Shown: positions 1-45,678, counted from the stretch's first letter. The stretch: DNA of 45,678 nucleotides from a virus (IMGVR_UViG_3300011013_000026:1-45678); one strand, 5' to 3'. A program made the numbers and translations. The notes: generated by a model from the sequence alone, not told the origin.

Positions 1-1
1 A

Positions 2-502
2 AGTGGTGGCTCTATATATTATCCAAACAATGCAAGCGTTGCAAATAGTGGCAACTTTTCTGGCATTACCAATGGCCCCGCTGGTAATGTAAACTATACG
101 ACCGCATCTGGAGCCAGGGTTTACTGGAGATATTTTTACTTTAGTAGCTCAACTAGTAACTTTGTGTTTAATTTAAATGGTAGTGGAACCGTGGTTAATG
201 CAGGAACTGTAAGCGGTAGTACGGATGAATTTAGTATTGAGTTTTTATTGCCTAATACGAGCCAGGACGGAGTAGGGACTGTGGAATTTAAAGATGGTAA
301 TATTGCGTATACATCAGAAAATAACGCTGGGTGCTTTGCGAGCACTTTTGGTAACAACCAAGGCAATACAGCGGGCGCGGACATCGGAATTTCTTTTGGT
401 TCACGCAATACGTCAACTTCTGGGAACGCTGTTATTTTACGTATAGTTGTAGGAAGTGGATGGACGGGGAATGTTAGTAATTTGCAGCTGGTTGGAGCAT
501 AA
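2..502 (+). CDS. 3' end of a fibre-like virion protein (5' truncated)
   Basis: The reading frame is open from base 2, so the gene starts before the window; the GTG at 164 is internal and not a likely start. The visible 166 residues are rich in Gly, Ser, Thr and Asn with alternating hydrophobic residues, as in a beta-sandwich, and there is one Cys. They end in GNVSNLQLVGA. The gene stops 10 nt before a 1077-aa fibre gene, so it is probably the C-terminal receptor-binding or knob domain of another fibre. I recognise no specific family, and the fibre role rests on composition and neighbours. Confidence 0.6.
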   Translation, partial: SGGSIYYPNNASVANSGNFSGITNGPAGNVNYTTASGARVYWRYFYFSSSTSNFVFNLNGSGTVVNAGTVSGSTDEFSIEFLLPNTSQDGVGTVEFKDGNIAYTSENNAGCFASTFGNNQGNTAGADIGISFGSRNTSTSGNAVILRIVVGSGWTGNVSNLQLVGA

Positions 503-512
503 GAGGGACTAA

Positions 513-3500
513 ATGGTATTCACTACTGACACACTTGCTAGAGCTTCATTTAAAAAACTACAAGGATTAAGTCACTCTGAGGCATCCAAGGACCCAGCGA
601 ATGAGTCTGAGGCATCTCAGATAACTATTGCCGCTCAGGAGATATTCGGAGAAATATTGCCCACCGATCCTGACGTTGCAGTTGTAGATGGTTATGCTGC
701 GTTTGTCACACTGGGCTTGACTATTGATGCATCTTCTAATGGAAAATCATACCAAGCCTCTATTGCTACTGTTGCTGGGACTGGTCTTTCTGGAAAAACA
801 AATCCTCGAACTGGTACTGTGTATCAAGACGCAGACCGTGTTGGTTATCTAATACCGCCCCAGTTTGGCACGCAATATAGAGGTGTTGTTTATAATAATG
901 GTACCGAAGTACCTCCATTGTCCGCAGAAGATTGGTTCCTAGATTACCGCTCTGGCATAGTTACGTCTGAGAATGACCTAGGTCTTGTGAATGGCACATT
1001 GGACGGCTATGTGTATGTGGGAGATTTTGTCTCGGATAAATTAGTTGATTTATTGCTTTGGTCCTCTATTGGTAGCGATATAACAAATTCTAATGCCGGT
1101 GAAGTCCTAATTGCTAACGGAATTAGCGCTCCTTCAACAGGGGTGAATTCAGAAGCATATGGAGCGGGGGCAACCGCTGCAGACAATGCCGTTTCTATAG
1201 GCAGCAATTCAGTGGCTGCGGCAAATTCAATAGCTATTGGGCGTACTGTTATAGCAGGAGCTAATGAGTTTGTTGCTGGTGATAGCAATATGAACATAAC
1301 AGACGTTTATTTTGGAGAAGGCTCGCTAGATGCCACTCCGGCTGAATACACTATCCATGGCACTGGTGGAACAGGAATCGACATTGTTGGCGGTGATTTA
1401 AATCTTGCTGGCGGAAGAAGTACGGGCGCAGGCCTGGGAGGCAGTCTTGTGCTGCAAACGTCGCCTGCAAGTGTATCTGGTTCTGGTGTGAATTTATTAG
1501 TTGATCGAGTAACAGTGGGCACTACAGGGCTGTTAACGGCGTCATTCGGAATAAGCGCCCCCTCAAGTGGTACTTCTTCAGAGGCATATGGGTCTGGCGC
1601 AACTGCTACGATAAGTGACAGCATAGCACTAGGAAATGGGGCAGGCGCTACGGCCGCGAGAGCTTTAGCCGTAGGCAGAGGAGCTTCCGCCACTGGCGAT
1701 AATGCTACTGCTATCGGAGCATTCTCTTCTGCAGGTGTTAGCGGCATAGCAATTGGCCGAGCTGCTAACGCCGCAGCGAATTCAATTGCTATTGGCCAAT
1801 CTACTGCTAGCGCCAACGAATTTGTTGCAGGCAACGCTACTGTTCCCATCAATAATGTCTACTTTGGAGACGGCGTCACAGACGCTACGCCTACAGCTTA
1901 TACAATCAACGGCAGTGGAGGGCTAGGAACGGACATTACTGGTGGCAATATCACCGTAGCTGGCGGCAGAGGAACTGGTAGTGGCGCCGGAGGGAGCATT
2001 ATTTTTCAGACTGCAGATGGCGGCACCACAGGGGCTGCTTTAAATGCGTTAGCCACAGCTATGACGATATTAGACAATGGGAATGTTGGCATTGGAGAAA
2101 CCACGCCTGCTACCGATTTGCACCTGACAGGAACTACTGCGCGTAAAATTAGAATTGATCTTAACGATACATCGGTGGCAAATGACCAAGATTATGGCAT
2201 ATTAGAGTGGCATGGCAACAATGCCGTTTCGGGCGTGAAGGTATATTCTGAGATTAAAACAGCTGCTAATGCTTCACTGGGAACTATCGGCCAAACTGAC
2301 ATGGCATTCTCCATATCTACAACTTCTGGATTGACTGAGATTATGAGGTTGGAGTCAACAGGGCGTATAAATCTTAAGAATGTGGTCGGCACCACACTTC
2401 GTTTTGATCTGGATGATACAACAGTTTCGGATGGCCAAGCCTATGGTATCATTGAATGGTTTGGGAATGATGCCAGTACTAGCGCATCAGGTATTAGAGC
2501 GAGAATAAACGGCCTGGCAAGCCCCGTTGATGGTAGCTTAGGTGCCACCGACATATCGTTTGAAACAACTGCAGCTGGCTCTACGACATTGTCAGAGGTA
2601 ATGCGCCTAAGCAAAGATGGGTATGTGGGCATAGGAACTAGCGATCCAGCAGCTATGTTGCATTTGTCAAGTTTAGCAAGTACGTACGTTTCAACAATTA
2701 GACTTGAAGATACAGACACTACTACGGTTGCAGAGCAGGCACTAGGAAGGATTGAGTTTGCTACGCAGGATACTAGCAATGTGGGCGTTGCTGCCAAGAT
2801 AGAAGCAAGGGCAACTGGCACTGCCGCTAATTCTGAGATTAATTTTCATGCAGGAAGCGCTACTACGTTGCGGCATATTATGAAGGTAGGCGCTGAGAGC
2901 GTGGCGATTGCTCATAATAATACCTTGCCGGTGGTTAGCGCAAGCGTTCCCTTGACCATAGGTACTGACGCAGGAAATGGTTCGCGCGGATATATTGTTT
3001 TAAATAATAATACAATCCCAGCATTTGGTGAGCAGGGCGTGCTGAGCATGAAGCAGCATGATGGCGGGCAGCATTATTTATGGGTAGATAATTCTGGATC
3101 TCCAGGCGTATTAAGAATACATACGGCCTTGCCCGATTCATCTTCAGATATTGCGGGCACAGTTGTTGGTACGCAAACATTTACTGGGTTTCATTTCTAT
3201 CCCACAAATGCAGTAGTTGATAATGACAATGATGATGGTTATGACGGGTATCTTGCTATTGGAGATGCTGTCAGGTTGGTAGATGGCTATGTAGCCAGAA
3301 GTAGTGCAGCAGAGCAAGGGGACGTAATAGGCCTATTTACAGGAATGACCAGTAATTATAATAATTCACTAACAAATGAGTGCAATATTCCGGATACATA
3401 CTGGGAAGAAGAACTTGGTAGTGATGGCTATTATTACGGACCAGATGCGTCTAAAAATGGCATATTGTACTCTGCAGGGACCCCTCTTTCATTAGCGGGA

Positions 3501-3746
3501 GTCGCATCTTTAGGTGATGCCAGGGACTTTTCTATTACTAGTGGCTTAGATGGGTTCAGTGTGTGTGATGAGGGCGGTCCGATCGTATCAGGAGATCTAC
3601 TGTGCTCTAGTTCTATATATGGTTATTTGATGAAACAGTCTGATGATTTGTTACATTCTTACACAGCAGGCAAGGCACTTGAAAGTGTTTCGTTTGGTGT
3701 TTCAGGCAAGGCAGTAGGCGTATATGGCTACTTATATTGCGGTTAG
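513..3746 (+). CDS. Tail fibre with YadA-head-like repeats (1077 aa)
   Basis: Probable trimeric receptor-binding fibre on the outside of the tail. The ATG follows an AGAGGG ribosome-binding site. An N-terminal attachment region covers residues ~1-200. Residues ~204-500 carry repeats of the SIAIG / AxATG / AIGxxA type found in the left-handed beta-roll head of YadA-like adhesins, in two diverged copies of a larger block. Next come three ~80-100-residue beta modules (from ~547, 630 and 730), each with an IR(I/L/F)xxxD start and a G-I-(I/L)-E-(W/F) core, alternating with fibre-type VGIG...PA..LHL segments at ~525 and ~705. The C-terminal ~150 residues contain GDLL...GYLMKQ...GKALE and end in YLYCG, a pattern I associate with C-terminal fibre tips. 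Seven DGY tripeptides are present. The fibre assignment is firm; the receptor is unknown. Confidence 0.8.
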   Translation: MVFTTDTLARASFKKLQGLSHSEASKDPANESEASQITIAAQEIFGEILPTDPDVAVVDGYAAFVTLGLTIDASSNGKSYQASIATVAGTGLSGKTNPRTGTVYQDADRVGYLIPPQFGTQYRGVVYNNGTEVPPLSAEDWFLDYRSGIVTSENDLGLVNGTLDGYVYVGDFVSDKLVDLLLWSSIGSDITNSNAGEVLIANGISAPSTGVNSEAYGAGATAADNAVSIGSNSVAAANSIAIGRTVIAGANEFVAGDSNMNITDVYFGEGSLDATPAEYTIHGTGGTGIDIVGGDLNLAGGRSTGAGLGGSLVLQTSPASVSGSGVNLLVDRVTVGTTGLLTASFGISAPSSGTSSEAYGSGATATISDSIALGNGAGATAARALAVGRGASATGDNATAIGAFSSAGVSGIAIGRAANAAANSIAIGQSTASANEFVAGNATVPINNVYFGDGVTDATPTAYTINGSGGLGTDITGGNITVAGGRGTGSGAGGSIIFQTADGGTTGAALNALATAMTILDNGNVGIGETTPATDLHLTGTTARKIRIDLNDTSVANDQDYGILEWHGNNAVSGVKVYSEIKTAANASLGTIGQTDMAFSISTTSGLTEIMRLESTGRINLKNVVGTTLRFDLDDTTVSDGQAYGIIEWFGNDASTSASGIRARINGLASPVDGSLGATDISFETTAAGSTTLSEVMRLSKDGYVGIGTSDPAAMLHLSSLASTYVSTIRLEDTDTTTVAEQALGRIEFATQDTSNVGVAAKIEARATGTAANSEINFHAGSATTLRHIMKVGAESVAIAHNNTLPVVSASVPLTIGTDAGNGSRGYIVLNNNTIPAFGEQGVLSMKQHDGGQHYLWVDNSGSPGVLRIHTALPDSSSDIAGTVVGTQTFTGFHFYPTNAVVDNDNDDGYDGYLAIGDAVRLVDGYVARSSAAEQGDVIGLFTGMTSNYNNSLTNECNIPDTYWEEELGSDGYYYGPDASKNGILYSAGTPLSLAGVASLGDARDFSITSGLDGFSVCDEGGPIVSGDLLCSSSIYGYLMKQSDDLLHSYTAGKALESVSFGVSGKAVGVYGYLYCG
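1122..2010 (+). repeat. Tandem duplicated block of YadA-head-like repeats
   Basis: Two diverged copies, starting at ~1122 and ~1551, encode the same order of elements. Each has ISAPS...SEAYGxGAT, then AIGxxA-type head repeats, NSIAIG, ANEFVAG, a VYFG(E/D)G step with DATP, and a glycine-rich AGGR.TG.G.GGS end. The second copy holds extra head repeats between ~1605 and 1790. The DNA has diverged, so the duplication is old. It shows that the fibre shaft grew by in-frame duplication. Confidence 0.75.
2151..2900 (+). repeat. Three-copy beta module in the fibre gene
   Basis: Three related protein modules begin at about 2151, 2400 and 2700. Each starts with IR(I/L/F) and an acidic stretch (DLND, DLDD, LEDTD). 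Each continues with a YGI(L/I)EW(H/F)GN-like core (LGRIEF in the third copy) and ends near (E)IMRL, EVMRL or HIMKV. The spacing is ~83 and ~100 codons. Identity is visible only at protein level, so this is an old internal duplication. Confidence 0.65.
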
Positions 3747-3755
3747 GGGGCAGTT

Positions 3756-4028
3756 ATGAACGAAGAGGGTACCTTTAGAGAGCGGGTCGCTAGTAGAAAG
3801 TTTTTATTAATGATGATCATTCTTTTGGGAGGCACATCATTATTGCTTGCGCCATTCTTACTTGCTATGTTTACAGGTGTAAAATTGGCAGCATTTATGA
3901 CAGGGGGAGAATATGTAACCCTCATTGTAAGCACCTTCGGACTTTATGTTACCGGAAATGTTGTACAAAAGATAAAGAAGGGCGCTGCGGATGATGCGAT
4001 GTTGGAGCAAAATAATGAATTGGGATAA
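3756..4028 (+). CDS. Small two-helix membrane protein, holin candidate (90 aa)
   Basis: The ATG lies 5 nt after a GGGGG ribosome-binding site. A charged N-terminus is followed by two hydrophobic segments at ~16-40 and ~52-70, a basic KIKK patch and an acidic tail. This is the size and topology of many class II holins, which open the inner membrane at lysis. The next gene overlaps it by 14 nt and encodes a spanin-like protein, which supports a lysis cassette. No endolysin lies in the window, so the holin call is inference; it could be another small virion or membrane protein. Confidence 0.5.
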   Translation: MNEEGTFRERVASRKFLLMMIILLGGTSLLLAPFLLAMFTGVKLAAFMTGGEYVTLIVSTFGLYVTGNVVQKIKKGAADDAMLEQNNELG

Positions 4029-5070
4029 GGCACAAAAGTTAGTTATAATTATACTGGGCGTGCTACTATTGGCCTCGTCAGCGCTGGCCACTAACTTTTT
4101 TTATAGTTGGCAGAATGAGCAATTAAAGCTTAGCGATAAGGATGCACAAATCCAAAGGCTTGATACAGATCTAGGACTAGCAGAGTCCAGTCTTTTAAGC
4201 GTGAGAGAGCTAAATAAGAAATTTAAAACGGAGATTAATGAAATACCTGGCTTAAAGGACAAGCTAGATGAATTCAACTTGGAGCTCAAGAGCAGAGATA
4301 GAACTATTGCTTCATTGCGCAACAAAATAAAGGGAGGAACAACTGTTGTTACGGTTGGTCCCAAAAAGCCCAATAGTGATGGCTCGGCCACAAGTGTACG
4401 AGAATGCGACCTTGGTGATGTTGAAGATATGATCATAGCTTATGCATGGACAGACCCATCTGGTAGGTTCAATCTTACCGATCCAGACATTTTTATTGAA
4501 AACAATGAAGAATTCACGGCCGAGCAATACATGGTTGTTACCGGGAAGGTGTTTTTTGGCAAGGATGGACAGTTACAGGTAAAGCATGTTGAAATAAAAG
4601 AAATGTTGCCAGATGGAATAGGCGAAGATGGAAAAACAAAATATAAAGAAGCTTCAAGCTCGTCTGTAGCCTTATTAGACAGCCAATTTGACTATACTAA
4701 TAATCTTGCAGTCAGAGAAAAGGGACTCCTTGACGTAGTAACGCTCAGGCCTTTCGGTTCATTCAATACGTCCGTCCAACCTGGATTGGGTCTTGAAATT
4801 GTTAATCTTGGAAGGTGGATAGATTACGCCAACATTGGGCTCAATGTACAAATTACTGGCGATTTTAGCGATCCACTTGGAGGAAGCCTGCAAAGGTCCC
4901 AGATAAGGGCAGGAATTCATTACCACCTGCTCCCACCTATACTTAATACTAATTTTGCAGTAGGTGCCTCTGTTGGAGTGCCGTTTAATAATTTATCACA
5001 GCCAGTTTTTTCAGTAGAAATAATTTTGTTTCTTACAGAAGACCTAAGCCCTTTGAAGTGGTTTGAATAA
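4015..5070 (+). CDS. Membrane-anchored coiled-coil protein with beta-rich C-terminus, spanin-like (351 aa)
   Basis: I chose the ATG at 4015, which follows GGAG at 4004-4007 with a 7-nt spacer; an in-frame ATG at 3991 lies further inside the preceding gene and has no clear site. Residues 8-28 form a hydrophobic signal anchor. Residues ~33-106 are heptad-like and charged, as in a periplasmic coiled coil. A Gly/Pro/Ser linker and a small alpha/beta region (~130-200) follow. Residues ~238-340 show five or six alternating beta strands (VTLRPFGSF, GLGLEIVNL, ANIGLNVQI, SQIRAGIHYHL, FAVGASVGVPF, VFSVEIILFL) like a short outer-membrane barrel. Together this could link inner and outer membranes, as spanins do. 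I see no lipobox. The function is inferred from architecture and the adjacent holin candidate. Confidence 0.5.
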   Translation: MNWDKAQKLVIIILGVLLLASSALATNFFYSWQNEQLKLSDKDAQIQRLDTDLGLAESSLLSVRELNKKFKTEINEIPGLKDKLDEFNLELKSRDRTIASLRNKIKGGTTVVTVGPKKPNSDGSATSVRECDLGDVEDMIIAYAWTDPSGRFNLTDPDIFIENNEEFTAEQYMVVTGKVFFGKDGQLQVKHVEIKEMLPDGIGEDGKTKYKEASSSSVALLDSQFDYTNNLAVREKGLLDVVTLRPFGSFNTSVQPGLGLEIVNLGRWIDYANIGLNVQITGDFSDPLGGSLQRSQIRAGIHYHLLPPILNTNFAVGASVGVPFNNLSQPVFSVEIILFLTEDLSPLKWFE

Positions 5071-5073
5071 TAT

Positions 5074-8000
5074 ATGACAAATTATCCATCTAATCTAGAT
5101 ACAGATGCTGAGCTGCCTTCAGTTAGTGATAACATTACTGAAATTGGTGGAGAGGCAATTAATGCTGTTAGGGGTGCTATATTTGCCTTGGAAAAGGCAA
5201 TAGGCATTGACCCTCAGGGCTCTGCTTTGTCTTTGAGCAATAGATTAGATGCGACTTTAAATCCAGATGGTACTTTTAAGGCCTCTGCTCTTACTGCGGC
5301 GGGGCTTATTGCCTTGCCCATTGTTGATTCACAGGTAGGAACTACGGCAGGTATATTAGAGTCAAAATTAAATCTAGATATTTCAACTGCCAGTCTGCAG
5401 ACACAGGTAACGTCTAATGATTTAGATATTGTTACCTTGCGTAATGCTTTGAATGCGTTATTAAATAATTTTACTTTGCACACAGTCGGTTCGTTTGGTC
5501 GCCACGATGGTTATCAAGTAGACATGCTAGCGACCTTGGCGGGTGCGGACGTTTCGGTAAGTACCGTTGAGGCTTCCTTAAATCTAATTTGGAACACATT
5601 TTTAGACCATAGGGCAGGAACAACTATAACGGAACATTTTGCTTCTGCAATAAGTTATACGCCTGATACAAACCAAGGAGTAGACCTGGTTGTAACTGCC
5701 GACAATGTGCAGGATGCTATTTCACAAATAGATGTTCAGTTTTTAGAAGATAGGCGTATACACAATGATTCTGCCCATAGCGATGGTGTGTCGTCTGACG
5801 GTTATTTTAATTTTGGAGGGCAGGCAAATGTAAATGACGCCTCAGGGCGTTTGACGCGCTACCAGACCCCGTCTCCCGACATAATGCAAATAGGCTTAAT
5901 AAATGCTTCTTCTATTAAGTCTAAAAACTTTGCAGCTACTAGCATATCCTTAACGGCTAGTGCTATTGATATTAGGGCTTATAATGGTACGAGCTCACGC
6001 TTGCTTAGTGTAGTGAATATAGATGCGGCTGACTTCCCCTCTGGCTCAGGGCGCCTTAGTTTGCGCGCGGTAGTAGATTATTTAAATCAGCAATTTGCTA
6101 CGAACGAATTCCCGGTATCGGCATATGAATCTCGTGATGGCGAATTAGTATTGCAGCACAATATCGCGCGTGATGACTGCTACATAAGCATTAGTGCCCC
6201 AGGTGCTAACTCTGCTGTGTTGGCGATGGGCCTTACTGCTGTGGCCGGGCAAGGCATACTGAGGGTAAATAATTTTAAATTAGTCATAAACGGCAATCAA
6301 TATTCTGAGTTAAAAACCATATCTAGTGGCTCTATAACACAGGCAGGAGCATCTACTATTATTGACCTAGGAGTGGATGTTACCGCTTCGGGATTGAATT
6401 TATTTGCCAATTCATTAATTCACATTTACAATCATAGTACTGGATCTGCAAATGGCACTTATAGAGTATCGATTATATCACCAGCATCCCCATCGCCCAC
6501 TACTAGTATTGCTTTGTCTGTACCCATGGCCGCTGGCACATTTGATTATATCATATATGGGGATTCGTTTAATACGAACTTTGCAGGCAATTTCAGGACT
6601 GTAGATTTTTACTTAGAAAGTGATAGAACTCCTGCTGTTTCGCAGAGAATGGATATCACTTCTGTACAAATAAGCGGACTTCGTGTTGTTGAAGTGTCCC
6701 AGGGGTGGCCGGCAGCCACCGGGGCCCTTGTAGTACTTACCAAGTCCGGTACTACATATTCTCTTTCTACTATAATTGGGACAGACAGCAGCATTGTTAC
6801 TACATTCGAAGAGGGCTTCCTGGGCTATGTTAAAGTATTTGCTCCAGACAACAAGGCCTTTGTCACCATGTTGGTATCAGATGCCGCCCCTCCCTCTCCT
6901 CGAACGGATACTGTTGATTTTACAGCTACTGAGTTTCAGGACGATAGATTATTGCTCGGTACTACTTTTTCTGATGCTAGCTCTATATTGGAAATACCAG
7001 TAGACGTTCGCAATGTTGGCCTAACAGGGGTCGACGCTCTAGGGTCAGAGGTGTCGGAAGGTATACTAGGTAGAGACCTGGCTAATTTGCATATGAGCGG
7101 AATTGTACGCGGTTTTGATGTCTTGCAAATAAACTCTGGCAATAATTCTGTTGAGATAAATGGCGGTTTCGCATATATTGATGGTATCGCCATATGCAAG
7201 GAGCGTCAGGACGTAGATATAACTATTTTTGCCACAACAACTGGTACTTGGAATTTATTCCTTACTAGAAACGGCAATTATGAAGTATTTGAGGAAGGCA
7301 CCGCTGGCAAGTCCATTTCTGATGCTTTATTGCAAGATAATTTCATACCTATTACTCAAATCACTATTACGGCTGGCCCGGCAGTGTCTACGACCACAGA
7401 TGCGAGGCTATTCATTAATGATGTAGAGTCTCGGCTCCAGCTCACGGTTGATGATAGAGACCTGGGCGCAGGCTCTTTCCGCTCCTTAGAGGCGGCGGTA
7501 CTTCATTCTAAAAGCGCTCCGAATGATACTAAGCCTGAGATCATAGTGTTGTCAAACCTAACTATTACTGGCGCTTTAACTATAGATGCAGATGCGCGTA
7601 TAATATGTTTTAATGATCTTACTCTAAATAGTACTCTTACTATATCTGCGGGCGCCACACTTGAGGTATTCGGCATCCTCACGGTGACGGGGACCACTAC
7701 CCTGAGTTCTAACTCAAAATTAGCATGTCATGGCACATCAGTATTTTCTTCTGGAATTACCCTTTCTTCTGGAACTGATTTGGAGCTAAAGTCAGATGCA
7801 TCGCTGGTGTCGATTACTATCGCAGGTAGCGATATTAATGTCGTTGGATTAGAAGATAAGCCGACAATTACGTTTGATGGCACAACTACCGGCATAATAA
7901 CTTCTGGCAGCGTTTCCTCGTTGTTTATACGAGATTTAGAGCTTAGAATGACCAATGCCTTATTCCCAATTATTGACTTTGCCTTCATAGCGTCTGATAT

Positions 8001-9711
8001 TCAAATTGCCAGGTGTGAACTCAAACAGGCAACTACTTTGCCGCTGGCCAATATTGTTCAAACTGCACGGGCCGGCCTTGTCTATAGTGCTGCTGTTTCT
8101 GACCTAACAATTAGAGATTGCTTGTTTTCAAATCTTGGAGTAGGCATATCTGGTTCAGATGTTCTTACAAATGCATATATTCATAACAATAGATTTTTTG
8201 AAAATGGATACGGCATTCGGCTTTTTGATGGCTATGGAGTCAGTGTTGATGACAACAGATTTGACGAGATGCACCTGTATGCTGTAGATATGAGCAATTT
8301 CAGTTTGTTCAATATCATGATAAATAGTAATGTGTTTTTGAATAAGTTTGATCCGACTTCTAATCCGATTTGTATAAGCGGCCAGGCGACGCCACAGGAC
8401 TTAATAATACATGGCAATATTTTTCATAATTTAGATACTACTTCCATAATCTTGTTAAGCGGTGAAGGAATTGTTATATCGGATAATGTAATACATGATT
8501 GCATTACATCATCTTTCGCCATAGACATGAGCAGCATCACTGGCTTGACGGTAATAAGCGATAATGTAATAAAAGACCATTCTGGACAGCTTTTAAAAGG
8601 ACCAGAACTGACTGTGGTGGGCAATCAAATGGAGACCACTAGCAGTACTGGTGGTAATACCATAGAAATAGGCGCTGCCGCATCAGGCACTATTGAGGCC
8701 TTATTTGTTAACAATAGGGTAAATATAGTTACTACCAATGAGGTAGTTACATTTTATGATTGCAATATATCAAATAATCAGATTCTTGCTGGCAGTGGAG
8801 TAATAAGCTCAACCAGGGCTTCGATAGTTGGCAACTACATGGTGTTTGATGATACCACAGTTACTAATTCTCTTACTTTGACGGCTGCTTCGTTTTCTGA
8901 TAACTATATACAGGGGAGCCCCACAGCTGCTGTTGTTTTGGCAGATAGCGCATCCGGGCATAATGTTTGTCAAAATGTGGTAGTTGGTAACGCCGGAACC
9001 ATACTTATAGATTATAATTCTGCCATCGGCGGTGTGATTAGCAATAATACATTGAACGCGCTTAATCATGTTTACGGTATATTTGTAGGCGGAAACAATG
9101 CAGTAGTAATTGGGAACAACATATCTGGAACTATAACTGGCGGCGGTGGCGGCGCTATTGTTGGAGAGACAAGTGCTACAGATATGCTAATTGCCAACAA
9201 TTTTTGCTCTACAGCTGGCGGAGATACAAGGGTAGTGTTTCATCAGTCATCTGCACCCACTGATGTTGTGATAAAAAGCAATAAAGGTGCGGAAGAAAGG
9301 CAGGCTTTTTCGGTATATAATGGCTTTCAAAGTACTGGAGACTGGAGTGTGCCGAATACTGCGACAGGAATAAGTTCTTCCACCCTTAATGCTCACATGT
9401 ATGTTGTTCTAGATGGGCTAACAGTTGGAACCTTATTAGAAAGTGTGACCGTGCATGTGAATAATGCCGGCGGCCTGGGAGATGCAGTTATTCAAGTTTA
9501 CAGACGAGATACTACGAGCCTTACCCCAACTGACGTCACTGATCCAATAGGAGAGTTTGATGTTCCATCTGGAGTGTTTAGTGCCTTGGTTGTTCCTGTG
9601 CGTACTGCAGAACAGCCCGTGCTTACAGGAAGTAGTTTCTTTGTAGAAATAAATATAAGAAATACGAATTTAGTTACTTTTGGCCAGGTAACTGCAAATA
9701 TTAGGTATTAA
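5074..9711 (+). CDS. Giant beta-helix tail fibre/spike, paralogue A (1545 aa)
   Basis: Starts 3 nt after the preceding stop with no clear ribosome-binding site, so it may be translationally coupled. The N-terminus (NYPS.LDTDAELP...ITEIGGEAI) and a helical region to ~130 look like a particle-attachment domain and match the next gene. Residues ~130-820 are beta domains. From ~820 to 1420 a long right-handed parallel beta-helix is evident, with many short turns of the I-x-x-N-x-(F/I) type and repeated SDN, GNN and NN ladders. The last ~120 residues (from about GDWSVP) form a separate beta-sandwich-like tip. Such fibres bind or degrade surface polysaccharide; I see no identifiable catalytic residues. 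Three DGY motifs are present. Confidence 0.75.
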   Translation: MTNYPSNLDTDAELPSVSDNITEIGGEAINAVRGAIFALEKAIGIDPQGSALSLSNRLDATLNPDGTFKASALTAAGLIALPIVDSQVGTTAGILESKLNLDISTASLQTQVTSNDLDIVTLRNALNALLNNFTLHTVGSFGRHDGYQVDMLATLAGADVSVSTVEASLNLIWNTFLDHRAGTTITEHFASAISYTPDTNQGVDLVVTADNVQDAISQIDVQFLEDRRIHNDSAHSDGVSSDGYFNFGGQANVNDASGRLTRYQTPSPDIMQIGLINASSIKSKNFAATSISLTASAIDIRAYNGTSSRLLSVVNIDAADFPSGSGRLSLRAVVDYLNQQFATNEFPVSAYESRDGELVLQHNIARDDCYISISAPGANSAVLAMGLTAVAGQGILRVNNFKLVINGNQYSELKTISSGSITQAGASTIIDLGVDVTASGLNLFANSLIHIYNHSTGSANGTYRVSIISPASPSPTTSIALSVPMAAGTFDYIIYGDSFNTNFAGNFRTVDFYLESDRTPAVSQRMDITSVQISGLRVVEVSQGWPAATGALVVLTKSGTTYSLSTIIGTDSSIVTTFEEGFLGYVKVFAPDNKAFVTMLVSDAAPPSPRTDTVDFTATEFQDDRLLLGTTFSDASSILEIPVDVRNVGLTGVDALGSEVSEGILGRDLANLHMSGIVRGFDVLQINSGNNSVEINGGFAYIDGIAICKERQDVDITIFATTTGTWNLFLTRNGNYEVFEEGTAGKSISDALLQDNFIPITQITITAGPAVSTTTDARLFINDVESRLQLTVDDRDLGAGSFRSLEAAVLHSKSAPNDTKPEIIVLSNLTITGALTIDADARIICFNDLTLNSTLTISAGATLEVFGILTVTGTTTLSSNSKLACHGTSVFSSGITLSSGTDLELKSDASLVSITIAGSDINVVGLEDKPTITFDGTTTGIITSGSVSSLFIRDLELRMTNALFPIIDFAFIASDIQIARCELKQATTLPLANIVQTARAGLVYSAAVSDLTIRDCLFSNLGVGISGSDVLTNAYIHNNRFFENGYGIRLFDGYGVSVDDNRFDEMHLYAVDMSNFSLFNIMINSNVFLNKFDPTSNPICISGQATPQDLIIHGNIFHNLDTTSIILLSGEGIVISDNVIHDCITSSFAIDMSSITGLTVISDNVIKDHSGQLLKGPELTVVGNQMETTSSTGGNTIEIGAAASGTIEALFVNNRVNIVTTNEVVTFYDCNISNNQILAGSGVISSTRASIVGNYMVFDDTTVTNSLTLTAASFSDNYIQGSPTAAVVLADSASGHNVCQNVVVGNAGTILIDYNSAIGGVISNNTLNALNHVYGIFVGGNNAVVIGNNISGTITGGGGGAIVGETSATDMLIANNFCSTAGGDTRVVFHQSSAPTDVVIKSNKGAEERQAFSVYNGFQSTGDWSVPNTATGISSSTLNAHMYVVLDGLTVGTLLESVTVHVNNAGGLGDAVIQVYRRDTTSLTPTDVTDPIGEFDVPSGVFSALVVPVRTAEQPVLTGSSFFVEINIRNTNLVTFGQVTANIRY

Positions 9712-9712
9712 A

Positions 9713-12700
9713 ATGTCAAATTATCCATCACAATTAGATACTGATGCACAGCTGCCTCGCGTTGCTGACAATGTTACTGAAATAGGCGGAGAAGCTATTG
9801 ACGCGCTTCGTGAGGCCGTTTTTGCAGTCCAGGCAGCCCTGGGCGCGAGCCCCCAAGGTGCTACCGCAGACTTGGTCACACGGCTTTCTCAGTCACTTAA
9901 CGATGACGGCACCTTAAAGGCGTCGGCACTTATAGCGGCCGGCCTAATTGCGCTCCCCATTGTGAATTCGCAAGTTGGTGCGACTGCCGCTATTTTAGAG
10001 TCAAAATTAGACCTAGATATAGCTACACAGGTTTTGCAGGACCAAATATCATCAAATGATATAGATATTACTGCCCTGCAAGATGCAATTGCAGATTTGC
10101 TAAACAGATTTGCTCAACATATTGCTGGAACTGCTTTCAGGCATGATACCTCTATGATCGACTTAGCCACTGCTTTGACTGGTATAGTTGCGGCAGATTT
10201 AGACACGGCCTTAGTGGCAATGAATGTAAGGTTTATTAATCATGCGGCAACTACTGCGGTAGGTGCTCATGGGGCTAGCAATATATCGGTTGTCAATAAC
10301 TTCCAAACAATCAGCGCCACTGATGCTCAGACAGCTTTTGAAGAGCTTGATCAAATAAGGGCAATAGAATTTATTCGCCATAGAGATGACATGCATTCAA
10401 ATGGCTTTAATTTCTGGGCCAATTCTACAGATGGCTATAATGTATATCAGCAAATATATCCTACTACTTCAGGAACAACCACCGGCATTATTCTGGGCGG
10501 GCGTAGAAATGTATTTGAGTTTGCAGGTGTAGCTTTGGCTGGGCTTGGCATTTCTCAAGGTGATGTACTAGTTATAACTTCTGGCACATCAGCAGGCAAT
10601 TATATCATTGACGATGTTGGTCCCCGGGCAATAGTAGGCGTCAAGCCGGCGTTAGATATAGACCAGCTAGAAACTACGCGTATTTTCTTTGACGGATATG
10701 ATGGAATAGATGGCTATGTAGAGGCCTCTGTTTTTGCTCAAAGCAGCACTGCTTTGCTAAAGGGGAACGCTGCCCCAACTATTCATCAATCTGATATAAG
10801 AGTAGATAGTATACAGTTTTCTCGTCCAAATGCCGCACGCGCAGTATCTCTTGGATTAAGTCCCTCCCTTATTATCGGCACAGAAACACTTGTAATAGAG
10901 GCAGGCGTAGACACGGGCGCAGTTCGTACTATTACTATAAATAATTTAAATCTAGATAGAAACGGAGTAATACAGCCTGTTCCAACTGTAGATTCAGTAG
11001 TCGGGAGAATAAATAGTGTTTTTCAAAATCGTACAGACGGTTACGCTTTTCCGGTAGCAGCTTATAGAGTGGGCGATGAACTCATGCTGGCTCACAACTG
11101 GCAAGAGCATGTGGACTACACTTTGAGGGTTTTATCCACAGGCACTGCTAACTTCACGCTTGGTCTTGATGGGTATGGCGCTGCGATAGAGGATGCATTT
11201 CTCACTCCTACTCTAAGTGGTAATTTTGTAGTTAATGGATTTAGATATAGTAATTTTGCTACTATTCTTAATGGAACAGCTACCATACCAGGCCCATCTT
11301 CTACTACACTTATAATGGATGGAACCGTAAACCCGCTTGCACTAGGAGTAAAAGAAGGGCACTTAGTACAGCTTAAGAGTCATCCAACAGATAATTCTGT
11401 CTTAGGTACATATTATATAATAAATGTATCTACAACAAGTATCGTTGTGCATACAGTTGGCACCCTGGCTGCCGGCTCTGGCATAGAAATAGAAATACTT
11501 CATGATGCTTTACCATTAGAAGATTTTAATACTAATACAAGAGACCAAATCATTGAGGGCTTTGTAGACGCTAATGCCAGAGTTGGCTATAACGAGCGGT
11601 TGAGTTATACAGATAGCATCAGCAATATGAGTATTATTGATGTTAGTGATAATTTTTTGGCCGCTACATATGACCTAACAGTTGCCATTTCTGGAGGAGG
11701 CGTAAGCCTTACCCTCGGAACCCTGGGTAGTCCGGTAATAGTGCCTACTACATTTTCTGGGCAGGTACAAGTATATTCTCCTGCGAATATTGAATTTATT
11801 GTAGTTGACATTACTAGCCCTATAGGGACTGGCACTACCGATGTGGCGGTCAATGACCATATAAATGAAGAAGAAGTGCTTGAGCTTTGTAGCACCAAGA
11901 TAGATGGATTGCTAACAATTTCTAATATTTCAGATAAGCGCCTTTATGGGAGTGTAGGCATAGAGCAGGTCAGGGAGGATTACACTCAGGCGTTTATTGA
12001 GACTCCCATGGCGGAACTGCGTTCTAATGGAATTGCTCGTGGATTCGGAATTATATCTACCGGCTTAGTTGATCCTGCATTATATCCTTCAAATGAAGGC
12101 ATTTCTGTTTTAGGCGGAACAACTTATGTTGCTGGAGTGCGGTGTGATATTGAGTCACGTACGGTAATTTTCCCATCAAGTGCTGATGGCAATTACACTG
12201 TGGCACTTAATGATATAGGATCTTATCAAATAATACCTGAGTCTGACTATAGCGTTGCGGAATTGCTTGATGGCTATAATGGAGAGCTAGCATTAGTTTA
12301 TAAAGTAGAAATGAGCAGCGGTTCGGTGGTCAGCGCTGAGGATTTGCGTTTTTTCATCAATGACTTAGATGACAAATTCGAACTGGTAGTAGACTTTACC
12401 AATCATATGATTGGCAACTTCGCTTCATTTGAGGCAGCGGTTAATTATGCAAATAATTATCCATCTGCAGAAAAATTCACCATACGAGTCGTGTCAAGGA
12501 CTTTAGTAAATGATATTGTAATACCGGCTGGAAGCAGGGATATTACAGTCGAGCTAGATGGATCCGTAAGAAATATCACAGTAGGTTCTGATTGTAAGAT
12601 ACGTTCTAACAGTATTGCTAATAGAGGCTTTTCTCACCTTATTGGTACATTTACCGTGGGAGCGGGATGCACCTCCTTAGAGGTTGAGAACTTAAATATT

Positions 12701-15700
12701 GATGGCTACGTATCGCTTGCTGGCACATCAGCGCAAGAAGCTTTGTTCCGCAATACTATATTTACTGGAACGAGCAATCAGCTGATTACAAATGGTACCA
12801 TAACAAGCAAGATCGAAGTTGACGGATGCGGGTTTGAGAACGGGCACGACGGGATTATACTGGATGGCGTCGGCACGCTAGTGGTTAATAATTGCACATT
12901 TAGTGGCGGACAGATATATAGTAATGCTGGCACTTTGTGGCGCGTCACGGAAACTGTTTTTGATCAAGCAGTTATTAATGGCACTGTGTCTTTGGCAGAA
13001 TTTGAAGGAGTGCGGTTCGTAAATCATACAGACCCAGGCACTGACATAATTGCTATATCTGGCCTGGCTCGCATAAGGAATTCCATATTTGAGGACATCA
13101 CTTTGTCTTCAAATAGAATAATAGGCAATACTGATTTAATTGATTCCTGTATATTTGACACTGTATTGCTTACTAGCACAGGCGAGCTGATTAATGATAC
13201 GGCGGCCCTAATAAGTAATTGTCAGTTTTTAAACGGGACTTATATAAATGGGCCTTCAGTTGTTTGTAGGCGATTCCATAATAATATAAAAGATGCAAAT
13301 AATGAAGTCCTCATAGACTGTTCAGAGTCTTTTGTGGGCAATACTGGATTTGGGTCAGTAAGGAGCAATGCAGGCTCGGCAGCACTTAGCCTGGTCTCAG
13401 GAAATAAATTCGCTTCTTCAAGCACTTACGGCTATGCTGTAGACTTGACTGCGGCTACAGTTAACGCCAACCCAATTATAATTGGTAATGACTTCTCCCT
13501 ACTGGCTGGAGCAGACGCTATAACGCTAGACAGCGTATCTGAGAATACGAAAGTAATGAATAATCATTTTGAGGGCACTGATGCAACTAGCTCAGGAGTG
13601 GCTGTGTCAAACGCAAATGATGTATTTATTCATAATAACACTTTCGAGCTATGCACTGCAGTAACTAGCACTGTGCAGGTAGGCAGGTTAAGCATAGTTA
13701 GCAATTCTATAGCTGCTGTTACAGCAACTTCTTTATTAGTGGGAGATGACTTTACGTTTGCCCATAATACTAGCGCTGGGGGGACATTTACACTGGCAGC
13801 AGGGATAGCGATTAATGATGCTAAGATTACAGACAATGTATCATCTGGCATTTTCCAAGTAATGGTGCCTATAATAGATTCTTTAGTTAGCGGCAATAGC
13901 TTTGCTTCGCTTAATTTACGGGCTGACATGACAACCAGTATTCTTACAAATAATATTGGTTTATTCACCAGTCCGGTGGCCCAGACTTATGACAGGGTAG
14001 TGTGCTCGGGAAATATTGAAGGATGGATTTCCGGTGAGGAAAATGTCACTTGGCGTGAGAGTATAATTAGCGAAAATTACTTTAGCACGTCAAGTTTTAC
14101 GTTTTCTATCTACAGCCCAGTCGGTGATGTTCCTGCTCTAGTAAATATAAGTCAGAATATTTTCAATGGCAGTGTTATTGTGCAAGCCACCAATGCCATA
14201 CAGCACATTGCGTTTGTAAACAATATGTCAGGCGATCAGGTTTCGCCATTTACTAGTGATCTAAGTTTCACTAGTAGCCTTAACAATTCATTTGTGTCAA
14301 GAAACATAAATTTCTCTATTAGCATTAATACAAGCGCTAATAATACTATCATATCAGAGAATAACCTTACTACTCAAGATATAACGCTTGCTGGAACGGT
14401 AAATACTACGTCTGTTAGTGGTAACTTCGTTTCTACAATTAGTGTTGAATGTGGCAGTACCACAGGATTGTCGATTGCTGGCAATTCTATTGCGTCTAAT
14501 TTAGACATAATGGAAGCCCTGCCTGTTAGTAGAGTGATAACTAAGGCAATTGTTGAAAACAACGTCATTGTGGGCGACTTAAATATTCTTAATAGCCCGG
14601 CTGCAACGGGATTGACAGCTACCTTTACTAATAGTGTTTTAAATAATAATTTCCTATCAGGAAGTATTTATATTGCTAATAGTGGAAATATTGGAATTAA
14701 TGATGTTGTAAATTTCAGCAATAATACTATATCTGGAAACATATCAGGCCCTAATTTTGGCTTATTGACCTATACTTCTGTTCATGCTACGTCTGCACTC
14801 ATAGCTAATAACAATACCATAACTGGCAATCGTGTTGGCGCGATGACGTTATTCAATGGTGCAAGTTTTGCAGACGGTTATGGCTCAGCATTTAGTAATA
14901 ATATATTTGACAGAAACACAATGGACTCTCTTGATATCACTTCCGGGACAGACAATGTGATTGATGCTACGAATTTTACTGTGTCTAACAATATTATTGG
15001 CTCTTCATCTACAGTTAGTGGGTTAAAACTTAATAACTTCCGCTTATTAGGAAATACCATAACTGGTGTGTTTACATTTGACTTGACGAACAACGTTACC
15101 GTGACTGATGGGTCATCAAACGAGTGGGCTCTAACGCGTGATTTAATAATAAATGATAATTCGTTCTCATCTAACGTCATAATACAATTAAGGGCCAATC
15201 CGGCTGTTACTGGCACTCCATTGATTACCGCATTAGAAGGCCTTCGTGTTGTAGGAAATACAATGACGGGCCTATCCCGCCTTATCATACAAAGCCAAAC
15301 ATATGACCCGCTGCGCTATAGCATTGCGCAGGTAGATATTTCTAAAAACAAATTACGCAGTATAGAATTCCTTAACACTATTAGTGATATGGAGGTATCA
15401 GAGTTTAGCATATCAAATAATGTATGTATAGGAGACAATAGTGTTGCCTTAACGCCAGATGACCCCGGTATTTATTTTTCCAATTCTGGAAGTGAGGACT
15501 TTCAGGTAGCTGCCGGAAGTATTTCTAATAATTATGCCGGTACCTTATTCGATGGGACGTCCGCGACCTTCTCTAATAGTCAAGCAGTCATTAGACTCAC
15601 TACATCATCCACTGCCATAGTCAGTGGGCTTTTTACAAATATCAGTATCGTAGGCAACACTGGCTGTACTGTTTTGATGGAAGCACTAGGGGGCGGTATT

Positions 15701-16237
15701 GGCGCTACGCTGTCTTTCCAGCGAGGTATTATTGCTGATAATGCTAACCTATGTATGGTGCTTTCATGCCCCACATCTGGAGACATAGTAACTGTAATTA
15801 ATACCGTTATTACATCTAACACCTTCATTAGTAATAGTGCGTTCTCTTCGTTTTCTTTAGATTCGGTAGGAAGTGGCACCCTACGTTTACAAGGAGTAAC
15901 ATTGGCTTCAAATGTAGTAGCAGATAATTGGGAGCTGGATTTGATAAGTTTCAGAAATCAAAATGTGCTGTCGGGCAATATAGCCCAGGTAGGATCTTTT
16001 GCGCGAATATATTTTGATCCAAGCATTTGGTCAACAAGCACTCACACCAGATTCATAGGCAATTATTTTGAAACATGGGAAACTGTTGGAGTATATACGG
16101 ACGGTGCGGATGCTAATAACTTATCATTTTTCTGGGGAAACACAGGAAATGGTACTACTAACCTTACTGTTAATGGCGTTACAGCCGTAAACTCTACTAC
16201 TGCTAATAACATGACCACAGGCAAGATTAATGCATAG
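9713..16237 (+). CDS. Giant beta-helix tail fibre/spike, paralogue B (2174 aa)
   Basis: Paralogue of the preceding gene. The first ~900 residues match in order, including NYPS.LDTDA.LP, ALIAAGLIALPIV, ILESKL.LDI, the FPV.AY segment, and (R/K)(F/L)F(I/N)ND before an A-V domain that opens the helix. From ~900 to ~2150 comes a very long parallel beta-helix with Asn-rich turns (ISNN, ISGN, VSGN, IVGN), about twice the length of that in paralogue A. The distinct C-terminal sandwich of paralogue A is missing and the protein ends in TTGKINA. Eight DGY motifs are present. Likely a long receptor-binding or depolymerase-type fibre. The start follows AGG with a short spacer. Confidence 0.75.
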   Translation: MSNYPSQLDTDAQLPRVADNVTEIGGEAIDALREAVFAVQAALGASPQGATADLVTRLSQSLNDDGTLKASALIAAGLIALPIVNSQVGATAAILESKLDLDIATQVLQDQISSNDIDITALQDAIADLLNRFAQHIAGTAFRHDTSMIDLATALTGIVAADLDTALVAMNVRFINHAATTAVGAHGASNISVVNNFQTISATDAQTAFEELDQIRAIEFIRHRDDMHSNGFNFWANSTDGYNVYQQIYPTTSGTTTGIILGGRRNVFEFAGVALAGLGISQGDVLVITSGTSAGNYIIDDVGPRAIVGVKPALDIDQLETTRIFFDGYDGIDGYVEASVFAQSSTALLKGNAAPTIHQSDIRVDSIQFSRPNAARAVSLGLSPSLIIGTETLVIEAGVDTGAVRTITINNLNLDRNGVIQPVPTVDSVVGRINSVFQNRTDGYAFPVAAYRVGDELMLAHNWQEHVDYTLRVLSTGTANFTLGLDGYGAAIEDAFLTPTLSGNFVVNGFRYSNFATILNGTATIPGPSSTTLIMDGTVNPLALGVKEGHLVQLKSHPTDNSVLGTYYIINVSTTSIVVHTVGTLAAGSGIEIEILHDALPLEDFNTNTRDQIIEGFVDANARVGYNERLSYTDSISNMSIIDVSDNFLAATYDLTVAISGGGVSLTLGTLGSPVIVPTTFSGQVQVYSPANIEFIVVDITSPIGTGTTDVAVNDHINEEEVLELCSTKIDGLLTISNISDKRLYGSVGIEQVREDYTQAFIETPMAELRSNGIARGFGIISTGLVDPALYPSNEGISVLGGTTYVAGVRCDIESRTVIFPSSADGNYTVALNDIGSYQIIPESDYSVAELLDGYNGELALVYKVEMSSGSVVSAEDLRFFINDLDDKFELVVDFTNHMIGNFASFEAAVNYANNYPSAEKFTIRVVSRTLVNDIVIPAGSRDITVELDGSVRNITVGSDCKIRSNSIANRGFSHLIGTFTVGAGCTSLEVENLNIDGYVSLAGTSAQEALFRNTIFTGTSNQLITNGTITSKIEVDGCGFENGHDGIILDGVGTLVVNNCTFSGGQIYSNAGTLWRVTETVFDQAVINGTVSLAEFEGVRFVNHTDPGTDIIAISGLARIRNSIFEDITLSSNRIIGNTDLIDSCIFDTVLLTSTGELINDTAALISNCQFLNGTYINGPSVVCRRFHNNIKDANNEVLIDCSESFVGNTGFGSVRSNAGSAALSLVSGNKFASSSTYGYAVDLTAATVNANPIIIGNDFSLLAGADAITLDSVSENTKVMNNHFEGTDATSSGVAVSNANDVFIHNNTFELCTAVTSTVQVGRLSIVSNSIAAVTATSLLVGDDFTFAHNTSAGGTFTLAAGIAINDAKITDNVSSGIFQVMVPIIDSLVSGNSFASLNLRADMTTSILTNNIGLFTSPVAQTYDRVVCSGNIEGWISGEENVTWRESIISENYFSTSSFTFSIYSPVGDVPALVNISQNIFNGSVIVQATNAIQHIAFVNNMSGDQVSPFTSDLSFTSSLNNSFVSRNINFSISINTSANNTIISENNLTTQDITLAGTVNTTSVSGNFVSTISVECGSTTGLSIAGNSIASNLDIMEALPVSRVITKAIVENNVIVGDLNILNSPAATGLTATFTNSVLNNNFLSGSIYIANSGNIGINDVVNFSNNTISGNISGPNFGLLTYTSVHATSALIANNNTITGNRVGAMTLFNGASFADGYGSAFSNNIFDRNTMDSLDITSGTDNVIDATNFTVSNNIIGSSSTVSGLKLNNFRLLGNTITGVFTFDLTNNVTVTDGSSNEWALTRDLIINDNSFSSNVIIQLRANPAVTGTPLITALEGLRVVGNTMTGLSRLIIQSQTYDPLRYSIAQVDISKNKLRSIEFLNTISDMEVSEFSISNNVCIGDNSVALTPDDPGIYFSNSGSEDFQVAAGSISNNYAGTLFDGTSATFSNSQAVIRLTTSSTAIVSGLFTNISIVGNTGCTVLMEALGGGIGATLSFQRGIIADNANLCMVLSCPTSGDIVTVINTVITSNTFISNSAFSSFSLDSVGSGTLRLQGVTLASNVVADNWELDLISFRNQNVLSGNIAQVGSFARIYFDPSIWSTSTHTRFIGNYFETWETVGVYTDGADANNLSFFWGNTGNGTTNLTVNGVTAVNSTTANNMTTGKINA

Positions 16238-16245
16238 GAAATAAA

Positions 16246-16698
16246 ATGTCAGAAAAGAGTGCTTTAGATAAAATTGACGAAATACACAGCTTGTTAACAG
16301 CTTTGAACAACAAGGTAGATCTTATTTCTGCCAATGTAGACCTTTTACAAGGAAAAGCAACGAAGAAGATGCTAGCAGATATTGATATTTCGGCATTAAC
16401 AGCTTCAGCGGCTCCCAGGCCTACCGTTAAAGCGCCAGCCCCTAAGGCCAAAACGACCAAAGTAAGGGTTTTTGGCAAAATGTATAGCGCGGATCAAAAA
16501 CCAGTACTTGGGGCTACGGTAAAAATCATTAATTCGTCTAATCAGGTAATTAAAACAACTAAAACAAACAAGGCAGGGCAGTGGTTAGCATTTTTGGATC
16601 CAGGCAAATACTCAATTAGATATTTGAAAGAAAATATGCCCCCCAGTTATAGACTAGCAGTAGTAAAACCAGGTATAAACGAATTAGAAATACTTTGA
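16246..16698 (+). CDS. Small coiled-coil protein with carboxypeptidase-regulatory-like domain (150 aa)
   Basis: ATG follows AGGAA with a normal spacer. Residues ~1-45 are helical and charged (DKIDEIHSLLTALNNKVDL), probably a trimeric coiled coil. Residues ~55-75 are an Ala/Pro/Lys linker. Residues ~75-150 resemble the transthyretin-like fold of carboxypeptidase regulatory domains: V.V.G.(M/V), P(V)LGATVKI, TT.TNKAGQW and LDPGKYSIRY. Such small proteins often decorate virions or link fibres to the tail. Its place between the fibre block and the tail-tube block fits an adaptor or decoration role, but the exact job is unknown. Confidence 0.6.
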   Translation: MSEKSALDKIDEIHSLLTALNNKVDLISANVDLLQGKATKKMLADIDISALTASAAPRPTVKAPAPKAKTTKVRVFGKMYSADQKPVLGATVKIINSSNQVIKTTKTNKAGQWLAFLDPGKYSIRYLKENMPPSYRLAVVKPGINELEIL

Positions 16699-16705
16699 GG
16701 TAAAA

Positions 16706-17494
16706 ATGGCCGGACACGGCATGCAAGTTTTCTCTGACATATTTATGCTGGACAATGTTGTTCAGCATACGGGTATTATGGTGGGCCGCAATATGCTCAT
16801 TGATACCCTCAGAGAGATATTTGCTAAAGATAAAGAATGGCGCTATGTAGCTGATATGTGGGGCTTTCCTAAAACCCCTTCTGGAGTGGGATTATCTACT
16901 ACTGCAGGAATAGAAGATGACTTGACCACAAGGATCTTTATAGGCAGTACGTACCGATATGATATTGCTTACTTGCCAGCAATTACCATCAGACCTACCA
17001 ATATAGCTTACAAGCCAATCTCCTTTAATCAAAATAGAGGAACAATAAAATATGGCTTGCAAAAAATAACTGATGGATATGGAAATACTGATATTTTAAA
17101 AATGCCAGTAGCAATTATGAGAGCTGGTGCCTGGGAGCAGACTTTTGAGGTCAAAATCTCAACTTATAGCGCAGAAGACACACACTCTATTACTGATGTT
17201 GTAATCCAGTCATTACAAGGCACATATAGAGATAACTTGCAGCAAAATGGACTATTTATTAAGAGAATATCCGGCGGTGGGGAAGTAACGGAAAACATCA
17301 GTGAAAATGACCCGGTGTTTCACGCATCTTTAAGTGTAGAAACTTATTCTAATTGGCGCAGAGAAATACCAATTGCCAACATGATAGACAGAGTCTTGCT
17401 CTGTTTTGAATTTGATATTTCAGACCAGGATATCCCCGCCACTGACATGACATACAAGCAAGTGATTGACAATGTCACTTTTAATGCTGCATAA
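16706..17494 (+). CDS. Virion protein, possible tail terminator/completion protein (262 aa)
   Basis: ATG follows GAGG. The protein is mixed alpha/beta with no signal or membrane segment. It opens with a hydrophobic, helix-like start (AGHGMQVFSDIFMLDNVVQ), has IRPTNIAYKPISFNQNRGTI near the middle, and a C-terminal SVETYSNWRREIP...CFEFDIS region. It lies directly upstream of the sheath gene, where myoviruses often keep neck or tail-completion genes such as T4 gp15. I have no diagnostic motif, so the terminator call is positional; a neck or baseplate protein is also possible. One DGY motif is present. Confidence 0.45.
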   Translation: MAGHGMQVFSDIFMLDNVVQHTGIMVGRNMLIDTLREIFAKDKEWRYVADMWGFPKTPSGVGLSTTAGIEDDLTTRIFIGSTYRYDIAYLPAITIRPTNIAYKPISFNQNRGTIKYGLQKITDGYGNTDILKMPVAIMRAGAWEQTFEVKISTYSAEDTHSITDVVIQSLQGTYRDNLQQNGLFIKRISGGGEVTENISENDPVFHASLSVETYSNWRREIPIANMIDRVLLCFEFDISDQDIPATDMTYKQVIDNVTFNAA

Positions 17495-17640
17495 ATCAAG
17501 ATTGATTAAGTATAATCTGCGATGGTAAATGATTTATATGCTAAACTAAAATGCCGCAGGTTATTTGGCCATTTAGAGCATGAAGGGCTGAAATTTCTAT
17601 TAATTATTGAGATATAGTGTGATAGTAATTTAATACTTAT
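17495..17640 (+). promoter_or_regulatory. Non-coding leader before the sheath gene, probable promoter region
   Basis: This gap and the one before the chaperone gene are the largest in the window, and I see no ORF in it. A sigma70-like pair TTGAGA (17607-17612) and TTTAAT (17629-17634), spaced 16 nt apart, would start transcription just before the sheath gene. A TATAAT at 17511-17516 has only a poor -35 partner. An imperfect hairpin (CTAAAATG near 17546 with CATTTAG at 17570-17576) could shape the leader. A promoter here would suit the high demand for sheath and tube. The evidence is pattern only; a phage-specific promoter may be used instead. Confidence 0.3.
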
Positions 17641-17642
17641 TT

Positions 17643-17647
17643 GGGGG
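17643..17647 (+). promoter_or_regulatory. GGGGG ribosome-binding site that sets the sheath start
   Basis: GGGGG ends 5 nt before TTG at 17653, the same arrangement as before the ATG at 3756. The in-frame TTG at 17641 has no such site upstream, so 17653 is the better start. Confidence 0.5.
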
Positions 17648-17652
17648 CTCCC

Positions 17653-20238
17653 TTGTCGAATAACATTCCTGGAATCTCACGTCGCATTCAGCCTCGTGTT
17701 GTGCTTCGTCAGAGTCTATTACAGAAAGCCGCAGGCGCTGCTGGCGGTTCGCGCATCCTTGCTATTATTGGCGAGGGCGAGACAGAAGAGGTCGTGGTGT
17801 CCTCTGCGCTTGGTGCTGGCCTTGATGGTGTAAATGCTAATTATAGCGGAACCAACAGTCCTGATGGTCGGCATTTTCAGCTGCAAACTATCGGCCTAGT
17901 AGTAAATCGCACCAGGATACTCTTAAATGGAGCTCCTATTGTTGTATTAGAGGCCCAGATTGATACAAATCCTTTCGATAGCCGTTATGATGTCCGACTA
18001 GACCCAGTTACGGGCCGAGTAGAGATGCAACAGGCTCACCTTGTTCCTTTCGGCAGTTCGGGGGCAGTAACTACTTATTATGATCCAGGCCCGACCAATG
18101 TTGGTACTGGCAATCCAGTTATTACCTCTACTTCATTAGTAGACGCCAATGCTCCGCAAGAAACGTGGACAGTGCGGTGCGTTTCTATTGTACGTGATGG
18201 CTATGGGAATGCAACCTCGGGCGAGGCGACATTCTCTGTTTCTGGCTCGACCAGCGGAGTGATTCGGGATTCTGACGGAAATATAATCAGATGGCAATCA
18301 GATGGCGTAGTAGTCAGTAACGGAATTTTAAGTTTTTCTATTGTTGAAGGCTCGACAGCGTTCCAGCCTGGTGATCGTTTTTCTGTACAAGTAAGCTCCG
18401 GCGTGCTTAATCAGAACGATAGCTTGGAAGCACGATATATTCCAACGCTAACATTGAACGATCCTCAACTATTTTTAGATCCTAATCAATTATTTGCTAA
18501 GCATGGTGATCCAAGCCTGACCAACACTCTCTCTCTTGCTGCCCAGATGGCATATGAGAATGGCGCGCCGGCTGTTTTGGCAGTCCAGGGCAAGCCTGCC
18601 TTGCCTCGCAGGACGAATAACTTGCTTATCACCCCTGACGACCCCCTGACTACAGCAGTAGAGGGAGCCAGTGGTAGCGCTGATATAGAAGATACTATTT
18701 TTCCTTTTCCAATTGGGGTATCGCCAGATATTGACACTCAAATCAATATCTATGTCATGAATGCTGACGGCACAGAGGAGCAATTGCTCCTTACTAAAAA
18801 TGATTTTTATAACACTAGTTACAGCACGGTAGCCGCTACTTATAGTGGCTTTGTAACTAATGCTACTATATCTCAGACATATACTGTTGTTCAGACGCCC
18901 CAAATTGAGCAAAATGGTATAGACGGTTATGTTATTAGTACAAACGCAACTGACATTACATTTACTTCTCCGACTGCAGCGTTCTCTTCTGACCGCTTAG
19001 CTACCGGAGAGGGCGATATCGGTAAGCAGCTAGTATTCCTTGATCCGACCGGCCTTGCTGGCGCATCAGGATCATTTTCAACATATGACATTACCGATGT
19101 TGGCGACGGGTACGGAGATACAACTATTGTTTCTGCAACTCGCCTAACTGGTCCTGTTCTGACAGGTACTGAGATTTTTGCTGGCGTAGTGTGGCAGGTA
19201 CAGGATCCTAATGATCTCGGTGCTCAGTTTGCCATAACTGATGATGTGGCTCTTAATAACCTTACCGTGGGTAAGGGTTTGCGGGTGGAGATTATAGACC
19301 AAAGAGATGCAGATTTCTTTGATAATAACTGGTTTGAGGCTTATGATGTTTTAGAGTCTCAGAACGCTCAAATTATTGTTCCAGTACCTACTCAATCTAT
19401 TAGTAATATTTTTCAGGCGGGAAGGTCACACGTTGAAAACATGTCTAGTATTGAGTATAACCGTGAACGCACTGTTATTGTAGGCGCTATCAATGGCCTG
19501 GTTCCTGATAACCTGGTTGGTCGCGAATTGGCTGCAGTTGAAAACATTGGTCTACTTGAAGGCATTCAAGGTGATGATCCCGAAGAAGTGTTGGCAGGCA
19601 GCATTGAGGACCTCGCAGATTACTCAGTTACTGCAGCTTATGGAAATTCTTTCCGAGTTGTTTACATGGGTCCGGACCAAATAATTAGAAATATTAATGG
19701 TACGAACAATGTGCTGTCTGGATATTACATGGCGCCAGCTCTTGGCGGGTTCTTGGCAGGGCAGGGCAATGTTGCTGAGCCTCCAACGTTTAAGACACTG
19801 ATTGGGTTCAGCATCTTGCGTGACCGGGCCTATAAGACGTTTACTTTGGACGAACTGGCAGATGCAGGTGTTTTGGTTGTTCAGCCAGTAGCTGGTGGCG
19901 GCAGAATGCTCCATGGGCTCACGACATCTCAGTCGGGCGCTCCAGAATCAGAAGAGATTTCAATTGTTGCTATTAGGGATCAAACTTCTAGGGCATTGAG
20001 AAATTCCCTGAGGCCCTTCATTGGAATCGTAGAGACGCCAACGTCTATTGCTGCTATTACTGACACTGTTAATGACACCTTGGATGCTTTGATCGCGCAG
20101 GGTCTTCTAACTGGAAAGGGAGCGGTATCTGTTGCTAAAGACTCAGTAGAGCCTAGGCAGGTAAATGTAGTAGTCCAGGTCTCTCCTGCAGCACCTATAA
20201 ATTGGATATTTATTGATGCCACGTTCTCACTTACCTGA
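17653..20238 (+). CDS. Contractile tail sheath protein (861 aa, TTG start)
   Basis: Sheath subunit that surrounds the tube and contracts to drive it through the envelope. The start SNNIPGISRRIQPRVVLRQ and the end VEPRQVNVVVQVSPAAP, followed by alternating strands, match the usual sheath termini that form the inter-subunit handshake. Residues ~250-340 and 600-760 look like the conserved core (for example AYENGAPAVLAVQG and the IVGAINGL...NLVGRELAAVENI region). At 861 residues it is longer than the common 480-700, and the extra length is probably surface domains. Three DGY motifs lie in predicted loops. The start is TTG at 17653 after GGGGG; TTG at 17641 would add four residues. The tube gene follows after 133 nt. 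Confidence 0.85.
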   Translation: MSNNIPGISRRIQPRVVLRQSLLQKAAGAAGGSRILAIIGEGETEEVVVSSALGAGLDGVNANYSGTNSPDGRHFQLQTIGLVVNRTRILLNGAPIVVLEAQIDTNPFDSRYDVRLDPVTGRVEMQQAHLVPFGSSGAVTTYYDPGPTNVGTGNPVITSTSLVDANAPQETWTVRCVSIVRDGYGNATSGEATFSVSGSTSGVIRDSDGNIIRWQSDGVVVSNGILSFSIVEGSTAFQPGDRFSVQVSSGVLNQNDSLEARYIPTLTLNDPQLFLDPNQLFAKHGDPSLTNTLSLAAQMAYENGAPAVLAVQGKPALPRRTNNLLITPDDPLTTAVEGASGSADIEDTIFPFPIGVSPDIDTQINIYVMNADGTEEQLLLTKNDFYNTSYSTVAATYSGFVTNATISQTYTVVQTPQIEQNGIDGYVISTNATDITFTSPTAAFSSDRLATGEGDIGKQLVFLDPTGLAGASGSFSTYDITDVGDGYGDTTIVSATRLTGPVLTGTEIFAGVVWQVQDPNDLGAQFAITDDVALNNLTVGKGLRVEIIDQRDADFFDNNWFEAYDVLESQNAQIIVPVPTQSISNIFQAGRSHVENMSSIEYNRERTVIVGAINGLVPDNLVGRELAAVENIGLLEGIQGDDPEEVLAGSIEDLADYSVTAAYGNSFRVVYMGPDQIIRNINGTNNVLSGYYMAPALGGFLAGQGNVAEPPTFKTLIGFSILRDRAYKTFTLDELADAGVLVVQPVAGGGRMLHGLTTSQSGAPESEEISIVAIRDQTSRALRNSLRPFIGIVETPTSIAAITDTVNDTLDALIAQGLLTGKGAVSVAKDSVEPRQVNVVVQVSPAAPINWIFIDATFSLT

Positions 20239-20262
20239 TTCTCTTAGGATTTTAGGTAAGTG
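20228..20262 (+). other. Hairpin overlapping the sheath stop codon
   Basis: CACTTACCT (20228-20236) is a perfect 9-bp complement of AGGTAAGTG (20254-20262), with a 17-nt loop. The left arm includes the last sheath codons and the T of the TGA stop. No T-run follows, so it is more likely an mRNA stability or processing element than a terminator. Terminating ribosomes would melt it. Confidence 0.5.
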
Positions 20263-20283
20263 ACATTATAGGCTTGAGCTGAA

Positions 20284-20307
20284 AGCCCTGGGGTTTTACG
20301 CAGGGCT
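20284..20307 (+). other. Second hairpin between sheath and tube genes
   Basis: AGCCCTG (20284-20290) pairs with CAGGGCT (20301-20307) around a 10-nt loop. The run of six T at 20335-20340 is too far away for a normal terminator. The hairpin may cause partial termination or protect an mRNA end, adjusting sheath against tube expression. Only the structure is seen. Confidence 0.4.
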
Positions 20308-20371
20308 AAGTGCAAGTATTTAGATTAAAATAAGTTTTTTGCCTCAAGCAGGGCATAGGAGTGCAATAAAA

Positions 20372-21013
20372 ATGGCATATCTTTATACGGGAAGCACTAA
20401 TGAGGCCAATATGGCCACTGGTTTGTCGACTCAAGTAATAATTGAAGTAAATAATCAGCCTGTAGGGGCAATACAGAGTTTTAAACCACAACAACAACGC
20501 GCTATTAGTGGAGTGGCCGAGGTGGGTACTGATGGTTTTATTGAGAAGATTCCCCATAAGGCAACGGAAATTAAAATTGAGATTCAGCGAGTAATGTTTG
20601 ATAGGTTGCGGTTACCAGCGGCATTCGCTAGGCAGTTTGTAAATATTTCTGCCCAGCGTGTTCCTTTTGATGTTAGGCTTTTTGATAAGGGAAATGTATT
20701 GCCTGACAATGCAGAGGCTGACGGCGATGTAGGTGCTAGTAACACTGGCGTTATATCTCATGTTTATAAAAATTGCTGGTTTACTAATTTTTCTACTACT
20801 TATAGCGCTTCTGACTATATAGTTATGGAATCTGCAACTATAAGTTGTGAATTTGTCCGCAGCTTTCAGGGGCAAAACCAGAGCGTTATTGATGGCGGCC
20901 TCAGAGGGATAATTCCTGATTCTTCAGGCGGCAACATTGAGCTCCTAGCTGATCTCGGTCGTCGTGGCTCATTGGACGCGGCGGGTCTAAACCAGATCCT
21001 CAACTTTCAATAG
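20372..21013 (+). CDS. Tail tube protein (213 aa)
   Basis: Forms the hexameric rings of the inner tail tube through which DNA passes. I set the start at the ATG at 20372, which follows AGGAG (20357-20361); an in-frame upstream start at 20339 has no site. The sequence has the tube pattern: VIIEVNNQPVGAIQSF near the N-terminus, a GTDGFIEKIPHKATEIKIEIQR beta-hairpin region, RVPFDVRLFD, then CWFTNFSTTYSASDYIVMESATISCEFV at the end of the barrel. Length is typical. It follows the sheath gene, as in most myoviruses, and is closed by a strong terminator. Confidence 0.85.
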   Translation: MAYLYTGSTNEANMATGLSTQVIIEVNNQPVGAIQSFKPQQQRAISGVAEVGTDGFIEKIPHKATEIKIEIQRVMFDRLRLPAAFARQFVNISAQRVPFDVRLFDKGNVLPDNAEADGDVGASNTGVISHVYKNCWFTNFSTTYSASDYIVMESATISCEFVRSFQGQNQSVIDGGLRGIIPDSSGGNIELLADLGRRGSLDAAGLNQILNFQ

Positions 21014-21069
21014 GTTTCTCAAGCGTAGTTGTATAGCTAACTGTGCAATCATTTCCAAGCAATTAGGTA

Positions 21070-21107
21070 CGCCTAGCTTCTACACTAGGAGCTAGGCGCA
21101 TTTTTTT
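21070..21107 (+). terminator. Rho-independent terminator after the tube gene
   Basis: CGCCTAGCT (21070-21078) and AGCTAGGCG (21090-21098) form a perfect 9-bp GC-rich stem with an 11-nt loop. Seven T follow at 21101-21107, two bases after the stem. This ends the sheath-tube transcription unit and separates it from the less demanded chaperone and tape-measure genes. Confidence 0.9.
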
Positions 21108-21117
21108 ACATCATAAA

Positions 21118-21122
21118 AGAGG
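21118..21122 (+). promoter_or_regulatory. AGAGG ribosome-binding site for the TTG start of the chaperone gene
   Basis: AGAGG ends 6 nt before TTG at 21129. The first in-frame ATG is at 21150, too far from this site, so the TTG start is favoured. I see no clear promoter between the terminator and this gene. Confidence 0.55.
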
Positions 21123-21128
21123 TTTATT

Positions 21129-21722
21129 TTGAAATTAGAACACAGTAAAATGCACCAGGGTGATCAGCGTACTGAAGATACAAAGCCAGAAATCCCAGTA
21201 CATACAGTATCTTCTCCCAATGATGAGGAGATGTTTGAAACTCAAATGGCAAGAGCGCAAGAGGCGTATGATGATGTTTCTGCAAATCCTGAGAAGCAAG
21301 CGCAGGTCCTCCGTGATCCTATTTTGGATAGCGAGATAAAAAAACAAAAAGTATTTGAAAAACTCGTATTGTTCAAGGAAGACCATTATAAAGAAGTAGA
21401 ATTGGCTGGTATTAGTTTTAAACTTAGGCTATTAAATGCTATGGATAACTCTTTTATAATGAGAGAGGTGCGTAAAGAACCAACTGAAGATCAGATATCT
21501 TCCTTGCCATTAATGATACTTGCTGCAGCAATTGTGGATGTGAATGGTGTTAAGTTGGAAGAGTTTTATACAGGGCCCGACAGCATACAGGACCCAACTC
21601 TTAGGCGTTATTATGAGTTAAAGCAATGGGCCCAGCCAGTAGTAACTATTTTGCAGGCTGCATTTACCTCTTTTAGAGAAGAAATTGAAAAAAGTTATGG
21701 CAATGATTTTTTAGACAAATAG
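21129..21722 (+). CDS. Tail assembly chaperone, zero-frame product (197 aa; gpG-like)
   Basis: Chaperone that coats the tape measure protein before the tube polymerises; it is not expected in the finished virion. The protein is acidic and largely helical, with a central VELAGISFKLRLLNAMDNSFI region and a FYTGPDSIQDPTLRRYYELKQWAQPVV segment. The identification rests on position (directly before the tape measure), size, and a canonical -1 frameshift site seven codons upstream of the stop leading into a second open frame. Most ribosomes should stop at TAG 21720-21722 and make this short form. TTG start at 21129. Confidence 0.8.
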   Translation: MKLEHSKMHQGDQRTEDTKPEIPVHTVSSPNDEEMFETQMARAQEAYDDVSANPEKQAQVLRDPILDSEIKKQKVFEKLVLFKEDHYKEVELAGISFKLRLLNAMDNSFIMREVRKEPTEDQISSLPLMILAAAIVDVNGVKLEEFYTGPDSIQDPTLRRYYELKQWAQPVVTILQAAFTSFREEIEKSYGNDFLDK

Positions 21723-21760
21723 CAGAGGATCCATTTCATAGATTTAGATGGAAACTCTGC
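21707..21760 (+). promoter_or_regulatory. -1 programmed ribosomal frameshift signal
   Basis: The slippery heptamer T TTT TTA (21707-21713) is in the X XXY YYZ register of the chaperone frame. After an 8-nt spacer, GCAGAG (21722-21727) pairs with CTCTGC (21755-21760). An inner stem CCAT (21731-21734) / ATGG (21748-21751), extendable by a G-T and a T-A pair, sits inside it. The -1 frame is open from 21707, directly after a TGA at 21704-21706, to 22048. This is the layout of functional -1 signals, including those of phage G/GT genes. Confidence 0.85.
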
Positions 21761-22048
21761 AAGGTTTTCAAGGCAAAGCCTTCCGATAATATTATATTAA
21801 GTATGACACCTCAAGAGGTAGCCTGGATGCAAACTATGTTGCTCCAGGACGAAAAAGAAGAATACGAACAAAATTTAGAGTTTATAGAATATTTAGCTTC
21901 TTTTTCGAATCCAGAAGCCATTAGGCGCATAAGAGAGCAGCGCAAGGGTAATGTTGGCATGTCTGATGCTGAATTCGCCGATGTTATGAAGTCTATCAGT
22001 GGCAGAGAAGTACCACTGGAAGAAATCAATAGTAGGAGCAAGCGTTAA
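21713..22048 (+). CDS. -1 frame extension of the tail assembly chaperone (GT-like; fusion 21129-22048, 306 aa)
   Basis: After slippage the reading continues with AGA at 21713 for 111 residues, beginning RQIAEDPFHRFRWKLCKVF and ending EEINSRSKR. Joined to residues 1-195 of the zero-frame product this gives a 306-aa GT-type protein, which by analogy with lambda binds both the tape measure (G part) and the tube subunit (T part). The frame contains an ATG at 21803 that could be mistaken for a gene start, but it has no ribosome-binding site, and the upstream codons (EDPFHRFRW...) read as real protein. Its TAA overlaps the tape-measure ATG by 1 nt (TAATG). Confidence 0.8.
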   Translation, partial: RQIAEDPFHRFRWKLCKVFKAKPSDNIILSMTPQEVAWMQTMLLQDEKEEYEQNLEFIEYLASFSNPEAIRRIREQRKGNVGMSDAEFADVMKSISGREVPLEEINSRSKR

Positions 22049-24282
22049 TGGTTGAGCCAGATCTAGATACAGGTGCTAAGCTAAGGGCCGATTTAAATAA
22101 AAGTCTAAATGAGTTTAGAAACGCTGGCAGCGCAACTGTAGATGCTATGGTGTCTAATTCGTCACGCTTAGTTAGCGGAGTTGTTTCAGAGTCTATAGAT
22201 GGCATGGAAAGCATTGGAGATGCAGCAGAGGAAGCTCTTGGTGAAGCTGCGAGCGCAGTTAGCGACATTATGGCAACTGCAATGTCATCGGCTTTTGGGC
22301 CGAACTGGGACAGTTCATTACAAGCGGGAGCGAATACTCTTAAAGATGTATTTAGACGGGTAGGCCTCCCTTCAGACAAAATCACATCTGATTTTTTAGA
22401 CGTTCTTGAGCAGATGGGGGGCGTTGCAAAGGATAATTCTGTAAATATAGGACTAGCTATAGCGGGGCCAAAATTAGAATCACTTATAGGAGGCGCTTTC
22501 GCTCCTTTGAAGGCAATGGAAAGTAGAGTTATTGCCATTAATGGCGAGGCCGCACAAATGTTTGCCACCTTCGGCGAGGGATTTGGCGTTGTTGGAGGGC
22601 AGGTCTCTTCAATGACCTCCCTGGTTAATAGCTTTAATACGGATATTAGAAGCGCGGCATTAGCCACTAATATGAGTACAGATGACATGCGCAAGGGTTA
22701 TTTAGAGCTTGGCAAAGGCGGTGTTGATGTAAAAGAAATACTTGGAAGTGGCATGACTTTTAAGGCTGATTCTAAAGAAATTAATTTTTTAGCCCAAAGC
22801 ATGAATATTGCCAAGGGAACCGGAATTGACATGGCTGATGTAGGCGGCAAGATATCATATGCTATGCGCGAACTTGGTATGAGTGGCCAAGAGCCAATTA
22901 AGATGTTTGGAATGCTAAAAAGGGCCCAGGAAGGCACTCATTTAGGGTTCGGCGTTAGCACTAAGGCCGTGCTTGATGGGGCGGATGCATTAAAGATGTA
23001 CGGTAATAACGTAGACTCAACAGCAGCCATTTACCAAAACTTTGTACACACATTAGGCAAGGGCAGAGAAGGGCTCGCTGGTGGGCTCGTTAAAAAGGTT
23101 GCTTCGGGTTTGGCAGGAATGAGCACTGGGTTTAGAGCCTTTCTTGGCATGACCGGACAGGTGGGTGGCGGCTCCGGAGGCGCTATAGGTGGCGCTTTGA
23201 GGGTTGAGGAAGCCTTAGTAACGGGCAATACCCAGGGCGTCTTAGACGATCTCTCACGGACTATAGAGAGGCTTACTGGTACGGGAATACTTACGAGAAG
23301 AGAAGCTATTGACACGAATCAAGAGAAGCAATATTTTATGCAGCGTGAAGTAGTTTCGTCTGCGCTGAATTTAAAAGGAGAAGATGCCACTAGGGTTCAG
23401 GAGATGCTGGGCTCCGATCAGAAAATTACCGCTGATGATATCAGGAGAGGCGCGGGTAGTGGTCTTGCAGCTATAAATAAAGACGCTAGTGATGTATATT
23501 CGATGAACATAGGGTCAGTGCAAGCATTGCAAAATCAAGCAAGAGTCTTAACAGAGGAGTCATTGTCAGGCATGACTGATGGCATGAGAGACCTCAATGT
23601 TGTAGTCAAAGATTTTACTAATACCTATGGGCATGATTTAATTGGGTTTTTTAAAAACGCGTTGCAGGAAATGGGCAGTACTTCTCCAGCTTCTTTATTG
23701 CCGAAGGGAGAACGAGAGATGACCAAGGAAGATATGAATAGGGCAAACACAGAGCTAAATAGGGTTGCTGGAGGCGCTGGAATTGGCGGCAGCGCATCGC
23801 AAATGATGGATGCCGGGCTGCCGCTTTCGGGCCTTAGTGCTAGTGTGGCTCAGATGTTTAATTCCGGCTTGGCAATCTCATTAGAAGAGGCAGGCATGGC
23901 TGGCCGTGGTGCCCTGATAAATGACCTTAATAGGCCTTTTGTTGAAGCTGGTGATGCAGCTGGTGACGCAGCCGGTGGCAGGTTCTCCGCAATATTAAGC
24001 GCTTTTTCAAATGATGAGTTGCCCGTTCCAATAGCTGCCGCTAAGCGTATAGATGTAGACGCTGCAACTAACCTAGTAAGTAAGGATAGTGGGGTGGGCA
24101 AAGCACCAATTGGATTTACTATGGCAGATAATCAACCCCTAATGCTCAAAATTGCAGTAGATTCTGACGGCACCATGCTTAATTTGAAGCCCTTTTTAGA
24201 AGAAGCAGGGCAGCGTGCGGCGGAAGCGGCAAGGAGCATAACTATGTCTGAGGGCGATGGAGCCTTTGCTTCTCCTGAGTAG
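22048..24282 (+). CDS. Tape measure protein (744 aa)
   Basis: Sets tail length and is ejected ahead of the DNA. The ATG overlaps the chaperone-extension stop (TAATG), with AGGAG at 22034-22038 upstream. The protein is helical and rich in Ala, Gly, Met and Ser. Amphipathic N-terminal helices (DLDTGAKLRADLNKSLNEF) and a hydrophobic stretch near residues 133-152 (GLAIAGPKLESLIGGAFAPL) are visible, and a Gly-rich segment lies near 375-385. The end is disordered and Ala/Glu rich. Identification comes from composition and its place after the frameshifted chaperones. At the usual ~1.5 Angstrom per residue it predicts a tail of roughly 110 nm, short for genes this large around it. Confidence 0.75.
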   Translation: MVEPDLDTGAKLRADLNKSLNEFRNAGSATVDAMVSNSSRLVSGVVSESIDGMESIGDAAEEALGEAASAVSDIMATAMSSAFGPNWDSSLQAGANTLKDVFRRVGLPSDKITSDFLDVLEQMGGVAKDNSVNIGLAIAGPKLESLIGGAFAPLKAMESRVIAINGEAAQMFATFGEGFGVVGGQVSSMTSLVNSFNTDIRSAALATNMSTDDMRKGYLELGKGGVDVKEILGSGMTFKADSKEINFLAQSMNIAKGTGIDMADVGGKISYAMRELGMSGQEPIKMFGMLKRAQEGTHLGFGVSTKAVLDGADALKMYGNNVDSTAAIYQNFVHTLGKGREGLAGGLVKKVASGLAGMSTGFRAFLGMTGQVGGGSGGAIGGALRVEEALVTGNTQGVLDDLSRTIERLTGTGILTRREAIDTNQEKQYFMQREVVSSALNLKGEDATRVQEMLGSDQKITADDIRRGAGSGLAAINKDASDVYSMNIGSVQALQNQARVLTEESLSGMTDGMRDLNVVVKDFTNTYGHDLIGFFKNALQEMGSTSPASLLPKGEREMTKEDMNRANTELNRVAGGAGIGGSASQMMDAGLPLSGLSASVAQMFNSGLAISLEEAGMAGRGALINDLNRPFVEAGDAAGDAAGGRFSAILSAFSNDELPVPIAAAKRIDVDAATNLVSKDSGVGKAPIGFTMADNQPLMLKIAVDSDGTMLNLKPFLEEAGQRAAEAARSITMSEGDGAFASPE

Positions 24283-24290
24283 GTAAAAAA

Positions 24291-25253
24291 ATGACATTTT
24301 TAAGTACAGCACCAATCCCAGCAGAGCCAATTGTTCCACTTAGTGAAACCTTGCCTGATGTTGATCCTGCTATCCAAACAAGCTCATCCAATCCTAATAT
24401 TGCTAAAAGGCTGGACATGCCGCAGATAGGCGAATTCAAAAGAGAATTGCTTACTTGGCGCACTCCACAGCTGGGTTATGTTCAGATGTATTTAAATCCT
24501 CAGCAGATAAAAATAGAAGATGAAAAGCAAATTACCAGTCAGCGTACCAAGGGTGGCTTTGTTGTTCAGTATGCCGGCGAAGAATTGACCAAAATTGCGC
24601 TTAGTGGAACAACTGGATCTAGCGGCGTAGAGGGCATAAATATTTTGCGTAGTATCTACCGCGCAGAGCAAGAATCGTTTGAGGGGATATCCACTGCAAT
24701 TGAAGAAGCATTAAATCAAACACAGATAAATACGCTTGGCGCAAACGCTCTTGATTTGTCTCCTTTATCTGAATTAAATGTATTTGAATTCGCGAATGAT
24801 GTTTTTCGTAATTTTGCGAGACCTCAGCCAACTTTGGCCTCTTTAGCTACAAGCCTAGAATTGTTTTTTCAAGGCTGGCTGTACCGCGGTTATTTTAAAA
24901 GCTTTACTGTGACAGAGAAGGCAGAACACCAGGGCTGGTTTGATTACAGTATGATGTTTGTTGCATATGCTAGACAGGGTGTTAGGCGCAACTTTATGCC
25001 GTGGCATAGACAGCCAGTAAACCCTGCTGGGTCGGGCTCTAACCCACTTAGTTTTTCTGCGGCTAAAGATATACTTAATACATTACAGACACCTCCTCCT
25101 CTTGCCACAGATACCCAGGACGGTCCCAATAGTGAGCCTCCTATATTTAATACTACTAAGAGATTTAGTGGATCTAGAACTGTATCCACAGCCATTGATG
25201 CTTCTAGTGGAATAAATTCACAAAATGGCAATTTGAATATACAAATTTTATAG
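24291..25253 (+). CDS. Baseplate/tail tube-initiator-like protein (320 aa)
   Basis: ATG after AGG. Residues ~45-125 contain FKRELLTWRTPQLGYVQMYLNPQQI, then a TKGGFVVQYAGEELTKI..SGTTGSSG segment and a helix INILRSIYR. This looks like the tube-like beta domain of proteins that connect hub and first tube ring, a role filled by gp48/gp54 in T4. Residues ~190-250 include LELFFQGWLYRGYFKSFTV and a mobile-looking Pro/Ser-rich tail follows. Position right after the tape measure and before the hub fits. I recognise the pattern from other large phages but cannot name the family with certainty. Confidence 0.55.
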   Translation: MTFLSTAPIPAEPIVPLSETLPDVDPAIQTSSSNPNIAKRLDMPQIGEFKRELLTWRTPQLGYVQMYLNPQQIKIEDEKQITSQRTKGGFVVQYAGEELTKIALSGTTGSSGVEGINILRSIYRAEQESFEGISTAIEEALNQTQINTLGANALDLSPLSELNVFEFANDVFRNFARPQPTLASLATSLELFFQGWLYRGYFKSFTVTEKAEHQGWFDYSMMFVAYARQGVRRNFMPWHRQPVNPAGSGSNPLSFSAAKDILNTLQTPPPLATDTQDGPNSEPPIFNTTKRFSGSRTVSTAIDASSGINSQNGNLNIQIL

Positions 25254-25260
25254 GTAAATT

Positions 25261-28200
25261 ATGGCAATTTTAGTAGGTACCGCTCGCAATAGATTTCCTG
25301 ATTTTGCTGAGCCAGTAGGCGGAGTACAGCAATTTTTAGACCGCAGCAAAGAAGTAATATCAGGTTTTTTAGAAGCTGCTGACGGACGAATTTTTAACAA
25401 TTCATTTGTTGAAGATGGAGTGCAGAATATAACTGGCTCTTCCTTTATTGATTCAAAGTTTTCTGATTTAATAGAGCCAACTAGGCGCCAGGTAACCACT
25501 CAGTTTCCGCAGGCTACCGTATTGTTGAAGAAAAGAATGTTTTCTTCCTTGCGCACTAATTATGACATACGCTTTATGGATGATGATGAACGCATTTTTA
25601 TGCGTGCAATCAAAAACCTGTTTCGCAGGAAAACAGAAGAGATTTCTTTCTATGAGAACTTAGTTGTACTTGAGAAATTAATCCAAGACCCAGAATTCTT
25701 AAATGTTAATAGTTTTTTTGATACCTACATTGATAGCTTTTTCACTGTAGCCAATTTAGGATTTGGACTAACTAATCTTATAGGCGGAGCTACAGATGTT
25801 GCGTCGGCGCTGTCAAATACTATTTTAGACGGTATTGTTCCCGACCCCAAAGTTTTTCTTCGGTTGAAAAAAATCCAAGAGCGTGCTCGTCAAAATAAGT
25901 TTACTACTTGGATTATCGATCCTGAGATGACCAATTTTTCAGGCACCGGACCCGGGGTAGGCGTTATTGAGTTCACATGGATGACTAAAGTAGTCACTAC
26001 CACATCTATACGCCCTGGCGGTGGCAAATGCACTATTACTATAGAAGACCCTTATAGATTAACTAGAATTACTGAGTCAGATATTGATCTAGCCCTGCGG
26101 CAGGCTTTTTCTGAAGAATCAGGCCCTGTCGCATTCTTTGATGTTACGGGCCGCCAGCAATTAGAAGAATCTCAGAATCTAGATATGGAGCTCAATAATC
26201 TTCGTGCTGGCCGAGGTGTTAGTCAAATAAATTTTGAATATACTACTACAGGAGAGCCATTTGCCACCCTGGTAGATTTCAATATACCATTTACTGTTAG
26301 CACACTTAATCAAATTCCATCTGACCAGGCATTGGGCGCTACAGAGATTACTAGATTTGTGGCAATCATTAACAACCTAAGAAGTTATAAGGCCATACAA
26401 AATAGAGCAACTACCAGTATCCATACTGGAAATAAGAAATTCGGACCGATACGTGACAAGATGCGCAGGGAGTTCGTAGGGCATCATATATTTCAGCAAA
26501 TGGACTCAGTACATGTATTTGCCAATAGCTTTACTAGAGATGCCACGCCTATTTATGATAGCAGAATCGATTTGCTTTTGCATAATAATTTAGACAAGAT
26601 TCTCACTAGGGAAGAAGATACGGGCAAATTAGACGATGAGATGCTTGAGCTGGAGCGCCAAGCGATAGCTCCAGAAATGAGCCTTATTGAATATAAAGTT
26701 TATAGAAACCCTATTGAGTGGCGTGGTACTGGCCCTCAGTTATTTGAGGGCCTAGTTGAAAAGGTGTCCTCAAGTTATGTTGCCTCAGAGGGCAAGTTCA
26801 TGCTGTTCGTAAAGGCCAATGACAATATGGAGTACCTTAAACTTTCTCGTATCAATCAAACTCCAGGTTTGACCCAGCCTCAGGGAGTATTAGAAGACCC
26901 GTTAACTCCATATGATATAAAAGTAGAGCCAACTACCGGCATCATTGAGGACAGGGTCTTATCAGAGACTAATAGAAAACGATTATCTTTTTTACGATTT
27001 GATGACGGGCCACTTTTAGGTGAAACTATAGATATAGAAGAACGCCTGATTTCCGATACTGCAGAGGGTGTAAGTGCTATTTTGGCCTACCAGCACGTCC
27101 CTGGCCTGGTTTATAAGTGGAAAGAAGGTATTATTAGTGCAACACAGGATGTAAATCTAACACGTCCCCTATCGCGCAGAAGGGCCACTCTAGGAGACAT
27201 TAGGGAAGATTTCGGTCTGACCTTAACTAATAGCCCTTTTTCCAATATAGATGCTGCTGATGTTATTAGCATACTTATTACTGGGCAGCCTTATGATTAT
27301 AATAATTTTCTTCAATCCGCTATAGACTCATCAAACTTCACAGTGGATAATGACACAAATAATAGAACATATTTTAATTATTTGTTTGACTTTTTAGAAA
27401 GGCAAAATCAGTTAATAGGCGGGTTTATACCTGCTAAGAGATCCAACATAGATCCGAATGTATCTGTAAATGCATTCAGAGAACAGGGGCGCCTGACTAG
27501 GTTTAGTTCTCAACTGTCTACACTTCAAAGTAAAAAAGCTCGTTTGTTAGATCGAATAGAAGATTTAAATGCCGGCAAAGAAAGTTTGGAGATATCATTC
27601 CTTATTAATGATCTAGGCACCCAAGTGGCTAGCTTCGATGACCAAATAAATAGAATTAATGCGCAAGCGACACAGGCCAGTTTAGGTGTAAATGCTGGCG
27701 ATGCAGTATTTAAGCAGTATGGCAACGCCATTCAGGTTCATTTTAGAGACGAAGAACATGTAGAAGTGAGGCGCTTGCTTCGTTATGCATTGAAAAACAA
27801 ACCAGAAGAAGTGCGTTATAATCAGGATAAAAGATATTTTATTGTAGCAGAACAATATGATATTGATGCAAATATAAGGGCTTATGTTTTGCAATTAAAG
27901 AATCAAGCGCCCGATTTGTTTACAAGTGAGTATAAAACACCATTAGAAATATGTACCCAGGTGGCAAATACTATTGATTTTGAGTTTTTTGCCGACGCTC
28001 AAGGCAATATACAGTTCCGTCCTCCAGAATATAATAAAACACCCCTTTCCTTGTTGTTGCGCATGGCAGAAATGAGCGCAACAGACGGTGTGTCCTTAAT
28101 TCCTCAGTTTTTGATCAAATTACTTACTAGTAGGACGGATCTTACTAGGCAAAAGCTATTTGAGATAGAATTACAAATACTTGAGCAAGGCCTATTGCTT

Positions 28201-30054
28201 GGTCTATCAAGGTCGGACTTTAATGGCTTCGGCATTAGTCTGGCTGTATATCGGCAGAGAGGGGGTGTGTCAGGCACTAGTCTGTCAGTGGCTGGATCAA
28301 GTGTTAATCCGAACCAGGCCTTTTCTCTTAGTGATAATATTTTGTTGGATAGTTTAGAAAGTGACAGTATTTTTACTGAAAAGCAACAAACAGAGGCCAT
28401 TTTTTCAGCGCCGGCTTCCACTCAGATTGACAGAGATGTGGAATCATTAAATGATACAATCACAGACATAATAGTAGTTAGGAATCAGCTTGCTGATTTA
28501 AAAGGCTCAACGACTCCCAAGCTGGATTCTGAGGCCCCTGATGACCGAAGGGTTATTGCTGATGAGATACGCAAATTTGACTCTGCGGCTGACGGCACAT
28601 ATGTAAGCCGTTTGAGAGCTACTAATATTATAGCGCAGTTAGTTTCTGAGAGGCAATCTTTAATTCAAATATTCGCTCGTTTAAAAGAAGACACGATAAA
28701 CGTAGAAGAGCTTAATGACAAGGCCGCAGGGCTTAAAATATTGGCTGCTTTGACTGGCGGAGCGGCGGCAGATTTATTGGGACAGCCATTAGCGTCTCCT
28801 ACCCTACCCAAATCTTTAAGGGATTTGATTATTGATGATACTGCAAATCTTGATGGTTTTAATTCCAGAAAAAGATATATAATAGAAGACAAGCAAATAC
28901 TCACTATGGACTTCAGCATTGAGCCTCCTACTTTTAACAGAATAGATGTAAATGGCACAGAGGACTTGGTAGGGCAGCAATTAACAGAGGCCAACGCCTT
29001 AATGTTTTGGGCAGGTGCTACTGATTTTGACTCATGGCGACAATTTGGCTTTAGAACTGAAGCGCCTCTAAATAGGCCTTTTTTGAAGGACCCAGAGACC
29101 CAGTGCGCGCCTTATGCGGTATTTAAGCTTTTGCAGCAAAGAAGAAAGATACATCACGGCACTATTACTATAGTAGGAAATGAATTTTATGAGCCAGGAG
29201 ACGTTGTATGGATAAATAATAGACAACTACTCTATTATGTTGAGTCTGTCCAACAGAATATTAATTTATCTACAGGCACATTTGCAACTACTTTGACCCT
29301 AACGTATGGCCACGCGCTAGGAGAATATATACCTACTCCTTTGGATGCAATTGGTAAAGCAATGCTTGCTGACAAAAAACGCCATTTTGGAGATTTAAAA
29401 GCAAATCGTACTGCCGTTCCTTCTGCAGACGTGGTATACCTTGGCACCATGGCTTTTCCCATATCTAGTTCGTTTAATGACCTGACTAATTTGTTCGCTA
29501 GCAGTGATAGCGGCAATAATGAGGGAGTGACTGAAGGTCTTCGCAAACTAAATGAAGATTTCAAAAGGCAGAATACAGACGTGGCTTATAATGCTATACG
29601 CAAAGCAAATCAAAGAATAAATGACACAAATAGCTCTATAGCAAGGATAGAATTGCGTGGATACTTTACTGGCTTTGGCAGTGGCGAGCAACGTACAAGG
29701 AATTTCTTAAATATGGCAGATGAATTGTTGCGAAATAATAATGCAACAATTAACACAGCTATATCTAATGATATAAATTTGAAAATACAAGAAGGAGAGC
29801 TGCCTTCTAGCTTTACTGTCTCAATGAACCCTCTAAATGTAGAGATCGTTGCTCCTATTAATCTAACTACTGCTTTGACAGAAAAGCAGGCGCGTTTACG
29901 TAGGTTTCCTAGCGCACAAGCATGGGCCTGTGCTAATGAAATACAGTCAGACGAGGGTGATGGCTTGCCAGTAAATTGTATTGATATTTATTATGTTGTA
30001 GAAAAGAGTCGTGTTTCTGATACGGAAGGAACGCAAACTCTGGACGACTTGTGA
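25261..30054 (+). CDS. Very large baseplate hub protein (1597 aa)
   Basis: Probable central hub that joins tube and spike. Residues ~210-280 have a tube-like beta domain (TTWIIDPEMTNFSGTGPGVG..EFTWMTKVV...GGGKCTITIEDPYR). Two coiled-coil stretches lie at ~740-805 and ~1060-1160. A gp27/gpD-like region is seen at ~880-960 (TPLEICTQVANTIDFEFFAD..GNIQFRPPEYN) and at ~1255-1370, with CAPYAVFKLLQQRRKIHHGT (about 1283-1302), then NEFYEPGDVVWINNRQLLYYVESV, LTLTYGHALGEYIPTPLDA. The C-terminus is polar. T4 gp27 is about 390 aa, so this is some four times larger, with long inserts. No DGY motif is present. The spike gene follows 27 nt later. Confidence 0.7.
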   Translation: MAILVGTARNRFPDFAEPVGGVQQFLDRSKEVISGFLEAADGRIFNNSFVEDGVQNITGSSFIDSKFSDLIEPTRRQVTTQFPQATVLLKKRMFSSLRTNYDIRFMDDDERIFMRAIKNLFRRKTEEISFYENLVVLEKLIQDPEFLNVNSFFDTYIDSFFTVANLGFGLTNLIGGATDVASALSNTILDGIVPDPKVFLRLKKIQERARQNKFTTWIIDPEMTNFSGTGPGVGVIEFTWMTKVVTTTSIRPGGGKCTITIEDPYRLTRITESDIDLALRQAFSEESGPVAFFDVTGRQQLEESQNLDMELNNLRAGRGVSQINFEYTTTGEPFATLVDFNIPFTVSTLNQIPSDQALGATEITRFVAIINNLRSYKAIQNRATTSIHTGNKKFGPIRDKMRREFVGHHIFQQMDSVHVFANSFTRDATPIYDSRIDLLLHNNLDKILTREEDTGKLDDEMLELERQAIAPEMSLIEYKVYRNPIEWRGTGPQLFEGLVEKVSSSYVASEGKFMLFVKANDNMEYLKLSRINQTPGLTQPQGVLEDPLTPYDIKVEPTTGIIEDRVLSETNRKRLSFLRFDDGPLLGETIDIEERLISDTAEGVSAILAYQHVPGLVYKWKEGIISATQDVNLTRPLSRRRATLGDIREDFGLTLTNSPFSNIDAADVISILITGQPYDYNNFLQSAIDSSNFTVDNDTNNRTYFNYLFDFLERQNQLIGGFIPAKRSNIDPNVSVNAFREQGRLTRFSSQLSTLQSKKARLLDRIEDLNAGKESLEISFLINDLGTQVASFDDQINRINAQATQASLGVNAGDAVFKQYGNAIQVHFRDEEHVEVRRLLRYALKNKPEEVRYNQDKRYFIVAEQYDIDANIRAYVLQLKNQAPDLFTSEYKTPLEICTQVANTIDFEFFADAQGNIQFRPPEYNKTPLSLLLRMAEMSATDGVSLIPQFLIKLLTSRTDLTRQKLFEIELQILEQGLLLGLSRSDFNGFGISLAVYRQRGGVSGTSLSVAGSSVNPNQAFSLSDNILLDSLESDSIFTEKQQTEAIFSAPASTQIDRDVESLNDTITDIIVVRNQLADLKGSTTPKLDSEAPDDRRVIADEIRKFDSAADGTYVSRLRATNIIAQLVSERQSLIQIFARLKEDTINVEELNDKAAGLKILAALTGGAAADLLGQPLASPTLPKSLRDLIIDDTANLDGFNSRKRYIIEDKQILTMDFSIEPPTFNRIDVNGTEDLVGQQLTEANALMFWAGATDFDSWRQFGFRTEAPLNRPFLKDPETQCAPYAVFKLLQQRRKIHHGTITIVGNEFYEPGDVVWINNRQLLYYVESVQQNINLSTGTFATTLTLTYGHALGEYIPTPLDAIGKAMLADKKRHFGDLKANRTAVPSADVVYLGTMAFPISSSFNDLTNLFASSDSGNNEGVTEGLRKLNEDFKRQNTDVAYNAIRKANQRINDTNSSIARIELRGYFTGFGSGEQRTRNFLNMADELLRNNNATINTAISNDINLKIQEGELPSSFTVSMNPLNVEIVAPINLTTALTEKQARLRRFPSAQAWACANEIQSDEGDGLPVNCIDIYYVVEKSRVSDTEGTQTLDDL

Positions 30055-30081
30055 ACCAAGACCAGACCTGTTAGGTGATTA

Positions 30082-32094
30082 ATGGCTATTAGACAACCCA
30101 TATTGCGTCCGGCAGTCATTGTCGGCGGTATCAATCCAACTGACCAAACTTGCATTGTGCAATTCAGCGATAGGTCGGACGGAGAAGATAATAGGAAAAG
30201 AGTAACCCTTCCCCACCCTATGGCCTCTAGCGGCTGGGGTATTTTAGCAACTCCTACTACGGGCACTAGAGTAATGATAAATATGCAGCAAAATGAATTG
30301 CCGCATATTGTTTCCACAGTGCCCATCAGTCAATTCTCTAGTGATTTTAATAAATCCAGCAATGTAATCGATATAAGCGTAGACCAGCCAGGGTACCCTA
30401 TCCTGGCTGAGGGTTCTATGGCGCTACAGTCGGCAAGTGGCTCTAATATTTGTTTAGAAAATGATGGGAGAATATTGTTTGATGTAAATGATATTGAGTT
30501 AGAATACTCACCCAGATTTAATGCATTGTCAGAAAGTTACACGTCTCTTTATACAAATACTAATTCTCATAGACAAATTTCTGGCCCAATCAAAAGAGAC
30601 CTCAGGGAAAGGCCGGAATCTGTAGAAACATTATTTGACAAGTTATTAGACGTAGACACTGATACAGTATTGAGCAAAATAGGGAGGAATCCTCTTTTGC
30701 CTGCGGAGCCACTTACTGTTAATTTAAATTCTTCTAATGAAATCTTGAGAAACCCGGCTTTGGTAGAAAACAGAACCATGGTATATGAGTTCACACGCTC
30801 GGCCATGGTGCAAGATCACGCAAAGGAAGTAGAGCGCTTACAGGGCGCTGAGGGTCCTGCGTTCTTATCGCAAAATAGCAGGAGGGACTTGGCAAGGTCT
30901 GACATACTTAATCTTGGCTTGCATTTACCAAACAATCTCATAGAGCGAGTAGAAGGCACTGTGGTAGATTATTATGGAAATATTTTAGATATCAACAGGT
31001 CGAAAATAGAGTTTAGCGAGCTTATTAATTCTGAACAAATGAAAAATGCAGACAAGCGTATGGAGATCGAGGCCGCCTTACTCCGAAGGTCTATTAAGTA
31101 TCATTTTGAGATAAATGCACGGAAGGAGGGATTGGCAGAGACCACTACTGACGTTTTGGACGGTGTAAACGCAGATGACGAGTCCTCAAACATAGGGTAC
31201 TCACATTCTAGATTTAGTATGGACATTGATGGAGAGGGATTTGTCAAGCTAAACATACCTTCTACATCCAATGTAGGAAACATACCTTTATTGTCTAGGT
31301 ACTCTAATGCTTTTGACAAAGAAGCAGTGGTAGATAGGGGCGAAGACAAGCGCAATGATGGCACATATCGTAATAATCCACGAGTAGATGTTCTTCATAT
31401 GGCATTTGGGAATACAGAGGGACTGGGCATAGATGTTCCGCCCGAGTACATTCCAGATAATATAATATCTGAGGGTGCTCCTTTTAAATACCGAACTGCG
31501 TACCATGATGTTTTAAACATCGTTACAGATGTTCGATCAGAAGATGGCCCAGCGGCGCCTTTATTAACAGCATTAGACAATACTATTGACTTAGGAGAGG
31601 GAACAGCCTCGCCTAATGCTGGTGGACGCAGCATGCATGCTAATTTAGACGGCAGCTTGGAGCTCAATATAGGCAGAGATGTTTCTGATTTTAAATCTAT
31701 ATTGGTGGATACTGCTGGCGGCATAGTCTCATCTTTGGGAAAAGACAAAAATGGCAATAGCATTACTACTCAGACAGATGGCGATGTACAAATACAGGTT
31801 GGCGGCTCCAGTGTTAGAGGTGAAGAGGCAGCAACTACGAATAATTTCACTATGTTTGTTCGAGCAGGAGATGGCCAGTTCCATAAGATAGAAATGAATG
31901 AAAATGGCGTGTTCATAACTAGTGCTCCAAATACTAATTTGGTTTTGGAATCTAATAAGAACCTGGTACTAAGTGCCAAGGGGCAGACCTTGCTTGGCGG
32001 AGAGAGCATTCAGGTATACGGATCTTTTGCCAATAATGGAGATACCATCTCTGGCGAGCGACTATTTTTGAGAAACGGTAAAGAGGTAAAATAA
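30082..32094 (+). CDS. Tail spike, gp5/VgrG-like OB-fold and beta-prism (670 aa)
   Basis: Membrane-piercing central spike below the hub. Residues ~1-110 are an OB-fold-like domain: AVIVGGINPTDQTCIVQF, RKRVTLPHPMASSGWGI.ATPTTGTRVMI and NELPHIVSTVP. Residues ~115-500 include SMALQSASGSNICLENDGRI and a long helical and polar insert. From ~510 to 660 repeated short strands appear (LDGSLELNIGRD, KSILVDTAGGIVSSLG, NLVLESNKNLVLSAKGQTLLGGESI), typical of the triple-stranded beta-prism of gp5 and VgrG. No lysozyme domain is visible. The gene ends in a TAATG overlap with the next. No DGY motif. Confidence 0.7.
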   Translation: MAIRQPILRPAVIVGGINPTDQTCIVQFSDRSDGEDNRKRVTLPHPMASSGWGILATPTTGTRVMINMQQNELPHIVSTVPISQFSSDFNKSSNVIDISVDQPGYPILAEGSMALQSASGSNICLENDGRILFDVNDIELEYSPRFNALSESYTSLYTNTNSHRQISGPIKRDLRERPESVETLFDKLLDVDTDTVLSKIGRNPLLPAEPLTVNLNSSNEILRNPALVENRTMVYEFTRSAMVQDHAKEVERLQGAEGPAFLSQNSRRDLARSDILNLGLHLPNNLIERVEGTVVDYYGNILDINRSKIEFSELINSEQMKNADKRMEIEAALLRRSIKYHFEINARKEGLAETTTDVLDGVNADDESSNIGYSHSRFSMDIDGEGFVKLNIPSTSNVGNIPLLSRYSNAFDKEAVVDRGEDKRNDGTYRNNPRVDVLHMAFGNTEGLGIDVPPEYIPDNIISEGAPFKYRTAYHDVLNIVTDVRSEDGPAAPLLTALDNTIDLGEGTASPNAGGRSMHANLDGSLELNIGRDVSDFKSILVDTAGGIVSSLGKDKNGNSITTQTDGDVQIQVGGSSVRGEEAATTNNFTMFVRAGDGQFHKIEMNENGVFITSAPNTNLVLESNKNLVLSAKGQTLLGGESIQVYGSFANNGDTISGERLFLRNGKEVK

Positions 32095-34430
32095 TGGCAG
32101 CGTGTTTCCCACCAGCTCCGGTAAATCCAGTCAATGAAGTCTTATTAGGTGCTTTTGGCGATAATTTTTTCCCTCCATATGCTCCTCAGTTTCAGCCCAC
32201 TAACAGAGGTGATATGGTCAATGAGACCTTATTGCAGTTGGTAATACCAGGCACGGGAAAAGTAAAGCCAATAGGTGAGCCGGACCAAAAGCATATATCA
32301 GAAATATTATCTCCAATTACAGGAGCATTAGGCACGGTATTCGCCATGTTCGCCCCGCTGTATATCATACTTGATTTGATAAGAGCGATAATAGATATTA
32401 TTTGTGCATTTTTCAACCCCACTCCAGTAATTACCAGTATAGTAGATCTAATGATTACCGTGATACCAGGGGTAATCGGGTTGTACCCCCCCCTTTCAAG
32501 CATACTGCATGCTATTAATGCAGCTAAGGTTATTACCGCTACTGTAGTATCATTATTGTCTGCAGTCATACCTATTATTGACTTAATTGTACGCAATGCC
32601 CTTTCGATTGTTGATATTATTGCTGATGGAAACATAGATGCTGTAGAGGCTGTTTTGCAGAAAGTATGCATTCTGCTGGAAACATTTGCTAATGAATTAG
32701 GGGGCCTTGCTCCTCTCAGCTTTATATTAGAAATGTTGGACTTATTCACAAGCCTGGGTTCTAAGCTCTTTTGCCCTGCTGATGATGAGTGCTGTGACAC
32801 AGAGGCATGCCCTCCTATCATTCTAGACCCTCCTAGTGGAAACGCTCAAGTGATAGCTGTTGGTGGAGGCTTGACGCTATTGGACATACTAGGTCCTTTA
32901 AAAGCAATACCCATCCACGAATTACTACCCTTTCCTCCCGTAACTGAAGAGATCCTGTTTATTGAGGAAACCGAGATTCCTTTGGAGGCAGTAGGTGATG
33001 TATTTAATCAGGTTGCAGAGCTGATAGACGATTTGCTTGTCCAGCTTTCAGTATTTTCAGGAGGTTTAGTAACTCTTCCAGAGGATACCACGTCTTTTCT
33101 TACAGATGTAGGAGAGCAATTATCTGAAATAACCATACCGAGAATAGCGATAGGGCCGTTCCCTGAATTCCTTGATTTATTACCATTTGTCAGTAGCGAA
33201 GATCTAGAGGGCTTTGTTATTATACCGCGATCCTTTACCATAGAGATTTTAGACGTTCCTAATCTTGCAGATCTGCCTAATTTTATTGTGTCCCCTGACA
33301 AGATACCTGGAGCACAGAGTACATTTGACCCTGCCACTATACGCTTGGTCATCTTCGAGGTGGTTTATCCTCCGGGAGCAGAACTGGGACCTACTACAGA
33401 CCCTACTACAACTACGCTAACGCGTTCGGATGATATATCCCTTGCTGAGTATCAAGCAATAATTGCGGACGGCAAATTTACGCAATTTGATCAAGTATGG
33501 TTTGATTTTGCAGTAGTTAGCGGAACTGCAAAATCAGTTACTGCTCAGCCCAAGATTGGTGAGGATGTGCAAGAAGATGGGTCTTCGCAGGAGCGCGCCA
33601 GATTTTTCGAGGTAGCTTCTGTTGTTGCAGGAGGCTCTGGACCGTTAGATTGTACGTATGCCATCATACCAGACATTGACACCCTGTTGCAGCTTGCGCT
33701 AATAAGTTTGGGTTGCCAGGAAGACATCAGGGATGCCGCTGACGCTGTAGGAGAGCTCGTCAGGGAGACTTCCGCAGGGATCGAAGCTACAACTGGTGGC
33801 GAAGACAGAAGCGGTTTTGAGCCCTTAGACGATAAGGTAGGGCGTAAGTTCCCGCCATTACCAACAGACTTGGACGAGTGCCTGCAGCGTCAAACTGCAG
33901 ACCCTACAATAAGCCAGTCTGATTGCGTGACGGATATAATTACAGAATATATTGATGACGTAAAAGACTATGCTTTGGATGTGCTTTGTGTTGGAGTTAG
34001 TCGAGTGCAGAGTGATTTTGAAGTCACGCAAAGCTTTGTAGATGCCGATGGGAAAGATTTTTCTACTATAACTCTAATAGTCAGAGATGCAGGCAGGAAT
34101 AATTTATTGCAGGATTTTTTGCCAAACGCTACCGTGCCCGAGGATTTTTCTGCGGTATTTAATACCGACCTAGGAACTATCGGTCCTGTCATTTTTGATA
34201 GAGAGCTAGCTGTATTTCGTGCTAATATTACATCTGAGAAGGAAGGCGTTGCTAATATTAGCGGTGCATTCTTGATAAAGGGCAAGGTTTGTATGATTCC
34301 AGGTAAGTTTGAAGAGCTTCAAGTTACTGATAAGATACTCAACGTGACATTCCAACCCCCCGGTGGTTCTTTCCCACGCAGGCGTCGTCAAAACACTTAC
34401 GTCCAGAGTGCTGGAGGTAGGAGGCGATAA
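32094..34430 (+). CDS. Unrecognised baseplate-cluster protein with hydrophobic segments and Cys cluster (778 aa)
   Basis: I do not recognise the family. Residues ~76-107, ~111-130 and ~145-176 are long hydrophobic stretches (for example FAMFAPLYIILDLIRAIIDII), long enough to cross a membrane or form a buried amphipathic bundle; another hydrophobic stretch, ~191-226, runs into a Cys cluster at 227, 233, 234 and 239 (C-x5-CC-x4-C). Residues ~240-450 are Pro/Leu rich. The last ~110 residues look like a beta domain and end in a basic tail with two Arg runs (RRRR, RRR). It starts and ends with 1-nt TAATG overlaps, so it is co-translated with spike and next gene. It could be a spike-tip or injected membrane protein; this is inference. 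Confidence 0.55.
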   Translation: MAACFPPAPVNPVNEVLLGAFGDNFFPPYAPQFQPTNRGDMVNETLLQLVIPGTGKVKPIGEPDQKHISEILSPITGALGTVFAMFAPLYIILDLIRAIIDIICAFFNPTPVITSIVDLMITVIPGVIGLYPPLSSILHAINAAKVITATVVSLLSAVIPIIDLIVRNALSIVDIIADGNIDAVEAVLQKVCILLETFANELGGLAPLSFILEMLDLFTSLGSKLFCPADDECCDTEACPPIILDPPSGNAQVIAVGGGLTLLDILGPLKAIPIHELLPFPPVTEEILFIEETEIPLEAVGDVFNQVAELIDDLLVQLSVFSGGLVTLPEDTTSFLTDVGEQLSEITIPRIAIGPFPEFLDLLPFVSSEDLEGFVIIPRSFTIEILDVPNLADLPNFIVSPDKIPGAQSTFDPATIRLVIFEVVYPPGAELGPTTDPTTTTLTRSDDISLAEYQAIIADGKFTQFDQVWFDFAVVSGTAKSVTAQPKIGEDVQEDGSSQERARFFEVASVVAGGSGPLDCTYAIIPDIDTLLQLALISLGCQEDIRDAADAVGELVRETSAGIEATTGGEDRSGFEPLDDKVGRKFPPLPTDLDECLQRQTADPTISQSDCVTDIITEYIDDVKDYALDVLCVGVSRVQSDFEVTQSFVDADGKDFSTITLIVRDAGRNNLLQDFLPNATVPEDFSAVFNTDLGTIGPVIFDRELAVFRANITSEKEGVANISGAFLIKGKVCMIPGKFEELQVTDKILNVTFQPPGGSFPRRRRQNTYVQSAGGRRR

Positions 34431-35998
34431 TGGGAGAACCAAACAAAGTGCCTGAGCCAGATGTGGCGGCTGTTGAGCTTGAAATCAATAACTTCTTAAA
34501 GGGCGTATTTAATACAATAAGCTCAAGCAGGTCTGTACTTGCTCCGACGCCATCAAAAGTAGTAGAGAGCCCCGGAGGTGAAGGAACTACTGGTCGCCCT
34601 GCCGAGACTATTGTAAATACGTTTTTCAGACTCATAGGACTGCCTGCAATACGTAGCGAGGAATTCCTTATAGATCCCTCCTCTGATAGGCTGATTGCAC
34701 TGGCGGGAAATCAGAAAAGAAGGAATAGGGCTTTGAGCCAGGACCGTACGTTGAATTATTTTTCTTCTGCTGGAACTGGAGCGGGTTTGTTAACAAAAAT
34801 ACCATCCATTAATTCTAGGAATGACGCACTTACAAAAAAGGTGGAAATTGAAGAATTTAATAAAATATGGAGAGACCCCATCTCTATTGACGAGGGCGTT
34901 AAAGATAGCCCTGTGAGGCGTACGGGCTTGTTCCCGCTACTTGTAGATGCATCAGTACCTGTGTATCCACTGTCCAGACGAGTAGCTCCCTTGTTTTTTG
35001 ATGGGGACTATATTATGTTAGGAGGAAAGGACCGACTCAAGAGGCCTTTTTTGCAAAGTATTTTTTACATTCGTTTAAAAGCCTATAGTGGCCTTGATTC
35101 AGGACTTCGTGACAAGCTTAAAAACAATATAGAAAATGATTTGGGCAGCTACGGAGAGGGCATTATTACGGATGAAGAGATCAATGGCTATAATTTCATT
35201 CAATTAAAGGTAGTATCTCGCTTTATACAGGCCCTAAAGGGCTCTGTCAACAGCTATAGAGAGGCTATATGCGCATTACAGCAATTGCACTCTGAGGTTG
35301 ACTTTACATCTGCGGTAGTAAGTAATCCTGAAGAAAGGGCGGGAGAGGCAGTAGTAAGTATAGAGCGAGAGGACGTACCCCAATTAGAAAAGCAGTTGGT
35401 GGATATAGATGTAGCCATTAATCGTAGTGAGCTCCTATTGCAGATTTTGCCTACGGACCAGGTAAATACCTCAGACGCAATACGTAGGTTGGCAGAGCAA
35501 AGCACTGTGAACAATATAGCGAATGATGCTTTTATATCCGAATTCAGTAGTTTGCTAACTTATGACTTGCCAGCTTTTAAGCGTAGAAAAACCAAATTAA
35601 CTGCAAAGAGAACCAAGTCTGTGCAGCGTATAGAGCAAAATAGGCGTACTATTCAGTATCTTACGGGAGAGGGCACAGGTCTATCAATATTTGACGTTAT
35701 AAGTGTATTATACGGGCTATTCACGGTCGATTTAAACTCTTTATTTGGTTTATTGAACGCTAGCGCTCAGCAGAGACTGCAAGAAGATCCTTTTTATGTA
35801 AGCAGCATACAGGCAACTACCAGCGTAAATGCAGGTAGTAATGCCGCTACAAATGTGATATCCGACCCTAATGTAGCGGTCGAAACTGCTCTTACTAATT
35901 TAGAGGCGAAAGTAAAAGAGGCTTATTCGATAGCCACAGCATTTGCAGAAAAAACCAATAAAACCAATAAAGCAGATGAGCAGCCGACGGACTCTTAG
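34430..35998 (+). CDS. Unrecognised baseplate-cluster protein (522 aa)
   Basis: The family is not recognised. AGGAGG lies 5 nt before the ATG, which overlaps the previous stop (TAATG), so strong initiation is expected. Residues ~190-250 hold FDGDYIMLGGKDRLKRPFLQSIFYIRLKAYSG, and the rest is mostly helical. A heptad-like region at ~300-420 (EREDVPQLEKQLVDIDVAINRSELLL and LPAFKRRKTKLTAKRTKSVQRIEQNRRTI) suggests a coiled coil, with a basic patch at ~385-410. The end is Ala/Thr/Lys-rich. No membrane segment is clear. Its position between spike and gp25-like gene suggests an inner baseplate wedge or hub accessory role. Confidence 0.55.
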   Translation: MGEPNKVPEPDVAAVELEINNFLKGVFNTISSSRSVLAPTPSKVVESPGGEGTTGRPAETIVNTFFRLIGLPAIRSEEFLIDPSSDRLIALAGNQKRRNRALSQDRTLNYFSSAGTGAGLLTKIPSINSRNDALTKKVEIEEFNKIWRDPISIDEGVKDSPVRRTGLFPLLVDASVPVYPLSRRVAPLFFDGDYIMLGGKDRLKRPFLQSIFYIRLKAYSGLDSGLRDKLKNNIENDLGSYGEGIITDEEINGYNFIQLKVVSRFIQALKGSVNSYREAICALQQLHSEVDFTSAVVSNPEERAGEAVVSIEREDVPQLEKQLVDIDVAINRSELLLQILPTDQVNTSDAIRRLAEQSTVNNIANDAFISEFSSLLTYDLPAFKRRKTKLTAKRTKSVQRIEQNRRTIQYLTGEGTGLSIFDVISVLYGLFTVDLNSLFGLLNASAQQRLQEDPFYVSSIQATTSVNAGSNAATNVISDPNVAVETALTNLEAKVKEAYSIATAFAEKTNKTNKADEQPTDS

Positions 35999-36006
35999 GG
36001 ACATAA

Positions 36007-36438
36007 ATGTCATTTGATTTTAAATTAGAAAATGGAGACCTTGAGTTTGATGGCTCGGGTGATATTTTGAAAGTATTTAATGACAACAAATTAAGGCAGG
36101 ATGTAGTTAAGATAATTATTACGCCGCTGGGCAGCATGCCCTTGTTTCCATGGTATGGCAGCCCTGTTACTGAGCGAGCCATAGGTAGAACGCTGGATGC
36201 TCGTATTTTAAATACTGAGCTTACTAATTCTTTGCAGTTTGCAATTCGCAACCTTCAAGCGTTGCAAGGCGAGCAGGAAAAAAGTGGACAGTTCGTAACT
36301 CCTGCTGAAATAATTTCTCAAATATTAGACATAAGTATACAGCTGAGCGCATATGATGCTCGTCAGTATAATGTCAGTGTGGCAGTAGCAAGCAGAAGAT
36401 CGAATATAGTAGAAGAATCGTTCACTCTAAGTACTTAA
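36007..36438 (+). CDS. Baseplate wedge protein, gp25/GPW-like (143 aa)
   Basis: Inner wedge protein that, with the gpJ-like protein, forms the ring around the hub and nucleates the sheath. The 143-aa length is typical. The N-terminus has an FDFKLENGDLEFDGSGDILKV start, then a LRQDVVKIIITPLGSMPLFPWYGS segment that matches the family's TP.GE.P..P.YG pattern, and the end has QYNVSVAVASR beta strands. ATG follows AGGG. The adjacent gpJ-like gene starts 10 nt downstream, the usual W-J order. Confidence 0.8.
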   Translation: MSFDFKLENGDLEFDGSGDILKVFNDNKLRQDVVKIIITPLGSMPLFPWYGSPVTERAIGRTLDARILNTELTNSLQFAIRNLQALQGEQEKSGQFVTPAEIISQILDISIQLSAYDARQYNVSVAVASRRSNIVEESFTLST

Positions 36439-36448
36439 TGGTGGTCTA

Positions 36449-39400
36449 ATGGTTACTTTCCGTAGTTTAGAAAATATTTCGCTGTCGATGCTTGATTTTA
36501 TTCGAGTTTTGCAGCCAAATTTAGATATAAAGCCAGGCAGTGTAGCGCGGGACACTACCATCGATTTGCCAGCACAGGAGCTATCAAGGCTATATGTCGA
36601 GCTCCGTAATATTGCTAATTTGCAAGCAATATCTACTGCTTCTGGTACAGATTTAGACAAACTAGCCAGGAACTTTGGATTGATACGTGGAACGGGCTCT
36701 AGAGCTACGGGTGTGGCGGTATTCACTACTAATAATTTAGATTCGGATATTAACATACCTGCAAATACAGTATTGACATCCCGCAGTGGTTTTAGTTTTG
36801 CTACTCAGGTCGCTACTAGTTTTGTGGCCAGCAATTCTGGAGTTTACAGGGCTAATGGCATACGTTTGCGTGCTGACTTGGATTTAGCAGGAATTACGGA
36901 TGAATTTGCTTTAGAGATTGCAGTAGAGGCCATCAATGCTGGCTCTGCTGGCAATGTCGGTAAATTCGGCATTATAGGCCAGGGGGTTGCTGGCTTATCT
37001 AATGTGACAAATATCGATAGTTTTTCTGGCGGGTCTTCTACAGAAGCAGATGCTGCTTTTCGTTCAAGAGTTCTTGGTATTTTTGCAGGTAGCAATACCG
37101 GAACTGCGCTTGGCTACATTAATGCCTTGCTGGTTGACCCCAGGGTTCAGGACGTACTAACCGTAGAGCCAGGCGATACTCTTATGACTCGTGACGGCAC
37201 TGTTACTGCTACAAATGATGACGGAGATTCAGTCATTATATCTACCGGCACGGGCGGAAAAGTAGACCTTTATATCCAGGGCAACAGCCTGCAGTCCTTC
37301 ACGGAGTCTTTTATTTATAGAGACCAGAGTGGAAAAAACGACCCTACTGATGTTTCAAATGAGTATGTAATTGGGCAAAGAGGGTTGTCTACTTTACTTG
37401 ATTTTCAGCAAAGAAGAAGGTTGTCATTGCAAGGTGGAAACCTTCCTTTTCAACCAGTAGATACCCTGGTTTCAGTTAGCGGCAGCCTGTCCGGTCCTAA
37501 TTTTGTACAGAAGTTCACAGACGATGCGGGAAATGCCCAGGGTACGTTTGAATTGTCGAAAGACACTGATGCTTTCGGAGGGAGTGTATTTGGTTTTGAC
37601 AAGTTAAAGTTTATTTCTGGAACTATTGATTTATCAGATGAAGGGATTACCAAAGGCGTCTTTAATGGGCAAGACCCGGTAGGATTTACTGATGTATCAG
37701 AAATATCCAAAATAAAACAACTTATTGTTATTAATAATGAAGTGCCAACGGTGTCTGCATCAGATCGTTCCTTGGTATCTGTGGATCACACTCCAATTAG
37801 CTCTGTAGAGAGGGTTGTAAACCTTACTACTGGTGAGCGTTATGTTATTTCCGACTCTAACCCAGATGGCACCGCTGGAGAAGATAATATTACTGGAAAT
37901 ATTAAGATATCAGGAAATACCCTACCTACTAGGACAGACACTTTGCAGGTTAACTATGTATGGGATGTCAATTATGATGAAAATACCGATTATGATAATT
38001 TACAAACTGTTAATGAGTTTCGCACGGTACAAGACTCTGTCGACTGGGGATTCGCCAACAGGGTAGTTGCAGAGCAGCAAAGTGTTTTACACTCGGCCAC
38101 TGATGGATACCATGTAGTGGTGGAACACCCTGCTTCAAGGGTCATAAATGTAAATACCCGGCTCAGCGAGTCTTCTGTAAATAGTAGTGGCAAACTGGTA
38201 GTAACGACCAATATATTGAATATTTTCTCCGTGCTGGACTCTACTGAGCAAGAAGTGTTTTTCACTGCAGCCAATAATGGATCTTTTTCTAGTAAAGAAA
38301 TTACATTGCCTACTGATACGGTGCTTCCTAATGCAGCAACAGCCACAGTAGTATATAATTTGTCAGATTTATTTTCTCCTGATGGGTATCAAAATGGAAC
38401 TTTCTCGGGCAATATAATAAGGCTTCCTGATGGCGTAGCAACGGTAGGGCAAATAGTGTATGCCGATTACGTTGCCAATGTTAATACATTACTCCCCACT
38501 ACGGCAATTAGTTCTTTGCCAGCTACTGGTTCCCAAAACCAATTCGTAGTAGGCACCTCTACTTTGGGCAATCAACCCGTTTCAAACCTGTATGATGTAC
38601 AAAGCAATATTACTGATAATCTCAAATTTGCACCCAGTTATCTTAATATCAATTTTGAGGGAATTCCTGCGAGAGGTACGCTGACTATTAATGGTACTTC
38701 TTATAGAAAAATAGAAGACATTATCGTTGTTACCCAAGACGGCCTAACTGTAGATATGGCCACTAGCATCCGTAGTACGCTGGGATTGTCTAGCATTCCC
38801 AGCACTGCCTTTGTTTCCTCTGTAGCGAAAGTAGAAAGGGTAACGCTGTCCGGAGACGAAGTTTCTAGCGTAGATTACACATTTGATTTATTAAATTACA
38901 ACATTACTAACACCACCTATGACGCGGGACGTGCTATTGCCAATTCATCGCTGACCACCACACAATTCAGCATGGCTAGCACTGCCGCAAATCTTTCCAA
39001 TAATCCTACTACCGGTCAGAGATTAAGAGTTACCTACTATTACTCTAATACCAATGAAATTGAGAATCTGTCCGTAACTAGCGCAGGGCCCCGCATTTCG
39101 GAGTATAAGTATTTGTTTGTTAAGACTCTGAGTGCAGCCTCTGGGTTTATAGGGCTGTCTGGAAATGTATCGGGTACGATCACTGTGTCTAACCTTACTC
39201 AGCCAGTATCAGGCAGTTCATATTTGTCTACATACAAGTACGTCGCTCCCAAGGAAGGAGAGCGCATTACTTTGGAGTATAATGTCAACAGACTTATTGC
39301 CGATGCTACTAATGATATAGAGTCGGTACGACCTATAACGGCGGACGTCCTGGTAAAAGCAGCTGTGCAATTGGCAGTTGATGTTACTTTGCGAATTGTT

Positions 39401-39667
39401 GCTGCTACTACATTTAGAGGTACTGATTCTAATTTAGAATCAAGCGCAAGGGAGGCATTAACGGTCTTTTTGACGAATAATGGATTAGAGTCTACGCTCG
39501 ATTCTTCTGACGTTATTAACGCTACTTATGCTGTGCAAGGCGTTGACCGAGTAACAGTAACAACATTTAATCTCTCTGGGCAAACAGGGGTTAAACAGAC
39601 GATTCAGGCTGGCAGAAATGAATTTATTTCTGCGGGCAATATAGAGATAATTATAGAGGCACGCTAA
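36449..39667 (+). CDS. Baseplate J/gp6-like wedge protein, enlarged (1072 aa)
   Basis: Wedge protein that forms the iris ring of the baseplate. Residues ~10-75 carry the family pattern PGSVARD...LPAQELSRLYVELR....ISTASGTDLDKLARNFGL.R. Residues ~85-270 continue as baseplate-J core, with IPANTVLTSRSG, a (V)EAINAGSAGNVG turn, SGGSSTEADAAFRSRV and the GTALGYINALLVDPRVQDV helix. Residues ~270-960 are beta-rich additional domains, and the C-terminus (from ~960) returns to the core with DVLVKAAVQLAVDVTLRI and a SSDVINATYAVQGVDRV segment. The length is well above P2 gpJ and T4 gp6. Two DGY motifs occur in the insert. The last codon overlaps the next ATG (TAATG). Confidence 0.8.
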   Translation: MVTFRSLENISLSMLDFIRVLQPNLDIKPGSVARDTTIDLPAQELSRLYVELRNIANLQAISTASGTDLDKLARNFGLIRGTGSRATGVAVFTTNNLDSDINIPANTVLTSRSGFSFATQVATSFVASNSGVYRANGIRLRADLDLAGITDEFALEIAVEAINAGSAGNVGKFGIIGQGVAGLSNVTNIDSFSGGSSTEADAAFRSRVLGIFAGSNTGTALGYINALLVDPRVQDVLTVEPGDTLMTRDGTVTATNDDGDSVIISTGTGGKVDLYIQGNSLQSFTESFIYRDQSGKNDPTDVSNEYVIGQRGLSTLLDFQQRRRLSLQGGNLPFQPVDTLVSVSGSLSGPNFVQKFTDDAGNAQGTFELSKDTDAFGGSVFGFDKLKFISGTIDLSDEGITKGVFNGQDPVGFTDVSEISKIKQLIVINNEVPTVSASDRSLVSVDHTPISSVERVVNLTTGERYVISDSNPDGTAGEDNITGNIKISGNTLPTRTDTLQVNYVWDVNYDENTDYDNLQTVNEFRTVQDSVDWGFANRVVAEQQSVLHSATDGYHVVVEHPASRVINVNTRLSESSVNSSGKLVVTTNILNIFSVLDSTEQEVFFTAANNGSFSSKEITLPTDTVLPNAATATVVYNLSDLFSPDGYQNGTFSGNIIRLPDGVATVGQIVYADYVANVNTLLPTTAISSLPATGSQNQFVVGTSTLGNQPVSNLYDVQSNITDNLKFAPSYLNINFEGIPARGTLTINGTSYRKIEDIIVVTQDGLTVDMATSIRSTLGLSSIPSTAFVSSVAKVERVTLSGDEVSSVDYTFDLLNYNITNTTYDAGRAIANSSLTTTQFSMASTAANLSNNPTTGQRLRVTYYYSNTNEIENLSVTSAGPRISEYKYLFVKTLSAASGFIGLSGNVSGTITVSNLTQPVSGSSYLSTYKYVAPKEGERITLEYNVNRLIADATNDIESVRPITADVLVKAAVQLAVDVTLRIVAATTFRGTDSNLESSAREALTVFLTNNGLESTLDSSDVINATYAVQGVDRVTVTTFNLSGQTGVKQTIQAGRNEFISAGNIEIIIEAR

Positions 39668-42600
39668 TGGTTTTTCGGATAATCCGATTCCTAAATAGAT
39701 CTACCACTCAGCTCCAAATCGAGTTTTCAGAAGACTTGGATGAGAATATTGGTATATCGAACATTCAAGTGGTTTCCGAATTGGCCAATGTGCCTGACCT
39801 TGTTGTTAGGTCGTCTTCAATTCAGGCCAGAATACTTACGGTAAACACGAATCAGCAAAGGCCCTTTGCTTTATATAGAGCAAAATTCATATCTACCACC
39901 GCTCAGTCATTCTCTAGCGTAAGTGGAAACAGGCTACATGAGGAGAGCTCTGATGCCGCCGCTAGCTTTGTAGGCCTCGAAGATGCCAATCAAATCAGAG
40001 ATGATATGATAGACAATGCATCTCCGGTATATGATTTAGAGACGGACACTTTCGTACGTAAGCATGTTCAGAACCTTTCTAGGCAGTTCTTGAAGGCACG
40101 CACGGATGTTCGTGAAACAGGCAATGCTAATTATATATCTATTGAGGTAGAAGATGAGCGCAGGGTGCGAGGTTTTAGCCCTACAGACAGGCTAGCAAAT
40201 GAAGGCGCCTTCATAGTAACTAGAGTTGGCAAAACCCAGACAGGCGCCTCCTTGTTGCGTCAAATAATGTTTGAGGCGGCCCGTGGAGTGACGTTGCTTG
40301 GAAGTAATGCGGGGTTAGTCAATGACCAAATACTCTCTTTCCCTGCAGACCCAGTATCTCTGCGCACTGAAAGCGTAGTAAAAGAAATTGTTTCTAATGT
40401 TGAAACTTTGCAAAATAAGTTTGAAAGCCTAACGGTAACTCTTTCCCACTCTAATATATCTCAAATACATTCGATTGTTTTGCGCCAGGCTGGCGGAGCA
40501 GTGTTTAATTATGATGTGCCGCTTTATGGGTACTCGTTGCTTAATAATCGATACGATACTGTAAATGCAGGGCGTCTGCTCACATTGGCCTCTAATCAGT
40601 TTAAAATATCAGACACTCCCGTGCTGGGCAGTGTGTTTCCAGAGCCACAAGGGACCGACACTTTGGAGATATCATATTCTTATATTGATAATGGCATCAA
40701 TGTTTCTTCATCTAGCGTTGTCGTCTCTGAGGTCAAAACAAGCACCCGGGAAAGCATCGGTGGATTTTTAACTACTTTTTTTCTTGCTAATTTTCCTGTA
40801 GTTACCGCTACGGATGGAGCTCCAATTTCGGGAGGCGTACAATTTTTAGATCCTGCTCCCAGCACAGGAGTTCCCTTTGTGGCTACTCATCCGGCCTTTA
40901 CCAATGAGATAGCTTTTTCAGAGACACGATTACCAACCCAAGCAGGGCAGTACTCTGTAAACTATCCTGCTGGCCAGGTATTCGTATTTGGTGAGTCTAT
41001 AGCTGACGGCACTGGCTCAGGCCCTCCCGTAGCTACTTATTTTTATCGAAAAACATATGTGTCTGGCATTGACTATGTTTTTGAACCAGATGCTGATGAA
41101 ATAGCAGCGGTATCAACTCGGGATTTGATTGGGCAGGAAGTCAAGGTGTCCTTTTCGTACGAACAGGTTCTGTCTGAAGGTGAAGATTATCTAGCACACG
41201 TTCATAATGAAGTAATAAATGAGCGGGTAGACAATAGGCTAGTAAGCACATTTAGGGTCGCTGCCTCTAATACTCCAATTACCAATGTAGTTCAAGTATT
41301 TAATGAAACAACTGGCGAAATATATTCTATTTCTCGCTTTGATGAAAATTACATTACTTTTTCAGGGCGCAACGCTCCTAGGGTTTTGACGCAGGCGAAC
41401 GAACTAGCGTCTTTCGAAAGAGTGTTTAATGAGCAGCTGTTTGTATCAGAAACGATATCAGACTCTGGCACTGTTAAAGTGGTCAAGATACAATTACAGA
41501 ATAATTTAATAACGTCTAATACTGGAGATCAGTTGGGCGCTAATTTTAATACTAGCGTGTCACTCAGTAGCACTGCGTTCTCTGCTGAGCTGTTTTATGA
41601 CGGCGTGCTACAAACCGTAACTGTAAACTTGGCCAAATTATCTTTGAATGGTGACTATTTAATAGATTATGATAATGGAGTTATTTATCTACAAGTAGCC
41701 AGCACAGTAGATACTTATGGAGACATTAACTATTCACATGGCAGTATTGATACTGCATTCTCTAATATCTTAGCGCCAGAGACCCTTAATTATAGAGCCA
41801 CAAATAATTCAGCAGTTGTTTTGGATGTAGAGATGCCATCATTCACTTCTGAGTTAATATCTACTAGTGGCTTGCGTTTGGGCGGCGAAAGATTTTTAAA
41901 CAATAATAGCAATAAGCCGCTATACTATGGCTCTAAAGGTTCTGGGTCTGCGGGGCAAAGAAGTCCTGGATCTACTATATTTGTAGCCCTGGATGCTATT
42001 TTTACTGCAGACATGGTGGACGGCAATCACATTATTCGCTTTCCAGACGATGCAGATCGTACTATCACGGCGTTTAGGTCGATGACTGAGGTCGAGGTCG
42101 ATCTGGCCTTTACTGATAATGCAAAGAGCCTTGATTGGTGCGTGATTGACTTTGACCTTACGGATGGCGATGGCTATAATGTAGCTGTAACTTACGACAT
42201 ACAAAGCGTACGTGCAGTTTATGCGGTTTCAGAGTTGCAGACATTGCCTGCGGACTCGCTGACTAATTTTTGGGACCCAGAATTAGATACTTTTTCTGGA
42301 AACGTTATTACGTTTAATAATTCCGCAGTCAGTGCTCTAACGCCTGGCGATTCCCTATCGGTTGATTATAATTTAGGCAATTTGTATGTAGATTACCAGT
42401 ATGTTGCGGACAACTTGATCATTACATACGAGTATGGCGATAATTCTATTGATCATAGTATCAGTGATACATTAGCACGCGGAGATGAGTATTTCGTTAG
42501 TTATCGGTATGGTGCCTTGCGGGAAGGACTTCAGACTAACTTTGGTGCGCTTACACAAATACAAGAGTTGCAGGACTTCCCTTTTGACTTTGACAGAGAG

Positions 42601-45600
42601 CTATACAGGGACACTACGGCTGGCGCCATTCAGGCTTTTTTAAAGGGCCCCACTGCAGATGCCATTAGAACTGCAGTCAGCAGTGTAACAAATGTAGATC
42701 CTGATATTACTGAGTTGACTTTCAACGAATGGACTCTGGACAGAGACAATCTTCACCTACAAGAAGGCATTTATACCGGCACTCCTACCTATGATGACGG
42801 CAAGTTCGGATTCGGACTAGTAGTAGACAATACCGACACCTTTGTTTTTCCTTCTGAGTCTTATATATCTTTAAGAGAGGGTACTTTTGAGGGCTGGGTG
42901 CGTCCGCTATGGAGAGGTCTCGACAATGACGCTTCTCTTACCTTTGACATAGGACAGGATGGCTATACAGCGGTTAGTGGCGGCGGATTGCAAGATGGCT
43001 ACGTATTAAGCCTTAGTGACATATATATAGGCGCCATGGGTTGGAATCCTACCAGCTCTCCGTTTACCATTAATCGTTCAGATGCAGATCCAGAGAGCCC
43101 TTTGGGCCGGCCAGCTACCTTTGGAACTCTGTCCGGTTACTACATATGGTATGATTCTGATCAAAATGAATGGTTTTTACGTGCCGTGTCAGCTCCTTCA
43201 GATAGTATTAATTTTGTTGGGCGAATAACAACTACGGGCGAAATGTATAATGTGCGAGATGGGTACAACTACACATCGAGCCTTGACATAAATGATGTAA
43301 CAGAAACTATAAGATCTACTAGCTCTTATATAGAATATAATTTCTCAGTCGATGGTTATGATTCCGCAGGAGCTGACGGATATGTTGATACTGATGGCTA
43401 TTTGTACCAGGATGGTATAAATTGGTTATCAGATGATTTGCATTATGTTTTTGACACAGGCATTTCAGCGTCATATAACAGGATGTCCCTGTTTAAGGAT
43501 GGTTCTGGCTATCTTAACTTCAGAGTATATGATGATACCGGCCAGAACATACAGGGTGGGTCACGGTTCTATAATATTTCAAATAACATATCCTCTTGGT
43601 TGGCTGGCGGATTACATCATGTAGCGGCTTCATGGCGTCTGAATTCTTCTGAAGGAATTGACGAAATGCACCTTTTCGTAGACGGCCAAGAGGTTGCTAA
43701 CCTGTATAAGTATGGTGGGCGCCCCATAGCAGGAACCAGTGATGTATTTAGAACTGTAGCAGACGAAGTGGTTATCGCTTCCGCTCCTAAAAACATATTA
43801 ATAGCTGCAGATGGCTCATCGAGCTCTGGCAGCACGTCGTTTATATCACTGTCTTCCAGCTTTATTACAGACGGAATAGTTCCTGGCGACGTATTTGCTA
43901 TTTTGGATGCAACCGCAGATGCTATGATTTCCAGAACGGTAGCCTCTGTGTCTACCAGCACCACTCTTGTGTTAAGCGCACCCTTTACTCTTACTCTTGA
44001 CAATATAAATTTCAGTGTTAATCAAACAAGCGTATTAACAGAGACTCCCTTGTTTGCTGAGAAAATAGCGGTATTCAAAACTGACATTGATGGTTATAGG
44101 ACCGAGCTTAGTGGTATAGCTGCAGAATCACCTGAGTATAGTATTGAGCGCTCGGGGCACGATACTACCATTAATATAAATGGAAATGTAGAAGTTGGCG
44201 ACGAAGTAGTCATAAACACTCTTGGACTGACCCGAGGGAGATGCAGGGATGTCGTATATAAGTACGACATAAGCAATCAATTAAAAACAAATTTAGAGCC
44301 ACCTGTGGACTTGGCAGATGTTGATATATTTAAGGTTTTGTGCAAGCGCATCCCTATCCAGGCTAATGCGCTGCACAACCCAGGCGATGGCTATGGAGAC
44401 GGTTATTGGTTAGCGGACGGCTATGAGCTTGATGGTACCTTTACTAATTTGTGCCAGCCTTCAAATGCAGTTCGAGGCAAGGTGCTGCGCGTTACACTAG
44501 GCGGTACATCTAATATAGATTTTAGTGGGATAAACGAGGTAACGTTCAATGGTACTACATTTGGCGGACCAATAACTGAGACTCTTACTTTTACTAACTA
44601 CGGAGTGAAAGTAACTACTGAATTCTGGACGTCTATCACTAGTGTTGGTGCGACATTCACAGGCGTAGATCCCAGTACGTTCTTCGGCTCCTTTGAAATA
44701 ATAGAAGATGTGTCCTTGACGCGAGAGGAAAATAGCGGTGATTATGCTCAGGTAGGCTTTTACGAGAATGGGCAGTTATCCCTATATATATTTGGCTCAG
44801 GAGGCCTGAAATTCCTACTTGATTCTTGTTATTATTTGCTTGATTACCATACTAGGCTGAATATTTCGTATTCGCTAAAGGGAGATCTGTATATCGGTAG
44901 CAGCATAGAGGGCACAGGGCAGTTTGATGGCGCCCTGGATGATATTTTGTTTTTAAATGAGATGCTCTCAGACGTCCGTACGGGGGAAGTCCCAGATTCT
45001 AGCGTGCGCACAATTACTGAAGACTTCAATAGTGTCAGAGCGGCCGTTGTGACGCCTCAGACCCTTATGTTGCTGGACTTAGATGAAAACATAAATAACT
45101 TAAATACATTTTACAAAACATACGACGAGCAGTTCTTTACTTCTTCTATGGGCATAAATAGCACATTTGGAGATTCTGGCATATTTCTGAATGACCCGTT
45201 CATTATTGATAATGGACCGGTGGTGCTTGATAATGACCAGGGTACTATCGAGTTTTGGATAAGCCCTATAGTGGATATAATTAACGATATGAATCATACG
45301 CGTTATTATGTTGATATTGCAGCAGCTGCTTTAGAGAGCGCACAATCATTGACTGCCACAACGGTGCAGCTTGGCCAGCGGGCCAAGAGCATTAAGAGTG
45401 TGCGCTTGGTAACTGATACTGACGGGAGCGGCACAGACTTCTTTGAGGGTGGCGTACTGGGTCGTGATGGACGCACCATTACTCTAGGTCAGCCATTGCC
45501 CGCACAAAGAACAAATGTAAGCGTACAATACGTTTCTGTTAACTCTATGGGAGATCGCCTGTCTATTTACAAAGATGGGTACGGTAGTATTAACTTTGAA

Positions 45601-45678
45601 ATACTGGCAGAAGAGCAGGTTTATAAGATTAGTTATCCCATAGCATGGTCAAGAAATACGTGGCACAGGGTCATGGCT
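39667..45678 (+). CDS. Giant LamG-containing tail/baseplate protein, 3' truncated (at least 2004 aa)
   Basis: The frame is open from ATG 39667 to the last base, 2004 codons with no stop, so the end is missing. The N-terminus is an Ig/fibronectin-like beta region (VFRIIRFLNRSTTQLQIEF), followed by a helical part to ~250. Long beta domains with the pattern VSYSY.. and DYVF/DYLIDYDNGVIYL run to ~1060. Residues ~1073-1350 form a LamG/concanavalin-like jelly roll (TFEGWVRPLW, then HHVAASWRLNS and LHLFVDGQEVANLY, the family's usual landmarks). A second starts at ~1859 (GTIEFWISP) and continues to RNTWHRVMA at the edge. Twelve DGY motifs cluster here. By position it follows the gpJ-like gene and probably carries host-binding domains at the baseplate edge. 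Confidence 0.75.
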   Translation, partial: MVFRIIRFLNRSTTQLQIEFSEDLDENIGISNIQVVSELANVPDLVVRSSSIQARILTVNTNQQRPFALYRAKFISTTAQSFSSVSGNRLHEESSDAAASFVGLEDANQIRDDMIDNASPVYDLETDTFVRKHVQNLSRQFLKARTDVRETGNANYISIEVEDERRVRGFSPTDRLANEGAFIVTRVGKTQTGASLLRQIMFEAARGVTLLGSNAGLVNDQILSFPADPVSLRTESVVKEIVSNVETLQNKFESLTVTLSHSNISQIHSIVLRQAGGAVFNYDVPLYGYSLLNNRYDTVNAGRLLTLASNQFKISDTPVLGSVFPEPQGTDTLEISYSYIDNGINVSSSSVVVSEVKTSTRESIGGFLTTFFLANFPVVTATDGAPISGGVQFLDPAPSTGVPFVATHPAFTNEIAFSETRLPTQAGQYSVNYPAGQVFVFGESIADGTGSGPPVATYFYRKTYVSGIDYVFEPDADEIAAVSTRDLIGQEVKVSFSYEQVLSEGEDYLAHVHNEVINERVDNRLVSTFRVAASNTPITNVVQVFNETTGEIYSISRFDENYITFSGRNAPRVLTQANELASFERVFNEQLFVSETISDSGTVKVVKIQLQNNLITSNTGDQLGANFNTSVSLSSTAFSAELFYDGVLQTVTVNLAKLSLNGDYLIDYDNGVIYLQVASTVDTYGDINYSHGSIDTAFSNILAPETLNYRATNNSAVVLDVEMPSFTSELISTSGLRLGGERFLNNNSNKPLYYGSKGSGSAGQRSPGSTIFVALDAIFTADMVDGNHIIRFPDDADRTITAFRSMTEVEVDLAFTDNAKSLDWCVIDFDLTDGDGYNVAVTYDIQSVRAVYAVSELQTLPADSLTNFWDPELDTFSGNVITFNNSAVSALTPGDSLSVDYNLGNLYVDYQYVADNLIITYEYGDNSIDHSISDTLARGDEYFVSYRYGALREGLQTNFGALTQIQELQDFPFDFDRELYRDTTAGAIQAFLKGPTADAIRTAVSSVTNVDPDITELTFNEWTLDRDNLHLQEGIYTGTPTYDDGKFGFGLVVDNTDTFVFPSESYISLREGTFEGWVRPLWRGLDNDASLTFDIGQDGYTAVSGGGLQDGYVLSLSDIYIGAMGWNPTSSPFTINRSDADPESPLGRPATFGTLSGYYIWYDSDQNEWFLRAVSAPSDSINFVGRITTTGEMYNVRDGYNYTSSLDINDVTETIRSTSSYIEYNFSVDGYDSAGADGYVDTDGYLYQDGINWLSDDLHYVFDTGISASYNRMSLFKDGSGYLNFRVYDDTGQNIQGGSRFYNISNNISSWLAGGLHHVAASWRLNSSEGIDEMHLFVDGQEVANLYKYGGRPIAGTSDVFRTVADEVVIASAPKNILIAADGSSSSGSTSFISLSSSFITDGIVPGDVFAILDATADAMISRTVASVSTSTTLVLSAPFTLTLDNINFSVNQTSVLTETPLFAEKIAVFKTDIDGYRTELSGIAAESPEYSIERSGHDTTININGNVEVGDEVVINTLGLTRGRCRDVVYKYDISNQLKTNLEPPVDLADVDIFKVLCKRIPIQANALHNPGDGYGDGYWLADGYELDGTFTNLCQPSNAVRGKVLRVTLGGTSNIDFSGINEVTFNGTTFGGPITETLTFTNYGVKVTTEFWTSITSVGATFTGVDPSTFFGSFEIIEDVSLTREENSGDYAQVGFYENGQLSLYIFGSGGLKFLLDSCYYLLDYHTRLNISYSLKGDLYIGSSIEGTGQFDGALDDILFLNEMLSDVRTGEVPDSSVRTITEDFNSVRAAVVTPQTLMLLDLDENINNLNTFYKTYDEQFFTSSMGINSTFGDSGIFLNDPFIIDNGPVVLDNDQGTIEFWISPIVDIINDMNHTRYYVDIAAAALESAQSLTATTVQLGQRAKSIKSVRLVTDTDGSGTDFFEGGVLGRDGRTITLGQPLPAQRTNVSVQYVSVNSMGDRLSIYKDGYGSINFEILAEEQVYKISYPIAWSRNTWHRVMA

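Follow-up and report, generated by a model that had tools for sequence, protein, structure and literature searches.

The exact tripeptide Asp-Gly-Tyr (DGY) is strongly over-represented in tail proteins, probably external ones, encoded by a virus known from a 45.7-kb IMG/VR fragment (45,678 nucleotides, here called the window), and the same excess is found in uncultured jumbo phages of a diverse clade that have this tail module. We propose that DGY is a strict sequon, displayed mainly in loops on the tail exterior, to which a phage-encoded enzyme would add a sugar, most likely at the tyrosine hydroxyl; judging from sequence, we regard this proposal as evenly balanced between right and wrong.

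Recounting the window returned exactly 36 DGY tripeptides, divided among the proteins just as in a preliminary description of this DNA, and all of them on the plus strand. Seven lie in a 1077-aa tail fibre with YadA-head-like and GNVGIGT-type repeats (513..3746), at 687..695, 1002..1010, 2616..2624, 3234..3242, 3243..3251, 3282..3290 and 3423..3431. A 1545-aa beta-helix tail protein (Pfam Beta_helix; 5074..9711) has three, at 5506..5514, 5797..5805 and 8227..8235, and its 2174-aa beta-helix paralogue (9713..16237) has eight, at 10430..10438, 10691..10699, 10709..10717, 11036..11044, 11168..11176, 12269..12277, 12701..12709 and 14873..14881. One site is present in a 262-aa protein (16706..17494), at 17072..17080, three in the 865-aa tail sheath (17641..20238), at residues 186, 428 and 489 (18196..18204, 18922..18930 and 19105..19113), and two in a gpJ-like baseplate protein (36449..39667), at 38102..38110 and 38381..38389. 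The LamG-type protein (39667..45678; 2004 aa within the window) contains 12, at 42169..42177, 42958..42966, 42994..43002, 43258..43266, 43351..43359, 43375..43383, 43393..43401, 44089..44097, 44386..44394, 44398..44406, 44416..44424 and 45574..45582, a number that is a lower bound because the ORF runs off the right end of the window. The motif is absent from the window's hub, spike, tube, chaperones, tape measure and gp25-like protein, as had been reported, and from its remaining proteins; from their families and positions, the DGY-bearing tail proteins would be those on the outside of the particle.

Composition predicts 2.2–2.3 DGY over the whole window (the preliminary description put the seven DGY-bearing proteins at about two), and the excess holds when the sequences are shuffled: 3000 within-protein shuffles gave a mean of 2.24 and a maximum of 10, and 300 dipeptide-preserving shuffles a mean of 6.3 and a maximum of 13, against the 36 observed. 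DGY is the top-ranked tripeptide of the window (Poisson p ~1e-30), ahead of the others by about 24 orders of magnitude (the runner-up is QPV, at ~3e-6). It is encoded by 13 codon combinations, the synonymous codons inside it are those used elsewhere in the window (p = 0.56 for D, 0.14 for G and 0.54 for Y), and of 37 GAYGGNTAY words in the coding strand all but one are in-frame DGY, the opposite strand holding a single such word. Since the words are in frame and codon use is ordinary, the signal is selected at the protein level, which bears out what the variety of codons had suggested at the outset, and explanations based on a DNA word or on codons were rejected on these grounds. No point in support of a DNA-level word or composition artefact emerged from the analysis of the window, the excess is also absent from neighbouring genes, and the probability that we assign to such an artefact is negligible.

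Single-sequence scans for relatives returned one with the sheath and none with the tube, while a sheath profile scan returned 61 loci; DGY is the top tripeptide of the window's nearest relatives among them (L007, L011, L012, L050 and L053), and is not the top tripeptide in the sheath region of a sister group or of phage-G-like outgroups. A sheath relative with 47% identity, G001, has 9 DGY against 2.0 expected, some at window positions (38381..38389 in the gpJ-like protein, 42958..42966 and 43351..43359 in LamG) and others elsewhere. DNA scans for three clustered DGY words added more jumbo-phage contigs; these scans favour clusters and pick up low-complexity GYG/GDG repeats as well, and were therefore used for finding contigs and not for estimating frequencies. 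According to family models, nearly all cases with several DGY-rich proteins belong to the same clade, for which the search for relatives found no cultured member. Its gene order is beta-helix protein(s), 262-aa protein, sheath, tube, hub, gpJ-like protein, LamG and finally a dockerin-repeat protein of ~990 aa, whose gene would lie just past the window's right end. The clade contains 502 distinct DGY sites in 108 proteins. Counted by family, the observed/expected numbers are 64/5.2 for LamG, 72/2.0 for the ~990-aa protein, 88/4.7 for the beta-helix proteins, 35/2.1 for the sheath, 13/0.7 for the 262-aa protein and 10/1.8 for gpJ, against 0 DGY in the hubs, where 2.5 are expected, and 0 in the clade's glycosyltransferases. 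In the sister group a clear excess is limited to LamG (26/3.9) and the ~990-aa protein (15/1.7). The tail block of a 316-kb contig, G009, has 41 DGY against 3.2 expected, and the remainder 22 against 11. A 383-kb contig from a Chitinophagales bin (G044:C75), retrieved by sheath similarity alone, shows the order LamG (8 DGY), ~990-aa protein (5 DGY), GT4-type glycosyltransferase and GT2, with DGY as top tripeptide (24/3.1). The host proteome was considered as a source of the motif and rejected: 165 kb of the Chitinophagales MAG with this contig hold 12 DGY against 5.8 expected, and DGY is not the top tripeptide there.

The motif requires its exact residues. In the 108 DGY-rich proteins, DGY occurs 505 times against 25 expected, and its near variants are at background (observed/expected: DGF 30/31, NGY 15/27, EGY 11/15, DAY 25/18, DSY 28/28), with no enrichment of DGW (6/5). 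Proline follows DGY once against 19 expected and asparagine precedes it 8 times against 37; the flanks are otherwise loose. Turnover is high: when six families were aligned, 332 DGY sites were spread over 119 alignment columns, 63 of which held the motif in a single sequence, and a lost DGY tyrosine is replaced by Phe in 8% of cases, compared with 28% for other tyrosines in the same alignments, the commonest replacements being Ser, Thr, Asn and Val. Sites thus appear and disappear without following the fold, some of them in indels and others by substitution, as from RDAYG to RDGYG in the sheath. The 262-aa protein holds the only site conserved throughout the DGY-rich group (DGYG; the DGY-poor sister group reads DYG, DAYG or DEFG), and the three sites of the window sheath all lie in a variable inserted region, none of them in the conserved sheath core. 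Structure models, of low to moderate confidence, place most sites in neither helix nor strand: in the AlphaFold model of the sheath (mean pLDDT 69), which matches phage sheaths in the PDB, loops hold two of the three sites (18196..18204 and 19105..19113) and the third (18922..18930) is predicted within a long strand segment, while in a poor model of the ~990-aa protein (mean pLDDT 55) nearly all 13 DGY are outside helices and strands.

These data bear on two structural readings of the motif. DG turns are common in beta-rich fibre folds, and DGY could be a preferred beta-turn with an aromatic residue opening the next strand; at one sheath site, indeed, the RDGYG of the DGY-rich group corresponds to an Ig-like turn, RDAYG, in DGY-poor relatives. 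Against this, neither DGF nor DGW is in excess, and the tyrosine of DGY does not give way to Phe as normal tyrosines do; moreover, the sister group's beta-helix proteins contain 1 DGY against 3.2 expected, and homologues do not conserve the site together with its aromatic residue, as they would if DGY were a structural residue of known folds. The replacement rates led us to reject a structural turn or aromatic as the main cause, and we consider this reading improbable. The preliminary description had also pointed to acidic flanks resembling calcium loops. A few window sites do look acidic, and some sites of the ~990-aa proteins (e.g., ADVDGDGYIT) belong to real dockerin repeats (Pfam PF00404), but the great majority of DGY sites, unlike the DxDxDG loops of dockerins and EF-hands, have no acidic pattern: within five residues of the 502 clade sites acids make up 12.1%, against a background of 11.0%. 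Calcium loops were therefore rejected as a general explanation, and a calcium-binding mark is very improbable. Because a lost tyrosine gives way to loop residues and rarely to Phe, proline is excluded after the motif and the flanks are not enriched in acids, DGY is not a fold residue and, as a rule, not a calcium site either. Among the roles suggested at the beginning, then, metal sites do not stand in general, and accumulated loop insertions would leave unexplained the strict D-G-Y and the background levels of DGF, NGY and DAY; the suggestion of a modification or recognition mark is the one that gained support, from the strict tripeptide, the exclusion of proline, the turnover, the loop-like replacements and a linked glycosyltransferase gene.

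This gene, of GT4 type, comes shortly after the DGY-rich LamG and ~990-aa genes in each of the 23 clade contigs that extend sufficiently beyond them, usually within 1 kb of the ~990-aa gene and up to 4 kb from it; it is present in 23 of the 27 contigs with a ~990-aa gene, and the other four end there, one with a partial GT4. The linkage is seen in relatives, as the window ends inside LamG. Within 20 kb downstream, GT4 is the most widely shared family (12 of 14 contigs with any downstream gene, the other two having a single ORF before the contig end) and the only one shared by all of the 12 contigs in which two or more genes or ORF fragments follow the ~990-aa gene. Membership of the family is indicated by matches to Pfam PF13439 (2e-9) and PHROG 2170 (8.5e-30) and by an invariant EX7E pair (E256 and E264 in A5 numbering). 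In several members GT4 is followed by GT2, a GT2-like protein (p280), a ~330-aa protein (p330), a further GT2 and a GT2-GT6 fusion; for p280 and p330, comparison with the PDB gave no match identifying an activity. Contig G010 carries, 13–17 kb further on, a GDP-mannose 4,6-dehydratase gene (gmd, scoring above the curated cut-off) and GDP-fucose synthase-like, dTDP-glucose dehydratase-like and GalE-like genes.

The sister group shares the GT4 family, yet its DGY excess is clear only in the LamG and ~990-aa proteins; its GT4 gives a weak match to TIGR02918 (GtfA; E 1.4e-4, far below the family cut-off). GtfA, a bacterial protein glycosyltransferase likewise of the GT4 family, modifies Ser/Thr of serine-rich adhesins. 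Bacillus phage G (Donellivirus; G035), whose sheath, tube, 262-aa-like, hub and gpJ proteins are distant relatives of those in the window's tail module, lacks GT4, the ~990-aa protein and a DGY excess in the tail region, including the sheath. GT4 and the ~990-aa gene are missing also from the outgroups G033, G036 and G037, in whose sheath region DGY is not in excess. The idea that any GT4 implies DGY was discarded, as Streptomyces phages Gilson and NootNoot and Microcystis phage Mel-JY01 have distant GT4s with no DGY excess in the 50 kb analysed for each, so that only this clade's GT4 subfamily is implicated. All the glycosyltransferase-bearing cases belong to one clade, and shared ancestry alone could therefore yield the association of GT4 with DGY. 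Phage glycosyltransferases can, alternatively, modify host envelopes or DNA.

A tag of this kind, with a glycosyltransferase gene next to it in every readable relative, is a probable attachment site for a phage-made sugar. Taken together, the strict tripeptide, the lack of exchange between Tyr and Phe, the avoidance of a following proline, the loops, the turnover, the restriction to the exterior and the linked glycosyltransferase point to an enzyme acceptor motif, which may be read most simply as virion glycosylation on tyrosine; the requirement for Tyr over Phe is the sole reason for taking this residue as the putative acceptor. GT4 would be the candidate initiating enzyme, the GT2, GT2-like and GT6 enzymes frequently encoded after it could extend the glycan, and the phage nucleotide-sugar genes may help to supply the sugar, the outcome being a tail surface bearing many short glycans. 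If the window phage has such enzyme genes, as we infer from its relatives, they would be located beyond the window's right end.

DGY might instead be a peptide for non-covalent docking of a phage protein (a decoration, LamG or dockerin protein) or of a host surface molecule; strictness, loops, clustering and turnover would look alike in that case, and the dockerin-type repeats of the ~990-aa protein suggest protein–protein docking within the same module. However, three exact positions, the intolerance of Phe, Asn and Glu and the near-exclusion of proline at +1 are more typical of an enzyme sequon, and docking leaves the linked glycosyltransferase operon unexplained; we judge it unlikely, though the strongest of the competing readings. 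Ranked below docking, and unlikely as well, is a different modification of Tyr or Asp (sulfation, phosphorylation, nucleotidylation or cross-linking), carried out by some enzyme that this analysis did not recognise. That DGF stays at background, which indicates that the tyrosine hydroxyl is needed, would fit it, as would the DGY excess of an unrelated contig, G016, in whose 41-kb fragment no GT2 or GT4 was found; against it, a glycosyltransferase is the only downstream family common to the contigs examined.

Glycosylation at DGY would join features that are known separately, virion glycans and tyrosine-linked glycans; the literature search turned up neither a report that combines them with a DGY sequon nor a paper naming a “DGY motif”. 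In mycobacteriophages, glycans form a surface coat on structural proteins (Freeman et al. 2023, cited in PMC12619734 and PMC10568470), and the C-termini of the capsid and tail-tube subunits are reported to carry them (PMC12619734); the glycan coat proposed here from sequence would be similar but carried, unlike those, by an exact tripeptide dispersed over fibres, sheath, baseplate and LamG. Likewise, in bacterial S-layers, according to a review, in the consulted passages of which the DGY tripeptide was not found, O-glycosylation occurs on a few specific tyrosines per protein, with transfer at or near secretion (PMC2943079); the predicted acceptor is again a Tyr hydroxyl on a repetitive surface protein, whereas transfer would here be cytoplasmic. 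Four core glycosyltransferase groups have been described in “moraphages”, which are Bacteroidota jumbo phages (PMC12619734).

Few phage systems are known to glycosylate their virions, and the literature searched yielded no tripeptide sequon for this modification. If the proposal is correct, DGY counts would predict glycosylated virion proteins from sequence, DGY would provide a short tag that can be encoded genetically and comes with its own enzyme, and the role of a sugar-coated tail (host mimicry, protection or receptor binding) would become a testable question. Even with a different chemistry, a strictly selected tail tripeptide in a widespread clade of uncultured jumbo phages poses a clear problem of molecular recognition.

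More broadly, the clade might possess a self-contained, cytoplasmic tyrosine O-glycosylation in which the number of exact DGY sequons would tune the sugar coat, with the sequon of G016 being independent; we hold this wider view tentatively, as somewhat short of an even chance. G016 is a myovirus contig whose sheath, terminase and portal families differ from those of the clade; its sheath retrieved no relatives and its portal one distant match. Across ten structural or neighbouring proteins it has 21 DGY against 1.6 expected, which supports a general role of the tripeptide.

Among the 502 distinct DGY (Asp-Gly-Tyr) sites of the clade, leucine is favoured immediately N-terminal to the tripeptide (81 observed against 39 expected) and asparagine is avoided in the same position (8 observed against 37 expected). 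In the phage contig G003, the 1273-aa fibre (L186:1845-5664) contains 16 DGY and is built with repeated segments, each closed by LDGY (IQTILKELDGYS, IQTILSSLDGYG); its gene is adjoined by that of an M16-family peptidase of the insulinase type (L186:121-1326). An excess of DGY is also found in the sheath, the baseplate J protein and other virion proteins of an unrelated myovirus (G016, IMGVR_UViG_3300049217_000051, loci L284/L285). Its genes further include a pair that are TnpB/Cas12f1-like and one that is VapE-like.

In G001, the phage with the related sheath, ORFs resembling homing endonucleases by eye (L002:5740-6549 and 11752-12672) are inserted between the sheath and tube genes and ahead of the hub gene, and the window has no such ORFs at these two places. 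In the G010 phage, L208:425-12092 holds the nucleotide-sugar genes gmd, GDP-fucose synthase-like, dTDP-glucose dehydratase-like and GalE-like, adjoined by FtsZ-like and XPB-like helicase genes.

A hint of the host comes from the 383 kb jumbo-phage contig G044:C75 (L286, JAIXLO010000160.1): since it was binned into a Chitinophagales MAG, this phage may infect Bacteroidota.
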